From NCBI RefSeq assembly GCF_000219535.2, contig NZ_CP007806.1:2948501-3012500 (forward strand): a stretch of DNA of 64,000 nt. The letters are read 5' to 3'. Numbering within the stretch: position 1 is the stretch's first letter; every line of letters begins with the position of its first letter. Both the position numbers and the translations under genes were made by a program. This document shows, in pieces, positions 1 to 64,000 of the stretch. The stretch is from Brevibacillus laterosporus LMG 15441. Lineage in GTDB: Bacteria; Bacillota; Bacilli; Brevibacillales; Brevibacillaceae. Below the pieces are notes generated by a model. It was given only the letters and a program-made list of their open reading frames with translations. It made no database searches and was not told the DNA's origin.

Positions 1-65
1 TTAGTTGGAATGAGTTGCAATGGTTTTAATAGTTCAACGTTTACGTATGCTTTCTTGTCTGACAT
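1..65 (-). CDS. Start of a small unidentified protein, cut by the left edge
   Basis: An ATG at 65-63 (minus strand) follows a strong GGAGG six bases upstream. It opens a frame that runs to the window edge without a stop, reading MSDKKAYVNVELLKPLQLIPT. Only 21 codons are visible, so length and function cannot be judged. The polar start followed by a Leu/Pro-rich stretch could fit the leader of a small secreted or modified peptide, but this is a guess. I recognise no family. The strong ribosome site is the main support for a real gene. Confidence 0.5.
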   Translation of the reverse strand, partial: MSDKKAYVNVELLKPLQLIPT

Positions 66-263
66 TTGATTCCTCCAATATTTCATTATGACTGTTTTAT
101 ATTTGTATGATCTTCATTCATTCTATCTTTACATATTGTATGTCGCTATTGACAATAGTCTACTATATGAGCATGTAACATTTGGAATTTATATAATCTT
201 ATATTATAATTCTTTATATGTAAAATAGGTGTTTTCATCATTTCTATTTTTTCTCATATCAAT

Positions 264-304
264 ATCAATGATACGGAGTGTTTCTAGAAGTCCGTATCAT
301 TGAT
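264..304. repeat. Perfect 14-bp inverted repeat downstream of the helicase gene
   Basis: Bases 264-277 (ATCAATGATACGGA) pair perfectly with 291-304 across a 13-base loop that itself contains TTCTAGAA. It lies about 40 bases past the helicase stop codon, where a terminator is expected. Neither flank has a clear T-run, so it is a weak or factor-assisted terminator, an mRNA-stabilising hairpin, or a protein site. The rest of 66-345 is AT-rich, and I see no further gene in it. Confidence 0.6.
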
Positions 305-345
305 CGTTTGTAAAACACAAATCCTCTTCGTGTATACATATTTCA

Positions 346-3300
346 TCAAATCATCAAAATCTCCCTGATTTCCTGCTCCGTTAAAGTAGATAAAGCTTCA
401 TGACCTGGCTGAATTACTTCCTCAATTAGATTTTTCTTTTTCTGCTGAAGCTCGTACATTTTCTCTTCCACTGTGCCTTGAGTGACCAGACGTAGAACCT
501 GCACTACGTTTTTCTGTCCTATTCGATGGGCACGATCAGCTGCTTGCTGTTCTACAGCTGGGTTCCACCATAGATCATAGAGAATAACCGTGTCTGCCCC
601 GGTCAGGTTCAAGCCAGTGCCACCTGCTTTTAAGGAAAGAAGAAACAATTCTCGCTCCCCTTCATTAAATCTGTTACACAGCTCAACCCGTTCAGCAGCG
701 GGTGTACTCCCATCCAAATAAAAGTACGGTACCCCCAAATACCCCAGCTCACGACCAATTAATCCAAGCATCTGGGTAAATTGAGAGAACACCAGTATTC
801 GTTTCCCAGCGCTTAGGCACTCTTGAATAACCTCTAGCAATTGTTCAAGCTTGGCGGAGCTTCCTGCGTAGTCCTCGACAAACAGAGCAGGATGACAGCA
901 TATCTGGCGAAGCCTAGTCAAACCAGCTAGAATTTTAATCTTGTTTTTCTGAAAGTCATCCTCATCCAAATGTTTTAATGTCTCCTCCTGTAATTTTGCC
1001 AGATAGGCGACATATAATTTTTTCTGATCTGGTAGAAGCGCAGACGCTTGCAGTGATTCAATCTTTTCGGGGAGTTCCTTTAATACATCGGTTTTCACGC
1101 GGCGTAATATAAACGGTCGAATTTTTTTAGCTACCACTTCTTGCGTTACATTATGGAACGCCTTTCTATTCTGAAAGAGTTCTGGGAACACGGCGTCAAA
1201 GATCGACCACAATTCCTCCAGTTTGTTTTCCACAGGTGTTCCAGTAAGAGCAAAGCGATACTTGGCCTGAATTTCCTTTACTGCCTGTGCCGTTTGAGTG
1301 ACGTAATTTTTGAAAGCCTGTGCCTCGTCCAAAATAAGAGTATGAAACATCGAGGCAGCATACAAATCAATATCCCTACGCAGTAGTGGGTAAGAGGTAA
1401 TGATAACATCTGCCCCTGATGCTTCTCGTATGATGCTAGTGCGCTCCACCCTGCTGCCATCAGCGATGACTGTCTGAATCTCGGGTGCAAATCTTTTCAG
1501 CTCATTGCGCCAGTTGTACACCAAAGAAGCTGGGCAGACAATTAACGCTGGCACTCCCTGCTCTCGGATCTCTGGTAGCACGGACACGATAAAAGCGATG
1601 CTTTGCAATGTTTTGCCCAGTCCCATATCATCTGCTAGAATACCGCCAAAACGATAGTGCGCTAACGTTTTCATCCATTGAAATCCATATATCTGGTAGT
1701 CTCGAAGTACATGAGCTACGCTTTCGGGTACAGGAAAATCCAGATTGTCAGGATTTCGGATATTTTCTAAAAGACGTCGAAGCGATTTGCCCAGCTTGAC
1801 GTTCTTGCCCCTTTCATGTGAATCAATCAAATGAAGTCCACGGACTAATGGAAGGCGTAGATTCGCTTCCTTCCACTCCTCTTTTCGTATTCCTAGCTCA
1901 TTTATAAAGAGGGAAACCTCCTGGAACTCCACACTTTCCAACGGTAATAATGCTCCATTAGGTAATCGATAGTATTTTCGCTTCTCTTCAAGCGATTTCA
2001 GTAGCTTTCGAATATCTGAATCAGGTATTCCAGCCATATCAAAATTAAATTCAAGCCATTGCATTCGCTCATCTACATCTACTGTTATCTTAGGAGGAGT
2101 ATGCCCAGTGTGAAGTCTTACTTTTACTGCTGTGGTTGCATATACCTTTAAGAGCTTCTCTAGCACGGGAATGACATGGTATAAAAATTCATATTCTGCC
2201 TCTTCATCATCCATAAAATATCCTGCTTCCGTCTGCACAAAGGAGCTGTTTTCCATAAGCTCCAGAATACGTCGCTCCTGATCACCATCCCTCATGAGAA
2301 TCGGATCAGTATCTCTCTTCCGGCTAGTAGTCTCCAAAGGGTTGATGATAATATCGCCATATTGAAATTCAAGACCTGCAAGCAATCGATCTCTCACTCG
2401 GTCTAGGTATAGCCTTGCCTGTAACGGTGTTTGTACGATTTTCTCAGAAACAGCTTGAGCAATATGCACACTTCCTAGCTTTATCAGACCAGGTATAACC
2501 TTTTCCATAAAAGGTTCCATTTGCTCGGGCTGAATCTGAACCTGATTCCTGTGCGATGGATCAAGCATTCTTTTTAATTCAAGGAGACGCTTGCACTGTT
2601 CCTGCTGGAGCTTGATAAGCTTTCCATCCGAAAGGACTACTTCATATGATTCCATGATGGTGAGCTTATCTAAGCCTCGAATATCCAACCGATAGCCTGT
2701 AGACTGCGCTTGGTCGAATTCAAATTCCAGAGGCAATGGCCCATCGGATAAATGGATACCATCAAGTAGACGATCTCCCTGCTCAAGTTTTACCAATGGG
2801 GCCTTCATTAGCAGAGCTAGAAGAGGCTCCCATGAAAAAGGAGGAATCAAAAGCATCCGATCATCGCTCTTCCTATTAGCATGGACGGATATATTCCATG
2901 TATCTTGAAACATTCTTTCGTTTTTACTAATTTGGACTAATTGCTGAAGAACTTCATCATTTTCTTTTTGAAAGCTATGAAGCTCAGGATCATAGGCAAA
3001 GTGTTTCGAGAATATAACCCCTTCACGACGATCCATTCGGTCAAGAAATTCTCTTATATGTTTAACCACATAGAGTCGTTTTGGCCCTAATTTAAGCTCT
3101 AGACCAAACATGTACCTACCATAACCATAATGGAAGGGCCTACAAATAAACTCTACGTCAAGAACCTCCCTTGTATCTAGGGGTGTACGTGTACTGCTTG
3201 GACGCAACGATTGGCGGCTAAATATCCTCAGCATATGTTTTGCCATTTGTGCATCTGAATCAGAGAACATTGTAGACCGCTCCATAGAATCGGCAAATTT

Positions 3301-3675
3301 TGCTCTGGTATACTCGCGCCCCTCAGCTATCCCCTCTCTAGCCTGTATCTGACTAGCATTGATACGATTATTAAATGGTCCGCTACTATCCTGATCACTA
3401 TCCCGTATACTTAACAATACAGCAGCAGTATGCTGACAAAATTTATCGTACGAAGAAAGGGTAGGACAAGTGCATTCCGCACTCACTTCCCCTCGGTCTA
3501 TTCTAACAGTAACCTGGTAACCACTCCCGGCATTTACCGTTGCTTGATAGCTTTGTTGATCTGGGTCATAATTCGTAATCATCACCTTGCCCGTTCGATA
3601 ATATACGTCACCTTTTTCGTAAGAGACCTGACCGCACAAGGTTTTAATGATCCTTCGACTTAACTGAAAGCTCAT
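346..3675 (-). CDS. SNF2-family helicase with N-terminal SWIM zinc finger
   Basis: This 1109-residue protein is a superfamily 2 DNA translocase of the bacterial SNF2/RapA-like type. A SWIM zinc finger lies near residues 65-82 (CTCP, then CQH). A long helicase-associated region follows, and then the two RecA-like lobes. Walker A (DDMGLGKT) is near residue 683, the DEAQ box (LILDEAQAFKN) near 782, and motif VI (QQAADRAHRIGQ) near 1050, so all core ATPase motifs are intact. Length is normal for the family. AGGAAGG lies about 8 bases before the ATG. It is transcribed divergently from the RpiR regulator and appears monocistronic. Such proteins remodel DNA- or RNA-polymerase-bound complexes; the specific role here is unknown. 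Nothing links it to the sugar genes. Confidence 0.93.
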   Translation of the reverse strand: MSFQLSRRIIKTLCGQVSYEKGDVYYRTGKVMITNYDPDQQSYQATVNAGSGYQVTVRIDRGEVSAECTCPTLSSYDKFCQHTAAVLLSIRDSDQDSSGPFNNRINASQIQAREGIAEGREYTRAKFADSMERSTMFSDSDAQMAKHMLRIFSRQSLRPSSTRTPLDTREVLDVEFICRPFHYGYGRYMFGLELKLGPKRLYVVKHIREFLDRMDRREGVIFSKHFAYDPELHSFQKENDEVLQQLVQISKNERMFQDTWNISVHANRKSDDRMLLIPPFSWEPLLALLMKAPLVKLEQGDRLLDGIHLSDGPLPLEFEFDQAQSTGYRLDIRGLDKLTIMESYEVVLSDGKLIKLQQEQCKRLLELKRMLDPSHRNQVQIQPEQMEPFMEKVIPGLIKLGSVHIAQAVSEKIVQTPLQARLYLDRVRDRLLAGLEFQYGDIIINPLETTSRKRDTDPILMRDGDQERRILELMENSSFVQTEAGYFMDDEEAEYEFLYHVIPVLEKLLKVYATTAVKVRLHTGHTPPKITVDVDERMQWLEFNFDMAGIPDSDIRKLLKSLEEKRKYYRLPNGALLPLESVEFQEVSLFINELGIRKEEWKEANLRLPLVRGLHLIDSHERGKNVKLGKSLRRLLENIRNPDNLDFPVPESVAHVLRDYQIYGFQWMKTLAHYRFGGILADDMGLGKTLQSIAFIVSVLPEIREQGVPALIVCPASLVYNWRNELKRFAPEIQTVIADGSRVERTSIIREASGADVIITSYPLLRRDIDLYAASMFHTLILDEAQAFKNYVTQTAQAVKEIQAKYRFALTGTPVENKLEELWSIFDAVFPELFQNRKAFHNVTQEVVAKKIRPFILRRVKTDVLKELPEKIESLQASALLPDQKKLYVAYLAKLQEETLKHLDEDDFQKNKIKILAGLTRLRQICCHPALFVEDYAGSSAKLEQLLEVIQECLSAGKRILVFSQFTQMLGLIGRELGYLGVPYFYLDGSTPAAERVELCNRFNEGERELFLLSLKAGGTGLNLTGADTVILYDLWWNPAVEQQAADRAHRIGQKNVVQVLRLVTQGTVEEKMYELQQKKKNLIEEVIQPGHEALSTLTEQEIREILMI

Positions 3676-3845
3676 TGCACTGTTCCTTCCTATTGCATGT
3701 TAATTTACTCTATCCGGTTTTACTTTCGTACCTATGATAGCAGAAACAGCTCCAAATAAGAAAAGGTTCCTTGATAACAAACATCTTTTGCTACTAGAAT
3801 CGAAAAAAATGTTCCTTCTGCAAGACAATCCCTAGTTAATATGTT

Positions 3846-3874
3846 TTGTCCAAATGTAAATCAAACAGTATAAT
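3846..3874 (+). promoter_or_regulatory. Sigma-A-type promoter of the RpiR regulator
   Basis: TTGTCC (3846-3851) and a perfect TATAAT (3869-3874) are separated by 17 bases, about 38 bases before the TTG start codon. The -35 box matches four of six consensus bases. Confidence 0.75.
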
Positions 3875-3886
3875 GAAAGTATTTCA
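3874..3886. promoter_or_regulatory. Operator-like palindrome at the RpiR promoter
   Basis: TGAAAGTATTTCA is a perfect palindrome (TGAAA, three bases, TTTCA) starting at the last base of the -10 box and covering the expected start site. Similar palindromes lie at the PTS promoter (7098-7110 and 7129-7141). This suggests that the adjacent regulator binds all three. This is inference from position and similarity. Confidence 0.45.
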
Positions 3887-3911
3887 TGCATGAGAGGAAG
3901 GTGCCCGGCTT

Positions 3912-4724
3912 TTGTCTACAGCAGGAGTCTTCGAACGTATTCAAATTAATTTTCACCTGTTATCTTCTAAGGAAAAAGAAATTGCAGAGTACATCCGGAA
4001 GCATAAGGATCTGATGTTAAATATTAATATTAAAGAATTAGCACAGAAAGTAGAAACATCCACTTCGACCATCACACGGTTTTGTAAGAAGATTGGCTGT
4101 AATAATTTTGTCGAATTTAAAATCATGTTAAGTCGTGAGGTTGCTCCTACAGAAACAAGTGAAAATACATTTGCTCAAGTAGGAAATACCTATTTGCAGA
4201 TCATCCAGTCTACGATTGAAATGATTGATCCAGCGATTATCAAACAGATTGTTCAATTGATTATAAACTCACGGGTTATTCACATCTATGGAATCGGCAG
4301 CTCAGGCTTGACCTCTCTGGAGATGAAAAACAGATTGGTACGGTTTGGCTTGCTGGTCGATGCGATTATTGATCCTCATATGATGCTGATGGATGCTTCG
4401 CTTTTAACCAGCAATGATTTGGTCATTTGCCTGTCAAATACGGGGCTGACACGTGAAGTCATTGATGCTGCTAGGGAAGCTAAGTCGCATGAAGCCACTG
4501 TCGTTAGCATCACAAACTATAATCACACGCCCCTCACCGATACCTCTGATATCGTCCTGTTCACATCCAACCTTCGACGAAGTGATGAATTACAATTGGT
4601 GCAAAGCCAGCTTGCATTCTATTTCATCATTGATGTCATTTCGATGCTGTTAGCCGAGGATGCTGAATTATTGGCAAAACGCCAAGAAACATTGCGCGTT
4701 CTTTACCAGCATAAACAAGGATAA
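3912..4724 (+). CDS. MurR/RpiR-family transcriptional regulator
   Basis: This 270-residue regulator has an N-terminal RpiR helix-turn-helix (about residues 1-77; the helix around TSTSTITRFCKKIGC is typical) and a C-terminal SIS sugar-phosphate-binding domain (about 115-255, with GIGSSGLTSLEMKNRL). The start is a TTG at 3912, preceded by GAGAGGAAGG; no ATG lies in frame nearby. Regulators of this family respond to phosphosugars and control amino-sugar or hexose uptake genes. The convergent neighbours nanE and the PTS permease are the obvious targets. A palindrome at its own promoter suggests autoregulation. A bidirectional terminator separates it from nanE. The ligand is not known; N-acetylmannosamine-6-phosphate or another hexosamine phosphate is plausible. 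Confidence 0.92.
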   Translation: MSTAGVFERIQINFHLLSSKEKEIAEYIRKHKDLMLNINIKELAQKVETSTSTITRFCKKIGCNNFVEFKIMLSREVAPTETSENTFAQVGNTYLQIIQSTIEMIDPAIIKQIVQLIINSRVIHIYGIGSSGLTSLEMKNRLVRFGLLVDAIIDPHMMLMDASLLTSNDLVICLSNTGLTREVIDAAREAKSHEATVVSITNYNHTPLTDTSDIVLFTSNLRRSDELQLVQSQLAFYFIIDVISMLLAEDAELLAKRQETLRVLYQHKQG

Positions 4725-4730
4725 TCTTTG

Positions 4731-4771
4731 AAAAAAAGAAGGCTTTCACCAATTGGCGAAGCCTTCTTTTT
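4731..4771. terminator. Bidirectional rho-independent terminator between the regulator gene and nanE
   Basis: Bases 4733-4745 (AAAAAGAAGGCTT) pair perfectly with 4759-4771, giving a 13-bp stem with a run of A on one side and T on the other. It can therefore stop both the plus-strand regulator transcript and the minus-strand nanE transcript. Confidence 0.85.
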
Positions 4772-4819
4772 AGACTCTACATCTGCCTTTCTCTTACTAA
4801 TAGAGAGATATAGTGATTA

Positions 4820-5527
4820 TTATGCTTTCGCAAGCTGACCAACAAAACGCTTTGTAATCTGCTGTGGACGCGTTATGGCCCCTCCTACAACTACAGCATA
4901 AACCCCTAGCTCTAAGCAGCGCTTAGCCATAGCAGGAGTCAAGATATTTCCCTCCGCAATGACTGGCACAGAAACACATGCAAGTATTTCTTGCAAAAGG
5001 GAAAAATCGTTATCGTACAGCCTTTGCCCGATACTCTGAGAGGTGTAGCCAACGAGAGTAGTAGAGACAAAATCAAAACCAAGCTCCTCTGCCTTTTTCG
5101 CTTCTGCCAAGGTAGCAACGTCCGCCATAAGCAATTGGGACGGGTATTTCTCTTTTACTTCCTGAACAAATCGTTCTAGTGTTTTCCCGGCTGGTCGAAT
5201 TCGATCAGTCGCATCTAGCGCAATAATTTCGCAGCCTGTCTCGACTAGCTCATCTATTTCTTTCATCGTTGGGGTGATATAAATTTCTGAATCGTCGTAA
5301 TCGCGTTTGACGATTCCCATAATTGGTAGCTTGACCTGCTTTTTAATTTCTGCAATATCTTCCCGCGTATTGGCACGAATACCAACAGCACCGCCTTCCT
5401 CAGCTGCCCGTGCCATTCTCCCCATGATAAAAGCGCTGTGCAAGGGTTCATCAGGCAAAGCCTGACATGATACTACCAAGCCATGCTTAATTTGTTCTTT
5501 TATTACTTCGTTTGTAATCTCATTCAC
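4820..5527 (-). CDS. nanE: N-acetylmannosamine-6-phosphate 2-epimerase
   Basis: This 235-residue TIM-barrel enzyme matches the NanE family in length and motifs. Near the N-terminus are [15 protein letters not shown] and [15 protein letters not shown] carries the family lysine, and PVIAEGNI and [10 protein letters not shown] form the phosphate-binding end. NanE converts N-acetylmannosamine-6-phosphate to N-acetylglucosamine-6-phosphate in sialic acid or ManNAc catabolism in the cytoplasm. It follows the PTS permease by five bases, so the two are translationally linked and probably one operon. No sialic acid lyase or ManNAc kinase is visible here. The permease may therefore deliver already phosphorylated substrate, which would explain why the epimerase alone is sufficient. 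Confidence 0.94.
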
Positions 5528-5532
5528 GGTAC

Positions 5533-7074
5533 CTACACTCCCAATGTTTCTTCAATTTCATTTTTAATGATAGTCACATGTGGTCCATAAATAACTTGAA
5601 CGCCGTTTCCCTTCAAAATGACACCTTTTGCTCCTGTCTTCTTCAGCTCTTCTTCAGACACTTTTTCTCCGTCAAAAACGGTCATACGTAAGCGAGTCGC
5701 GCAGCAATCCACATCTTTAATATTTTCGCTTCCACCTAAGGCTTCAATAATAGTAACGGCACGGCTTGTTTGTGCTCCATCCGTTTCAGCCTCATGTAAA
5801 CCCTGATCCGTTTCACGTCCTGGGGTTTTAATATTAAATTTCTTAATCGCAAAGCGGAAAGTGAAGTAGTACAAGAAGAACCAGAAAACACCGATTATTG
5901 GAACATATAACCAGTTTGTTTTGGCAGTACCTTGCAGAACTCCAAACAGAACAAAGTCAATAAAGCCACCAGAGAAGGTTTGACCAATCGTAATCTGGAA
6001 AATATGAGCCATCATAAACGCTAGACCATCAAAGAATGCATGCACAGCATACAAAACAGGTGCGATGAACAAGAATGAAAATTCGATCGGCTCCGTAATT
6101 CCTGTCAAAAAGCAGGTTAGACCCGCCGAAAGCAGTAGACCGGCAACTTTTTTGCGATTTTCTGGCTTCACACATTGATACATGGCCAGTACCGCTCCTA
6201 ATAGTCCAAACATCATGGTAATAAAGCGTCCTGACATAAAACGAGCCGTTCCGATATAAAACTGCGTTGTGTTTGGATCAGCCAATTGGGCAAAGAAAAT
6301 TTTCTGAGTTCCTTCCACCAATGTTCCATTGACAACCAATGAACCGCCAAGACCTGTCGTCCAGAATGGCATGTAGAAAATATGATGCAAGCCAAAAGGA
6401 CCTAGTAGACGAAGAATAAATCCATAGAAGAATGTTCCAATGTATCCTGTTGATTCAACGAGGCCACCTAGCTTGAAAATTCCTGATTGAATAGGTGGCC
6501 ATACAAGAAACATCGCTACTCCCAGCAAAATAGAGGCAAATGAAGTGATGATAGGTATAAAACGTGAACCACCAAAGAATCCTAAAAATTGAGGCAGTTC
6601 AACCTTGTTATACCGATTATGCAGAAGGGCTGTTAAAACACCAACAACAGCACCTCCGAAAACCCCAGTTTCTAATGTTTGAATGCCAAGCGTCATTCCC
6701 TGACCAACGGCTGCCAAATTCTCAGTTGCTAGCTTGCTCGTAATAATGAGCATCGCGTTAATAGTGGCGTTCATAACTAAATATCCTAATACTGCTGCTA
6801 ATCCAGCGGTTCCTTTATCAGAACGAGCCAAACCTACTGCAATCCCAACAGCGAAGATGATAGCTAGGTTAGCAAACACAATAGAACCGGCTGAACTCAT
6901 AATGGTGAAAATGGCTTGTAACCAAGGTACATCTAAAAATGGATACGCTACCAATGTATTGGGATTTGACAGGGCTCCTCCAATACCAAGTAATAAACCT
7001 GCTGCAGGAAGAACAGCGATAGGTAGCATGAATGATTTCCCAAAGCGTTGTGCATGTTCAAAGAATCCGCTCAT
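5533..7074 (-). CDS. PTS sugar permease, EIICB fusion (glucose/maltose/hexosamine family)
   Basis: This 513-residue protein has a multi-spanning EIIC domain (about residues 10-400) joined by a polar linker to an EIIB domain (about 430-513). The EIIB site reads [10 protein letters not shown]; Cys458, directly before ATRLR, is the expected phospho-cysteine. The fold class is the glucose/glucoside PTS family. There is no EIIA domain, so a shared EIIA must supply phosphate. The start has GGGGAGAAG just upstream. It is the first gene of an operon with nanE. That context favours N-acetylmannosamine or another N-acetylhexosamine as substrate, but sequence alone does not fix specificity. Its promoter carries two operator-like palindromes attributable to the neighbouring RpiR regulator. 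Confidence 0.88.
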
Positions 7075-7097
7075 TTTCTTCTCCCCAGTTCTATGAT

Positions 7098-7110
7098 GAA
7101 AATTATTTTC
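7098..7110. promoter_or_regulatory. Operator-like palindrome near the PTS operon start site
   Basis: GAAAATTATTTTC is a perfect 13-base palindrome just downstream of the -10 box of the PTS/nanE promoter, the usual place for a repressor site. It resembles the palindrome at the regulator promoter. Confidence 0.45.
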
Positions 7111-7116
7111 GTTTTA

Positions 7117-7146
7117 ATTTTAAAATAAGGTAATCATTTTCGTCAA
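7117..7146 (-). promoter_or_regulatory. Sigma-A-type promoter of the PTS-nanE operon, with an internal operator-like site
   Basis: Read on the minus strand, TTGACG (7146-7141) and TAAAAT (7122-7117) are 18 bases apart; each matches five of six consensus bases. A second imperfect copy of the GAAAAT-type palindrome (7129-7141) occupies the spacer. Confidence 0.65.
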
Positions 7147-7206
7147 GGTATTTTTGTAATCGTTCTCATGATTCCCCAATCCTCTCCTTTTTCCTACGTA
7201 CAAAGA

Positions 7207-7252
7207 CAAAAAAACCAGTACACTCCTGTTTTGGATTGAATGTACTGGTTTT
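7207..7252 (-). terminator. Rho-independent terminator after the lacD-type aldolase
   Basis: Bases 7211-7222 (AAAACCAGTACA) pair perfectly with 7241-7252, a 12-bp stem with an 18-base loop. On the minus strand the stem is followed by a run of T. It lies about 50 bases past the aldolase stop and separates it from the PTS promoter. Confidence 0.85.
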
Positions 7253-7304
7253 ACTCTTTTTTATTCTATCTATGTTTAGCTTTCCTCACAAAGCAGTAGC
7301 TGAA

Positions 7305-8312
7305 CTAATCTATAATTTGGATGTCTTCTACTTTTCCATAAATGGACCACCATGGAGAAGCTTTATCTAATAATTCGTTTAAATGATCAATATTATACTT
7401 CCCTTTGGTTTGTAGCCACTGACGCAACCCCTCTTCGTCTCCTTCTCCATAAGCAGCTACACCGTCAAACCAAGTAGCCCGTCCACAAAGTACACCGCAA
7501 AAGGCAGACTCAGCTTCGATTGCGAACTCAATGGTTTTCCGGAATAATTCCGATGTAACGCCTGCACTTAAATAGATAAAGGGTAGGGTAGCTAGGTCTG
7601 ATGCCTCTTTAAAATGTCTGGCAGCTTCTTCTTTCGTATAAGCATGCTCTCCATCTGCAAATCCCTCAACATAGTTGAAGTTAACAGGAACCTCTACCTT
7701 TAATACATCTATCCCGTAACGTGGTTTCGAGAATTCTTGGATGGATGCCTTAACTTTAGCCGGCTTTATTTTTGCAAACTCGATGCTTTTTGTGTCTTCC
7801 ACAAACTGATCATAAACAATGGGCTCCACAAAAAGCGGTATATCTACCGCTCTGCATTCCGCTCCTACTCTTTCCAGGAATGCATGCTTCTTTTCATTAA
7901 TCTCGGCAGGTTCGCAAGGATCATAGTAGACTAAAATCTTAACGGCATCTCCTCCCTGTTCTTTAATTCGAAGAGCAGACAAATCTTCTATCACATCTGG
8001 TAAACGTCCGGGTTCCGTAGCATCATATCCTGTTTTCTCATAAGAAAGTAACAATCCTGCTCGATCATCCTTTGCTTTCATACCGTATTTTCCTGTTTCT
8101 AGGTCTAATAGGATCGCACTAACGTAAGGAGTTAATTCACGGGAAACAGCCTCTTTAAAAATCTTGACCTGTTCTATATGATATGAGTCTCCTTTGACTT
8201 TTTGAATCATTTTCTTCATAGAGCCCCTCTGGTCAATGGCTAAAGCAGCGATTACTCCTTTATCGTTCGATAACCTCTGTAATCCTTCAAATTTTCCGCG
8301 TTGCATCTTCAT
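7305..8312 (-). CDS. lacD: Tagatose-1,6-bisphosphate aldolase family (LacD-type class I aldolase)
   Basis: This 335-residue protein matches the LacD/DeoC-like class I aldolase family. The N-terminal signature is GVIAALAIDQRGSMKKM, and an internal KVEVPVNFNYV segment carries the lysine expected to form the Schiff base. Further on are LPFIYLSAGV and GVLCGRATW, typical of the barrel C-terminus. The family cleaves tagatose-1,6-bisphosphate to DHAP and glyceraldehyde-3-phosphate; some members act on related 1-phospho or 1,6-bisphospho ketoses, including sulfo-sugars, so the exact substrate is inferred. No lacABC partners are present. It sits between gpmA and the PTS operon and has its own terminator. 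GAAGG precedes the first of two nearby ATG codons; the second, at 8306, is also possible. Confidence 0.87.
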   Translation of the reverse strand: MKMQRGKFEGLQRLSNDKGVIAALAIDQRGSMKKMIQKVKGDSYHIEQVKIFKEAVSRELTPYVSAILLDLETGKYGMKAKDDRAGLLLSYEKTGYDATEPGRLPDVIEDLSALRIKEQGGDAVKILVYYDPCEPAEINEKKHAFLERVGAECRAVDIPLFVEPIVYDQFVEDTKSIEFAKIKPAKVKASIQEFSKPRYGIDVLKVEVPVNFNYVEGFADGEHAYTKEEAARHFKEASDLATLPFIYLSAGVTSELFRKTIEFAIEAESAFCGVLCGRATWFDGVAAYGEGDEEGLRQWLQTKGKYNIDHLNELLDKASPWWSIYGKVEDIQIID

Positions 8313-8374
8313 CTTACCTTCACTCCCTACTATTCATTGTGGAAAAGGAGATACTCCAATGCCAAACAATCCAG

Positions 8375-9118
8375 TTAATGCATATCAATATGCTTGGGAA
8401 CTTGGCCTTCAGGAACCTTGCCGTCCATACTTAAATAGTAATGATTAATTGGGTTTAATTGATCATCCAATTCATATACCAGCGGAATACCAGTCGGAAT
8501 GTTTAAGCTTACAATACCGTCCGCCGAAATTTGATCTAAATATTTGATTAAGGCCCGAATCGTATTTCCATGAGCGGAGATAATGACCTTTTGGCCTTTT
8601 TTCAATGTAGGGGCAATTTCCGTATCCCAATAGGCTAAAACTCGTTTTTCGGTATCCTCAAGATTTTCAGTGAGAGGAAATTCCCCTTCCTTTAGTGCTT
8701 TATATTTTGGATGAGAGGCTTCAAAGCGCTCATCATCCTTTGTCAGAGCAGGCGGGCGTACATCGGTTGATCTTCTCCATAATTGAACCTGATCTGCTCC
8801 ATATTTTTGACTCGTTTCTGCCTTATTTAAACCTTGCAAGGCCCCGTAATGACGTTCATTTAACTGCCATGTTTTATGGACAGGAATCCACATGAGATCC
8901 ATTTCATGTAAAACAATCCATAAGGTACGAATTGCTCTTTTTAAAACAGAGGTGTAGCCTACGTCAAACACATATCCATTTTTCTTCAGGATCATTCCTG
9001 CTTCTCTTGCTTCTTGGAGTCCATTCGTGGATAAGTCCACATCTGTCCATCCTGTAAACCTATTTTCGAGATTCCATAAACTTTGTCCATGCCGAATAAG
9101 TACTAGTTTCATCATCAC
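8375..9118 (-). CDS. gpmA: 2,3-bisphosphoglycerate-dependent phosphoglycerate mutase
   Basis: The protein is about 247 residues and interconverts 3- and 2-phosphoglycerate in glycolysis through a phosphohistidine. The catalytic RHGQS motif is near residue 9. The family signatures [28 protein letters not shown] and the second histidine in SAHGNT follow. The length matches GpmA. The listed start is a GTG overlapping two in-frame ATGs; AGGGG is placed best for the ATG at 9115. It lies upstream of the aldolase with a 62-base gap and may be cotranscribed with it, giving a small central-carbon pair beside the sugar-uptake genes. A tentative extended -10 promoter lies at 9221-9229. Confidence 0.95.
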
Positions 9119-9220
9119 TGATACCCCTTTCTTCCCAAAAGGTCCTTTCGTAAGTGATCAGCCTGTCAGGTATACATGAACGATTCTTTTTCTCAACTTC
9201 AAGTAAGGTTATTCATATGT

Positions 9221-9229
9221 AGTATAGCA
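9221..9229 (-). promoter_or_regulatory. Possible extended -10 promoter of gpmA
   Basis: The minus strand reads TGCTATACT, a TGn-extended -10 box about 100 bases upstream of gpmA. No convincing -35 box is present at the usual spacing. Confidence 0.3.
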
Positions 9230-9280
9230 TTAAATTGGTATTTTATTTCCTGCGTGGAAACGACACAAACGATACAAACA

Positions 9281-9328
9281 AATAAAAAAGGCAACTAGAA
9301 CAGTTGAATCCTTTGTTCCTAGTTGCCT
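9281..9328 (-). terminator. Rho-independent terminator after the NTF2-like gene
   Basis: AGGCAACTAG (9289-9298) pairs with CTAGTTGCCT (9319-9328). On the minus strand the stem is followed by TTTTTTATT. It lies about 45 bases beyond the NTF2-like stop codon. Confidence 0.8.
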
Positions 9329-9372
9329 CAAGTCCTTCCATATTGCTACCGCTGTTATTTACGGTTGATGAT

Positions 9373-9777
9373 TTAAAAGGTCATAGCCTGTTGCACAACA
9401 TGACTATCAACATATTGTTTAAATTTGATAATTTTTCCCTCATGAAGGTGATAAATGTGTACAAACTCTGCTTGAAACGCTTTGCCTGTTGCTTTATAGG
9501 TTCCAGAATAAACCCCTTCAACGATAATGATATCCTTCTCGTTTACTTCATGATAGGTGTGTACGCTTGCCTTGAAATCGTCCCATTCCGTTGCCAAACG
9601 GCTAAATACATTCTGCATGACAGCCTCTACACCAATGTATGTTCCACCATATGGAAAGCCTGGTGCCTCCGTCCATTCTACGAAATCCGAAAGGGCTGCA
9701 AGCAAATGCTGAGCGTTAGAAGAAGATGGACCCTCGTATGTTCTGCGAATGATTTCTAAGTTAGTTAGTTGACCCAT
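9373..9777 (-). CDS. NTF2-like (SnoaL-type) small protein
   Basis: I start this at the ATG at 9777 (MGQLTNLEII), giving 134 residues, because GGAGG lies eight bases upstream. A longer frame would need a TTG that overlaps that ribosome site. The sequence pattern is a SnoaL-like polyketide-cyclase/NTF2 fold: N-terminal helices, a GGTYIG turn, VNEKDIIIVEGVYSGT strands and a C-terminal EFVHIYHLHEGKIIKFKQYVDS, which is typical of stress-induced or ester/ketone-handling members. No substrate can be assigned from sequence. It is 45 bases downstream of the DsbA-like gene, so the two probably form an operon controlled by the operator-overlapped promoter at 10618-10646, which suggests an inducible stress or detoxification pair. 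Confidence 0.8.
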   Translation of the reverse strand: MGQLTNLEIIRRTYEGPSSSNAQHLLAALSDFVEWTEAPGFPYGGTYIGVEAVMQNVFSRLATEWDDFKASVHTYHEVNEKDIIIVEGVYSGTYKATGKAFQAEFVHIYHLHEGKIIKFKQYVDSHVVQQAMTF

Positions 9778-9822
9778 ATAAGTATCCTCCAAATTCAGAT
9801 AAGCAAGTCTGAAATCAATCTA

Positions 9823-10473
9823 TTAGCATTCTCCGTCCAGTGAGCATTGCAATCCATCAAACTCGTTTGTCTTATTTTTATCTAGTTCCTTATCAATAAT
9901 TTTTGCTAAGGTTTCCTTGTTAGCTAATCCCTGTACCACTTCGTCACCAATCACAAGCGTTGGAACAGCCATAATTTGCGCTTCTTCATAGGCATGCTTT
10001 AATAGCTTCTGATGCACTTCTTTATATTTTCGTGTTACCAAGGCTTCCCTGCACTCATCCATATCAAGTCCAACTTCACCCGCTAGTTTTGTCAGCACAT
10101 CAATATCTTCAATGTTTTGTTCTTCTTGGAAAAATGCTGTAAACACTCTATGGTGATACTCATTGCCTTTCCCCTGTTCCTTCGCGTACTGATAGGCTTC
10201 AAATGCCAAGTGTGTATATGGATGTGGTGAAACACGTGGCAAACGCATATCAATTCCTAGCTTTTTAGCAGTCGGAAGAATAAAGGAATCCCAGGAGCCA
10301 AGCTTGTCAGGCTCCTTCCATGGATCAATTTTTGAATAAGGACTTGGACGCAATTCGAATGGCATCCATTCTACCTCTACATCTTTTTCCTTCGCGATCT
10401 CATCTAAAGGGCCTTTTCCTAAAAAACAAAATGGACATATAAAATCAGAGTAAGCTTTAATTTTTATCGTCAT
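9823..10473 (-). CDS. DsbA-family thiol oxidoreductase (FrnE-like)
   Basis: This 216-residue protein has a thioredoxin-fold DSBA domain with a CPFC motif at residues 13-16, a helical insertion, and the cis-proline segment MAVPTLVIGDEVVQGL near the C-terminus. It lacks a signal peptide, so it is cytoplasmic, unlike classical DsbA. The family includes FrnE-like proteins and 2-hydroxychromene-2-carboxylate isomerases; the retained CxxC favours a disulfide oxidoreductase role. GAGGT lies about nine bases before the ATG. It is the first gene of a likely two-gene operon with the NTF2-like protein. A clear promoter overlapped by a perfect inverted repeat suggests induction by a small regulator not encoded nearby. 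Confidence 0.87.
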   Translation of the reverse strand: MTIKIKAYSDFICPFCFLGKGPLDEIAKEKDVEVEWMPFELRPSPYSKIDPWKEPDKLGSWDSFILPTAKKLGIDMRLPRVSPHPYTHLAFEAYQYAKEQGKGNEYHHRVFTAFFQEEQNIEDIDVLTKLAGEVGLDMDECREALVTRKYKEVHQKLLKHAYEEAQIMAVPTLVIGDEVVQGLANKETLAKIIDKELDKNKTNEFDGLQCSLDGEC

Positions 10474-10610
10474 CGCTACATTACCTCAGCTTTCCATTTA
10501 TAATCCTATTGTCATAACCATGCTAGTCATATAAAAAGATTCAAGAATATACTATTCAACGACTGGGGATTCACAAAGAATCTTCTACAGTACTTGTCGT
10601 CTTGTTAACA

Positions 10611-10629
10611 TGTAACAATTATAGTTACA
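10611..10629. promoter_or_regulatory. Operator-like inverted repeat TGTAAC-N7-GTTACA
   Basis: TGTAAC (10611-10616) and GTTACA (10624-10629) are perfect inverted arms around seven bases that contain the -10 box of the DsbA-like gene. Such placement is typical of a repressor site of the HxlR, MarR or TetR type. The regulator is not identified in the window. Confidence 0.55.
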
Positions 10630-10646
10630 ACTAAAGTTTAAGTCAA
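10618..10646 (-). promoter_or_regulatory. Sigma-A-type promoter of the DsbA-like operon
   Basis: On the minus strand TTGACT (10646-10641), a 17-base spacer and a perfect TATAAT (10623-10618) form a strong promoter about 145 bases upstream of the DsbA-like start. The 320-base gap 10474-10794 otherwise holds only this promoter, its operator and the ligase terminator; I see no gene in it. Confidence 0.75.
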
Positions 10647-10744
10647 CCATTTTATACGATCCATTTTAGAATTACTAATACGTTAAAAATTTATCCTCAT
10701 TCAGCCACATTTCATAATCACCTCTCTCCTTACCTTGCCGCATA

Positions 10745-10780
10745 TGAAAAAAAGCCTTTTCTCCGTTACGAAAAAGGCTT
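10745..10780 (-). terminator. Rho-independent terminator after the acyl-CoA ligase
   Basis: AAGCCTTTT (10752-10760) pairs with AAAAGGCTT (10772-10780), followed on the minus strand by a run of T, 15 bases beyond the ligase stop codon. Confidence 0.8.
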
Positions 10781-10794
10781 CCAGACAAAGCTTA

Positions 10795-12375
10795 TCAATG
10801 TAATTTATCCATTTCACTCAACATCTGATATTGTCTGCGCAGCTCTCTTTTTACAATTTTCCCGCTAGGATTACGCGGTAGCTGATCTGTGACCACAACA
10901 AACTTAGGCACTTTAAAGGAGGAGAGACCTTTTTTACAAAATTGCAATAATTCTTCTGTTTCTATTTCTTCTCCTGCATTCGCTACTACAATCGCTGTAA
11001 CTGCTTCGATCCAATACGGATGCGGAATACCGATCACTGCCACCTCCGAAACCTTTGGATGCTGATACATCCATTCTTCAATTTCACGACTAGCTACGTT
11101 TTCACCTCCCGTTTTAATCATATCCTTTTTGCGATCAACCACTGTTATATAGCCCTCTTCATCCATGCTACCGAGGTCACCACTATGAAACCAGCCACCT
11201 TGAAAAGCACTTCTCGTTTTCTCCTCATCCTTAAAATAGCCAAGCATGATATGACTGCTCCGATGTACAATCTCGCCGATATGGCCAATTGGCACTTCGT
11301 TTCCTGACTCATCAACAATTTTTGTTTCTACATGTAATGCAGGCTTCCCAGCCGAGCCTGTTTTGCGAAGCTGATCATGTGGTTTTAATACGGTGGCTAG
11401 TGGAGCTACTTCTGTTTGTCCATAAAAATTATACAGCTTGCTTTGAGGTAAGCGCATACAAAGCTCTTTGATAATCTCTACAGGCATGATGGCAGCTCCG
11501 TAGTAGCATTTTTGTAACGAAGATAAATTACGTGCTGCAAAATCCTCGGAACGCAACAATGCGATCCACACAGTAGGCGGACAAAAAAGCTGTGTTGCCC
11601 CGTATCGTTCTACCGTCTCAAGCATCAGTGCAGGTGCAGCATGCTCTAAAATAGTACCGCTTGCGCCAACATATAAATGAGGACCTAAGAAACAATGAAG
11701 CTGGGCGGAGTGGAATAACGGTAAAGCATGAACCAAAATATCCTGCTCCGTCAAATCACCATCTAAGATTACACTCATGTATTGCGCTATCAAGTTTTTA
11801 TGAGTAAGCATAACGCCTTTTGGCTTGGACTCCGTACCACTTGTATACATAATCTGAGCGACGTCATCATCATCCAAGTTCACATCGGGCTCCACTGTTG
11901 GTAAGTCAGCAATCATCGTACGTAATGGCATCCATTCCAAAATAGGATCGGCAGGGCTTGATATGATGGCTCGTAATCGCAACTCGCAGTTCGCAATCTC
12001 ATTCGCTTTATCTGCTACAGCTAGGAATTCTGGCGCAACAAAACAAGCCTGAATCTCTGCATGTCCCATGATATATGCAACATCCTCTACATTCAGCATA
12101 TAGTTGATCGGGACCATAATAACTCCCGCTTTGGCTAAAGCGAACGTAACAATTACAAAGTCAAGTGAGTTACGGGATAGTACTGCAGCACGATCACCCG
12201 TTTGCAGTCCCTTAGAGCAGATGTATTGAGCTGTTTGGTTTATTAATGAATCGAGTTGTTGGTAGGTAACCTCCTCCCTTTTAAAACGCAAAGCTATTTT
12301 TTTCGGAAAACGGAGACTGCTTCTTCTGATAATATCCCCTAATGTATTGCGGCGAGTTCGTTGAATTTCGCTCAT
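10795..12375 (-). CDS. Long-chain acyl-CoA synthetase / AMP-dependent ligase
   Basis: This is a 526-residue ANL-superfamily enzyme that activates a carboxylate to acyl-AMP and then to acyl-CoA. The ATP loop is MYTSGTESKPKG, the A5-like motif YNFYGQTE, the hinge GWFHSGDLGSMDEEGY then DRKKDMIKTGGENV, and the catalytic lysine lies in PRNPSGKIVKRE. The sequence is closest in style to medium- or long-chain fatty acyl-CoA ligases. I use the ATG at 12375 because GGAGG is seven bases upstream of it; an ATG two codons earlier is too close to that site. It is monocistronic with its own terminator. It might feed an acyl starter to the NRPS cluster 5.5 kb away, but a germination operon and other genes intervene, and nothing in the sequence proves a link. 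Confidence 0.88.
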   Translation of the reverse strand: MSEIQRTRRNTLGDIIRRSSLRFPKKIALRFKREEVTYQQLDSLINQTAQYICSKGLQTGDRAAVLSRNSLDFVIVTFALAKAGVIMVPINYMLNVEDVAYIMGHAEIQACFVAPEFLAVADKANEIANCELRLRAIISSPADPILEWMPLRTMIADLPTVEPDVNLDDDDVAQIMYTSGTESKPKGVMLTHKNLIAQYMSVILDGDLTEQDILVHALPLFHSAQLHCFLGPHLYVGASGTILEHAAPALMLETVERYGATQLFCPPTVWIALLRSEDFAARNLSSLQKCYYGAAIMPVEIIKELCMRLPQSKLYNFYGQTEVAPLATVLKPHDQLRKTGSAGKPALHVETKIVDESGNEVPIGHIGEIVHRSSHIMLGYFKDEEKTRSAFQGGWFHSGDLGSMDEEGYITVVDRKKDMIKTGGENVASREIEEWMYQHPKVSEVAVIGIPHPYWIEAVTAIVVANAGEEIETEELLQFCKKGLSSFKVPKFVVVTDQLPRNPSGKIVKRELRRQYQMLSEMDKLH

Positions 12376-12531
12376 TTTCATACCTCCCCACTATTTCTCT
12401 TTATTATATATGGGTTTGGTACGTTTTCAGAATGTTTCGTCATAAATAAAACCTTTTCTTGCTCATGCACCAGTGACTGTCGCAGAGACTGCTCAGACGT
12501 TGAACAGTCTCTTTATCCGATTTGGTTACCC

Positions 12532-13047
12532 CTATTTTTTTCTGTCTGCTTTCATTAACTGTCTCTGCAACTCGTCCTTCTGTTCCTCTACTAGCAGTTG
12601 GTTTGCCATTGGAAAAAGAACCATCTCTTCTTTCATAAAGTGATCGGATAAAACTACGTAGGCTTTCGCTACAGGATCGGCTGTCATAATAGCTGAGTTC
12701 TTGTCAATCGTTACACCTACTGTGCTCATTTTTTCTTTGAAATGTACGAAATGTTGTTTCGCTTCTCGGTGTTCCTCTTCCATGACTGCAATAGGTCCGT
12801 TCTCTCCACCCGTCAGCTCAAATATCATGGGGAAAAAGAAGGATTCTTCACGTTCGGCGTGCGTTTCTAGCATAAGCAAAAAACTGTCTACCTTTTCTTC
12901 TAATGAATGCAGACTTTGAGCATAGCTCTTCTCATCTCCCGTTTTCCCCATTGTAACGGCTTGTTCATACAACTCTTCCATTAACTGCCGGAGCGGACCA
13001 TGCTCGTTCTTTAATTGTTCAAATGCAGGTGATAAATCTTTATGCAT
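12532..13047 (-). CDS. Hemerythrin HHE-domain protein
   Basis: This 171-residue four-helix protein carries the iron-ligand pattern of hemerythrin-like proteins: H in KNEHGPLR, HAEREES with FFFP, EEEHREAKQHF, and SDHFMKEEMVLFP. Such domains bind a di-iron centre and act in oxygen, nitric oxide or iron handling; the role here is not defined. GGAGG lies upstream of the ATG at a normal distance. A short inverted repeat, AGAGACTG/CAGTCTCT (12484-12512), lies beyond the stop but lacks a T-run on the transcript side, so I do not call it a terminator. Confidence 0.9.
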   Translation of the reverse strand: MHKDLSPAFEQLKNEHGPLRQLMEELYEQAVTMGKTGDEKSYAQSLHSLEEKVDSFLLMLETHAEREESFFFPMIFELTGGENGPIAVMEEEHREAKQHFVHFKEKMSTVGVTIDKNSAIMTADPVAKAYVVLSDHFMKEEMVLFPMANQLLVEEQKDELQRQLMKADRKK

Positions 13048-13129
13048 GGCACTTTTCCTCCTTGTTTTCTCTGCTTCTAGTATACTTGTTTTTGCTAGAA
13101 ATAGTGAGAAGTTGTAACGTTTTTACCAA

Positions 13130-13171
13130 AATAAAATAGGCACCTCCTTTTGCCCCTCAAGAGATGCCTAT
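13130..13171 (-). terminator. Probable terminator after the unidentified helical protein
   Basis: ATAGGCA (13136-13142) pairs with TGCCTAT (13165-13171) and is followed on the minus strand by TTTTATTTTG. The stem is short and lies 22 bases past the stop. Confidence 0.55.
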
Positions 13172-13192
13172 ATCCTTTTGGATTTTTACCGT

Positions 13193-13789
13193 TTACCTTG
13201 TATTCTCTTCTTCCTGATGGATGAATTGCTGTTCGACCAATTCCTGGTGAAAACGTAAAAAGTGTAAATAGACACGGACAGCCTCATCAAAGCGCTCCAT
13301 ACGACTTTGTAATTGTTGCTGTTCACTAAGACCATAGAAGCGGCATTCGTGAACATGCATCACCCAGCGATCGAAGTCTCCTTTTCCAAACCAAATACGC
13401 TGATGAAAAAATTTTCTCATCATGTATAAAAATGATTCTTGGGAATAGTGATCTTGAAACTTTACGACTTGGTTCTCCCATTCATTTCGGACTTCCTCAT
13501 GAAAAACGCTAAGGAACCATTTCATCGTACCTTCCACTAAAAGTCCGATATTCGTCCAAGCAAGTAATAAATCCCCAGGCTCTGTGCTCTGCATATGTAG
13601 CCAACGGTGCAGGCTTTTCGATAAACTAATCTGGCACAATAAGGTATCTGCCGTGACTAGATGAGCAGTAGACAGTTGTTTCGATCGAGGAGGAATGCTC
13701 CAACTTGCATGAATGCTAGTGTGTCGTTCAATTACTTCATCTACGACTTGTTCTAATGGCATTTGCTCTACTTGTTCCCATGACACCAT
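13193..13789 (-). CDS. Unidentified helical protein
   Basis: This 198-residue protein has an ATG start with GGGGGAG eight bases upstream and its own probable terminator, so it is likely a real gene. I do not recognise the family with confidence. The sequence appears wholly alpha-helical, rich in Trp, His and Gln, with no signal peptide and no membrane segment. Features include LSKSLHRWLHM, a hydrophobic DLLLAWTNIGLLVEG segment and a Glu/Gln-rich C-terminus. The arrangement loosely recalls HEPN-type helical bundles, but the catalytic RxxxxH signature of active HEPN nucleases is not evident. It lies between the hemerythrin gene and the germination operon with no functional hint from either. Confidence 0.7.
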   Translation of the reverse strand: MVSWEQVEQMPLEQVVDEVIERHTSIHASWSIPPRSKQLSTAHLVTADTLLCQISLSKSLHRWLHMQSTEPGDLLLAWTNIGLLVEGTMKWFLSVFHEEVRNEWENQVVKFQDHYSQESFLYMMRKFFHQRIWFGKGDFDRWVMHVHECRFYGLSEQQQLQSRMERFDEAVRVYLHFLRFHQELVEQQFIHQEEENTR

Positions 13790-13870
13790 AACACGTTCTC
13801 CCCCTCATCTGTTATAATACAGTTATTCTACTCGCTTTTCTCTGTTTTGTATAGCGTAACTATTGCCCTG

Positions 13871-14992
13871 TTATTCTTGAACTAAGCCGTTGAACATTAC
13901 CCTAATTTCTGGCTCGATCATAATCGTTATCTTTGCAAGTGCACTTCCCCAGTCCATCTGCATGTTTTTCCAATCCTGATAATAGTATGCTCTCATGTAA
14001 TCTCCTAGGCCTAGAGGATCTACTTTGTGCTGCTGGAGTTTTTTTATGACCTTCTCTGTTTCTTTTTTTACTGCCTTTTCAAGAAACTTTTCGATTGATT
14101 TCATGGTGTTCTGCGCAGGAAATAAATTTACGCTTTCATTCAGGTTCGCATCCATTTTTAGCTTGATGTTATAGTAGAATTGATCATCCTTTTTTACTAG
14201 CTTCACCTTACGAGTCACACGTTCAAAGGTAGCGCTTATGATTTTGCTGTCAACTTTATTTTTTGTTTCCTTCAGAGGTAACGACAGGGAGAACAAGCCT
14301 TTATGAAAGCGTTGAAGCATATGCATAATCGTAGTCTCCTGAAGAGAAAGCGTCGTTACAGCCTTTCCCTGCCCATTTAATAAAGCGGTTCCTTTTATCT
14401 CCAATTGATTTTTTTCTTTCTTGACAACTCCAATATAAGGTGTAATCGTCTTCTCCATTACCGTCCATTGAAAATCGAGTAACGTAGAACGCGAAATCAG
14501 GTTCCGCACTGCTGTCGAATCAATTAACTGACCAAGATATATGGGCAGGCGGGGCCTGTTTTTCGCTTCGAACATAATCACATCCTTCACCGGCCCATCC
14601 ACCATTAAAACATTCGCATTACTAGCACTAGTCACATCCCGATACAAAACATCTAATAAGGGAAACACATCATGTGACTCCAATAATTCCCGTCCAATCA
14701 ATACCTGCTGGAGTTTGGCAGTAGTTAAAAGTCCGATAGAGCTAGCATCAAAAAAATTACGTGCGTTACGAATACTATCTGCTTTAACTTCATGTGTTTC
14801 TACTTTTTTAGGTGCATCTTCATTAAAAATAGGACTTACTGAATAGTAATACAGATTTTTCCCTTTTTTATCCAAACCAAGTGTTAAATTAAACGTTGCA
14901 TTCTCAATATTGATCCGTTGCGAGCATCCACTCAGCAATAAAGAGAGCAGAACGATCCACAGAAACATGTGAACATAATACTTGTTAATCAT
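13871..14992 (-). CDS. Spore germination lipoprotein, Ger(x)C family
   Basis: This 373-residue protein begins with a lipoprotein signal peptide: a hydrophobic stretch ending in LLLSGC at residues 18-23, so Cys23 is the expected lipidated residue. It matches the Ger(x)C family in length and pattern, with NLTLGLDKKGKNLYYYSV, a NARNFFDASSIGLLT segment and QVLIGRELL in the N-terminal domain, and a C-terminal domain ending in ALAKITIMIEPEIRVMFNG. It is the C subunit of a nutrient germinant receptor on the outer face of the spore inner membrane. Its start codon overlaps the stop of the B-subunit gene by four bases, showing translational coupling. Confidence 0.94.
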   Translation of the reverse strand: MINKYYVHMFLWIVLLSLLLSGCSQRINIENATFNLTLGLDKKGKNLYYYSVSPIFNEDAPKKVETHEVKADSIRNARNFFDASSIGLLTTAKLQQVLIGRELLESHDVFPLLDVLYRDVTSASNANVLMVDGPVKDVIMFEAKNRPRLPIYLGQLIDSTAVRNLISRSTLLDFQWTVMEKTITPYIGVVKKEKNQLEIKGTALLNGQGKAVTTLSLQETTIMHMLQRFHKGLFSLSLPLKETKNKVDSKIISATFERVTRKVKLVKKDDQFYYNIKLKMDANLNESVNLFPAQNTMKSIEKFLEKAVKKETEKVIKKLQQHKVDPLGLGDYMRAYYYQDWKNMQMDWGSALAKITIMIEPEIRVMFNGLVQE

Positions 14993-16092
14993 CTCTCTCG
15001 CCTCCTCTGTATGACCTTTTGAAATAGGACAAGATACAGGAAGAAGATGAGAGGGAACAAATAGCTCACGAAATAGCTGAGTGGCTGTGCTATCTCTAAA
15101 AAATGACGGATGTCCGAAAAACTAGGCGAATATAAAAGCGAAATGACGATCAAACATCCTAAAAAAATCAGAAAGTGTTTCTTCCTCATCTCAGCATGGA
15201 ATAGATTCTCTACGGTATAGACAGAAAAATAGCTGAGGGTAATCCATGATATCGAAAGAACAAACAAATAAAACGACAGAAAAATGACTTCAAAACGCTC
15301 TAAAAACGGAAACTCCACTACTTTTAATAAGGTAAGCGTGGGCCACATATAGTTAGCCACTTGTTCCTGTGAAAAAAAGAGAAAACAGATGATGGTGACA
15401 AACAGCAAAACCAGCATCGAAATAGTATTGGCGATGAGAGCACCCGCTGTTGCTTTTGATTTATCCTTTAAGAAAGGATAGAAAAACATGATCATCTCAA
15501 AGCCCCAAAAGAAGGTAATGGCAGGCATGATACCTTTTATCACAGGTTCTAGTCCTTCCCGCATAATCGGAAGCAGATAGAATGGATTAGCATATTGTAA
15601 GGGAAAAATCAACAGCAAAGGCATCCACACACTTATCAAAATAGCAAATTGAGCATAGCGAGTAATGTTTTTAAACCCATGAGAACACAGCATATAAATC
15701 GGGATAACAAATAAGCTCATTAGCCAAAAGCTCGAAATTCTCTGGAGAACCCATACCTGGATTAAAAAAATGGACCCTGCTACTATCGCATAGGTAAACA
15801 AGATGAGATGGAGCGCTATCAAAAAATACATGAACCAACCAACAATTGGACCACAATAGATACGTAAAGACTGGAATAGCGTAAGTTCGGGATTTCGGGC
15901 CATCATTTTTGTGATAATGATGCTAGCGATACAAACGATGATCCAGCTCAGCACAATAGATATCCAGCCATCTATTCCTACTTCACGTGCTAAGTCTCGC
16001 GGAATATATAAAATCCCCAAACCTACCTGATTCCCCGCAATTAAAAAAATATATTGATACAGCGTTATTTGATTATGCTTCACATAACCCAT
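14989..16092 (-). CDS. Spore germination protein, GerB-type permease
   Basis: This 367-residue integral membrane protein belongs to the GerAB/endospore germination permease family within the APC superfamily. It has about ten hydrophobic segments. The N-terminus contains QYIFLIAGNQVGLGILYIPRDLA, typical of the first two helices, and an EMIMFFYPFL segment lies centrally. It forms the ligand-recognising B subunit of a germinant receptor. It lies six bases behind the A subunit and overlaps the C subunit by four, so the three genes form one operon with the usual A-B-C order. Confidence 0.94.
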   Translation of the reverse strand: MGYVKHNQITLYQYIFLIAGNQVGLGILYIPRDLAREVGIDGWISIVLSWIIVCIASIIITKMMARNPELTLFQSLRIYCGPIVGWFMYFLIALHLILFTYAIVAGSIFLIQVWVLQRISSFWLMSLFVIPIYMLCSHGFKNITRYAQFAILISVWMPLLLIFPLQYANPFYLLPIMREGLEPVIKGIMPAITFFWGFEMIMFFYPFLKDKSKATAGALIANTISMLVLLFVTIICFLFFSQEQVANYMWPTLTLLKVVEFPFLERFEVIFLSFYLFVLSISWITLSYFSVYTVENLFHAEMRKKHFLIFLGCLIVISLLYSPSFSDIRHFLEIAQPLSYFVSYLFPLIFFLYLVLFQKVIQRRRER

Positions 16093-16098
16093 CTACCA

Positions 16099-17613
16099 TC
16101 ACCTATCTGTTGGATCAGTAGCCTTTTTCTTCTTTTCCTGTAATGGACTTGCACTATGAGGTCTGATAGTCAAATATTTTGGTGCAGTAAGTACGACGGC
16201 ATCTTTCCATTCTTTCATTCGAACCGGAGCAAGCGGCGAACCATACGGCGTTCCAATAGAGGTTAGCGTAATAAGGTGGATAAACATGATCATTAACCCC
16301 ATGATAATTCCTACATAGCCAAAGAAATAAGCAAGCATCATCATGGGAAAGCGAAGTAAACGAATGGTTGACGACATATCGTAGTAAGGAATGATAAAGG
16401 AAGCAATTGCTGTAATGGATACCACGATCACCATAATGTTGCTTACAATACCAGCCTGAACTGCAGCCTGACCAATTACAATACCACCTACAATACTAAC
16501 CGTTTGACCGATTGGCCCCGGCAGACGCAATCCCGCTTCCCGGAGCATTTCCAATGATAATTCCATTACTAAAGCCTCTAATACGGGCGGAAAAGGTACT
16601 TTTTCCCTTGACTCTCCAATGGATAATAACAGCTTTAACGGGATCACTTCGAAATGAAACGAAATTGTCGCCACATAAAAAGCCGGAAGCACAAGAGAAA
16701 TCATAAAAGCAATATAGCGCAGCAGCCGAACAAACGAAGCTAATAGCCAATTGACATTATAATCATCCTTCGTTTGCAAAAAACCAACTAGATCCATTGG
16801 TGCAATGAGTACTCCTGGGGAACGATCCATGATAATAGCGACACGCCCTTTTAAAATTTGCATTGCTGTCGTATCAGGACGTTCTGTCACCAAAAACTGC
16901 GGAAATACTGTGAATGTATTCTTCGAGATTAATTGCTGTAATTCACCGATATTTATAATGACATCCAGACTCAGCGCTTGAATGCGCCGCTCCAATTCCT
17001 CTATGACCTTTGGGTTAGCTACATCCTCCAAATAGGCCAGGGTAATAGTAACTTTTCCCCGTTCTCCAATTTTTAGCTGCCGAAGCTTTAATTCTGGGCT
17101 AGGTATGTATCTACGTAGTAAACCAAGGTTTTTTGAAGCATTCTCTACAAAACCATCATGCGCACCCTTGATTGTTGGCTCAAGATACGGCTCTTCAATC
17201 GAACGATCAGGATATGAAATGGTATTGACCTGATAAGCTATAGCATGGTGATGAAACAGTAAGATGCTTTTACCAATTAATAAGCTTTGTACAATCTCCT
17301 CTAGCGAGTGTGTTGGCTTCATCTCACAGCTTATTAAGGAAGAATCCTCAATCTGTGTAAGTGACGTCATGTTTTTTAACATAGGAGAAAGTACATCTTC
17401 ATAGATTAATTTTTTATCAGAAAGCTCCTCCATATATAAGATGGCAGCCTCTTCACCTTGATTCCACGAAAAGCGTTGTACGGTAAGATCTGGCATCTGA
17501 TCAAGCTTGGACAGAATTTGATTTATATTGTCCTTCAGTGATGTAGTAATAATAGAATCAGCTTGCGCGTGTCCTTTTCCCATGCTTCGTTTAAAAAATG
17601 GATGTTTGGGCAT
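16099..17613 (-). CDS. Spore germination protein, GerA-type subunit
   Basis: This 504-residue protein matches the GerA family: a soluble N-terminal region (about residues 1-290) containing FVENASKNLGLLRRYI and RVAIIMDRSPGVLIAP, then a membrane region of several helices (about 290-430) with VIPLKLLLSIGESREKVPFPPVLEALVMELSLE split over the loop, and a short basic cytoplasmic tail. It is the A subunit of a tricistronic germinant receptor. AGAGGTG precedes the ATG. A sigma-G-like promoter lies just upstream, consistent with expression in the forespore. The germinant cannot be predicted from sequence. Confidence 0.95.
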   Translation of the reverse strand: MPKHPFFKRSMGKGHAQADSIITTSLKDNINQILSKLDQMPDLTVQRFSWNQGEEAAILYMEELSDKKLIYEDVLSPMLKNMTSLTQIEDSSLISCEMKPTHSLEEIVQSLLIGKSILLFHHHAIAYQVNTISYPDRSIEEPYLEPTIKGAHDGFVENASKNLGLLRRYIPSPELKLRQLKIGERGKVTITLAYLEDVANPKVIEELERRIQALSLDVIINIGELQQLISKNTFTVFPQFLVTERPDTTAMQILKGRVAIIMDRSPGVLIAPMDLVGFLQTKDDYNVNWLLASFVRLLRYIAFMISLVLPAFYVATISFHFEVIPLKLLLSIGESREKVPFPPVLEALVMELSLEMLREAGLRLPGPIGQTVSIVGGIVIGQAAVQAGIVSNIMVIVVSITAIASFIIPYYDMSSTIRLLRFPMMMLAYFFGYVGIIMGLMIMFIHLITLTSIGTPYGSPLAPVRMKEWKDAVVLTAPKYLTIRPHSASPLQEKKKKATDPTDR

Positions 17614-17647
17614 GCAATCACCTCTACATGTCCTTAGACTGTATGTT

Positions 17648-17677
17648 AAGTATGTACTGTTAATGGAGGATTATGCA
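17648..17677 (-). promoter_or_regulatory. Sigma-G-like promoter of the germination operon
   Basis: On the minus strand TGCATA (17677-17672) and CATACTT (17654-17648) are separated by 17 bases, close to the forespore sigma-G consensus of TGAATA and CATACTA. It lies about 35 bases upstream of the GerA-type start codon. Confidence 0.6.
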
Positions 17678-17754
17678 CATAATAGAAAACCTTGGATATT
17701 CCTAATACAAACTTGCAAAGACCCCATTTCTTTTAAATCGATCCACTTCGAAAA

Positions 17755-17810
17755 TGATAAAAAAACAGTGTAGAAGCAGGAAAAGATTCCCTTGCTACTA
17801 CACTATTTTT
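17755..17810. terminator. Terminator at the end of the NRPS operon
   Basis: AGTGTAG (17767-17773) pairs with CTACACT (17798-17804), extended by an imperfect inner stem (AAGCAGG against CCTTGCT). A/T runs lie on both sides, so it could act in either direction. It lies just beyond the stop of the last NRPS gene and isolates the cluster from the germination operon. Confidence 0.75.
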
Positions 17811-17820
17811 ACACGTTACA

Positions 17821-20800
17821 TTAAAAATCGAATTCTTCATCCTCAAAGGCATCTGGTAGCGCTGACGAATCTGAGTTCCTACTAAGCTCAAAACTAGCGA
17901 TTGTCTTGTCGAACCGAGATGGGATTTGCTTTAAAATTTGTAAATAAGCTTGCCCCAAGTCCTCCGCCGTTTCTCTTTTGAATAAGTTACTTGAATAGTA
18001 CAGATCAAATAATAGACCCTCATCAGGCGTCTCAACAGCGATGATGGATAAATCCATTTTGGAGGTAGTATCCGCAAAGTCATAGGCTATATAAGTTAAT
18101 TCTTCTGATTCTATCCTTGCTTGGTTCATATTTTGAAGGGTAAGCATCGTTTGAAATAGTGGTGTTCGACTCGTATCCCTTGGGATTTTAAGCTTTTCTA
18201 CTAGAGCATCAAAGGGATAATCTTGATGGTCGAACGCTTTAAGTGTTCGTACCTTTATTTCTGTAAAGAATTCTTCAAATGTTTTCGCAGCTTGAGGATA
18301 ATTACGCATTGGTAGGGTGTTAATAAACATCCCTACCACTCTTTCCAGATCAGCATGCTGCCTTCCCGCTACTGGGGTGCCAACTACAATATCCTCCTGT
18401 CCTGTACATGTAAACAGCAAAATATTATAGGCTGCTAACAGAAGCATATATAAGGTAGATTCAGTATCTTGAGCGATTTGATAAAGTTCTTCACTTTCAG
18501 TCTTAGGAAGGGTAAAGGAAATTCGTCCCCCTGCATTTGTACGTATGGAAGGGCGTGGATAATCGGTCAGCAAACGTAGAACTGGTGGCTGAACAGCGAA
18601 CGTATCCTTCCAATATTGTTCTTGTATCTTTACCTGCTCAGAAGCAAACCATTGATTCTGCCAATGTGTGAAATCCTTGTATTGTATAGGTAATGGCAAA
18701 AGTTCCTTTCCTTTATAGAAATCAATCAAATCCTCAATCAGGATTGCCATAGATATACCATCAGAAATGATATGGTGCATGTCCATGATCATGAAATGAC
18801 GCTCTGGTCCTAACTCATACAAGCCGACGCGAAACAGAGGTGCCTGTGATAAATGGAAGGGTTTTATGAATTCTTGAATTGCATCACGAAGCTCATCCTC
18901 TTGTATCTTACGTTGACTCAGATGAAAGGTTACCTGTTTATGGATTCGCTGAACCTGCTCTTCTCCTTGCCACTCAAACGAGGTACGGAGTGCTTCATGA
19001 CGTTCAATTAGTTGAGTAAGAGCTGTTTCAAAACGTTCCGGATTGACTGGACCTTCAATGATTACGCAAGTAGGAATGTTATAGCTTGTATCCCCTTGAT
19101 TCAGTTCGTCGACAATCAGCATTCTCCTTTGGGAAGCAGAAATCGGGTAATACGAACGCTCTTCCACGGGTTCCAATGGGGTTTGAATAAAGGCAGAATC
19201 TCCAGACACCTGAATCAACTGCTCCAGCGACTCAATGGTAGGATGATCAAAAATTTGTTTGACCGAAAGACTCACATTAAGTTCTTTGTACAGGATAGTA
19301 ACCAGCGTCATTGCCTTTAGAGAGTGACCTCCTATCCGAAAAAAATGATCCTGTATTCCGATTTTGTCTAGCTTCAAAATATCTTTCCAAATCCGTACCA
19401 ATTCCTCTTGCAGCGGAGTTTTAGCCGCCTCATATGAAGTAGCTGAAGTAAGGTAATCTTTCAATTGAGCTAGTGCTAATCTATTGATTTTCCCATTTGG
19501 AGTAAGCGGAAATTCAGGCAACTGCATAAATTGAGATGGAAGCATATAATCTGGTAAATGGCTTTGAGCAAACTCGGAAATTTCATCAAGGGTTACTTCA
19601 TTTTCCGAAACGAAATAAGCAATTAAGTATTTGATCCCATCCTCGTCTGTTTTATCAAGAACAATCACTTCTCTCATGCTAGGGAATTGTAATAGCCTTG
19701 CTTCTATTTCCTCCAGCTCGATACGAAAACCTCGAATTTTTACTTGATGATCCATTCTACCTATAAATTCCAGATCACCACTTTTAAGCCAACGCATTAA
19801 ATCACCAGTTCTATAGACGCGTGGCACGCATAGATGCGGTGTATCAATAAAACGCTCTTTGGTCAGCTCTGGAGCGTTAAAGTATCCATTCCCCACGCCT
19901 TCCCCACCAATACATAATTCACCTGGAATTCCCGGAGGAAGCAGTTGCAAATGTTTATCTAAGATATAAAGCTTGGCGTTATGTATTGGTTTTCCAATAG
20001 GAACCGTAGTAAGTTGCTGTAATTCCTCCTTGTTCAAGATATGGTACCCAGAAATATCTGTACACTCTGTTGGACCATATGTGTTGGATAACTCCGCTCT
20101 AAAATGGGGCGATTTGATCCAAGGCTGTAGTTGAACCATGTTGATCGGTTCACCACCAAGACTGATGTGGCGAATGCTTTTCAGCTTAGCATAATCATCG
20201 GCGACATTTTCATAAAGTAAGGGATAAAATGCACTAGGAGCGCAGTTAATCGTAGTTATCTGCTCTCTATCGATCACAGTCGACATCTGACGATAATCGA
20301 AAGGACCCGGGGAATAGATGATTAATCTTCCTCCAACAAGTAACACGCTAAACAAATTTTTCTGTGCCAAATCAAAACTATTGGGAGCAATCAGCAAAGC
20401 CCGTTCATTCTCTGAAAAAGACAGCTTCTTGATATACCAGTATAAAAGATTAACAAACGAATGATGTCTAATCATAGCTCCTTTTGGATTTCCTGTAGAA
20501 CCTGATGTATAGAGAACATACAGAATTCCTTCAGGTTGATAAGGTAAGTTTAGGTTTTCCGTAGGAGCAGTTGCTTGCGTCAAAATTTCTTCGATGATGA
20601 AAGTACGAGCTTGTTCTTGTGTGCCGTTCATTTTATGTTTTTGTTGGGTTAGTATCACAGAGGCTTGAGAATGTGTTAGTAAATAGTTGATTCGCTCCTC
20701 TGGATAATCAGGATCGACTTGTAGATATGTCGCACCTGATTTAACAATACCGAGGATACCAATTAATAATTCAAGAGAACGTTCCACCATAAAACCAACA

Positions 20801-21771
20801 ATTGTCCCCGCACTCACCTCTTGTTCATGTAAGAACCAGGCAACTTGATTCGCACGATCATTTAATTCACGATAGGTTAATGATTTCCCTTCGAATACAA
20901 CAGCAATCCGATCAGGCGTCCGTTCTACCTGCTCTTCGAAAAGCTGGGATACCGATTTATCGCGTGGATAGTCAAAGCTACTCACGTTAAAATCATAAAG
21001 TAACCGACAACGCTCAGCTTCATCTAGGAATGAGATTTCCATTAAGCTTTTATCCGGTTCTCTCATCACTTCAGAGAGATAATTGTCTAGATGATGAACG
21101 ATCATTTGCATCCGATCATGACTATACAGACTAGCATTATATTCAAGAGCGAGTTGTAAATGATCCGCTTTCTGAGAAAAGCTAAAGAGCGAGTCAGCTT
21201 TTAATTGGCTTACGCTGCTTTTCTCGTGGATGTCGTCTAGCATAATGCTTGTATTACATAATGGGAATATCCCATCTTCAACCTGCAATCCAGCTTTTGT
21301 CATCACCTGGTAAAATGGATAGTTGGAATTTTGGCTAGCTTCCTTGATGTTTTTACTCATTTGCATAAGTAACTGCTTAAACGTCATCTTATTTCGTTGT
21401 ATCTGAATACGTAACGGTAGTAATTTATTTACGATTTTCAATTCTTGCTTTTGTTTAAAGACAGGTGTACTAAACACAATATCATCTGCTTCGGTGTAGC
21501 GTGAAAGAAGATCTGCAAGAGCAGTAGCAAGAATCGTCAATATTGCATATGGAGATTGATTTGCAATCATCCGAATTTTTTCTGTTACCTCTGCTGAAAA
21601 CGAATGAGTGATGACTCCCTTTTGGAATTCCTCCAGCGATGTACGTAAAAATTCAATAGGGAACGTAGAAAGAGCACTAATCCCGTTCATTTGATCTAGC
21701 CAGTATGCTTCTTCTTTTTCTAATTTTTCATGAGAGAGTATGAGATTTTCTGTGATTTTGCTAGTCGTCAT
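17821..21771 (-). CDS. NRPS, C-lobe fragment - A - T - C, last NRPS gene of the cluster
   Basis: This 1316-residue protein starts with only the C-terminal half of a condensation fold (about residues 8-255, lacking HHxxxDG). An adenylation domain follows (about 275-765; YTSGSTGNPKG at 421, NTYGPTE at 563, YRTGDL at 653, PNGKINR at 758), then a carrier domain with Ser817 in IGGHSLKA, and a complete condensation domain (about 874-1290) with HHIISDG. The pocket residues read from core motifs are D-L-K-N-S-G-T-D-I; I cannot assign a substrate. It ends in DEEFDF. There is no thioesterase, so as the last gene it either passes the chain to another protein or releases it by condensation with an amine. 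GGAGG precedes the ATG. Confidence 0.9.
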   Translation of the reverse strand: MTTSKITENLILSHEKLEKEEAYWLDQMNGISALSTFPIEFLRTSLEEFQKGVITHSFSAEVTEKIRMIANQSPYAILTILATALADLLSRYTEADDIVFSTPVFKQKQELKIVNKLLPLRIQIQRNKMTFKQLLMQMSKNIKEASQNSNYPFYQVMTKAGLQVEDGIFPLCNTSIMLDDIHEKSSVSQLKADSLFSFSQKADHLQLALEYNASLYSHDRMQMIVHHLDNYLSEVMREPDKSLMEISFLDEAERCRLLYDFNVSSFDYPRDKSVSQLFEEQVERTPDRIAVVFEGKSLTYRELNDRANQVAWFLHEQEVSAGTIVGFMVERSLELLIGILGIVKSGATYLQVDPDYPEERINYLLTHSQASVILTQQKHKMNGTQEQARTFIIEEILTQATAPTENLNLPYQPEGILYVLYTSGSTGNPKGAMIRHHSFVNLLYWYIKKLSFSENERALLIAPNSFDLAQKNLFSVLLVGGRLIIYSPGPFDYRQMSTVIDREQITTINCAPSAFYPLLYENVADDYAKLKSIRHISLGGEPINMVQLQPWIKSPHFRAELSNTYGPTECTDISGYHILNKEELQQLTTVPIGKPIHNAKLYILDKHLQLLPPGIPGELCIGGEGVGNGYFNAPELTKERFIDTPHLCVPRVYRTGDLMRWLKSGDLEFIGRMDHQVKIRGFRIELEEIEARLLQFPSMREVIVLDKTDEDGIKYLIAYFVSENEVTLDEISEFAQSHLPDYMLPSQFMQLPEFPLTPNGKINRLALAQLKDYLTSATSYEAAKTPLQEELVRIWKDILKLDKIGIQDHFFRIGGHSLKAMTLVTILYKELNVSLSVKQIFDHPTIESLEQLIQVSGDSAFIQTPLEPVEERSYYPISASQRRMLIVDELNQGDTSYNIPTCVIIEGPVNPERFETALTQLIERHEALRTSFEWQGEEQVQRIHKQVTFHLSQRKIQEDELRDAIQEFIKPFHLSQAPLFRVGLYELGPERHFMIMDMHHIISDGISMAILIEDLIDFYKGKELLPLPIQYKDFTHWQNQWFASEQVKIQEQYWKDTFAVQPPVLRLLTDYPRPSIRTNAGGRISFTLPKTESEELYQIAQDTESTLYMLLLAAYNILLFTCTGQEDIVVGTPVAGRQHADLERVVGMFINTLPMRNYPQAAKTFEEFFTEIKVRTLKAFDHQDYPFDALVEKLKIPRDTSRTPLFQTMLTLQNMNQARIESEELTYIAYDFADTTSKMDLSIIAVETPDEGLLFDLYYSSNLFKRETAEDLGQAYLQILKQIPSRFDKTIASFELSRNSDSSALPDAFEDEEFDF

Positions 21772-21817
21772 GAATGCAAGCCTCCTAGATGTAGAAGATA
21801 GATGATTCCTCTAGACG

Positions 21818-23419
21818 TTATAATCGCTGCATTTTCCAAGTGCCATGGAGATGAAAATAGGGAACCTGCCCTTGCTCATCAATGTGAAATTGCACCGATT
21901 TAAACGTATCACTGACAAATAAACCGTGTTCCATTGGGATCAGAACTTCTGTAACCCCATCCTCTTCCATGATAAGTTTATGATCCTGACACGTTACATG
22001 ATAAACCCAGTCTGGAAATCCATGGTGTGAATAAGTCCCACAGCAAGCTTCTAGTTCCTCTGCTGTTAGAGACGTCCGATCATCTGGCAATAAGTAACGG
22101 TGACAGCGATTGTTATTGATCATAAGATACTGCACACAACCGTCACTTTCCCTTATCACTTTCAGATTCAACACATGATTTCCCTCTTCGTCATATCCCT
22201 GCAAGAAATCGCCTGTCCTTAGCTGTAGCCTAATTGGTTGGTTATTTAAGGTTAATAGCGACTGATCTTCCTTCGTAATTTCTATAAATCCTACGTTAGC
22301 TCCAAAGAAGGTTCCCGCAATGCCTGAGCATTCCCCGGCGTTATTTTGATCTTGGAGAAGCTCTGCGGAGGTTTTTGCTTGGACAAGCGGTAATTGCAAT
22401 TGCTCGAACACGAGACGGATAATTTTTTCATGCGGAAAGGGGCGATTATTAAGGATAATGACAGCACTCCCCGCCTCCTTATGCATAACAAAATCACCAC
22501 TATAGCTACTAATATCGCCAAAATGTCGAGAGATACGATGACCTGCCTCTGTTTCTTGCAAGAAAAATCCCAATCCAAATCCACTTTGATACGTGTTAAA
22601 TAATGGCGTGTTATATTCATGCATTTGCTGAATGGATTGGGCCTGAAGGAATTGCTTATCCATATCACATTCCTTATTCATATGTAAAAGGGCAAACTTA
22701 GCTAAATCTGTCACTGTTGACATCGCAAAAAAGGATGGATAATACGCTGTATTTTCTACAAAGCGATGCAGGACACAAATCTGATCATCATGTATATAAT
22801 GCGGCAATGCCAGAGAATGGGTCATGGCAAACAATGGATCATATGTGCTGCTATTCATTTCTAGAGGAGCAAAGACTACTTCTTGAATTAAGGCTGCAAA
22901 AGCTTTTCCTGTAACCTCTTCTGCTACACAGCCTACTAAATTGTAATGAAAATTACTATATGTATGAAGCTTTCCTGGTGGAGCCATCAATTTCATTTTA
23001 GAAAGCTCCTCAGAAACATGTCGCCGTAAGCCATCTGATTCGCGACTTCCAAGATAATCTCCACCGTTATTAAATCCTGCCGAATGGCTCAATAAAGTCC
23101 GAAGAGTTAACAGATTATTGTACGTGGGATTTTGGAGTGAAAACCAAGGAATGTAATTGATGATGGGAGTATCTAATTCAAGAAGTCCATCCTCTACTAA
23201 TTTCATGATCAACGTGGCGGTAAACAGCTTCGAAATCGAGCCTATACGAAATAATGTCTGTGGACTTACCGCTACTCCTGAATCTTGCACACTAGTCACA
23301 CCAAATCCCTTTGTATAGACTAATTCCTTATTATGGATAATAGCGATGGCCAGACCCGGTACACGGGCCTGCTCCATTTCCATCGTGATTTGATGCTCAA
23401 GCTCTTTTATACGTAGCAT
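21818..23419 (-). CDS. Beta-lactamase-fold serine hydrolase within the NRPS operon
   Basis: This 533-residue protein belongs to the class C beta-lactamase/D-aminopeptidase family. The SxxK motif is S61-I-S-K64 and the YxN motif Y154-S-N156; a third motif, HFGDISSYSG, lies near residue 295. A C-terminal domain of about 180 residues, rich in strands, follows the catalytic domain. There is no signal peptide and no membrane helix, unlike the membrane-anchored periplasmic prodrug peptidases of the ClbP type, so it should act in the cytoplasm. It sits between two NRPS genes with gaps of 46 and 19 bases and is clearly cotranscribed. Possible roles are hydrolytic release, trimming or acyl transfer on the product in a cluster with no thioesterase. 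The role is inferred. Confidence 0.87.
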   Translation of the reverse strand: MLRIKELEHQITMEMEQARVPGLAIAIIHNKELVYTKGFGVTSVQDSGVAVSPQTLFRIGSISKLFTATLIMKLVEDGLLELDTPIINYIPWFSLQNPTYNNLLTLRTLLSHSAGFNNGGDYLGSRESDGLRRHVSEELSKMKLMAPPGKLHTYSNFHYNLVGCVAEEVTGKAFAALIQEVVFAPLEMNSSTYDPLFAMTHSLALPHYIHDDQICVLHRFVENTAYYPSFFAMSTVTDLAKFALLHMNKECDMDKQFLQAQSIQQMHEYNTPLFNTYQSGFGLGFFLQETEAGHRISRHFGDISSYSGDFVMHKEAGSAVIILNNRPFPHEKIIRLVFEQLQLPLVQAKTSAELLQDQNNAGECSGIAGTFFGANVGFIEITKEDQSLLTLNNQPIRLQLRTGDFLQGYDEEGNHVLNLKVIRESDGCVQYLMINNNRCHRYLLPDDRTSLTAEELEACCGTYSHHGFPDWVYHVTCQDHKLIMEEDGVTEVLIPMEHGLFVSDTFKSVQFHIDEQGQVPYFHLHGTWKMQRL

Positions 23420-23438
23420 GCAAATCTCTCCTCTTCTT

Positions 23439-26400
23439 CTATAAATTCTCTAGATAATCAGCTAATTCTTCAATCGAGAGCGTATGATTCCCTACATCAC
23501 TTGGAGTGATCTCTTTTTCTTTCTTATTGAGACAATGATTGATAATGTCAAGCAAATGTTTTTTATATAGATCAATCATATTTTGTACTGTACTAAAATC
23601 GTACATGTTTTGGTTATATTCAAAGTGAAGTCGTAATGCACCATTCTGAATGATGCCAACAATTTCAAAATTGTACTGTCTCTGTACCCTGCGACTCAGA
23701 GTTGGACCTGTACGAAAAGGTGAAATTGAAAAGGCATCTGTTGAGATATCCTGATCAAATTGTCCCAGGTAATTGAACATAATTTGCGGCTTTACATTTA
23801 GATGACTGACGGTCTCTATGTCAGCAGATGTTACGTAGCGTAAGATGCCATAGCCAATTCCCTTATTCGGAACCTTCCGCAGATACTCTTTGGTATATTT
23901 AATATGATAGGCGATATCTGTGTCTTTTGTTTCAAGCAACACTGGATAAAGAGAGGTAAACCAGCCAACCGTCCGCGAAATGTCTATATTCTCACTGATG
24001 GGTTCTCTACCATGACCCTCTACATGTATGAGAGTGCGATTTTCACCAGTCCACTCTCTCATTGTAAGAGCAAGTGCCGTTAACAATACGTCATTTATTT
24101 CTGTGTTGTAGGCATGGTGAACTTCTTTTAATAAATGGTTAGTCTCTTCCTGATTAAGTTCCATGGTTAATGTCTTGCTATCCTGCATCCGATCATCAAT
24201 GACAATATGATCCTGAGGCAAGGACGCTATCGGTACATTAGCCAGTTGCTCCCAATAAGTAGATTCCTTTAGAATGGTTTGACTATTGGCATAAACATGA
24301 AGCTCTGTTGACCATTCTTTAAACGAATCCGTTTTATCCTGAAGAGAAATGGCTTCTCCGTTTTGTACCTGCATATAACCACTGGCAAGATCTTCAAGCA
24401 GAATTCTCCAAGAGATTCCATCAACTACTAAATGATGAATCGCGATCAATAAATGATCACCCTGATCCGTTTTAAAGTGTCCAATCGCGATCAACGGACC
24501 TGTGCTAAGTGTAAATCCAGCCTGAATATTAGATGCTTCAGCCTCGATCATAGCTGGCGTCACATGCTTACCTCTGAAATCTAAGCATGTATAATCAAAC
24601 AAACGATCTGAAAGTCCACGGATATTTTGTATAACGTGCTCCCCTTCTACATGAAACGTCATACGCAGAGCATCATGGTGTTCAACAAGTCGTGTAAATA
24701 CCTTTTGGAGCAATAGCTCGTCCCAGCCTTGTTCATGATGAAGCATTACTGCGTGATTGTAGTGATGGGCATCTGTTACATTTTGCTGAAAGAACCAATG
24801 CTGAATAGGTGTTAGACGTACATTCCCCTCAACTAGCTGGTTTGTTGTCCGTTTTGTTTTCATTTGTTTTACATGCATAGAAAGCTCTCTAATGGTTGGG
24901 TATTTGAATAAATCATTGATTTGAATTTTGTATTGATATTTCTGAATTAAGGAAGACACTTGTATCGCACGTATCGAATCTCCACCCAGTGAGAAAAAAT
25001 TGTCATGAACGCTTACATTAGTGACACCTAGGACTTTTTGCCAAACAGCAACTAATGCATCCTCTTTATCATTGGAAGCCTCCACATATTCAACGCCCGT
25101 GTCTATCATGGTCCAGTCTACTGGTAAAGCACTCCGATCTATTTTGCCGTTTGGAGTTAAAGGTAATTGTTCCAGGGGAGCAAAATATGCAGGGATCATA
25201 TAGCCCGGTAACCTCTCCGCAAGGAAACTGCGCAGTTGAGTTACATTTTTGTTTATTTTATTTGTTCCTGCTTTCCAGACAATGTAGGCAACGAGTTGTT
25301 TATCATCATTTTCATCCGTTTGAGTAGTAACCGCTGCTTCTGCAATATCTGGATGTTTAAGAATCGCTGTTTCAATCTCGCCTAACTCCATGCGATAGCC
25401 ACGTATTTTGACCTGATAATCTTTTCGATCTATAAATTCAAGTGTTCCATCTGCTCGATATCGCCCCAAATCACCTGTTTGGTACAATCGAGACTGTGGA
25501 TCGGAAGAGAATGGATTCGGAATAAATTTCTCACTAGTCAAATCTTCTTTATTCCAGTAACCTTTCACTACTCCTTTTCCACCGATATAAATCTCACCGA
25601 TCACCCCAATCGGTAGAATATGATGGTGCTCATCAAGAATGAAAATTTGGGTATTAGCAATCGGGTTCCCAATGTAGGCAATTTGATCTGTCTCAGCTAT
25701 CTGATGAATCGCCGACCAAATTGTTGTTTCGGTCGGACCATACATGTTGTATATGCTTGCCTTTGTTTGCCTTTGTATCTGATGCATCAGAGAAGCTGGG
25801 AAAGCTTCACCGCCCACTAGCAAGGCCTCAAGAGATTGTAAAAACTTCTGAGAGCTAGGATCAGCGGCAATCATCTTGAGCCGTGACGGCGTCGTTTGCA
25901 TCATGGTGATCGGACGGATACTCGGAGTTGTATCGCTAGCTAAAGCTTTGACCTCGCTTTTTCTAGCGTACTTATCCTTGAAAGCAGCTAAGTGATGCAA
26001 GCTTTGAATTACAGAAGCATGATCAATACCAAAATCGAGTAAACAAGCGATTTCATTCACACCGATATGATAGAGCTGCTCAACTAATTTATGACAAGTC
26101 TTTGGTGTCCCAAGTAAAGTCGCCGTATTCCAATAGCGTTGAAAAGCGACTTCCAGAATTTGTTCAATATCCTCCTCTGATACGTTGTTCATATCCAGCA
26201 TATCTGTGCCGATAGTAAGATTTTTAGCCAGATTACGTATCAAGCTCACACTAGATCTTAGATAGTCACAAAATGGTTTTTTTACTTTGTCATGTACATA
26301 ATCAATATCATCATCAATAAAGGTATGAAGCATGAGTGACACCTTGAACAGCTTTGGATCATACCCATTCTCGCGGAGGGTCTCATGATACAGACGAATA

Positions 26401-29126
26401 TTTTTTTCTAATTGATAAATATCCTGTCCAAGAAAATGCGTTAAAATGTTGGCTCCCATTTTTCCAGCTTCAATAAAGGATTCGGCTGTCCCTGTTGTTG
26501 TTACCCAAACTGAAACCTCCGATTGAATTGGTTTTGGAAATGCTTGGACTTCTACAGGGTATCCCTTCCCATTTATACGTGTTACTTTTTCACCGCGCCA
26601 TAATTGGCGGACTTCTTTTATTTGTCTAAACATAAGATCATAACGCTCTTCGTAGTTTTCCGGACGTAAAACGAAGTCGTCTACATGCCAGCCCGGTGCA
26701 AACGATAGGCCAACACGTCCCTTAGAAAGATTATCTACGACTGACCATTCCTCAGCAATGCGTAGAGAATCATGCAAGGGAGATACGATGCTACCAGAAC
26801 GGATCTGCAGGTTTTGGGTAATCATAGCAAGCGCCGAACTGATTACGGACGGATTAGGATATAGTCCACCGAACTCGTGAAAATGGCGTTCTGGAGTCCA
26901 AACAGCATTAAAGCCATGCTTGTCTGCGAACTTGGTTGTTTCCAAAAGCAATGAATATTTATCATCTACCTGTTGATGATCGTAGCTTGAGAAAAAGAAT
27001 ACGCTAAAATCCATCTGTGGCTGTTCCGTATTCGTTAAAAAACTGTCGTAGTTTTCGTACGTATCATCAGGGCTTATGACAACTTGGATTCCGCGTGTTA
27101 GTGTCCAGAATAGTTCTAGAACAGAAATATCAAAGGAAATCGTTGTTACTGATAAAAAAGCATCCGTTGTAGTTGGCTGTAGCTTTTGATCCATTGCTGT
27201 AAAAAAGTTGCTTACATTTGCATGTGTAACCATTACCCCTTTTGGATTACCGGTTGAACCAGATGTATAGATCACATAGGCCAAATCTGATCCTTTGTTT
27301 ATTCCATGGGGAACAGTAATGGATTGAGCTACCAGCTTTGCATCTACTTCATCAAGGAGTAGGATAGCCGTTTCAGATCTATCACCAATTCGATTTTGAA
27401 AACGTGATTTTGTTACAAGCACTTTCATTTGACTATCGTTGATAATATAACGAATGCGCTCAACTGGATACGTTGGATCAATCGGTACATACGCTGCCCC
27501 GGATTTTAAAATTGCCAGCAAAGATACGATCATCTGCTCACTACGATCTAGCATGATTCCGACCAAATCATTTGGCTTAATTTGATACTGTCCCCGCAAA
27601 TAATGGGCAAGTTGGTTAGAAAGCTCTTCTAGTTGACGATACGTCAATGTTTTATCGCTATAAACGATTGCGATCTCATCTGGAATTTCCGTGACTTGCA
27701 TCTGGAACCATTCTTGAATTGTTTTTTCATCACATAAGACTAGTTCCTCGTTCGTGAATGTTTGAATGATATGATTTTTTTCTACTTGATCCAATAATTC
27801 TATATGAGCGATCAAATGATCTGGTTCAGACGTCACCGTATGAAGGATATGCATAAAATGCTTCTTGAATTGTTCCGCTTGTTCTTTTATGTAAACCAGT
27901 TCATTAAAAATAATTTTTATCTTGACTACTTGATCAAATTGAATATGCAAAGTTAAATCATAATTTGGATGTTCAGTAAATTGAATGTCTGTTACAGAAA
28001 AGCCCATGTTTTGTTTATCTTGCAAACGTTCTAATCCTTTTGAGAGTGGATAATTATCAAAAATCAAAAGGTGTGAAATAAGTTCTTGCTTCAACTGAGA
28101 TTGTGACTGAATTTCATAAAGAGGATAGTACTCATAATCTTTAGACTCAAGGGAAGCTTGCTGTATTTTTTGTAATAAGGATGAGAAAACCTGATTTTCT
28201 TCGCATTTCACTCGTTTTGGAACAGTATTGATAAACAAACCAACCATTTCATCACTACCGAGTAGCGTAGGAGGGCGACCCGAAACAACCGAACCGAACA
28301 CAACATCTGTATGATTGCTATACTTCTGCAAAAAGATACCGAAGCATGCCTCAAATATTGTATTGATCGTAACTTGGCGTTGCTTAGAAATTTGCATTAG
28401 CTTTCCGGTAATCTTCTCGTCTAATTCGAAGATAACTTCGCCATGTTTAAATTTTCCAGATGCGCTCCCTTCACCAAAAGCTGGAAGACTTCTTGGCTGC
28501 TCATATTGCTCCAAATATTGTTTCCAATATGCGCCCGCTTCCTCATGGTTTTGTTGCTCTAGCCATTTGACGAACTGGCTAAAGGGCTGTACCGTTTTAA
28601 GCTCACATTTTTTTTCATTTCGAAGACAATCGTAAATATGGAAAAGCTCATCTAGGACAATACTTGATGACCAACCATCCATAAGGATATGATGAAATCC
28701 CCAAACAATGTAAAAGCTATCAATTGCCGCTTGAATGACTGTAACTCTAAATAAAGTATCATGAGTAAGATCAAACCCTTTTGAACGATCTGACCTAACA
28801 AATTCTTCGATATAGGACTCTTTCTCTTCCTCATCAAGATGTGATATATCGACAACCTGGATTTGTAGTGGTCGTTCCTTTAATACAATCTGTTTTGGCG
28901 TTTGAATCTTCTCATATACAAACATTGTCCGAAAAATCTCGTACCGTTCAATCAGGATATTAAAGCTTTGCTCTAAAAGCTCTGGCTGAAGCAAGCCATC
29001 TACTGTAAAGACGGCTTGCTGATAGTATGTTCCCGATGTACGATCAAGCATGGAATGAAACAGCATTCCTTCTTGGGTCGAAGTGAGTGAATATATTTTC
29101 TGAATTTGTGCGTTGTTAGTCTCCAT
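23439..29126 (-). CDS. NRPS, C - A(with inserted luciferase-like monooxygenase) - T - E, glycine-type module
   Basis: The 1895 residues hold a condensation domain (about 10-445, HHILMDG at 145), an adenylation domain interrupted between motifs A4 and A5, a carrier domain (Ser1384 in LGGDSIRA) and an epimerisation domain (about 1435-1870, HHLVVDGISW at 1564). YTSGSTGNPKG is at 620, FDISVLE at 665, NMYGPTE at 1127 and PNGKIDR at 1325. Pocket residues D-I-L-Q-L-G-M-I-W are one conservative change from the known glycine code DILQLGLIW. The insert at about 703-1055 is a flavin-dependent monooxygenase, so the likely unit is alpha-hydroxyglycine. The C-terminus, TPSDVGNHTLSIEELADYL, is a COM-type donor docking helix. 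It follows the 1335-aa gene by 27 bases. Confidence 0.92.
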   Translation of the reverse strand: METNNAQIQKIYSLTSTQEGMLFHSMLDRTSGTYYQQAVFTVDGLLQPELLEQSFNILIERYEIFRTMFVYEKIQTPKQIVLKERPLQIQVVDISHLDEEEKESYIEEFVRSDRSKGFDLTHDTLFRVTVIQAAIDSFYIVWGFHHILMDGWSSSIVLDELFHIYDCLRNEKKCELKTVQPFSQFVKWLEQQNHEEAGAYWKQYLEQYEQPRSLPAFGEGSASGKFKHGEVIFELDEKITGKLMQISKQRQVTINTIFEACFGIFLQKYSNHTDVVFGSVVSGRPPTLLGSDEMVGLFINTVPKRVKCEENQVFSSLLQKIQQASLESKDYEYYPLYEIQSQSQLKQELISHLLIFDNYPLSKGLERLQDKQNMGFSVTDIQFTEHPNYDLTLHIQFDQVVKIKIIFNELVYIKEQAEQFKKHFMHILHTVTSEPDHLIAHIELLDQVEKNHIIQTFTNEELVLCDEKTIQEWFQMQVTEIPDEIAIVYSDKTLTYRQLEELSNQLAHYLRGQYQIKPNDLVGIMLDRSEQMIVSLLAILKSGAAYVPIDPTYPVERIRYIINDSQMKVLVTKSRFQNRIGDRSETAILLLDEVDAKLVAQSITVPHGINKGSDLAYVIYTSGSTGNPKGVMVTHANVSNFFTAMDQKLQPTTTDAFLSVTTISFDISVLELFWTLTRGIQVVISPDDTYENYDSFLTNTEQPQMDFSVFFFSSYDHQQVDDKYSLLLETTKFADKHGFNAVWTPERHFHEFGGLYPNPSVISSALAMITQNLQIRSGSIVSPLHDSLRIAEEWSVVDNLSKGRVGLSFAPGWHVDDFVLRPENYEERYDLMFRQIKEVRQLWRGEKVTRINGKGYPVEVQAFPKPIQSEVSVWVTTTGTAESFIEAGKMGANILTHFLGQDIYQLEKNIRLYHETLRENGYDPKLFKVSLMLHTFIDDDIDYVHDKVKKPFCDYLRSSVSLIRNLAKNLTIGTDMLDMNNVSEEDIEQILEVAFQRYWNTATLLGTPKTCHKLVEQLYHIGVNEIACLLDFGIDHASVIQSLHHLAAFKDKYARKSEVKALASDTTPSIRPITMMQTTPSRLKMIAADPSSQKFLQSLEALLVGGEAFPASLMHQIQRQTKASIYNMYGPTETTIWSAIHQIAETDQIAYIGNPIANTQIFILDEHHHILPIGVIGEIYIGGKGVVKGYWNKEDLTSEKFIPNPFSSDPQSRLYQTGDLGRYRADGTLEFIDRKDYQVKIRGYRMELGEIETAILKHPDIAEAAVTTQTDENDDKQLVAYIVWKAGTNKINKNVTQLRSFLAERLPGYMIPAYFAPLEQLPLTPNGKIDRSALPVDWTMIDTGVEYVEASNDKEDALVAVWQKVLGVTNVSVHDNFFSLGGDSIRAIQVSSLIQKYQYKIQINDLFKYPTIRELSMHVKQMKTKRTTNQLVEGNVRLTPIQHWFFQQNVTDAHHYNHAVMLHHEQGWDELLLQKVFTRLVEHHDALRMTFHVEGEHVIQNIRGLSDRLFDYTCLDFRGKHVTPAMIEAEASNIQAGFTLSTGPLIAIGHFKTDQGDHLLIAIHHLVVDGISWRILLEDLASGYMQVQNGEAISLQDKTDSFKEWSTELHVYANSQTILKESTYWEQLANVPIASLPQDHIVIDDRMQDSKTLTMELNQEETNHLLKEVHHAYNTEINDVLLTALALTMREWTGENRTLIHVEGHGREPISENIDISRTVGWFTSLYPVLLETKDTDIAYHIKYTKEYLRKVPNKGIGYGILRYVTSADIETVSHLNVKPQIMFNYLGQFDQDISTDAFSISPFRTGPTLSRRVQRQYNFEIVGIIQNGALRLHFEYNQNMYDFSTVQNMIDLYKKHLLDIINHCLNKKEKEITPSDVGNHTLSIEELADYLENL
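25962..27020 (-). other. Luciferase-like monooxygenase domain inserted in an A domain
   Basis: Residues about 703-1055 of the 1895-aa NRPS form a bacterial-luciferase-like FMN-dependent barrel of the MupA/Atu3671 type: MDFSVFFFSS start, GFNAVWTPERHFHEFGG, LHDSLRIAEEWSVVDNLSKGR split by its loop, and GLSFAPGWHVDDF. The insertion lies between A4 (FDISVLE) and A5 (NMYGPTE). The same placement is known in the myxothiazol enzyme MtaG, where the domain is thought to hydroxylate the alpha carbon of carrier-bound glycine. Confidence 0.88.
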
Positions 29127-29153
29127 ATTTCACCTCTGCTCATGTATAAGAGA

Positions 29154-32100
29154 TCATTCTTCTAATAGACTTAAAATGTCATCCAAATCTGACATAGATA
29201 AATTGTTGTCCCCAAAATCGCTTGGTGTAAACTCTTGGGTCTTTTTACTCGTACAGTGACGAATAATTTCTTGTAGATGTCTGAAAAAACCATCCAATAC
29301 CTTTTGCATCGTCTCTCGCGAAAATTGATTTCTGTCGTAGTCCATCCAAAATGTCAGCTCTCCATTTTGGATCATTCCTGTAAAGATTAGCTTATGGGTG
29401 CGACTGTTGGCATTGCTGATTGGATGGTCTGGTTGGATGGAGGAAAGCTGAAAAATAGCATCTTCCTTTTCCTCATCTATTTCTCCAAGATAGTTAAATA
29501 AGTAAGTCGCTTGCGATCCACCTGACAATGCTTGTTTATTCATGTCCGTTCCAAGGTATCTGAGTAGCCCATATCCGATTCCTTGATTGGGGACTTTCTT
29601 TAACAGTTCTTTCATTTCCTTTATTTGCATGGAGAGATCAGCATGATGTCTCATATCCAAAAGTATTGGATACAGTGTGGTAAACCATCCCACAGTCCGA
29701 GTTATGTCCAGTTGGTCACTCAGCTCGTGGCGTCCGTGCCCCTCGACATCAATGAGTATCATGTCAGAGTTCTTCCATGAGCGAAGAGACATGCCGAGCC
29801 CCGTTAAGAGAATGTCATAAATTTGAGTATTGTAGGCACGGTGAACCTCTTTTAGCAATAGCTGAGTATCTGATGCAGAAAGTCTGCCAACCAGCCGCTC
29901 GTTCTCGCCTATGCTCCCCAAGGCACGGTCTTCTTCTACAGAGTTCTCTTTTATTTTTCCCCAGTAAGAAAGCTCTTTTTGCAGCTCAGATGAGGTTGCA
30001 TATTCGTATAGTTGCTGTGACCAGACAAGATAAGAATCTGTTTTATCAGGAAGCGAAACAGCTTGATTATTCACAGCAAGCTGATATCCTTGCTCTAGAT
30101 CCTCTAATAAAATTCGTAAAGAAAGGGTATCGACAATCAAATGATGGAAGGTAAGAAATAAATGATCTCCATAATCCGTGTGGAATAAACCAACGTTAAT
30201 TAGCTTACCACCCCACAAATCAAGGCTTGATTGCAGCTCTCGACATATGCTTTGAATGTCACTTTTCACCTCTTTATCTGTTTTTGATTTACCTGTCAAA
30301 TCAAAAACCTGACATTCATAGACCGGTTGAGCTATATCCCGAATCGTCTGTACAATGGAATTTCCTTCCTGTCGAAAGGCCATCCGTAGAGCATCATGAT
30401 GAGCAGAGAGCTTGTCCAGAACCTTCATCAAGCTTTCATAGTCAATTGGAGACTTGCTATCTAACATCACTGATTGATTATAATGATGTTTTTCTTCCAT
30501 CGGCTGGGCAAAAAACCAGTGTTGAATAGGAGTCAGAGGAACGATTCCTTGTACAACTTCCTGATTAGCCCGGTGATTAATTGGCTGTAGATGTGGTCGC
30601 AATTCTATAATCGTTGGATATTCAAACAGGCTTTTCACTTGAAGCTTGTATCCACGCTTATAAAGCTCAGAAACGACCCTCATGGCTTTTATTGAATCTC
30701 CGCCTAAATCGATGAAGCGATCATGAATACTAATCTTATCCTCGCCAAGTACCTGGCTCCAAACACTGATAAGTACCGCTTCCTCATCATCTCTGGCCGC
30801 TTCAAACACAGTGGAGCCTACATCACTTCTAGTCAGTAGCGAAAGCGCTTGACGGTCAATTTTTCCGTTTGGTTTAAGCGGAAAGCTAGATATCTTGCTG
30901 AAAAAATGTGGCAACATATACGCAGGTAAATGCTGCATTAGATATTCACGTATTTCTTGTGTCGATGTTCCCCTCTCTCCTTCTGAATTCATGACTAGAA
31001 AGGCTAAGAGTTGCATATCTCCCTGATGGTCTGGTTCGGCAAGCACGATCGAATTAGAAATTCCCGGATGCTGGTTTAATGTATGCTCAATCTCGCCTAA
31101 TTCGATTCGGTACCCACGTATTTTTACTAAATGATCGGCACGCCCGAGACATTGTAGCGTTCCATCCGGGAGCCATTTACCAATATCCCCCGTTTTAAAC
31201 ATTTTTTCATCCTTCGTTTTACCAAAGGGATTCGTTACAAACTTTTCCTCAGTCAATTCAATGCGATTCAAATACCCTTTCGCTACTCCCTCACCAGCTA
31301 TACAAATCTCTCCTTGCACTCCGATGGGAGCCAGCTTTTGATGCTGATCAAGAATATAGATTTGCGTATTTGCGATTGGCTTTCCTATTGTTATATTTTC
31401 GTTGTGCTTTGTAGCTAGTCTAGGTATTTCTTGAACCGCAGACCAGATTGTTGTCTCCGTAGGACCATACATGTTGAATATTCTTGCATTGGTTTTCTTA
31501 TGGAGATCGTCTATATATTGGGCAGGAAATGCTTCTCCTCCTACTAACAAAATCCGAAGAGACTGTAACAAACGCTGTGAGTCATGCGCATCCATTAGTA
31601 GTTTAAGTCGGGACGGTGTGCATTGCATCATCGTGATCATCTCAACATGCGGTTGGTCAAGATAATGGTCATAGCTACCTAACGTATCCTCCTGCGTGTC
31701 TACCAAGACAAGACGAATTCCTCTAGTCATTGTCCATAATAGCTCCAAAACAGAAATATCAAATGAGATGGTTGTCACCGATAGAAACGTATCACTCTCT
31801 ATAGGCTGTAGGCTTTCATCCATCCCGACAAAAAAATTCCCTACATTTCTATGGGTTACCATAACACCTTTCGGATTGCCTGTTGAGCCTGATGTATAGA
31901 TAACATAAGCTAGATTGTCAGCGTTACGGATCGTGTCTAGCCGAGCTGTTGGTTCCGTATCTATCAATTCTTGATCCCGATCAAGAACCACAAGCGAAAT
32001 AGGTTTGTATTCAGCAGAATCATTATGCTCAATGTGATTCAAAAAAGCAGATTGAGTAATGACTGCCTTCATCTTGCTATCATGAATCATATAAGCGATC

Positions 32101-33161
32101 CGCTCGGTTGGATACGTAGGATCAATCGGTACATACGCTGCTCCCGATTTAAGCACTGCCAGTAAACTAATCACCACTTCCTCTGTCCGCTCAACCATTA
32201 CTCCCACACAATCATTGGCCTGAATAAAGGAATGACGCTGTAAATGCCAAGCAATCTGGTTTGCTCTCTCATCTACCTCTTTGTAGGTAAGTGCCTGATC
32301 TTTATACACGACTGCAATTTGATCAGGTTTCTTGGTAACTTGTATTTCCCACCAGTCTGTAATGGTTTTGTCTCGTGCAAAGGCTCTCTCTGTCTGATTA
32401 AAGCCATGGATAATCTGATTAGCCTCCTCTTCACTCATTACTTGTAGCTCTGTTAGTGGTTGGGAAGAGTTTTCCATCACATTCGTAAATATCTGGAAGA
32501 GATGCTTGGACATTTGGTCCACAGTTTCTTTATAAAATAAGTCATTCGAATAAATAATTTCCCCCGTCAGTTGTTCTCCAGAAAAATGAAACTGAAAAAG
32601 AAGGTCTAACTCATTATGTACATCCTTATGAATATTGCGAAGGCTTACTACCACGGGAAAAGCGGGGAGTCGCTGATCTTTTGGTACCAGCCCTAATTCA
32701 TTAAAAATTTTCATGATAGGAATATTTTGATATTGATCTGCTTCCATGACTGATTGCTTCACTTGATGCAAGATGGTGCGAAAGGTATCATTTGGCGTCA
32801 TCTGCGTTCGAATGGCTAACCGTTGACTCAGGTCTATGGCGTCATCGTTCTTGAACACAGGCATTCCAAGGATCAAATCCTCGTAACCAGTATATCTATA
32901 GAGTAGACAGTTGATCCCGCTCAAAAGAACCATATAGATGCCATGCTCTGACCCGTTGACAAGTTGTACCATCCATTTACTCACTTCATCAGGAAAAGTA
33001 AAAGGTATACTCGTCTTGTGGGCTTCTTTCTGTTCACCTCTTGAAAAATCAGGTGGATAAATGGTTACCTGTTCAGCTCCAGCTAGTTTGTTTAACCAGT
33101 AATGTCGTTCTTCTTCTAATTCACCGCTTGAGAGAAGCAGATTCTGTGTAATGTTATCCAT
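29154..33161 (-). CDS. NRPS, C-lobe fragment - A - T - E, glycine-type module
   Basis: The 1335 residues start with an isolated condensation C-lobe (about 8-250, no HHxxxDG). An adenylation domain follows (about 265-775; YTSGSTGNPKG at 422, NMYGPTE at 563, PNGKIDR at 764), a carrier domain (Ser823 in LGGDSIKA) and an epimerisation-type domain (about 875-1300). The pocket D-I-L-Q-L-G-M-I-W is a near-exact glycine code and identical to that of the monooxygenase module next door. Glycine cannot be epimerised, and the E2 motif has drifted to HHLIVDTLSL (1006-1015), with the usual DG changed to DT and the usual Trp lost. The E domain may therefore be inactive. The C-terminus, TPSDFGDNNLSMSDLDD, is a COM-type donor that fits the condensation start of the next protein. 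Confidence 0.9.
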   Translation of the reverse strand: MDNITQNLLLSSGELEEERHYWLNKLAGAEQVTIYPPDFSRGEQKEAHKTSIPFTFPDEVSKWMVQLVNGSEHGIYMVLLSGINCLLYRYTGYEDLILGMPVFKNDDAIDLSQRLAIRTQMTPNDTFRTILHQVKQSVMEADQYQNIPIMKIFNELGLVPKDQRLPAFPVVVSLRNIHKDVHNELDLLFQFHFSGEQLTGEIIYSNDLFYKETVDQMSKHLFQIFTNVMENSSQPLTELQVMSEEEANQIIHGFNQTERAFARDKTITDWWEIQVTKKPDQIAVVYKDQALTYKEVDERANQIAWHLQRHSFIQANDCVGVMVERTEEVVISLLAVLKSGAAYVPIDPTYPTERIAYMIHDSKMKAVITQSAFLNHIEHNDSAEYKPISLVVLDRDQELIDTEPTARLDTIRNADNLAYVIYTSGSTGNPKGVMVTHRNVGNFFVGMDESLQPIESDTFLSVTTISFDISVLELLWTMTRGIRLVLVDTQEDTLGSYDHYLDQPHVEMITMMQCTPSRLKLLMDAHDSQRLLQSLRILLVGGEAFPAQYIDDLHKKTNARIFNMYGPTETTIWSAVQEIPRLATKHNENITIGKPIANTQIYILDQHQKLAPIGVQGEICIAGEGVAKGYLNRIELTEEKFVTNPFGKTKDEKMFKTGDIGKWLPDGTLQCLGRADHLVKIRGYRIELGEIEHTLNQHPGISNSIVLAEPDHQGDMQLLAFLVMNSEGERGTSTQEIREYLMQHLPAYMLPHFFSKISSFPLKPNGKIDRQALSLLTRSDVGSTVFEAARDDEEAVLISVWSQVLGEDKISIHDRFIDLGGDSIKAMRVVSELYKRGYKLQVKSLFEYPTIIELRPHLQPINHRANQEVVQGIVPLTPIQHWFFAQPMEEKHHYNQSVMLDSKSPIDYESLMKVLDKLSAHHDALRMAFRQEGNSIVQTIRDIAQPVYECQVFDLTGKSKTDKEVKSDIQSICRELQSSLDLWGGKLINVGLFHTDYGDHLFLTFHHLIVDTLSLRILLEDLEQGYQLAVNNQAVSLPDKTDSYLVWSQQLYEYATSSELQKELSYWGKIKENSVEEDRALGSIGENERLVGRLSASDTQLLLKEVHRAYNTQIYDILLTGLGMSLRSWKNSDMILIDVEGHGRHELSDQLDITRTVGWFTTLYPILLDMRHHADLSMQIKEMKELLKKVPNQGIGYGLLRYLGTDMNKQALSGGSQATYLFNYLGEIDEEKEDAIFQLSSIQPDHPISNANSRTHKLIFTGMIQNGELTFWMDYDRNQFSRETMQKVLDGFFRHLQEIIRHCTSKKTQEFTPSDFGDNNLSMSDLDDILSLLEE

Positions 33162-33237
33162 CGCTACTTTTTTCTCCTCTCCATTTGCATGATTGCCCCT
33201 GGTTATGCATTTCCTCTAGGTTTTCTATATAAGTCCC

Positions 33238-33276
33238 GATCACCCTCAGGACCAAAATTTTCGCTCAAGGGTGATC
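33238..33276. repeat. Intercistronic hairpin between two NRPS genes
   Basis: GATCACCCT (33238-33246) pairs with AGGGTGATC (33268-33276) within the 138-base gap. No T-run follows on the minus strand, so it is more likely an mRNA processing or stability element than a terminator. Confidence 0.5.
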
Positions 33277-33299
33277 AGACTTTGTGTTTTCATACACCA

Positions 33300-36200
33300 T
33301 TAAAAATGAAAGTCGATTTCTGTTTGAATTGCTTTTTTAACTTTAGTAAAGGTTTTTTCCAAGGAGATATCTCGTAATCGTACTTGATCGTCTAACACAA
33401 TCGTACGCAGAATATGCTGATAATCTCTGGTCATTCGTTCCGCGGTTTCTGGTGTAAATAGGCTTGTCGCATATTCCAATTCGAAATGAAGTCGATTATC
33501 TTGCTCTTTTGCTTCTAACGTAAGATCGAATTTTGCCACTTTAGTAGCATATGGATATGATGAAACCCGCATGCCCTCCAGTTCTATTTCTGGGATTTCC
33601 ATGTTTTGCATAGTAAACATCGTATCGAATAGTGGATTGCGGCTAAGATCACGTGAAAGCTTCAATGATTCAGGCAATTGCTCCATCGGATACTGCTGGT
33701 GCTCAAATGCCTGAAGGATAAGTTGCTTCACTTCGCCAAGATATTGTACGAATGTTTTATCGCTTTGAGGCTGCGTACGTATTGGTAGGATATTAATGAA
33801 CATCCCCATTACGTTTTCAAGATCAGCATGCGAACGCCCGGCAACCGCAGTACCTGTAATAATATCCTCTTGATTGGCATATTTGGCCAGTAATATCTGA
33901 TAAGCCGCCATTAACAACATGAAAAGGGTTGTATTGCTTTTTTTACTTACCTCATATACTCCTTGACTTATATCCGAATCAAGCACGAAACGTATCCGTT
34001 CACCCTCAAAACTCTTCATTTTTGGGCGCTCCCAATCCGTTGGAAGCGAGAGAACAGGAACTTCATTAGCAAACATGTTTTTCCAGTATTCCCCTTGTGT
34101 ATCCATGATTTTTTTGCCCTCTTGCGCCTGCCAATTGGTAAAATCCTTGTACTGAATAGACAGTGGAGCAAGCTCTTTACCTTGATATAAATCCATTATT
34201 TCCCGAATAAATACTCCCAGAGACACACCATCAGAAATAATGTGATGCAAATCAACGAATAACAAGTGTCTTGTAGCCGACAACTCCGCGATTGTAACTC
34301 GAAGTAATGGAGACTTGCTCAAATCAAACGGCTGGACAAACCGTTTGATTTGTTCCTCAATCTCGCGCTCCTCTACATTTATGTCATTGAGAGTTAGCTG
34401 AGATTCTTCTTGAATAATTTGCATCGGCTCCCCATCTACTAGGTCAAACGAGGTGCGTAGGCTCTCATGACGATGTACGATTTCTTGCAATGCTTTTTCA
34501 AGGCGTCCTTTATCCAGCTCACCTTCCAACAGCAGAATGCCCGGCATATTATAGCTGGTGCTTTCCATATTTAATTGATGCTGTAGGAAGAGACTCTTCT
34601 GTCCGTCAGATAATGGATAACAATCCTTTTTTGGAGCTGGCTGAATGGAAACATGCATGCTTTTCTGTGCATTACGAAGATACGTAGCCTGCTCCTTGAT
34701 CGTCGGCATTTCAAAGATTTGCCGTAGACTCATCTCGACATCAAAAACCTTGTGAATACGTGATAACAGCATGATTGCCTTTAATGAATGCCCACCGTTT
34801 TCAAAGAAATGATCGGTCACGCTGATTCCCTTTATTCCAAGCACGCTTTCCCATATTTGAAGCAATTTTTCTTCTGTTATATTTGCTGCTTTCACTGATT
34901 CTCTTGTTTCATCGCTTACAGGTACAGGTAACGCTTTACGATCTACCTTTCCATTTGTATTCACAGGCATCTTATCTAATTGGATCAGGTAGGAAGGAAT
35001 CATATATGCAGGTAATACCTTCGATAAGATTGCCTTCACTTCTGCGTTATCGATCTGGCTGTTGCAGACTATATATCCGCAAAGATACTTATTGCCAAAT
35101 TCATCTTCAAGATCAGTGACAATTGCTTCATTGATGGCCGGAATTTGAACCAATTTGCTCTCAATCTCACCTAATTCGATTCGGAAGCCACGAATTTTTA
35201 CCTGATGATCCTTGCGTCCATAGAATTCGATGATTCCGCCTGGGAGCCATCTTCCTAAATCCCCTGTTTTATACATACGCCGTCCTTTTTCTACAGGAAA
35301 CGGATCATCCATAAATGCTGCTTGAGTTCGCTTGGTATCATACAGGTATCCACGACCTACTCCAATCCCAGAGACAAGAATTTCACCTTTTACACCAATT
35401 GGGCACTGCTGAAGGTTTTCATTCACAATGTAAATATTAAAATTTTGCAATGGCTGTCCAATTGGAATAGTCGGCATATCTGGTACTGTATCCATATAAT
35501 AATGGGTGATGTCGTCAGATGCCTCCGTAGGACCATAAGCATTGATTATTGGAATGGAAGGATACAGGCTGAACCATTTCTTTACTACGTTTTGTTTAAG
35601 AGTCTCTCCTGTGACTAACAGGTACTCAAGTGACTGGAAGGTTTGACATTCTTTTTCCAACAAATCAAGCATGACTGACAAATAAGAAGGAACCACCTCT
35701 AGTACAGTAACACTGTCTTGTCCTACTTGATCGATAAAGTGCTTTGTATTGAGAATCAGCTCATTGGGATAGATCACTGTAGTTCCGCCGCATACAAGGG
35801 CAACAAAAAACTGCCATACCGAAATATCAAAGCAATGGGAAGAATTTTGCGCAACGATACTTTCTGATGTTATTTTTACTCCATCAACCTTCGCAAAAAT
35901 ATGGTTCATCATCCCGATATGCTCCACCATCGCACCTTTTGGCTTTCCAGTAGAGCCAGACGTGTAAATAACGTAAGACAACTGATTCATATCAAGCGGT
36001 ATGTTTACGTTATCTGCACTTTCCTTCATAAGATCATCTCTAATTTGGTCGAGACAGATTATTCTTCCCGCAAAGCCATTTCTTACTGTGTCGCTAACCA
36101 AATCACTTGTAGTTAGTAGTACCTGTGCTTGCGATTCCTGTAGGATTCCAAGCACACGATCCAGCGGATATTCTGGATCAATTGGCGTATAAGCAGCTCC

Positions 36201-39200
36201 TACCTTCCACACAGCAAGGATGCTTTCTACCATACGTGGAGCTCGCTCCATGTAAATACCGACCAATCCTTCTGTTGTTAGTCCTGTTTTACGTAGGAGA
36301 TGACCCAGTCGATTCGCCCCTTCATTTACTTCTTGGTAGGTTATCTGACAATCTTGGTAATGCAACGCTACCTTCTTAGGCTGTTTCAGCGCGTAATCTT
36401 CTACATAATGGTAAATCGAACGTTCTGTGTCAAAAGCTTGCTCTGTTGCGTTAAATTGATCAATAATCTCCGCTTGATTTCCCAGATAGTCTAATTCCGA
36501 CAAGGTATTCTTTCCATCTGTAATCTGCTTAGCTATATGAATGAAGCAATCTAAAAATGATTCACCCGGAAATAGCTGTTGATCATAGTAAACGGAAAGC
36601 TCAACGGTATCTGATAACGCTTTGACCCATATATTAACCTGTCGCTCAGAATAACGAGGATGATAATAGTGAATATAAGTCATCTCTTGACAAACCGGAA
36701 TCATCGTAAAGTTAAGATAATTGAAGTAAAAAGATACTTCTTCTTCCCCTATGATATTTTTTTGCTCCATCATGGAAATATCTCGATAGGCATGATCTTC
36801 CGATTTTATTTTCATCAAGTGAGCGAAATAGTCTTTCATTTCCATATCTGGTTTGAAAATATGACGTGGAAACAATAAGGGTGTCACTTGATAAAAGTTT
36901 CCGACAGTATGGGAGTACTCTCGCGAACGTCCATTAATAACATTGCGTATCAGAAAATCGGATTGCTGGTTGCTATAAATTTTAACCAACAAACCATATA
37001 CCCCCCATAAGAAATGGGATAGCCGTACCTTCTCCTGTTCACAATATCTCTTGATCTGTACAAACAATTCAGCTGGTATCCGAGTGGTTTGACTTACAAC
37101 TGCAGATTCCTGTTCTATACCGCTAGTAGAAAGTTGCTCCACATTAGAAAGCTTTTCCTTCCAATGTTTTTTGATGATATTGGTATCAAACGATTGTAAG
37201 TTATCCGAAACATAAGCAGGGAAGCTCTCTGTTTCCTTTGGTTTATATTCTGTACCGTTCTCCAAAGCTTCATAGCTTGCGATGATATGCTCAATAATAA
37301 TTTTTACTCCTACACCATCAATGATGAGGTTATGAGCTAAAATACAAAACGTATGATTCCCAGCCTGATCAGTAGCAAATACGAATCTGACAAGCTTTGG
37401 CTCAAATAAGTTCCATGGAACGTTTAGCTCCTGTTCAATCAGCTTTGTTATAAAAGCACTGCTTGTTTCGGCTCCCTCTGTTTTGTATTCTTCGTAGGAA
37501 AACGGACTATTTTTCTTTACAGCTTGATAAAGTGTAGCGCCATTCTTAAGTAGATGAGCATGAAGCTGCGGTGTCTGATTAAAAACATGCTCGGTTGCCT
37601 GCTTCCATCGCTCTTGATTGATCTTTGCTGGGAGATCGATGGAGGTGGAGAAAAGATAACATAGCCCATTGTTTTGAGTAAGCAAAATATCGTAATACAT
37701 GTCTCGTTGAGTGGTTGTCAATGGATAAACACATTCATAATCAGACTTTGATAAGGCTAAATGGTTAAATAATGAGTTTTCCGTCCCGTTACTCATTTGT
37801 ATCTTACTAATTTCGCTCATAGGATGCTCAAGCAGCTCTATCAGTAGCTTTTTGAACCAATCGATCAATACATCCAGCTTTGTTTCGCTAAAAATAGCAG
37901 CATTGCATTCCATAAGGCAGGATAAACCATCATTCGTTTCTTGGATTAACAAGCTTACATCACTACGAGTAGCTGCATTTTTAACCTCAAAAGGTGTCAG
38001 CGTTAATTCCCCTGCTGATAAGGTATTTGGCAATTCATGATCTGCGCTTTGATACGTAAAGCCTGCGCGGACCTTTTCAATAGGAAATTGAAGCCGCTCT
38101 ACCATGTATTCCAGTGGGTAATCCTGATTTTCAATCATTTCCACAATTTGCTGTTTCATCTCTTCAATTATATGCAGCCATGTTTTATTACTCGTCACCT
38201 GTAAGCGGACAGGTAGTGTATGGACAAACATACCTACCATATTTTCGACGAACGGATGAGTACGACCAGAGGTTACTGTGAGTACCGCTATATCCTCGGT
38301 GTAGCAGCATTTAGCAAGAAAAATCTCATAAACGGCAAATAGGGTATGATATAAGGTTGCCTTGCACTGATCACTGATTTTTTTGAGAGCTGCTGTTGTT
38401 TCTGCATCGATCTTGAAGCTTTGCACATGCCCCCGGCCATTTTGAGTCGAATTCACGTCAACATCAACCGGCAAATTTAATTCAGGAAGCGGTTCAGCTA
38501 GTAGATTACGCCAATAGGTTTCTTGCTTCTGCACATTTTCTGTAGATAAGAATGAATTCTGCCAGGCTGCAAAATCCTTATAGGTGGCACTTAGTTCTGG
38601 CAACTGTTCACCCTGATATAAATGAAGCAGTTCTTTTATCAGGATATTCATGCTTAGTCCATCTGAAATAATATGATGCATGTCCAGTAGTAAAATGTGC
38701 TTTTCCTCTGCGACTTTTACTAGTTGCAGACGTATTAGAGGTGCCTCAGAAAGCACAAAGGGTTGAACAAATTCCTCTGTGAGACTACTTAGCTGTTCCT
38801 CTGTTCCTTCTGTATACACCAATGGAATGTCTACTTCATCGTGAATTTGTTGAACAATCTCTCCCTCTCTAAGGTGAAAAGATGTTCGCAATGATTCATG
38901 CCGAGAAATAACATGCTTAATCTGTTCACGAAGTTTTGCATAGTCCAAATTTCCTTCGATACAAATCCCGACAGGCAGGTTATAGCTAGTTCCATTCTGG
39001 GCTTCCTGCTCTGCTAGAACGTATAACCTTTTTTGAACAGAAGAAACCGGATAATCATCTTGTTTTGTCAATTTCGTAATAAGAGGTACACCCATACCAG
39101 TTCCCTGTACAGTATTAGCCGCTAGTTCCCTGATGGTTGGATAGAGAAACATATGATGCAAAGGGATAAAGCAATCAAATTCCTTCTGCATTCTCATAGC

Positions 39201-42200
39201 AATGGTAGATGCCTGTAGAGATTGACCGCCTAAATCAAAGAAGTTATCTTCCGTGCCAAATTGCTTACTTTCTAAAACATCACTCCAAATCGCCCAAATT
39301 TTTTCCTCCGTATCATTGGCAGGTAAAGTAAAACCACTCTCAACTTCTTGGTAGGAAAATGGATCAGGTAATTCAGAAAGATCGAGCCCTCCAGCACTGC
39401 GTAGAGGCATTCCCATTTGTTTTACAAAATGAGTAGGCCGCATAAATTCTGGAAGACAAGACGATAGGAACGAGCGAAGCTTTTGAATATTCAATTGATC
39501 TGGCTGACTAGTAAAGAGATACGCAGACAGAAGCTCTTTATTGTGGGCCTGATCATCAGCATTCCTCACGATTGCTCGATCTACACCAGGAAATAGCTCC
39601 AGCACGGCTTCAATTTCTTGTGTATAAATGCGATGGTTATTACGTCTCGCTTGGTTATCTGTGTTTCCTATATACTCCAATTCGCCTTCTGGTAAGAATC
39701 GAGTTAATTCCCTGGTCGCATACGCAAATTGTTTATCAACATGTCCCCATGTAAGGTACAAATTCCCTGCTACACCCACTGGTACAGGCTGTCTCTGATC
39801 ATCTACGATCTCTGGTTGAAAAAAGCCTATTGGATAACCTAATGGAACCTTTTGCAGGTCCGCCCGTTCTCGGTCAAATGCTTCATGTGCTGTTATAAGC
39901 ATCGGAACTTTCTTCATGCTAAAGGTGCGCAACAGCCTTGAACCACTCGGCAAAAATTCCTTCCATTGAGCTAGGTGTTGGTAAAGTAATACTTCTGCAT
40001 CAAGGACAATAAGCTTGAGCAGATCAACTTCTTGTAGGGAAGTCAGTATACGCTTTGTATGCTCGTCTAGCTGGCTACCCTTATGAATGAAAATGGTTTT
40101 TCCAGTGTCATTGCTTTTGCCAAGGAAAGCATCATCTTGATGAGCAATTCGTAGAGTCGCTCCATTTACTAGAGCTGGTATCCACAGCTTTTCCCAGAAG
40201 CCTGCTTCATCAGCCGAAGTAATATATACACAATCTGAGCTTGTAAGCTCACATTTTTCTTTTACTGCCTCTGCATAACACATGAGCTGTTGATGTGTAA
40301 AGCCGCCAACATCTGGTACGATTTGCACCATTTTGTCTTTGCGATTCTGTGATTGTAGGTTTGTAGAAGCTACCTGTTTTACATCTTCCTGTATTTCTTG
40401 AAGATCAATAATCTGCTTAGCATGCTCCTTGACAAATGCTGTCGCTTCTCGTGTTATGACTACCGCATGCTGTAATAGATCGCTCGGTTCTTCATTTAGA
40501 TAGGTGTACGTGTAGCCTGCTTTTATCACAGCAAGAATACTTACAATCGCTTCTATAGAAGTAGGTAAGCAAATGATCATTTGCTGATTTGGTTCGATAT
40601 TCATCTGCTGTATCCAGTGCGCTAATTGATTAGACTGCTCATGAAGGGATTGATACGTAATTTCGCTATTCCCGCATAAAACAGCATTCTTGTCGGGATG
40701 CTCAAACGCCCATTTTTCTACCTGCTCATGAATAAACAATTGATCCTTACTTTCTAGAAGGACTTGCTCTTTCAGGTTCTGCGACGCTTTCAGATGATGT
40801 GTAAGCAGTGGTATACCGGAAAGTGAGCGATCAGAATAACGGACCAAATCCTCTACTAATCTAGCAAATCCATTGATCCATCCATCTATGATTCCATGTT
40901 CAGAGAGATCAGCATTGTATTCAAATTCAAGATGTAATTCGGCCCCTACTTCAATAACATTAAGTCCGATATCCTGCTTGGTTGTAACCTTAGGAAAAGG
41001 TACAAACTCTACTGCACATTCAGGAAATTGCAAATTGCCTGTCGGCCGATCCATGTTGAAGGTTGCAGTAATTCCAGGTAGCTTAGGACTCTTTGCTTGA
41101 GCTGCTAGCATTTTGCCAATTAAAGCCATTGAGCAATGCTGATATTGGTAAACCTCAAAGGCATTCTTTTTCACTACGCTACTAACCTTTTCAAAGGTCA
41201 TATCTGGCTCAATGTGCCCATGAATCGGTAGCATATTTACACATTGCCCTACTAAATGTGAGGAGCCTGCAAGCGCTTGTCCTCCACTAGGGATACCAAT
41301 GAACATCGAATTTTGACCTGTTATCTTATGCAAAAACACCTGAAAAGAGGCTAAAAGAGTCATAAATAAGCTATTTCTCTGCTTCTTACTAAACTCTCTT
41401 AGTTTGTTTACAACATCGGCTTGTAGAATGAGAGTTGTGCGATTTCCTATGTAGCTACGTTTTGCAGGCTTCATTTTTGAACTTGGAAAATCCAGTACTT
41501 CAAACGGTTTTGTACTCTGTTGCTCCCAAAAAGGTACTGCTTCTGAAAGCTGACTCTGCTGCTTATCTTGCCATGCGATAAAATCTCTATACTGCATAGG
41601 CTCAGGGAGAACTATTTTCTGATCATGATAGGCAGCGGTATAAAGCGACTCCAATTCCTTTACAAGAATACCTACTGACCATCCATCAGCAATAATATGA
41701 TGGATAATGAAAACGAGCTGATAAACATCTTTTTCTATTTGCAGGATATAGGCTTTAAATAACGGACCTTTTTCCAGATGAAAGACTTGTTTACCCTCGT
41801 TATCCATCCACGCCTGTGCTTGTTTTTTGGCATCCACGCCCGGTTGATCTAAAAAATCAACCAATGGTACGTCAAGCACCATTTTGGGATGGATACACTG
41901 ATATTCGCCATCTGCGCTTATCGTTGTTCGTAGGGATTCATGTCTATCAACAAGTTGCTGTATGGCATCACGCATGCTATCCACTTTTAATTGACCTGTT
42001 AGTTGAAGCACGAAGCATTCATTATACGAACGCGACTCTTCTTCTCCTAATTGACAAAAAAACCATAATTGCTTTTGCTCTTCTGATAACGGTACCTGTA
42101 GCTTATTTTTAACTCCCTTATCTAGGCTCTCTTCTAAGGGAGTGTCAGGAAAAAAACCTGCTTTCTTCATCTCCTCTATACTGTCTTTAACTGCGTCAAT

Positions 42201-45200
42201 GATTTTTTCGATATCTTGATCAGTATGAGCAGTGGACAAGAAGCAGTTTCTTCCTTCCCAGGTATAAATACCACGGAACAGCAGATGGTAAAATAATATT
42301 TCTTGCGTACCTTTTAATACAAAACGGAACAAAGAGCCAAAATGAACCATTCGAATAGAGATATTTTGTTCTCTAAAATAAGCGTTAAGCGTTTGGCACA
42401 TACGTGCTGTTCGTTGGTTTACCTCTTCTTGTAGGGTACTTCCTTGTTGTTTCAGATGCTCTAGAGTCACTTTTGCGGCTACCATGGTCAAGGGATGATG
42501 GCAAAATGTCCCTGCAACGAATGTACGCTTTTCCGCAACTGGTGGATAAGATTGATCACCGTATTGCCAGTATCCTCCGTCAATACAATCTAAATAGGCA
42601 GTTTTTCCAGCAACAACACCTATAGGCATTCCGCCTCCAACAATTTTCCCATAGGTTACCATATCAGCCTGAACACCAAACCATGCTTGGGCACCGCCGG
42701 GATGGATACGGAAACCGGTAATCACTTCATCAAAAATGAGGGCTGTGCCAAGCTCAGTTGTCAGAGCACGCAAGGAGTGTAAAAACTCTTTTGGCTGTAA
42801 TTCTGGATCACGGCTTTGAACTGGTTCAACCAATACCGCTGCTAGATCATCGGCATTCTCCCGGATGATTTGCAAGGCCTTCTCACTGCCATATTCAAGC
42901 ACCAAAATATCATCGCTCATGCTTGCTGGAACACCTGGAGCCATCGGTTTGGAGCTACCATCGTCTTTAGCCGTATCAGTGCGAGCTAAGATACCGTCAA
43001 AGCTGCCATGGTAAGAGCCTGCAAAGATAGCAATTTTCGAGCGGCCCGTATAAGCTCGGGCTATCCGGACAGCAACCATAACCGCTTCCGTACCTGAGTT
43101 ATAAAAGGCAACCCGATCTACTCCTGCGATTTCAGAAATTAATTCAGCCACTTCTCCGCTTAATCGTGACATGGGACCTACAGGGAAGCCTCGCTTCAAC
43201 TCTTCATTGATAGCCTCTGTGATAAAGGCAGGATTATGTCCAAGCAGGTTAACCCCAAATCCCATGCATATGTCAATATATTCATTTCCATCGATATCCC
43301 ACAGCTTAGAACCCATAGCTCGATCGCTAACGATTGGGTATATCATTTCTTTCCAGTTGGAACGATATCCCGCCACATTTCGATTATTAGCAAGTACATT
43401 GCGATAGTTTTGCGCTAACAGCTTGGAGGAGCGAGTTTTGTCAGAATACCTCGTTATAAAATCCTGTAGATGGCTACGTTCTTGCATTGTTACATTATGT
43501 GCTGACTCAAAAGAAACCTTTTGATAGGGAACGAACACTTCTTTTTGGTTGTTTTCTTTTGCTAGATTTCTAAAACCAACAGGAGGTTCTTGTACAATCG
43601 TAGCTTCTCCTCTAGCTTGTAAACGACGCTCATCAATTGCTATAGGAGCTGGGGCTAAGCTCTCCCTCTGACCATTCGGCTGTAGTAAACGAAATACATC
43701 CAGTTGTTTTGCCATTATTTCTAATTGCTGACTCATCAATTGCTCAAGCCCACCTAGATCGGTCTGTCCATGTCCATTGCCCGTTGGAACTGGTTGATAG
43801 TCAGATACGTGTGGTTGAGAAGCCTCTCTACTTGCTACCTGTACAGTTTCTTCAGATGGTTTCGTAGCCATAGCCTCGCACTTCATAGAACTTGCAAAAA
43901 AACTGTCAGGTAAGACTTGCGCTAGATAATTTGCTACATTGTATGTGTTATTTAATTCTTCAAAAAACATAGTAAAGGATATTTGAACACCGTATGTATC
44001 CTTGATTTGGTTGTTCAGTTGAATAAATAGAATTGAGTCAAATCCTAGATCATAAAAATTAGCATGCACATCAAATTCTTGCTCATTTATTTCTGCTTGC
44101 GTGCACACCATGTGTTTTACGTTCTGTAAAATCGTTTCTATTCTCTGACTCTCAAAATGATCGTTGTTTACTTCAGAGTTAGTAGAATGTGCATTCAAAA
44201 TGTTTCCCTCTCTTTCGTCGATACATGCTGTTCGGGATTCAATCCAATATCGCTTGCGATCAAATGGATACACAGGTCCGCTGATCCTTTTTCGCTTTTC
44301 ATTCCTATAGATAAGATCCCAGTCAATAATCGCTCCTGACACATATGCCTGACATAAGCTGACTAAGGCTTCAGAACTTGTCCGGTCTGTATCCAGGTAT
44401 TTCTGGGCTGCTTCTTTTGCTTCTTGCGTAAATTCTTGAATTTCTCGCTCGCTAACTTTTCCTTTTGAAAGATCACACTGTTGTTCGCGTACGATCTTAT
44501 GGATTCCATAGAATACATGATGACTCACATGTAATCTGGATTCGTTTGGATGAACTGCTGATAATACGGTAGCTGCTTGTTCTAACTCTTCTATCAATTC
44601 CTGTTTGGTAGAAAATGCAAGAGCAAGACGATGAGAATAATGTGCGCGGCCTCTGTTAGCCGTATAACAAATATCTGATAAAATCTCATCTGGTTTATCC
44701 GACAAAAAACGGATATATTCTTGTACCAGCGCTTGAAGAGAGGTCAAGCTTTTGGCAGAAATCGCTAAAACTTCAATTCGCTGAGGCAAATAATCTGCTG
44801 CCTCATCCTCCTGTACGGGAGCTTCCTCTAAGATGATATGGCAATTTGTTCCACTTAATCCAAAGGAGCTAATACCGCATCGCAAAGGTTCTTCCTTTGT
44901 TTCCCATGTACGCAAAGCCGTATTAACATAAACCGGCGAATTCTCAAATGCAATCTGACGATTCGGCATTTCAAAATGAAGAGTCGGTGGGATTTTCTTG
45001 TGTTTTAATGCTAGAACCGATTTGATAATCCCTGCTAAGCCGGCTGCTGCTCCTAGATGACCAATGTTTGATTTAACAGATCCGATTGCACAAAATTGGC
45101 TACGATCCGTGAATGTACGAAATGCTTTTTGGATGGCCTCTACTTCGATAGGATCACCTAACGCCGTACCCGTACCATGCGCTTCTATATAAGAAATGGT

Positions 45201-46172
45201 TTCAGGTTCAATACCTGCATCCTGCCAAGCGGCAAGAATTACTTCTTTTTGAGCCAGTACATTAGGTGCAGTCAGACCATTGGACGTACCATCATGATTA
45301 AGCGCACTTCCTTTAATCACTGCATAGATATGGTCACGATCATGAATGGCTTGGTGCAGCGGTTTTAAAATAAGGGCGGCCACACCTTCTCCCACCCCTG
45401 TTCCATCCGAATTCCTATCGAAAGCCCTTGTACGTCGTGTCGATGATTCAATCCCTAGTTTTAATTCATTGTCTAACGGCATAAAATGAAGACCTACACT
45501 CCCGGCAATGGCCATATTGCATTCTCCGTTACGGAGAGCTTGGCAAGCGGTATGTATAGCCACCGCCGATGAGGAGCAAGTCGTATCAATTGTTAATGAC
45601 GGACCTCTCAAATCTAATAAATATGCGATTCGACTGGCAATAATCGGTGACAAATTGCCTGGTATAAACAAAGGGATCGATTCATGTCCCACTTCTTTTA
45701 TCAATCCTTTGTAATCATGCAAAGCATCTCCACTGAATCCCACGTATACGCCTGTCTTGCTACCTTTGCATGTTTCACCACCGTAGCCCGCATCCTCAAG
45801 AGCATGCCATGCTGATTCCAAAAACAAACGCTGGGTTGGACTCATGTACGAGGCTTCTTTAGGTGAGAGCCGAAAAAATGCAGCGTCAAATTTGTCGATT
45901 TCTTCTAAGAAGGCACCCTCATAATAAGTATCTTCAGCAGTAGATTTAATCGTACGTAGATACGCTTTTGTATCGGCCTGCCTAGATTCAGGGAAAGGAC
46001 CTATACAATCCTCTCCATTGCAGAGATTATTCCAAAAAGCTTCCAAATGAGACGCCTTAGGAAATTGACCAGACATACCAATAATTGCAATCGATTTTTT
46101 ATCAACAGCTTTAATGTCACTCTCAGTTTCGCTGATTAAGCTATCTAATTTAAATGAATCAAAATTAAGCAC
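33300..46172 (-). CDS. Hybrid PKS-NRPS: KS - ACP - AMT - C - A(eroded) - T - C - C(eroded) - A - T - C
   Basis: This 4290-residue protein starts at a GTG preceded by AGGAGTG. The order is as follows. A ketosynthase spans 25-450 (Cys199, His332, His372). A KS-to-AT-type linker and post-AT linker follow with no acyltransferase between. The ACP serine is Ser713. A class III transaminase domain spans 885-1330 (Lys1176 in TYGKIVGGG). Next come a condensation domain (HHIIADG at 1491), an eroded adenylation domain (1815-2270), a carrier (Ser2318), a condensation domain (HHIISDG at 2499) and a second condensation fold with HNLIIDG at 2947. An intact adenylation domain (3245-3745, pocket D-I-W-E-L-T-A-D-D), a carrier (Ser3796) and a terminal condensation domain close the protein, which ends in DFHF. 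The AMT placement resembles mycosubtilin MycA and microcystin McyE. It should install a beta-amine after one malonyl extension supplied by a trans-acyltransferase. Confidence 0.92.
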   Translation of the reverse strand: MLNFDSFKLDSLISETESDIKAVDKKSIAIIGMSGQFPKASHLEAFWNNLCNGEDCIGPFPESRQADTKAYLRTIKSTAEDTYYEGAFLEEIDKFDAAFFRLSPKEASYMSPTQRLFLESAWHALEDAGYGGETCKGSKTGVYVGFSGDALHDYKGLIKEVGHESIPLFIPGNLSPIIASRIAYLLDLRGPSLTIDTTCSSSAVAIHTACQALRNGECNMAIAGSVGLHFMPLDNELKLGIESSTRRTRAFDRNSDGTGVGEGVAALILKPLHQAIHDRDHIYAVIKGSALNHDGTSNGLTAPNVLAQKEVILAAWQDAGIEPETISYIEAHGTGTALGDPIEVEAIQKAFRTFTDRSQFCAIGSVKSNIGHLGAAAGLAGIIKSVLALKHKKIPPTLHFEMPNRQIAFENSPVYVNTALRTWETKEEPLRCGISSFGLSGTNCHIILEEAPVQEDEAADYLPQRIEVLAISAKSLTSLQALVQEYIRFLSDKPDEILSDICYTANRGRAHYSHRLALAFSTKQELIEELEQAATVLSAVHPNESRLHVSHHVFYGIHKIVREQQCDLSKGKVSEREIQEFTQEAKEAAQKYLDTDRTSSEALVSLCQAYVSGAIIDWDLIYRNEKRKRISGPVYPFDRKRYWIESRTACIDEREGNILNAHSTNSEVNNDHFESQRIETILQNVKHMVCTQAEINEQEFDVHANFYDLGFDSILFIQLNNQIKDTYGVQISFTMFFEELNNTYNVANYLAQVLPDSFFASSMKCEAMATKPSEETVQVASREASQPHVSDYQPVPTGNGHGQTDLGGLEQLMSQQLEIMAKQLDVFRLLQPNGQRESLAPAPIAIDERRLQARGEATIVQEPPVGFRNLAKENNQKEVFVPYQKVSFESAHNVTMQERSHLQDFITRYSDKTRSSKLLAQNYRNVLANNRNVAGYRSNWKEMIYPIVSDRAMGSKLWDIDGNEYIDICMGFGVNLLGHNPAFITEAINEELKRGFPVGPMSRLSGEVAELISEIAGVDRVAFYNSGTEAVMVAVRIARAYTGRSKIAIFAGSYHGSFDGILARTDTAKDDGSSKPMAPGVPASMSDDILVLEYGSEKALQIIRENADDLAAVLVEPVQSRDPELQPKEFLHSLRALTTELGTALIFDEVITGFRIHPGGAQAWFGVQADMVTYGKIVGGGMPIGVVAGKTAYLDCIDGGYWQYGDQSYPPVAEKRTFVAGTFCHHPLTMVAAKVTLEHLKQQGSTLQEEVNQRTARMCQTLNAYFREQNISIRMVHFGSLFRFVLKGTQEILFYHLLFRGIYTWEGRNCFLSTAHTDQDIEKIIDAVKDSIEEMKKAGFFPDTPLEESLDKGVKNKLQVPLSEEQKQLWFFCQLGEEESRSYNECFVLQLTGQLKVDSMRDAIQQLVDRHESLRTTISADGEYQCIHPKMVLDVPLVDFLDQPGVDAKKQAQAWMDNEGKQVFHLEKGPLFKAYILQIEKDVYQLVFIIHHIIADGWSVGILVKELESLYTAAYHDQKIVLPEPMQYRDFIAWQDKQQSQLSEAVPFWEQQSTKPFEVLDFPSSKMKPAKRSYIGNRTTLILQADVVNKLREFSKKQRNSLFMTLLASFQVFLHKITGQNSMFIGIPSGGQALAGSSHLVGQCVNMLPIHGHIEPDMTFEKVSSVVKKNAFEVYQYQHCSMALIGKMLAAQAKSPKLPGITATFNMDRPTGNLQFPECAVEFVPFPKVTTKQDIGLNVIEVGAELHLEFEYNADLSEHGIIDGWINGFARLVEDLVRYSDRSLSGIPLLTHHLKASQNLKEQVLLESKDQLFIHEQVEKWAFEHPDKNAVLCGNSEITYQSLHEQSNQLAHWIQQMNIEPNQQMIICLPTSIEAIVSILAVIKAGYTYTYLNEEPSDLLQHAVVITREATAFVKEHAKQIIDLQEIQEDVKQVASTNLQSQNRKDKMVQIVPDVGGFTHQQLMCYAEAVKEKCELTSSDCVYITSADEAGFWEKLWIPALVNGATLRIAHQDDAFLGKSNDTGKTIFIHKGSQLDEHTKRILTSLQEVDLLKLIVLDAEVLLYQHLAQWKEFLPSGSRLLRTFSMKKVPMLITAHEAFDRERADLQKVPLGYPIGFFQPEIVDDQRQPVPVGVAGNLYLTWGHVDKQFAYATRELTRFLPEGELEYIGNTDNQARRNNHRIYTQEIEAVLELFPGVDRAIVRNADDQAHNKELLSAYLFTSQPDQLNIQKLRSFLSSCLPEFMRPTHFVKQMGMPLRSAGGLDLSELPDPFSYQEVESGFTLPANDTEEKIWAIWSDVLESKQFGTEDNFFDLGGQSLQASTIAMRMQKEFDCFIPLHHMFLYPTIRELAANTVQGTGMGVPLITKLTKQDDYPVSSVQKRLYVLAEQEAQNGTSYNLPVGICIEGNLDYAKLREQIKHVISRHESLRTSFHLREGEIVQQIHDEVDIPLVYTEGTEEQLSSLTEEFVQPFVLSEAPLIRLQLVKVAEEKHILLLDMHHIISDGLSMNILIKELLHLYQGEQLPELSATYKDFAAWQNSFLSTENVQKQETYWRNLLAEPLPELNLPVDVDVNSTQNGRGHVQSFKIDAETTAALKKISDQCKATLYHTLFAVYEIFLAKCCYTEDIAVLTVTSGRTHPFVENMVGMFVHTLPVRLQVTSNKTWLHIIEEMKQQIVEMIENQDYPLEYMVERLQFPIEKVRAGFTYQSADHELPNTLSAGELTLTPFEVKNAATRSDVSLLIQETNDGLSCLMECNAAIFSETKLDVLIDWFKKLLIELLEHPMSEISKIQMSNGTENSLFNHLALSKSDYECVYPLTTTQRDMYYDILLTQNNGLCYLFSTSIDLPAKINQERWKQATEHVFNQTPQLHAHLLKNGATLYQAVKKNSPFSYEEYKTEGAETSSAFITKLIEQELNVPWNLFEPKLVRFVFATDQAGNHTFCILAHNLIIDGVGVKIIIEHIIASYEALENGTEYKPKETESFPAYVSDNLQSFDTNIIKKHWKEKLSNVEQLSTSGIEQESAVVSQTTRIPAELFVQIKRYCEQEKVRLSHFLWGVYGLLVKIYSNQQSDFLIRNVINGRSREYSHTVGNFYQVTPLLFPRHIFKPDMEMKDYFAHLMKIKSEDHAYRDISMMEQKNIIGEEEVSFYFNYLNFTMIPVCQEMTYIHYYHPRYSERQVNIWVKALSDTVELSVYYDQQLFPGESFLDCFIHIAKQITDGKNTLSELDYLGNQAEIIDQFNATEQAFDTERSIYHYVEDYALKQPKKVALHYQDCQITYQEVNEGANRLGHLLRKTGLTTEGLVGIYMERAPRMVESILAVWKVGAAYTPIDPEYPLDRVLGILQESQAQVLLTTSDLVSDTVRNGFAGRIICLDQIRDDLMKESADNVNIPLDMNQLSYVIYTSGSTGKPKGAMVEHIGMMNHIFAKVDGVKITSESIVAQNSSHCFDISVWQFFVALVCGGTTVIYPNELILNTKHFIDQVGQDSVTVLEVVPSYLSVMLDLLEKECQTFQSLEYLLVTGETLKQNVVKKWFSLYPSIPIINAYGPTEASDDITHYYMDTVPDMPTIPIGQPLQNFNIYIVNENLQQCPIGVKGEILVSGIGVGRGYLYDTKRTQAAFMDDPFPVEKGRRMYKTGDLGRWLPGGIIEFYGRKDHQVKIRGFRIELGEIESKLVQIPAINEAIVTDLEDEFGNKYLCGYIVCNSQIDNAEVKAILSKVLPAYMIPSYLIQLDKMPVNTNGKVDRKALPVPVSDETRESVKAANITEEKLLQIWESVLGIKGISVTDHFFENGGHSLKAIMLLSRIHKVFDVEMSLRQIFEMPTIKEQATYLRNAQKSMHVSIQPAPKKDCYPLSDGQKSLFLQHQLNMESTSYNMPGILLLEGELDKGRLEKALQEIVHRHESLRTSFDLVDGEPMQIIQEESQLTLNDINVEEREIEEQIKRFVQPFDLSKSPLLRVTIAELSATRHLLFVDLHHIISDGVSLGVFIREIMDLYQGKELAPLSIQYKDFTNWQAQEGKKIMDTQGEYWKNMFANEVPVLSLPTDWERPKMKSFEGERIRFVLDSDISQGVYEVSKKSNTTLFMLLMAAYQILLAKYANQEDIITGTAVAGRSHADLENVMGMFINILPIRTQPQSDKTFVQYLGEVKQLILQAFEHQQYPMEQLPESLKLSRDLSRNPLFDTMFTMQNMEIPEIELEGMRVSSYPYATKVAKFDLTLEAKEQDNRLHFELEYATSLFTPETAERMTRDYQHILRTIVLDDQVRLRDISLEKTFTKVKKAIQTEIDFHF
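36468..37745 (-). other. Condensation-like domain with altered catalytic motif
   Basis: Residues about 2810-3235 of the hybrid protein form a complete condensation fold directly after another complete one. The active-site motif reads HNLIIDG, so the second, catalytic histidine is Asn2948. It begins with YPLTTTQRDMYYDI and ends before the next adenylation domain. It is probably non-condensing. Confidence 0.75.
39363..40730 (-). other. Eroded, probably inactive adenylation domain
   Basis: Residues about 1815-2270 align end to end with an adenylation domain (ITYQSLHEQSNQLAHWIQ at the start, LPEGELEYIG late). The A3 phosphate loop is absent, the A5 YGPTE is absent, A7 TGD reads TRE, A8 is degenerate (NTDNQARRNNHRI), and the A10 NGKxDR reads AGGLDL, losing the catalytic lysine. 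The following carrier domain is intact. Confidence 0.85.
42183..43520 (-). other. Transaminase (AMT) domain within the PKS module
   Basis: Residues about 885-1330 resemble glutamate-1-semialdehyde-type class III aminotransferases: YNSGTEAVMVAVRIARA, SYHGSFDG, FDEVITGFR and the PLP lysine in TYGKIVGGGMP. In mycosubtilin, iturin and microcystin synthases such a domain converts a beta-ketoacyl-ACP to a beta-aminoacyl-ACP. Confidence 0.88.
44823..46100 (-). other. Ketosynthase without a partner acyltransferase
   Basis: Residues about 25-450 form an intact ketosynthase (DTTCSSS with Cys199, EAHGTGT, KSNIGHLGAAAG). The downstream stretch (450-650) retains linker sequence, ending in VYPFDRKRYW, but has no GHSxG acyltransferase. 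Confidence 0.88.
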
Positions 46173-46208
46173 AGATGTCTCACTCCTACTTCTTCAGGTT
46201 ACATTGAC

Positions 46209-46254
46209 TGTTGCCTGATCCCTTGATACTTGCCACGGATTGAATCAGGCAACA
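46209..46254. repeat. Intercistronic 11-bp hairpin
   Basis: TGTTGCCTGAT (46209-46219) pairs perfectly with 46244-46254 in the 116-base gap between two NRPS genes. The T-run is on the plus-strand side only, so it does not look like a terminator for the minus-strand transcript. Confidence 0.55.
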
Positions 46255-46288
46255 ATCTTTTTGAAAATACCGATCCTGTCGAAAGTTA

Positions 46289-49200
46289 CTAATTTTCTAA
46301 GATCATTGCAAGGAGTTTCCGATAAGCATGAAGTAATTCTTTCATTTTTTCGCTTCTAAGCCTTTGAGGCTGATAGTCGAGACGGAAGTTGATATAGTTG
46401 CTACCTGATTCGATCTCAAGCAGGATATCAAATAAGTCATTTATCTCACTGCGCTTCGTTGCAAGTCCTTTTCGGTAAAGTAACGGAGTAACAGTGAATG
46501 GTTCCTTGGACATAACAAGTCCAGAAAGTCTATCTGCCTCGTATACCTTGATCTCCTCTTCTGCTTTTTGCTTCTGATGAACATAGCGGAACAACTCAGA
46601 AAAATTAGTCATTGAGCTTATATCTACATCTAGTGACATAAACTGATTAGGCGCTTGCATCAGTAGCTGAACAGACACTTGCTCGGAACCACTAATTTGC
46701 GATAGCAAAAATGCATAAGCAGCGACAAATATATCGTCTATGCTCACTTGTTCTACTTCCGCTAATCGCTGTAATTTCAGCATAGTGGCGGATGTTAATT
46801 CTGCTTCAAATATAGAACCCGGCTCGCTCATTTGATTACTAGCAAAATAATCTCGTCCCATAGGAATGCTTGGTAATGTAAAGGTTCTGGCTTGCTCCTT
46901 ATCACCATGCATAATTAGATTCGCGATCTTACTAATTGATGGATAAGTGAACATATCGGTAACAGTCACATGATTGGGGTATTTTTCATCCACACGGCTG
47001 TGCATCCGCACCAATAATAAAGAATTTCCACCGAGATCAAAGAAATTGTCGTGAACACCAAAGCCAGTGACTCCAAGTAATTCTTCCCAAATAGAAAGTA
47101 GCACTTCCTCTATCTCATTTGAGGCAGCGACAAATGCCGTACCTGTAGAAAGTCTAGATGTCGTATTTTCAAGTGCCTTGCGATCAGCCTTACCGCTTGG
47201 TGTAAGTGGCATCTTCTCTATTTGAACAAAATGTGCCGGAACCATATATTCTGGCAGTGCTTCTTTGACAAATTCACGCAGAGGAGCAACCGAAAGCTCG
47301 TTGTGAGCGACAATGTAGGCAATCAATATTTTGTTGCCAAACGTATCCTCGCTACTAAGAACGATCGCTTCCGTAATCTCATCATGGCTTAGTAAGCGTT
47401 GCTCAATCTCCCCTAATTCGATTCGATATCCTCTTATTTTTACCTGATGATCAGATCTTCCCAAATATTCAAGCGTTCCGTCCTCACACCATCTTGCTAG
47501 GTCACCTGTACGATACATGCGAACAGAGCTGTCAGCATGAAACGGATCGGACACAAACTTTTCAGAGGTTAGCTTAGGCTGGTTCAAGTAACCTCTTGCT
47601 ACACCATCACCGGCTATACACAATTCTCCTTGGACGCCAAGGGGGACTAGCTTGTTATCTTTGTTTACAATATAGATCCTTGTATTTCCTATTGGCTGTC
47701 CGATGGTTACTGTTTCTTCATTGGTCAAATCAGCAATCGCGGAGTAAACCGTCGTCTCAGTAGGCCCGTACAAATTGAACAGCTTGGCCTGTGTGATGGC
47801 TTGCAGTCCATTCAATTGAACAGTTGAAAAAGCTTCTCCGCCAATCATAATGACCTCAAGCAAATGCAAACTGCGATGACATTCCTTATCATTCATCAGA
47901 AGCTGGAGGCGTGATGGAGTGACCTGTATCATGCTTGCCTCTTTATTGATGATTAACCTGCTCAAGCGTTTAGGATCACGTTGCTCACCTTCCGTAGCAA
48001 TAACGACAGTAACTCCCTTTAACAATGGGACAAAGGTCTCTAGCACTAGCACATCAAAGCTAATATTAGTAACAGAGACAAGTCTTTTGCCCTCTTGGAA
48101 AGGTATGATTTTCACAGCAGCTTCGATAAAATTATGGACTCCGCGATGCTCAATCATTACACCTTTTGGCTTCCCAGTTGAACCAGAAGTAAAGCAAACG
48201 TAACAAAGCGAATTAGCGTCGATTAAAGTATGGATTGCTTCTGTAGATTGACTATTTATCATAGAAGCACCATGTTGTTGTCTGCGTTGAATGCTCACAT
48301 TCTTTTTCGTCAAAGCATCCTCTGATAGACACGCTTTATCAATCGTAAATAAAGCATCATATCGATATCGAGTTAACTCATTTTCGATGGTGTGTTCTTT
48401 TTGAGAAAAAGTCACATGTGTAACCTTGTCATGCTTCGATAGCCAATCCTCTAAGAAAGAACGCGAGATAAACAGTTCAGTTGTAAATTCAGTTTTTGTA
48501 CGATGCTTATCATCTTGAATCTGTGTTTTCTTATGCTCCGTTAATGACTGTATCATCTCTTCCTTCAACGACAAATCCATAATGTCGCCAACAAATAAAA
48601 CCCCATTTTTCCCCATTAGCTCTAGCGCTTTTGCTAGGACAAAGCGTAAATAATTATGATTAGGGAAATATTGAATGACACTATTTAAAATCACTACATC
48701 AAAATCTCGTTCATCCAATTGGTCAATTTCGTGAGCAGGCAAAGTGGCAAGTTTTATGTTCGGAACACCTTCACGTAGCATTCTTTGCCTATTTTTTTCA
48801 ATAATGACATCAGATAAGTCCGTACCATAATAAGAACCAACATATGGAGCTAGCTCAAACATTGTCAAACCTGATGAGCAGCCAATTTCCAAAACTCTCG
48901 TCTGAGAATGTAGATGAGGTTTTAGCTTATGCAGCACGTTTTTACTATACTCACTCATTTCCTCTAAAGAGAGGGGCTGTCCTGTATAACTGCTTACCCA
49001 GCCGCCAATTGAAATTTCATCATTTCCAACTGAACCGATATGATTCCACAATTTCTGATCAATCAGATCGTTCGTTTGGTTGGCGTCTATGGAAGTAATC
49101 TCATCTTTATCAAGGCAGACAAAGGTATCTAACGTTGGACATTCCCATTGCAACGCATTAAGCTGATGGATAAAACGCGAAGTAGATAGGACAACACTTA

Positions 49201-52200
49201 TGCTAGCTTCATTTACGATTACCTTGACTCGTTCATCGGGTAATACAGGATCAATTGGTACATAGGCGGCTCCTGCCTTTAGAATGCCAAGCATTGCGAT
49301 TAAGATAAATTCAGATCGTTCAATCAGGATTCCAATTAATTGATTTGGTTGTACCCGATGATGCTCAAGTAAATAATGAGCAATTTGGTTAGCCCTCTCA
49401 TCTAATTCCTGATACGTTAGCGATCGTTCTTCACACATGAGAGCGATCTGATTAGGCGTTAGCTTTACACGTTCAGCAAATAATTGATGAATCGTTTTAT
49501 CCTTGTCATAGAACATTGCCGTATCATTAAATTCAACGAGAAGCTGATTTTTTTCCTCAGGCAACAATAATTCCAAACTTTCAAACGTCAAATTCGGATT
49601 CTTTGTCACCATTTGTACGAAATGGATAAAATGTTTTAATAGTTGCTCTGCCGTTCTTTTAAGGAACAAATCTTTGCAGTATTCCAGACGGAAATGATAT
49701 CGTCCTTCCCTTACTTTTGCTTCAAGAGTTAGGTCAAATTTAGATGTTTTATTTGGAAACTCCAATTGGCTAATGGAAATATCCTCTAATGTCAGCTCTT
49801 TACTATCCATATTCTGTAAAATAAACATGGTATCAAACACAGGGTTTCTGTCTACATTCCGTTCAACATCCAGCTTTTGGACCAATTCCTCAAACGGATA
49901 CTCTTGGTGCTCATATGCTAGCAATACGTTTTGTTTCACTCTTGCAAGAAAGGAAACGAAGCTATCCTCTTGATCCACACGATTACGAATTGGCAACGTA
50001 TTTACAAACATCCCCATTACGTTTTGTAAATCAGCATGTGTTCTTCCTGCAATTGGTGATCCAATCACTTGATCATTTTGTCCTGAATAGGTAGCCAGTA
50101 AGAAATGATATGCTGCAAGAAGCACCATAAATGGAGTCACGTTGTTTTCAAAGGCAAATTGATTTATCGCGGCAGTCTCTTCTTTATTCAACCCCATCCA
50201 TATAGAATCTCCACGAAAGCTTTTTAATGGAGGACGGGGAAAATCGGTCGGAAGATGCAAGATTGGAATTTCTTCAGCAAATTGTGACAGCCAATATTGC
50301 TCTTTTTTAGCCCATTCATCTGAGGCTCCCTGTGAATTGTGCCAAACCGTATAATCTTTATACTGAATAGCCAATTCAGGTAATGATTTGCCTGCATATA
50401 AGCTCATGAACTCTTCGATAAATAACTCAAGCGTTGAACCGTCTGAAATGATGTGATGCATGTCAAACAAGAGTAGATATTCTTCCTTCTCTATATGTAC
50501 TAGCTTGACTCTTAAGAGTGGTGCTTGTTGTAGATCAAACGGCTGTACAAAGGCTTCTACGATTTGTTTGATCAATTCAGACTGACCTATTTCCTCATCC
50601 ATATACTCTAGTAATGAGTGTTCGGATATGGAAAAGGTAACTTTCGAATGAATCTGTTGAACAACCTCATTATTTATAAAATGAAAGGATGTCCGTAAAG
50701 CCTCATGGCGATCAATTAATTGATGAAATGCTTTTTCCAGTCGGTTACGATCTACATTGCCTTTTAGTGTGATCATTGCTGGCATATTATAGGTTGTTGA
50801 ACCCTGTTCCATTTTATCTAATACGAACAATCTCTTCTGTGCAGAAGAAATCGGATAATAATCCTGTACAGGTGCTCTTTCAATGTGCCCGTTTGCTATG
50901 GATGCTTCACTTTCTATCAATGACGCTAATTCTGCAATGGTTGGTGTATGAAATACTGCTCGTAACGAAATCTGTTTGTTAGAGACTTTTCGTAATTTCG
51001 AGATAAATTGGGATGCTCTAAGTGAATGTCCACCCAGTTCAAAAAAATTATCATGAATTCCTATTTTTTCTACCTGTAAAATTTCACTCCAGATTTGCAC
51101 CATTTTGATTTCTAGCTCTGTACGAGGCGCTACGTATTCTACTCCTGTGTTGATGCTAATCCCCTCTGGAGCAGGGAGCGACTTACGATCAATCTTTCCG
51201 TTTGGTGAATGAGGTAATTTATCTACCTGCATAAAATAAGAGGGAACCATATAATTAGGAAGCTCAGACGACAAGCTTCTTTTTAGTTCATTTACCGTTA
51301 ATTGCTTATCCGCCACAAAATAAGCGCACAAATGCTTCGTCCCCTCTTGATCTTCCCGCGCAACTACGACAGCTTCCCGTACATCCTTTATTTTCACAAG
51401 CTGCGCTTCTACTTCTCCAAGCTCAATGCGATAGCCTCGAATTTTAACTTGATGATCGATTCTTCCTAAACACTCGATGGTTCCATCTGGGAGCCATTTT
51501 GCCAAATCACCTGTTTTATGCATCAGGCTCCCTGGCACAAATGGATTTTCTACAAACTTTTTAGCCGTTAATTCTGGAAGGTTCCAGTAGCCCTTTGCTA
51601 GTCCTTCACCCGCAATACATAGCTCACCTGCCACACCTATTGGTTGAAGCTGATTTTGAGCACTTAAAACATAGAAGTATTTATTCATGAGCGGCTTACC
51701 GACTGTGATAGCCTCTCCTGTCTTTATTTCTGCAACAGATGACCAAACAGTGGTTTCCGTGGGACCGTACATATTATACAGTCGTGCCCCCGTGTAGGTA
51801 CGCAAGGTTTGTAGCAATGAAACAGGTGGGGCTTCTCCACCCAGCATAATCTCACGAACTCCCTCTAAACATTTGACACGCTCTGTGCCATGCATGGAAG
51901 ACAATAACATTTGCATACGAGGAGGTGTCATTTGAAGCATATCAATTTTCTCTTTCCAAATGATTTCACTCAATACTTTTGGATCAGCCTGTTGAGCTTC
52001 ACTAGCGATGACAACCTTTACCCCTTTACTTAGCGAAAGGAACGTTTCCAAAATGAATGGATCAAATGAAATCGTCGTAATACAAAGGATCGACTTCCCT
52101 GGAGAAAAATCAATTCGATCCGTAATGCCATCCACCTGATTGATAACTGATTGATGAGTAATCACTACCCCTTTAGGCTTACCTGTTGAACCTGATGTGT

Positions 52201-54037
52201 ACATAACATAGGCTAAATTAGATGGGGTACTAATCGGTTCAAGATTGGTTGTGAGATCCTGATAAGAAGATTCTTCATCCACAGCAAGACATTTTCCAGC
52301 AAAGGTGATTCTCTCTTGTAAATGACTATGTACCACTACCAGTTTGGCATCCGTATCCTCTAGCATGTAGCGAATTCGCTCTTCTGGATACCCTGGATCA
52401 ATCGGAACGTAGGCCCCTCCGGCCTTCAGGATTCCTAGCAGCCCAACTATCATGTCCATGGAACGCTCGACCAAAATACCAACAAGTTGATCAGGAGCTA
52501 CTCCTTCTGCTCTTAGAGTACGTGCCAATTGGTTTGCTCGTTCATTTAACTCACGGTATGTGAGGTGCGCTCCTTCACAGACGATAGCAACTTGATCCGG
52601 GGTACGCTCAACCTGACTTTCAAATAACTGATGAATCGTTTGCTGCTGTAGATTCTTTACTGTTGTATCGTTGAACTTCTCAAGGATCAATGTTTTCTCG
52701 AAAGGAGTCAACATCTCAATCGAGAAGAGTTTTGCATTTGGGTCGCTTAGTATCCCTTCTGTCATTTGTAGCACATGCCCAGCAATACGCTCGATGGTAG
52801 ATTCGTCAAAGCGATTTTGGTGATAAGTAATTCGTAATTCTACGTCCTCGTTCATGACGATTTCCAAGCAGAGCGGATAGTTGGTTAATTCGTTCATCTC
52901 GAAGGACCGTACTGACAAATCGGAAAATTTGTTCATCAGACTAAAATCCATCGGGTAGTTCTGAATGATCATAATAGAATCAAATATCGACTCCTGATGA
53001 TCCAGTTGGGTCCATTTTTTAACATCAACAAGTGGACTTGCCTCAAAAGCTTCTCGGGCTTTCACTTGTTGGTGAACCATTTGCAGCAAATTGATAATTG
53101 TCTCGTCTGAGCGGTTTTGTACACGGAACGGTAGTGTATTGATAAAGAGACCTACCATTTGATCGATCCCTTTGATCGGTGCTGTACGTCCCGAACTCGT
53201 TACGCCAAACACAACGTCCTGATTGTTATTGTAGCGTTGCAGCACCATGCCCCAAACGGTATAAAAAAAGGTAGCAATCGTAATATTCTGCTCTTGGACA
53301 AATGCTTGTAAACGTTTGGTCAATCCTTGAGTGAAACCATATGTATAGCTTTTCCCCTGTTTCATAGCTTCAAGGCTATATTCTTTACGGGCAAGTACGT
53401 CTGATTTTGTGTCGAATCCATCAAGCAGGTTTTTCCAAAATAAAGTAACTTCTTCCTTCTTCTGCTGAGACTGACTCCATTTGATAAAATCCTTAAATTT
53501 ACTTTTCTCTTTTGCCGTATGCTCCTGTCCTGCTTTAAGATTATGATAAGCTTGGAAAAATTCGTTCAGTAAAACACCATTACTCCAGCCATCATACAAA
53601 ATATGATGATTTGTAATAATCATTTCATATTGATTGTCCGTCAATTTACACAAAGTAACACGGAACGGCTCGATATGTAGATGCAAAGGTTCCTGGAGGT
53701 CTTGTTGCTTCACACTTGCAAGCTTCTCCATTTTTTGTTCTGCAGGTACTATCGACAGGTCAATCTGTCTAAAAGAAACCGGCTTGTCCTTTAAAATGAT
53801 CTGCACAGGTTTTTCTAAGTTTTCCCATCGATATATCGTGCGTAGCATCTCATTCTGTTGGGCCATGTAATCCCATGCTTGTTTCATTAGCTCTGGTTGA
53901 ACACTGCCTTCCAGATTTAACGACAACTGTTCATAATACTCTCTACTTTCAAGATTATATAAATAGTAAAATAATATCCCTTCTTGAGAAGGCGTTAATC
54001 CCAAAATTTCTTCGACGTTCGCTTTGTCAATCTTCAT
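46289..54037 (-). CDS. NRPS, C - A - T - C - A(with inserted methyltransferase) - T - C-lobe fragment
   Basis: I start this at the ATG at 54037 (MKIDKANVEEIL) because GGGGG lies just upstream and the 48 codons before it look like non-coding AT-rich DNA; the result is 2582 residues. The order is C (10-445, HHILYDG), A (465-955, pocket D-P-L-Q-M-G-M-V-W), carrier (Ser1005), C (1060-1495, HHIISDG), and a second A (1510-2290) carrying a methyltransferase at about 1655-1900 between motifs A2 and A3 (pocket D-V-L-Q-M-G-L-V-Y). The carrier (Ser2339 in LGGNSLLLVRMH, a style common before ketosynthases) and a C-lobe fragment (2400-2582) follow. Both pockets resemble the small-residue glycine-type class but are not exact. 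The carrier style and gene order suggest it hands its chain to the KS of the next protein. Confidence 0.9.
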   Translation of the reverse strand: MKIDKANVEEILGLTPSQEGILFYYLYNLESREYYEQLSLNLEGSVQPELMKQAWDYMAQQNEMLRTIYRWENLEKPVQIILKDKPVSFRQIDLSIVPAEQKMEKLASVKQQDLQEPLHLHIEPFRVTLCKLTDNQYEMIITNHHILYDGWSNGVLLNEFFQAYHNLKAGQEHTAKEKSKFKDFIKWSQSQQKKEEVTLFWKNLLDGFDTKSDVLARKEYSLEAMKQGKSYTYGFTQGLTKRLQAFVQEQNITIATFFYTVWGMVLQRYNNNQDVVFGVTSSGRTAPIKGIDQMVGLFINTLPFRVQNRSDETIINLLQMVHQQVKAREAFEASPLVDVKKWTQLDHQESIFDSIMIIQNYPMDFSLMNKFSDLSVRSFEMNELTNYPLCLEIVMNEDVELRITYHQNRFDESTIERIAGHVLQMTEGILSDPNAKLFSIEMLTPFEKTLILEKFNDTTVKNLQQQTIHQLFESQVERTPDQVAIVCEGAHLTYRELNERANQLARTLRAEGVAPDQLVGILVERSMDMIVGLLGILKAGGAYVPIDPGYPEERIRYMLEDTDAKLVVVHSHLQERITFAGKCLAVDEESSYQDLTTNLEPISTPSNLAYVMYTSGSTGKPKGVVITHQSVINQVDGITDRIDFSPGKSILCITTISFDPFILETFLSLSKGVKVVIASEAQQADPKVLSEIIWKEKIDMLQMTPPRMQMLLSSMHGTERVKCLEGVREIMLGGEAPPVSLLQTLRTYTGARLYNMYGPTETTVWSSVAEIKTGEAITVGKPLMNKYFYVLSAQNQLQPIGVAGELCIAGEGLAKGYWNLPELTAKKFVENPFVPGSLMHKTGDLAKWLPDGTIECLGRIDHQVKIRGYRIELGEVEAQLVKIKDVREAVVVAREDQEGTKHLCAYFVADKQLTVNELKRSLSSELPNYMVPSYFMQVDKLPHSPNGKIDRKSLPAPEGISINTGVEYVAPRTELEIKMVQIWSEILQVEKIGIHDNFFELGGHSLRASQFISKLRKVSNKQISLRAVFHTPTIAELASLIESEASIANGHIERAPVQDYYPISSAQKRLFVLDKMEQGSTTYNMPAMITLKGNVDRNRLEKAFHQLIDRHEALRTSFHFINNEVVQQIHSKVTFSISEHSLLEYMDEEIGQSELIKQIVEAFVQPFDLQQAPLLRVKLVHIEKEEYLLLFDMHHIISDGSTLELFIEEFMSLYAGKSLPELAIQYKDYTVWHNSQGASDEWAKKEQYWLSQFAEEIPILHLPTDFPRPPLKSFRGDSIWMGLNKEETAAINQFAFENNVTPFMVLLAAYHFLLATYSGQNDQVIGSPIAGRTHADLQNVMGMFVNTLPIRNRVDQEDSFVSFLARVKQNVLLAYEHQEYPFEELVQKLDVERNVDRNPVFDTMFILQNMDSKELTLEDISISQLEFPNKTSKFDLTLEAKVREGRYHFRLEYCKDLFLKRTAEQLLKHFIHFVQMVTKNPNLTFESLELLLPEEKNQLLVEFNDTAMFYDKDKTIHQLFAERVKLTPNQIALMCEERSLTYQELDERANQIAHYLLEHHRVQPNQLIGILIERSEFILIAMLGILKAGAAYVPIDPVLPDERVKVIVNEASISVVLSTSRFIHQLNALQWECPTLDTFVCLDKDEITSIDANQTNDLIDQKLWNHIGSVGNDEISIGGWVSSYTGQPLSLEEMSEYSKNVLHKLKPHLHSQTRVLEIGCSSGLTMFELAPYVGSYYGTDLSDVIIEKNRQRMLREGVPNIKLATLPAHEIDQLDERDFDVVILNSVIQYFPNHNYLRFVLAKALELMGKNGVLFVGDIMDLSLKEEMIQSLTEHKKTQIQDDKHRTKTEFTTELFISRSFLEDWLSKHDKVTHVTFSQKEHTIENELTRYRYDALFTIDKACLSEDALTKKNVSIQRRQQHGASMINSQSTEAIHTLIDANSLCYVCFTSGSTGKPKGVMIEHRGVHNFIEAAVKIIPFQEGKRLVSVTNISFDVLVLETFVPLLKGVTVVIATEGEQRDPKRLSRLIINKEASMIQVTPSRLQLLMNDKECHRSLHLLEVIMIGGEAFSTVQLNGLQAITQAKLFNLYGPTETTVYSAIADLTNEETVTIGQPIGNTRIYIVNKDNKLVPLGVQGELCIAGDGVARGYLNQPKLTSEKFVSDPFHADSSVRMYRTGDLARWCEDGTLEYLGRSDHQVKIRGYRIELGEIEQRLLSHDEITEAIVLSSEDTFGNKILIAYIVAHNELSVAPLREFVKEALPEYMVPAHFVQIEKMPLTPSGKADRKALENTTSRLSTGTAFVAASNEIEEVLLSIWEELLGVTGFGVHDNFFDLGGNSLLLVRMHSRVDEKYPNHVTVTDMFTYPSISKIANLIMHGDKEQARTFTLPSIPMGRDYFASNQMSEPGSIFEAELTSATMLKLQRLAEVEQVSIDDIFVAAYAFLLSQISGSEQVSVQLLMQAPNQFMSLDVDISSMTNFSELFRYVHQKQKAEEEIKVYEADRLSGLVMSKEPFTVTPLLYRKGLATKRSEINDLFDILLEIESGSNYINFRLDYQPQRLRSEKMKELLHAYRKLLAMILEN
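48338..49075 (-). other. Methyltransferase domain inserted between A2 and A3
   Basis: Residues about 1655-1900 carry an SAM motif (VLEIGCSSG at 1715), YYGTDLS and DVVILNSVIQYFP. The adenylation motif AAYVPID lies before the insert (about 1590) and FTSGSTGKPKG after it (1949). Backbone N-methylating inserts usually lie between A8 and A9; A2-A3 inserts are known for side-chain methylation. Confidence 0.82.
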
Positions 54038-54209
54038 TGTTTCCCCCATATACATCCACTCCATTTGTACTCTTGTCGGCCTTCTATTCAGTTCAAAAAC
54101 GTACTTAGAAAAACAGAAGTTGATGAAAAAAGAAAAATGTACATACGCCAGAAAATTCCATGACTTAACAATATCATACAATTAAAAAAAATTCACTAAT
54201 ACTATAATA

Positions 54210-54256
54210 AAATAAGGAAAAAAGGTAAGACCGTGGTTTTTATCCCAAGGTCTTAC
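54210..54256 (-). terminator. Rho-independent terminator inside the NRPS cluster
   Basis: GTAAGACC (54225-54232), then a mismatch and TGG, pairs with the strand at 54245-54256. On the minus strand it is followed by TTTTTTCCTTATTTT. It lies 17 bases past the stop of the 2587-aa NRPS and upstream of the next NRPS. I see no convincing promoter in the rest of this 235-base gap. Confidence 0.75.
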
Positions 54257-54272
54257 TTCCAATCCATTTTAT

Positions 54273-57200
54273 TTAAAACTGAAAGTCCAATTGATCAGAA
54301 ATATCCATTTCGATTAAGTCATAGGATTCAGCAATCTCTATATCACTTAATTTTGTACCCGCTTCATTAACAATGATCGTTAGCAGCTTAAGAAAGGATT
54401 CTCCGAGAATGTTGATCGTACTCTCTGTAAATAATGCATTGGCATACTCAAATTGAAATACTAACTCCTCATCAGCTTCTATCGTAATGACGCTTACATC
54501 AAATTTAGACATACGATATTTATAATCAAAGCGAGATATGGATAGCTTATCAGTAGCATCATTACCTTCTGTGATGTAAGGCTCCTCAATATTTTGCAGG
54601 ATAAACATGGTGTCAAACAGAGGATTTCTGGACTCATCCTTTGCTGCATCCAGCTTTTCTACGAGCATGTCAAATTGATAATCCTGATGATCAAAGGCTT
54701 GTAACACATGCTCCTTAACCATAAGCAGGAACTCGGTAAATGTCTGTTGCGTATCAGATTGTATTCGGATGGCCAATGTATTGACAAACATACCGATTAC
54801 CTTTTCCAAATCTGCATGATGTCTGCCAGCAATCGGTGTTCCGATAATGATATCCTGTTGATGAGCGTATTTGGATAGCAGCACGTGATAGGCAGCAAGT
54901 AACACCATGTAAAGTGTTGTACCTGTAGTGCTAGCTAGATTACGCAATCCTAACGTCAATTCTTTATCGGCAAAGAACTCAACAAAACTACCCTCAAAGC
55001 TTTTCACAGACGGACGCGGATAATCTGTTGGCAACCCAAGCACAGGTAATTGACCGCTAAATTGCTCTAACCAGTAATTCTCTTGACCTTGCATAACCTC
55101 AGACGCCAGTAGCTTGTTTTGCCAAGCTGAAAAATCCTTGTATTGAATTCTTGGTTCTGGAAGTTGCTTTTCCTGATAGAATTGCACCAGTTCATCTAAC
55201 AAAATAGCTATGGATGACCCATCCATGATGATATGATGCATATCCAGAACAAGTACATGGTATTCATCTTCTACTGTGACCACGAAAACACGTAGCAGTG
55301 GTGCCTTGCTCAAGTCAAAAGGAGCCACAAGTGACTGCACAACGGAGTAGAGCTGTTCGTGTGTTGAGGTCACTTCTTTTATGTCTAGCTCCAGCTTCTC
55401 CTGAACATATTGAACAGGCTCTCCTCTTTCCCATCCGAAAGAAGTACGAAGAATCTCATGACGCTCCACCAGTTTTTGAAAGGCTTGATGTAGACGCTGT
55501 TTGTCCACTTTTCCCTCAATAATAAACATATTCGGAATATTATAGGCGATACTCTCTGAATCACGTAGATTTACAAGAAACATCCGTTTTTGTGCAGAAG
55601 AAAGCTGGTAGGCTTCTTGTTTTTGGACAGGTTGGATTATCGGATAAGCTTTTTTTCCACTGCTCTCTACTAGCTGTGCTAAGTCTTTGATGATAGGTCT
55701 GTCAAAAAAGTCCCGTAACGAGATATCTACCTGTAGCTCCTTATTGATACGTGAGATGACGGTCGTTGCCTTGAGTGAATGGCCACCGTTTTCAAAGAAA
55801 TGATCTTCAATACCTATCCCAGCCGTATCAAGCACGCTTTCCCAGATCGCAATTATTTTTTCTTCAATCTTGTTACGCGGTGCTACGTATTTGCTTTCTA
55901 GTACATTTCGATCAGGTTTTGGCAACGCCTTGCGATCTACCTTGCCATTTGCAGTCAAGGGGAGTTTCTCCATTTTTACGAAGAAGGCTGGAATCATATA
56001 GTCTGGCAATGTATTTGCTAAATGACTTTTCAACTGATTAATTGGCACATCTTGTTTTAGCACCACATATGCACATAAGCTCTTCTGACCTCTTGCATCC
56101 TCAATATCCATTACTACTGTTTCTAAAATATTGGGATGATTGTTGATCTGATTCTCAATTTCCTCCAATTCAATACGGAATCCCCGAATTTTAACCTGAT
56201 AATCTTTACGCCCAAAAAACTCAAGTGTTCCATCAGAGAGCCATCGTCCCATGTCTCCTGTTTTATAGAGTCGTACCCCTTTATGATCAGCAAATGGATC
56301 GTCCATAAATACTTTGGCGGTTCTTTCTGGATCATGTAAATAACCTCGTCCAACCCCTATGCCAGACACACAAATTTCACCTTTAATTCCAACCGGGCAA
56401 AGATTCATTTTTTCATCCACGATGTACACCTTAAAATTGTGCAGAGGTTTACCAATCGGAACGATTTCGCTCTGAGGCAATTGATCTATGATATGAATCG
56501 TAACATCGTCTGACGCCTCACTAGGCCCATAAGCATTCGCTAGCGGAATATGCGGGAAGAGCTTAAACCATCTCGCTACCAGGCTACGTTTAATTGCTTC
56601 TCCTGTGACACTTACATATCGAAAACAATCTAACGACAAGTTGTTTTCTTCTACATGATCTAACATCACAGACAAAACAGATGGAACAACTTGGAAGATG
56701 TTTATCCGATCTTGAATAATTTGTTCAATGCAAGCGTTAGGCTCCATTGTCATCTGATTATCATAAATAATGGTTGTTCCACCTAAGATAATAGATGTAA
56801 AAAATTGCCACACCGAAATATCAAAGCAGTGAGAAGCTGTTTGAGCGATTCGACAATCTTCACCCAAATTAAGCCGCTGTTTCATCATATGTAGATGATT
56901 CGTAAGTCCGATATGCTCTACCATCGACCCTTTTGGCTTGCCCGTTGATCCTGATGTATAAATGATATAAGCAAGTTGATTAGGCTCAACCCTCACTCTG
57001 AGGTCATCTTTCATTTCCTGATTGATGGCATCCATTTGAGCATCGAGGCAAAGAATGGTGCCCTTGTAGTTTTGTTTAATCTCAGGCGTTACAAATGCAG
57101 ATATAGTTATCAGTACCGTCGCTCCTGAATCTTCGAGAATACCCATAATTCGCTGTATAGGATAGGCCGTATCAATAGGGATATAAGCCCCACCTGCTTT

Positions 57201-60200
57201 CCAAATCCCTAGAATACTTTCCATCATTGGAATGGAGCGTTCTAAGAAAACAGCAACGATCTCTTCCTTTTGCAAACCAGTTCTTTGGATAAACCGCGCC
57301 ATTTGATTTGCCCGAGCATTTAACTCTTCATACGTGATTTGTTGATCTCGATGTATCGCAGCAATGTCAGTAGGTCGACATTCCACCTGCTCTTCGAATA
57401 ATTCATGCACCGTTTTGTCCATTGGAAAATCACATGTAGTGTTATTAAAATCATCGAGAATTTGTTTCTTTTCCTGTTTTGTCAACATCGTAAGATCAGA
57501 AATAGGTTGTTCTGGATTCTCCACAATGGATTCAAGCAGCTCTCGATAATGCTCCATCATCCGGCTAATGGTGGTAGAAAAAAAGATATCCATGTTATAT
57601 TCCGCTACCAACAGTAGGCCGTCTGGATGCTCTGCGATATCAAACAAAAGGTCAAACATAGACGTGCCTCTATCAATTTCCGGATGAATCAGCGTCTCAT
57701 CAGAGAGTTTAAAATCTGTGCGACGAGTATTTTGCAATGTGAACATCACCTGAAAAATGGGCGTGATGTTTTTGGTACGTTCAGGTTGTAAAACCTCCAC
57801 TAATTTTTCAAATGGAACATCCTGATTGGAAAACGCTTCAAGCGTAACCTCCCGCACTTGCTTTAAGAGTTGAGTAAATGTTGGATTATCCGCCAATTGA
57901 GAGCGTAATACAATTGTATTAGCAAAGAATCCAATCATCCCTTCAGTCTCCAAGCGTGTCCGATTAGCAATTGGAGAACCAACTAGGATATCTGTTTCGC
58001 CCGAATATCGACTAAGCAATACGTTAAACGCTGACAGCAAAGCCATATAAAGAGTCACACCTTGACGCTTGCAAAGAACATGTAATTTCGTAACAAGCTC
58101 TTTCGGCATAACTAACGTGTCCCGCTGACCTGCACCACTGGCTACACTCGGACGAGTCCGGTCTATTGGTAATTGCAAAACAGGTAAATCTCCAGCCAAC
58201 TGCTTTTTCCAATAGGCTAGTTGCTGATTCATCACTTTACCATCTAGCCATTTACGCTGCCATGCGGCAAAATCGGCATATTGTAGCTGCATTTCTGGTA
58301 AAGGTGACGGTTTTCCTTGGCTAAATGCTTCATATAAAACAGATAACTCATGTGTAAATATCTGTAAGGACCAACCATCCATAATAAGGTGATGCATGGT
58401 GTAATAAAAGACATAATTCTCATCATCTTTTTTGAATAATATGAACCGCACCAACGGACATTTCGTTAAATCAAACGGTCGATTAGCATCCTCATTGGCC
58501 ATATCAATGATACGCTGATGGCGTTCTGAAGCCACAACGTCACTCATATCAATCACCGGAATGCGAATGGGCTGGAATGGATAACTGACCTGATAAGGTT
58601 TTCCGTCTTTTGAGATAAAGCTGGTGCGCAGAATTTCGTGTCGACGAATAATCTCATTGACTGCACGCTCCAGAGCATCAATGTTCAAATTCCCTTTGAG
58701 TGTATTTGCCACTGGGACATTATAGGTTGCACTTCCAGGTTCAAGCTGCTCAACAAACCAAACTCCCTGCTGTGTATACGATAGGACAAGATCACTATCG
58801 CGTGACACCGGAACTAATGGAACTGATACAGATTGCTCTCCGGAAGCTATGATTTCGTCAATTTGTTTTCCCATTGCTTGGATCGTTGGATTTTCAAAGA
58901 ACGTTCGCAAGGATATTTCGATATGAAACGTATGGTATATTCTCGATAACAACTGAGTAGCTAGTAGGGAATGGCCACCACTATTAAAAAAATCATCAAT
59001 GATACTAATGCGATCAATTCCTACTATTTCTTTCCAAAATCCAGCTAAAATGAGCTCTGTTTCTGTAATAGGTTCAATAAGCGGTGTATTGCTTTCCTCT
59101 CGTTCTATTAAAGGAGCCGGCAATGCTTTTCGATCTACTTTCCCATTTGGAGTAACCGGCACATGATCCAAATAAATAAACGCAGCAGGGATCATATGCA
59201 CTGGCAATTTCTTCTCTGCATAGCTGCGAAGCTCACTAGCGGAAAGTATCTCTTGATTGTAGGTCGTAAAATAAGCAATCAGTTGCTTGTTGCTATTTTG
59301 ATCTTCTCTCATGATTACTACTGCATCTCGAATTTCTGGATGCTGACCCAAAACAGCTTCAATTTCACCTAATTCAATTCGAAATCCGCGGATTTTCACC
59401 TGATCATCCTTGCGTCCGATGTAGCTTAAAGTCCCATCTGGCAAGTACCGAACAATATCCCCGGTCTTATATAAACGATCCGTTGCGTTTGGTGAAAATA
59501 TATTCTTTATGAAGCGTTCATTTGTGATCTCTGGTCGATGTAAATATCCTAGAGCAAGACCAGGCCCTCCTACATACAGCTCACCTGGAACTCCGATAGG
59601 GACGATTTGTAAATATTGATCGAGAACGTAGACCTGAGTATTAGCAATAGGCTTCCCGATTGGGATTGATAAAGCATCAGCAGGGACTTGCGTAACATGA
59701 TGGGTCGTAGTAAACGTTGTACATTCTGCCGGACCATAAACATTAATCAGCTTCTTCGGCTTACCTTTTTCTAAGGCTATTCTTACCCATTTCGCATCAG
59801 CCGCTTCTCCCCCGAATAAAACCGTAATATTTGTAAACATGTCAGGACTTTCCCCTGCATATTGGTTGAACAGGGCAGTCGTGCATAGCATCACGGTTAT
59901 CCCATAACGTTGAATCTCTTTCTGGAAAGCATACGGAGATAGAACAACGTCCGGCGCAATAAGCACAAGCGTCGCACCATGCAGTAGCGTCCCCCATAGC
60001 TCAAAGGTAAATGCATCAAAGGATGTGTTATTAATCTGCGCTAAACGATCGCTAGGCTCCCATTCTATATAGGAATGATTTTTTACGAGACGAACAATCC
60101 CCTGATGTGTAACCCTTGTCCCTTTTGGGATACCTGTTGATCCGGAGGTATAGATAACATAGGCCATATTCATAGCAGTAGCGTTGCTATTAGGTGTTGA

Positions 60201-62036
60201 TAAGCTTTCCTGATCAAGGTCCTGAGCGTCGCTATCTAGTAGTACTAGTGTCAGATCATCGTTTGAAAACTGTTGATAATGAGACTGTTTGGTAATCAGC
60301 ACAGATAATTGAGAGTCCTTGATAATAAAGGAAATTCTCTCCTCAGGATAGGTAAGATCAATCGGTAGATACGCTGCTCCCGCTTTCAGTATTGCTAGGA
60401 TGCCTATGATCATCTCTGGCGATCGTTCCATACTGATACCCACAAGCGTGTCTGGCTGCACACCTAATCGTTGAAGTCGATGAGCCATCTGATTGGATTT
60501 CTCATGTAATTCTCGATAGGTAAGCTGACTTTTTCCGTCAATAATTGCGATTTGGTCTGGAGATTGTCTAACCTGCTCTTCAAATAACTCTTGAACAAGC
60601 GTTTGACTTGGAAATGGAATATTCGTCTCATTCCAAGTCGTAAGAAGTAGGTTACGTTCGGAATCATCTAGGAGAGAAACCTGCCCGATCGAAGTTTCCG
60701 GATGAACCATGATATCTCTTAGCATTGTAGTTAGATGCCCTGTAAAGCGTTTGATCGTTTCCTCTTCAAAGCGTTCCGCATCAAAAATGATGGTCCCTAC
60801 TAAACCTGCTTCTTGTTGGGAAATAGCAAGAGCAAGCTCTGTATCATCACTCCAGAATGGATCATCTATCTCACCCGTTACAAATAAAATCTGAAATGCA
60901 GACTCTCGATAGACCGAAAATTCCTGCTCAAAAGCGCTAGCGTCTACTGTACGTTGGACACGCTGAAGCAATTCATTGAAGCTTGGATTTCCAGAAAAGT
61001 CACTGTATATAGAAAGCGGAGCATCTTTGCTAGGATCATCCTGTCTGATCCATCCGCTTACAATGCCGTTCTCACCTGTATAACGGTGAAGAAGCAATTG
61101 CCAGACACTTAATAGCGTAACAAAAAGAGAGCTGCCAGCTGTTTCTGCTAGTTTTGTAAGTTGTTTGCTTTCCTCATTTGAGAGAGTAAATTCAATAGTT
61201 CCCCATTTGTTTGGGGCATGATGTAAAAGAGAATGCTCCAATGGTAGCTGTAAGGTAGGCACACCCGTCAGTAACCCATTCCAATGCGTGAGAAGTTGAT
61301 CCATTGCTTGCAGTGAATCCCCCGTTTTACTGGTAATCAAGTGTAAAACAACAAACAAACGATTCACTAGCTGTCCAACACCCTCATCACTGTAGAGAGC
61401 TGGGTGATAATCTAATTGGAGAATCAGACCCTTATCTTGTTTTTTAAAATGAAACACCATATCAGCAGGAATAGACTCTACACTTGCTTGATCATGTATG
61501 TTATCTAGCAGAACGATGGTTCCAAAGATCGGTCTGCTTTTTTCCTCATTTGACATCCCCAATAAGCTAGCAATTACATGATGCGGCAGACTTTGATGTT
61601 TCACTGCATTGGCTATCGTAGCTTTTAAGGTAGGAAGCACCTGTTTCCAGGTTAGGGAACGCTCTAAGGAACTGCGAATCGGCAAGACATTGGAAATAGC
61701 CTGCTGACCCCCCTCTTTTTGTTGAAAAACAGGCATTCCGACAATAATATCGGAACGCTGTTGGTATGTAGACAAAAGATACTTTATTCCCGCAAGCAAA
61801 AACATGTATATGCCGTAGTCTGAGTTGTTACTCATGCGCATAATGCTTTCCACTATTGCAGGTGGAATTGGATAGCTGACGGAATTCATATCCTCTACTT
61901 TATTGGCAAGAGGGCGTGTTTCAACGGGGAAACCACTAAAATCAGCGACACCCTCCAAGTTCTGAAGCCAGTAGGAGCGTTCTTGCTCAAATTGTCCGCT
62001 TGCAAGTAAAATGTTATGCAAAAAATTGGTGCTCAT
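54273..62036 (-). CDS. NRPS, two tandem C-lobe fragments - A - T - C - A - T - C
   Basis: This 2587-residue protein opens with two successive condensation C-lobes (about 8-245 and 255-465), neither with HHxxxDG. Then come an adenylation domain (480-975; YTSGSTGIPKG at 629, NVYGPAE at 765, PNGKVDR at 963), a carrier (Ser1023), a condensation domain (from about 1083, HHLIMDG), a second adenylation domain with pocket D-I-W-Q-S-T-A-D-D, a carrier (ENGGHSLKA) and a terminal condensation domain (HHIIMDG) ending in DFQF. The first pocket, D-A-F-L-L-G-V-T-F, resembles branched-chain Ile/Val codes. The second is acid-rich, and I infer a basic substrate such as diaminopropionate or diaminobutyrate. As the first NRPS gene visible in the operon it may hold the loading module. 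AAAGGGGG precedes the ATG. A terminator follows the gene. Confidence 0.9.
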   Translation of the reverse strand: MSTNFLHNILLASGQFEQERSYWLQNLEGVADFSGFPVETRPLANKVEDMNSVSYPIPPAIVESIMRMSNNSDYGIYMFLLAGIKYLLSTYQQRSDIIVGMPVFQQKEGGQQAISNVLPIRSSLERSLTWKQVLPTLKATIANAVKHQSLPHHVIASLLGMSNEEKSRPIFGTIVLLDNIHDQASVESIPADMVFHFKKQDKGLILQLDYHPALYSDEGVGQLVNRLFVVLHLITSKTGDSLQAMDQLLTHWNGLLTGVPTLQLPLEHSLLHHAPNKWGTIEFTLSNEESKQLTKLAETAGSSLFVTLLSVWQLLLHRYTGENGIVSGWIRQDDPSKDAPLSIYSDFSGNPSFNELLQRVQRTVDASAFEQEFSVYRESAFQILFVTGEIDDPFWSDDTELALAISQQEAGLVGTIIFDAERFEEETIKRFTGHLTTMLRDIMVHPETSIGQVSLLDDSERNLLLTTWNETNIPFPSQTLVQELFEEQVRQSPDQIAIIDGKSQLTYRELHEKSNQMAHRLQRLGVQPDTLVGISMERSPEMIIGILAILKAGAAYLPIDLTYPEERISFIIKDSQLSVLITKQSHYQQFSNDDLTLVLLDSDAQDLDQESLSTPNSNATAMNMAYVIYTSGSTGIPKGTRVTHQGIVRLVKNHSYIEWEPSDRLAQINNTSFDAFTFELWGTLLHGATLVLIAPDVVLSPYAFQKEIQRYGITVMLCTTALFNQYAGESPDMFTNITVLFGGEAADAKWVRIALEKGKPKKLINVYGPAECTTFTTTHHVTQVPADALSIPIGKPIANTQVYVLDQYLQIVPIGVPGELYVGGPGLALGYLHRPEITNERFIKNIFSPNATDRLYKTGDIVRYLPDGTLSYIGRKDDQVKIRGFRIELGEIEAVLGQHPEIRDAVVIMREDQNSNKQLIAYFTTYNQEILSASELRSYAEKKLPVHMIPAAFIYLDHVPVTPNGKVDRKALPAPLIEREESNTPLIEPITETELILAGFWKEIVGIDRISIIDDFFNSGGHSLLATQLLSRIYHTFHIEISLRTFFENPTIQAMGKQIDEIIASGEQSVSVPLVPVSRDSDLVLSYTQQGVWFVEQLEPGSATYNVPVANTLKGNLNIDALERAVNEIIRRHEILRTSFISKDGKPYQVSYPFQPIRIPVIDMSDVVASERHQRIIDMANEDANRPFDLTKCPLVRFILFKKDDENYVFYYTMHHLIMDGWSLQIFTHELSVLYEAFSQGKPSPLPEMQLQYADFAAWQRKWLDGKVMNQQLAYWKKQLAGDLPVLQLPIDRTRPSVASGAGQRDTLVMPKELVTKLHVLCKRQGVTLYMALLSAFNVLLSRYSGETDILVGSPIANRTRLETEGMIGFFANTIVLRSQLADNPTFTQLLKQVREVTLEAFSNQDVPFEKLVEVLQPERTKNITPIFQVMFTLQNTRRTDFKLSDETLIHPEIDRGTSMFDLLFDIAEHPDGLLLVAEYNMDIFFSTTISRMMEHYRELLESIVENPEQPISDLTMLTKQEKKQILDDFNNTTCDFPMDKTVHELFEEQVECRPTDIAAIHRDQQITYEELNARANQMARFIQRTGLQKEEIVAVFLERSIPMMESILGIWKAGGAYIPIDTAYPIQRIMGILEDSGATVLITISAFVTPEIKQNYKGTILCLDAQMDAINQEMKDDLRVRVEPNQLAYIIYTSGSTGKPKGSMVEHIGLTNHLHMMKQRLNLGEDCRIAQTASHCFDISVWQFFTSIILGGTTIIYDNQMTMEPNACIEQIIQDRINIFQVVPSVLSVMLDHVEENNLSLDCFRYVSVTGEAIKRSLVARWFKLFPHIPLANAYGPSEASDDVTIHIIDQLPQSEIVPIGKPLHNFKVYIVDEKMNLCPVGIKGEICVSGIGVGRGYLHDPERTAKVFMDDPFADHKGVRLYKTGDMGRWLSDGTLEFFGRKDYQVKIRGFRIELEEIENQINNHPNILETVVMDIEDARGQKSLCAYVVLKQDVPINQLKSHLANTLPDYMIPAFFVKMEKLPLTANGKVDRKALPKPDRNVLESKYVAPRNKIEEKIIAIWESVLDTAGIGIEDHFFENGGHSLKATTVISRINKELQVDISLRDFFDRPIIKDLAQLVESSGKKAYPIIQPVQKQEAYQLSSAQKRMFLVNLRDSESIAYNIPNMFIIEGKVDKQRLHQAFQKLVERHEILRTSFGWERGEPVQYVQEKLELDIKEVTSTHEQLYSVVQSLVAPFDLSKAPLLRVFVVTVEDEYHVLVLDMHHIIMDGSSIAILLDELVQFYQEKQLPEPRIQYKDFSAWQNKLLASEVMQGQENYWLEQFSGQLPVLGLPTDYPRPSVKSFEGSFVEFFADKELTLGLRNLASTTGTTLYMVLLAAYHVLLSKYAHQQDIIIGTPIAGRHHADLEKVIGMFVNTLAIRIQSDTQQTFTEFLLMVKEHVLQAFDHQDYQFDMLVEKLDAAKDESRNPLFDTMFILQNIEEPYITEGNDATDKLSISRFDYKYRMSKFDVSVITIEADEELVFQFEYANALFTESTINILGESFLKLLTIIVNEAGTKLSDIEIAESYDLIEMDISDQLDFQF
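60642..62036 (-). other. Tandem condensation C-lobe fragments at a protein N-terminus
   Basis: Residues about 8-245 and 255-465 each align with the second half of a condensation domain. The first has ERSYWLQNLEG and DIIVGMPVF; the second has LQLPLEHS, TIEFTLSNEESKQL and VWQLLLHRYTGENGIVSGW. Neither has the N-lobe with the catalytic histidines. Confidence 0.75.
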
Positions 62037-62063
62037 TGGAATCCCCCTTTCTACATGCTATGT

Positions 62064-63032
62064 TTATTCCAATAGTTGTCCTACTTTTAAATCCTCTGCT
62101 TTTTTCACAAAATAATGCCCCATCGAAATATCAAAAACAGCCATCCCCATAGGATTAAACATAATAGCCTGATCTTCACGATAACTAGATATGGCATTAT
62201 GACAAACCACATCAATAATCGATTTTGTGTCTTCTTTTTGCAAACCACATTGCAAATGCATAGACTCTATATCCGTTTTTTCCCGACATACCTCTTCCCA
62301 GTTGTCTACAATAATTGAACCTTTTACATGCGGGAAAATCTCTGTAGTAAAGTCTCGTAACGAAACATTGAGTAGAAGTGAGCCTGCTTTTGGTGCTGCA
62401 TCAATGTATGGTGCTTTAGAGACTGTGCATGTCATGAAGATATCCGAATGTTGATAGGCTTCCTTCCAGTCCTTAGCAATGATAACCTTCTCTTTCACAG
62501 ATGGGTCAATCGACGTGATGTCAATTGGATTGAGATCATATAAGTAAATATTTTTTATTCGATCTCCCAGTAATGAAGTGACCATCTTAAAGTGATATTG
62601 ACCGATCGGACCCCAGCCGATAATGCCAACCGTGATATCTTTTTGCTTGCGAACATCATCATAATGTTTCAAGATCATTCCACTGACAGAAGCAGTACGA
62701 ATTACACTAAGCAATGCTGTGTTAACAATGGCTTCTGGAACCCCATTCGTTGCGTTATTTAGAATAGTGACGCTGTGCGCTCGTGGAATACCTTGATGAA
62801 TATTATTTGGAAAGCTAGCAATCCATTTAATCCCCGCTTGATTAATCGTACCTCCTACAAAAGCCGGCATAGCAATAATTCGATTTTGCTCTTGTCCATA
62901 GCGTAAATAAGGTTTTATTGGTTGGGAAAAGTCATCTTGCTGTAAGCACTTCACTGCCTGTTCAATAACAGAAGTCGTTTCATCCCAGTTAATTCCGATG
63001 CTCAGCAAGTCCTTTTCATGTAGATATCTCAT
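62064..63032 (-). CDS. sbnB: SbnB-like dehydrogenase (2,3-diaminopropionate biosynthesis)
   Basis: This 322-residue member of the ornithine cyclodeaminase/mu-crystallin family has a Rossmann domain (VGIIGWGPIGQYHF near residue 135) and the family segments GIKWIASFPNN and RTASVSGMI. The sequence is closest in style to SbnB, which oxidatively cleaves N-(1-amino-1-carboxyethyl)-glutamate to give L-2,3-diaminopropionate; ZmaV-type homologues do the same job in antibiotic clusters. The usual partner SbnA, a cysteine-synthase-like enzyme, is not in the window and would be expected to the right. It is spaced 27 bases from the NRPS gene and 21 from the aminotransferase, so it is in the operon. An ornithine cyclodeaminase role (proline) is the main alternative. 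Confidence 0.85.
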   Translation of the reverse strand: MRYLHEKDLLSIGINWDETTSVIEQAVKCLQQDDFSQPIKPYLRYGQEQNRIIAMPAFVGGTINQAGIKWIASFPNNIHQGIPRAHSVTILNNATNGVPEAIVNTALLSVIRTASVSGMILKHYDDVRKQKDITVGIIGWGPIGQYHFKMVTSLLGDRIKNIYLYDLNPIDITSIDPSVKEKVIIAKDWKEAYQHSDIFMTCTVSKAPYIDAAPKAGSLLLNVSLRDFTTEIFPHVKGSIIVDNWEEVCREKTDIESMHLQCGLQKEDTKSIIDVVCHNAISSYREDQAIMFNPMGMAVFDISMGHYFVKKAEDLKVGQLLE

Positions 63033-63053
63033 TCGGTAATCTCCTCTCCCTTT

Positions 63054-64000
63054 TTACATCTTGCTTGTTTCGAAACCGCTCAAGATCTCCCTCGTTGATT
63101 CTTGCAAGATCGCGCAGCCTTTTTGTAATTCATCCCATTCAATGGTTAATGGAGGCAGAAGCTTAACCACGGTATCATTGCGACCTACACACTCGATGAT
63201 TAAACCGCGCTCGTAGCAGCGTTTTGCTATCTTTTTCGCAGTGTTTACATCTGAACCACTAGCTTTAGCCACATCCACACCCCAAATTAATCCCATTCCA
63301 CGAACTTCAATCTGGTCGTGCAGGCTAGCAATCTGTTCATGTAAGAATTGCTTTACATACCCTTCTTTACGTAGAACCTCTGCTTCTAATTGTTCTTGCT
63401 CTCTGTAATGCAAGGCGGCCTCGGCAGCAACAAAGGCTAGTTGATTACCGCGGAATGTTCCATTATGTTCTGCTGGTTGCCAGATATCTAATTCTGGTTT
63501 AAACAACAAAAGAGACATTGGTAGACCATAACCGCTGATAGATTTGGAAAGCACGACAATATCCGGAACAATGGCCGCTCTTTCAAATGAGAAGAAGGAG
63601 CCTGCTCGACCGCATCCAATCTGAACCTCGTCGCAAATCAACAGCACATCATGCTTGTCACACAATTGGCGTAATCTTTGAAGCCACTGGATAGGGGCAA
63701 CGTTAATCCCCCCTTCTGCCTGAATCGTCTCGCAAATGATTGCCGCTGGTTTCGCAATGCCCGAATGGCTATCGCTAAGCATTTTGTCCATATATTCAAT
63801 CGTATCGAACGAAAAATCAGTAGGGTACGGCATAAATGTGACTTGAGGCAAATCAACACCTGCCGCCTGCCGATTGTAGCTATTGGCGGTAACAGACAAA
63901 GCACCTAAAGACATACCATGAAAGCCACCTGTAAAAGCAAAAATACCTGCGCGTTGCTTTGTCTTGCGGGCAATCTTTAGTCCCGCTTCTACCGCATTTG
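63054..64000 (-). CDS. Class III aminotransferase, diaminobutyrate-2-oxoglutarate type, partial at right edge
   Basis: The frame runs from its stop at 63054 to the window edge without interruption, so the N-terminus is missing; an internal ATG at 63914 is not the start. The visible part carries NAVEAGLKIARK, FTGGFHGMSLGALS, LICDEVQIGCGRAGSFFSFE, the PLP lysine in VVLSKSISGYGLPMS, and NGTFRGNQLAFVAA. This is the pattern of EctB/diaminobutyrate aminotransferases, which make L-2,4-diaminobutyrate from aspartate semialdehyde with glutamate as donor. Next to an SbnB-like gene and NRPS genes with acidic pockets, it probably supplies a diamino acid monomer. It could also provide the amine for another tailoring step. 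It is probably an early gene of the operon. Confidence 0.85.
   Translation of the reverse strand, partial: NAVEAGLKIARKTKQRAGIFAFTGGFHGMSLGALSVTANSYNRQAAGVDLPQVTFMPYPTDFSFDTIEYMDKMLSDSHSGIAKPAAIICETIQAEGGINVAPIQWLQRLRQLCDKHDVLLICDEVQIGCGRAGSFFSFERAAIVPDIVVLSKSISGYGLPMSLLLFKPELDIWQPAEHNGTFRGNQLAFVAAEAALHYREQEQLEAEVLRKEGYVKQFLHEQIASLHDQIEVRGMGLIWGVDVAKASGSDVNTAKKIAKRCYERGLIIECVGRNDTVVKLLPPLTIEWDELQKGCAILQESTREILSGFETSKM

Follow-up and report, generated by a model that had tools for sequence, protein, structure and literature searches.

The window analysed here, a stretch of 64,000 nucleotides in which position 1 is the first letter, carries six assembly-line proteins, all encoded on the minus strand, of a locus that runs past position 64000. 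Of the A domains that domain models identify in these proteins, eight are intact and one is degraded; several of the proteins also start or end with half C domains. N3 (54273-62036) reads halfC-halfC-A(DAFLLGVTF)-T-C-A(DIWQSTADD, Dap-like)-T-C and ends in a tail closing with LDFQF, whilst N4 (46289-54181) reads C-A(DPLQMGMVW, Gly-like)-T-C-A/MT(DVLQMGLVY)-T-halfC, its C-terminal half-C being a weak domain match (23.6 bits) and its methyltransferase domain (48272-49069, residues 1705-1970) lying between motifs A2 and A3 of the second A domain. H5 (33300-46172) has the order KS-ACP-AMT-C-A(dead)-T-C-C(no HHxxxD)-A(DIWELTADD, Dap-like)-T-C plus a tail ending in IDFHF, contains an aminotransferase (AMT) domain at 42138-43355 and has no AT domain. 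Its dead A domain (39381-40733) has lost the A3 motif, gives only two weak partial matches (88.5 and 72.2 bits, where uninterrupted A domains score 695-764) and shows an omega of 0.257, compared with 0.08-0.12 in four intact A domains. N6 (29154-33161; halfC-A-T-E) and N7 (23439-29126; C-A/MOx-T-E) share the Gly code DILQLGMIW, a COM-type end and an E domain (TIGR01720, 150.6 and 157.9 bits, cut-off 74.2), and the A domain of N7 is interrupted between A4 (residue 665) and A5 (residue 1127) by a luciferase-like monooxygenase (25923-27011; TIGR04020, 494.8 bits, cut-off 244.45). N8 (17821-21771) reads halfC-A(DLKNSGTDI)-T-C, with an intact terminal C domain (HHIISDG), and ends in the tail DAFEDEEFDF, which has no partner inside the locus and the last ten residues of which are identical in three genomes. 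All of the parts named in a preliminary description of this DNA were recovered, including the AT-less KS-ACP-AMT module, the monooxygenase-bearing Gly module, the methyltransferase-bearing A domain and the two E domains.

The diamino acid supply genes noted upstream were also confirmed, as an SbnB-like gene for diaminopropionate (62064-63032, minus strand; TIGR03944, 314.1 bits, just under the cut-off of 326.9) and a diaminobutyrate-2-oxoglutarate aminotransferase homologue (63054-64000, minus strand, the gene extending beyond the window to position 64343). Counted on the same scale, the locus reaches about 76.6 kb, and beyond 64000 it encodes a KS-DH-KR protein, a further Gly NRPS, an SbnA-like protein and a separate AT (PF00698, 74258-75514). 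The KS modules of H5 and of the upstream protein P2 have no cis AT, and together with the separate AT gene this identifies a trans-AT PKS system. The line includes at least two further synthetases upstream of the window proteins; the six-protein line of the preliminary description stands as a large hybrid with an unusual set of domains, but not in its extent or, as the junctions indicate, its order. A domain scan (E up to 0.001) found no TE domain in the scanned window proteins or in four scanned upstream proteins.

Junctions between the proteins are of the types C plus short tail with N-terminal half-C, C-terminal half-C with KS, and E with C, and the same pattern is seen in edeine-type clusters and at a locus at 4.03 Mb. 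In gene order the N3/N4 (C against C) and N7/N8 (E against half-C) junctions are mismatched, so that the order of the parts has to be re-read. Retaining the five compatible neighbours, we propose the order N4-H5-N6-N7-N1-P2-N3-N8, in which N4 would be the first protein contributed by the window locus, the start would be unfilled and one tail would remain unused. A tree of half C domains did not resolve partner specificity between these domains and the tails, and a literature search on docking by half or truncated C domains yielded nothing useful.

About 1.03 Mb away, a second locus encodes S (C1:1932058-1936566), an Asn starter of the order C-A(Asn)-T-E whose code, DLTKIGEVG, is that of the Asn module of a brevicidine-type locus; Q, of the order halfC-A(Asp)-T-C-A-T-TE (TE PF00975, 5.7e-35); and a ClbP/ZmaM-like S12 peptidase-ABC protein, whose match to ClbP extends as far as the membrane portion. 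No middle synthetases were found there within the 80 kb read. An Asn starter module is characteristic of N-acyl-D-Asn prodrug NRPS-PKS lines, such as those of zwittermicin, edeine, paenilamicin, xenocoumacin and colibactin, and is present at the second locus, not at the window locus. According to an excerpt of PMC9889268, the determinants of D-Asn prodrug peptidases are Ser/Thr188, His/Asn257 and Asn331 (ClbP numbering), and the peptidase of the second locus carries T, N and N at these positions. Q and S have omega values of 0.148-0.182, a clear sign of purifying selection and similar to those of N8 (0.133-0.162). Markers of both loci co-occur in 3 of 39 family genomes, scored on the ten best candidates per genome, which is weak support since the three are close relatives.

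In a tree of 98 C domains, from which half C and E domains were excluded, the first C domain of N4 groups with first-protein C domains of the edeine-type, G028, G005 and 2625-kb lines (SH 0.901), and the C domain of S with the edeine-type and G028 starters (0.977). The C domains of N1 and N7 cluster with post-E C domains, a clade defined without the post-E C domain of G028 because this falls elsewhere in the tree; N1 was rejected as the start of the line on this basis.

Donors and acceptors of the tail type were counted across NRPS loci matched at E up to 1e-100 in the genome itself and up to 1e-60 in G029, a donor being a protein that ends in C plus a tail. The genome itself has six donors, six acceptors and four within-cluster pairs, and G029 seven, seven and five; in both, the leftover donors are N3 and N8 and the leftover acceptors N8 and Q. 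Tail-less proteins ending in C were excluded (2622819-2630597 and 2703662-2717962 in the genome itself, 5112951-5122103 in G029, one edeine-type and one G028 protein), and, as the censuses were limited to NRPS loci, they could miss PKS proteins without a nearby NRPS gene, pure PKS loci lying outside their scope.

The reading that we favour, with a probability of roughly 0.6, is that a single trans-AT NRPS-PKS line is split over the two loci, would run in the order S, N4, H5, N6, N7, N1, P2, N3, N8, Q and would yield an N-acyl-D-Asn-protected precursor. S would start the line with D-Asn and hand over to N4, the tail of N8 would dock to the half-C of Q, and the precursor would be released by the TE of Q; the ClbP/ZmaM-like peptidase-ABC protein would then cleave off N-acyl-D-Asn during export to give the free product, a cationic hybrid rich in Dap and Gly. 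The starter and TE missing from the window line are thus probably encoded at the second locus, so that the earlier statement that there is no thioesterase holds for the locus but probably not for the line. From domain content and codes, the units predicted to follow D-Asn are Gly-like, X (the MT module), a C2 unit with a beta-amino group, the slot of the dead A domain, Dap and Gly, then alpha-hydroxy-Gly, Gly, a C2 unit with a beta-OH or double bond, an aliphatic residue, Dap, X, Asp and X before the TE. N3 might instead pass directly to Q, with N8 unused or iterative. Counted against the split line are the E domain that N6 carries after its Gly module, the C domain of P2, which lacks the second His of HHxxxDG, and the C-terminal half-C of N1, which is very weak (8.6 bits).

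That the product was not recognised in the preliminary description agrees with the open-access literature searched, in which no product is shown for the line; a literature search for six A-domain codes found only DILQLGMIW, in one paper. The comparison with spergualin made there is thin: the hydroxylated glycine is shared, but no other element.

The grouping of the first C domain of N4 and the junction logic favour action of S and the peptidase on the window line. S could also be used by other lines, to judge from their gene content. The 2625-kb NRPS-PKS line of the genome itself has its own ClbP-like peptidase, and no stand-alone Asn starter was found for it in C1:2590001-2695000; likewise, no starter was found in 65001-165000 for a zwittermicin-like line of G029. 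We raise only tentatively, as somewhat doubtful, the idea that S acts in trans as a shared N-acyl-D-Asn starter, protecting the products of two lines that are unrelated to each other but present in one cell, whilst Q also terminates the window line. The pairs concerned would be the window line with the 2625-kb line in the genome itself, and with the zwittermicin-like line in G029.

The same absences, and the clade that the first C domain of the 2625-kb line shares with that of N4, would also suit a reading in which S, Q and the peptidase serve another line, such as the 2625-kb cluster, or are the remnant of a lost one, the window line having its own start and release. We think this unlikely: G029 and G030 retain S, Q and the peptidase together but lack the 2625-kb line (other matches at most 47%), that line ends in C without a tail fitting Q, the purifying selection on Q and S is clear, and the tail of N8 would be left without a partner.

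Equally improbable, in our estimate, is a line that uses only the window locus with its upstream extension and follows the gene order N1-P2-N3-N4-H5-N6-N7-N8. Release without a TE would then fall to the terminal C domain of N8 coupling an amine, or to an S12 (PF00144) protein (21818-23419, minus strand) acting as a stand-alone PBP-type thioesterase. Terminal C domains couple spermidine in edeine and paenilamicin, and that of N8 is intact; the gene of the S12 protein sits between those of N7 and N8 within the cluster, and the protein has no leader, retains SxxK and YSN, and has a 37-38% relative encoded in a different trans-AT NRPS-PKS cluster of this genome. Such a line would nevertheless have to accommodate the two mismatched junctions, the grouping of the first C domain of N4 with starter-receiving C domains and the conserved docking-type tail of N8. 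Moreover, no NRPS genes occur in the short flanks around S12 relatives at 54% and 37%, and in a profile search 6ksu, which we take to be SurE, and 8fek (Ulm16) ranked below many other S12 chains; with the TE in Q, this weakens the case for the S12 protein as the missing thioesterase. As a prodrug peptidase it is rejected, having Asn at 188 and no Asn at 331 (ClbP numbering). A contig scan with the S12 protein as query returned one locus, in B. laterosporus MSSRFCCT15, and its AlphaFold model (mean pLDDT 52.3) was too poor for use.

An excerpt of PMC10204066 describes a flavin monooxygenase embedded in a Gly A domain, as in N7, for MtaG/MelG of myxothiazol/melithiazol, inserted between A4 and A5, and for SolF of solanimycin, inserted between A8 and A9 with the hydroxyl kept. 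That the line actually ends at N7, where the monooxygenase would hydroxylate Gly and the carbinolamide would break to a C-terminal carboxamide as for myxothiazol/melithiazol, matches this A4-A5 position but is very unlikely, in that N7 does not have the terminal module with TE of those systems and continues instead into E and, in the proposed order, further modules, its COM-type end is that of a donor, the monooxygenases set inside A domains in G005 and G028 also precede E and then more domains or proteins, and an E domain behind a Gly module is sensible if the hydroxylated stereocentre is kept.

Clusters similar to the proposed line occur in other genomes; the labels edeine-type (G005 and G013; L063-L069) and zwittermicin-like (G005; L028-L032) are assignments of the present analysis. 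The edeine-type cluster resembles the window line in its C-plus-tail/half-C junctions, SbnA/SbnB genes, trans AT and Gly and Dap-like codes, and also has an Asn-T-E starter and an S12-ABC peptidase; it differs in occupying a single locus, in module order and length, and in having no AMT module, monooxygenase module or dead A domain. The zwittermicin-like cluster of G005 contains the homologous block KS-T-AMT-C-A(dead)-T-C-A-T-E followed by C-A/MOx(Gly)-T-E, its monooxygenase being 61% identical, but has other flanking modules and genes and no half-C/tail junctions at these proteins. A hybrid cluster of G028 (L033-L037) shares the C-A-T-halfC/KS and C-plus-tail/half-C junctions, Asn starter, S12-ABC peptidase and A/MOx(Gly)-T-E module, but is one continuous stretch with an E-C terminal end and no AMT module. 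NRPS lines assembled from distant loci are known for pyoverdine and massetolide/viscosin, with which the proposed line would share separate synthetase sites; it would differ in that the starter, terminator and peptidase lie apart from the whole middle and in the half-C/tail docking.

If the split line is correct, genome mining cluster by cluster would misread the product, with the order wrong, the starter, prodrug step and last residues missed, and the line mistakenly labelled 'TE-less'. Such a line would make a cationic hybrid that is as yet uncharacterised, bears alpha-hydroxyglycine as well as two Dap-like residues, and is built much like edeine and paenilamicin. Edeine acts on protein synthesis. 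Action on protein synthesis is stated for paenilamicin in the abstract of PMC11581978. The half-C/tail rule would, moreover, provide a means of pairing distant synthetases in Brevibacillus and its relatives.

Domain models built for the present analysis, together with reading of the window proteins, bore out the domain list of the preliminary description for this region (C1:2948501-3012500 of a 5.15-Mb genome). The minus-strand synthetases are N3 (54273-62036; halfC-halfC-A-T-C-A-T-C), N4 (46289-54181; C-A-T-C-A/MT-T-halfC), H5 (33300-46172; KS-ACP-AMT-C-A(dead)-T-C-C-A-T-C), N6 (29154-33161; halfC-A-T-E), N7 (23439-29126; C-A/MOx-T-E) and N8 (17821-21771; halfC-A-T-C). Past the window, on its scale, lie the remainder of an aminotransferase gene (ending at 64343), P2 (64373-70438; KS-DH-KR-T-C), N1 (70464-74249; C-A-T-weak halfC), a trans AT (74258-75514) and an SbnA-like gene named by eye (75619-76572). 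Upstream of the cluster follow FabG-, NHL-repeat-, KAS III-, MaoC-, acyl-ligase- and TetR-like genes (77117-83545; by eye, except NHL), a set also kept in the relative G029, which may or may not belong to the cluster and is a possible fatty-acyl supply. Spore germination genes (GerA, GerB-permease and GerAC; 13871-17613) adjoin N8 on the same strand and are ordinary chromosomal neighbours. The P2 C domain reads IHSLIADQ instead of HHxxxDG, its motif being altered in G029 too; N6 carries an E domain with HHLIVDT behind its predicted Gly module; and H5 has an intact T behind the dead A, plus an extra C lacking HHxxxD. Omega is 0.257 for this dead A, versus 0.08-0.12 in four intact A domains, and the second of the two consecutive half-C domains that open N3 is equally relaxed (0.260).

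A full C with a short tail (ending DFNF, DFQF, DFHF or EFDF) closes P2, N3, H5 and N8, and N3, N6 and N8 open with a C domain reduced to its C-terminal half. N1 and N4 end in half-C domains (weak matches, 8.6 and 23.6 bits) and precede KS proteins, N6 and N7 end in E domains with COM-type ends, and N1, N4 and N7 each start with a C of QEGxLF type. Pairing of C+tail with half-C links consecutive proteins of a brevicidine-type locus, exactly between Thr and Ile, and recurs in a sister locus of the LMG 15441 genome, in its 4.03-Mb NRPS locus, in edeine-type clusters and, with three small genes in between, in a zwittermicin-like cluster of G029. By junction type, gene order is mismatched at N3/N4 and N7/N8; with the five compatible neighbours kept, an order in which each of the eight proteins appears once is N4-H5-N6-N7-N1-P2-N3-N8, which leaves N4 without a donor and the N8 tail without a partner.

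Searching the LMG 15441 genome with the Asn-T-E starter of G028 gave a best match of 50% at C1:1932082-1936560, in S (C1:1932058-1936566; C-A(DLTKIGEVG)-T-E). Beside S lie Q (C1:1925395-1931928; halfC-A(DLTKVGHIG)-T-C-A(DVFYLGGIC)-T-TE), whose first code we take to be that of Asp, and a beta-lactamase-ABC protein (C1:1936584-1939676), called the locus-2 peptidase below; no further NRPS genes were seen near Q and S in the 80 kb read. This second locus is 1.03 Mb from N8, and 0.97 Mb in G029. Across all NRPS loci matched in the starter search there are six donors (C+tail; P2, N3, H5, N8, 2849823, 4036552) and six acceptors (half-C; N3, N6, N8, Q, 2837039, 4033198), of which four pairs fall within clusters, leaving donors N3 and N8 and acceptors N8 and Q. 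The G029 census, covering every locus matched in an NRPS search of that genome, gave seven donors, seven acceptors, five pairs and identical leftovers. The simple reading of these leftovers would be a docking chain N3-N8-Q; the proposed split line would start at S. Alternatively, N3 may meet Q directly, with N8 unused or iterative. S may serve other lines. For the zwittermicin-like cluster of G029 (C1:91968-127309, our own reading), no Asn starter was found within 65001-165000, and this cluster may make use of S.

In a tree of 98 full C domains, the first C of N4 forms one clade (SH 0.901) with the C domains of the first proteins in the edeine-type, 2625-kb, G028 and zwittermicin-like G005 lines, and another group (0.977) unites the C of S with those of the edeine-type and G028 starters. 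The N1 C falls within a clade of 21 (0.843) containing seven of the eight in-cis post-E C domains, to which the N7 C is sister (0.83); support for the combined clade, whose 28 members include one post-T C, is 0.999. In comparisons with G029 and G030, omega is 0.148 and 0.182 for Q, 0.150 and 0.166 for S, and 0.133 and 0.162 for N8. Among 39 family genomes, the window S12 gene (21818-23419; at least 86%) and Q (at least 85%) occur only in G000, G029 and G030, with weaker S12 relatives in G027 (54%) and G013 (37%). Three of the five genus genomes searched hold S orthologues and G028 a 50% relative; at an E cut-off of 1e-300, none was found in G027. Shared presence of both loci fits their linkage, short of proof, the three genomes being close relatives.

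D-Asn prodrug peptidases are marked by Ser/Thr188, His/Asn257 and Asn331, according to sections of PMC9889268. In an alignment with ClbP, positions being mapped by counting along its printed form, 188, 257 and 331 are occupied by T, N and N in the locus-2 peptidase. The window S12 protein, with Asn at 188 and lacking Asn at 331, is therefore ruled out as a prodrug-type peptidase.

Nine-residue A-domain codes were taken from an alignment, at what we take to be the code positions. N1, N6 and N7 read DILQLGMIW, N4-A1 DPLQMGMVW (DILQMGMVW in G029), N4-A2 DVLQMGLVY, N3 DAFLLGVTF and DIWQSTADD, H5-A2 DIWELTADD and N8 DLKNSGTDI. Both Gly modules of the reference brevicidine-type locus have DILQMGMVW and its Asn module DLTKIGEVG, and the edeine-type cluster has DILQLGLIW and, at what is presumably the Dap position given the residue order we assume for edeine, DIWEATMDD. 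From these codes Gly is predicted with fair confidence for N1, N6 and N7, N4-A1 is predicted to be Gly-like, and two modules (in N3 and H5) Dap-like.

The N7 monooxygenase is inserted between A4 and A5, the position in MtaG and MelG, where the chain is cleaved (described in parts of PMC10204066); N7 resembles these proteins in insertion site but differs in the E behind the module. An E follows every A-embedded monooxygenase examined (N7, its G029 and G030 orthologues, G005 and G028). Since glycine itself requires no epimerase, yet an E is present, we infer that the hydroxyl is retained as a new stereocentre. The remaining monooxygenase matches fall within open frames 334-435 residues long; among them, the ones inspected were those of LMG 15441 and, in G029, the copy at 4739269. 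G028 holds a related one-locus hybrid cluster (C1:36714-73284) with an Asn starter, an S12-ABC peptidase and half-C/tail junctions, in which the A-embedded monooxygenase is followed by E-C.

LMG 15441 also has a second trans-AT NRPS-PKS line (the 2625-kb line; C1:2619636-2654454). It encodes an S12-ABC peptidase of its own and includes another cytosolic S12 gene, at 37-38% to that of the window; no stand-alone Asn starter was found in C1:2590001-2695000, an internal Asn-T-E module being present, and among the five genus genomes the line is confined to LMG 15441, the other four lacking it. A small cluster kept in G029 (C1:2487611-2500770; C-A-T, KS-AT-KR-T, a free-standing TIGR04020-like monooxygenase, C-A-T) is a candidate, worth testing, for the production of a small hydroxylated compound of NRPS-PKS type. 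The second A domain carries a code other than that of Gly, so that a link to spergualin is only a guess. The locus at C1:2837039-2886419 (Ser-Tyr-Trp-Orn-Orn-Gly-Orn-Trp-Thr / Ile-Asn-Gly-Gly) reads as laterocidine-like by comparison with what we take to be the laterocidine sequence, and its G029 copy matches brevicidine.

Unassigned hybrid clusters are already recorded in B. laterosporus (in portions of PMC3940840), with up to 21 of 26 clusters unknown in strain MG64 (likewise PMC7017464). Within the open-access literature searched, no product or two-locus reading was found for this cluster. NRPS lines with distant loci are known from other organisms.
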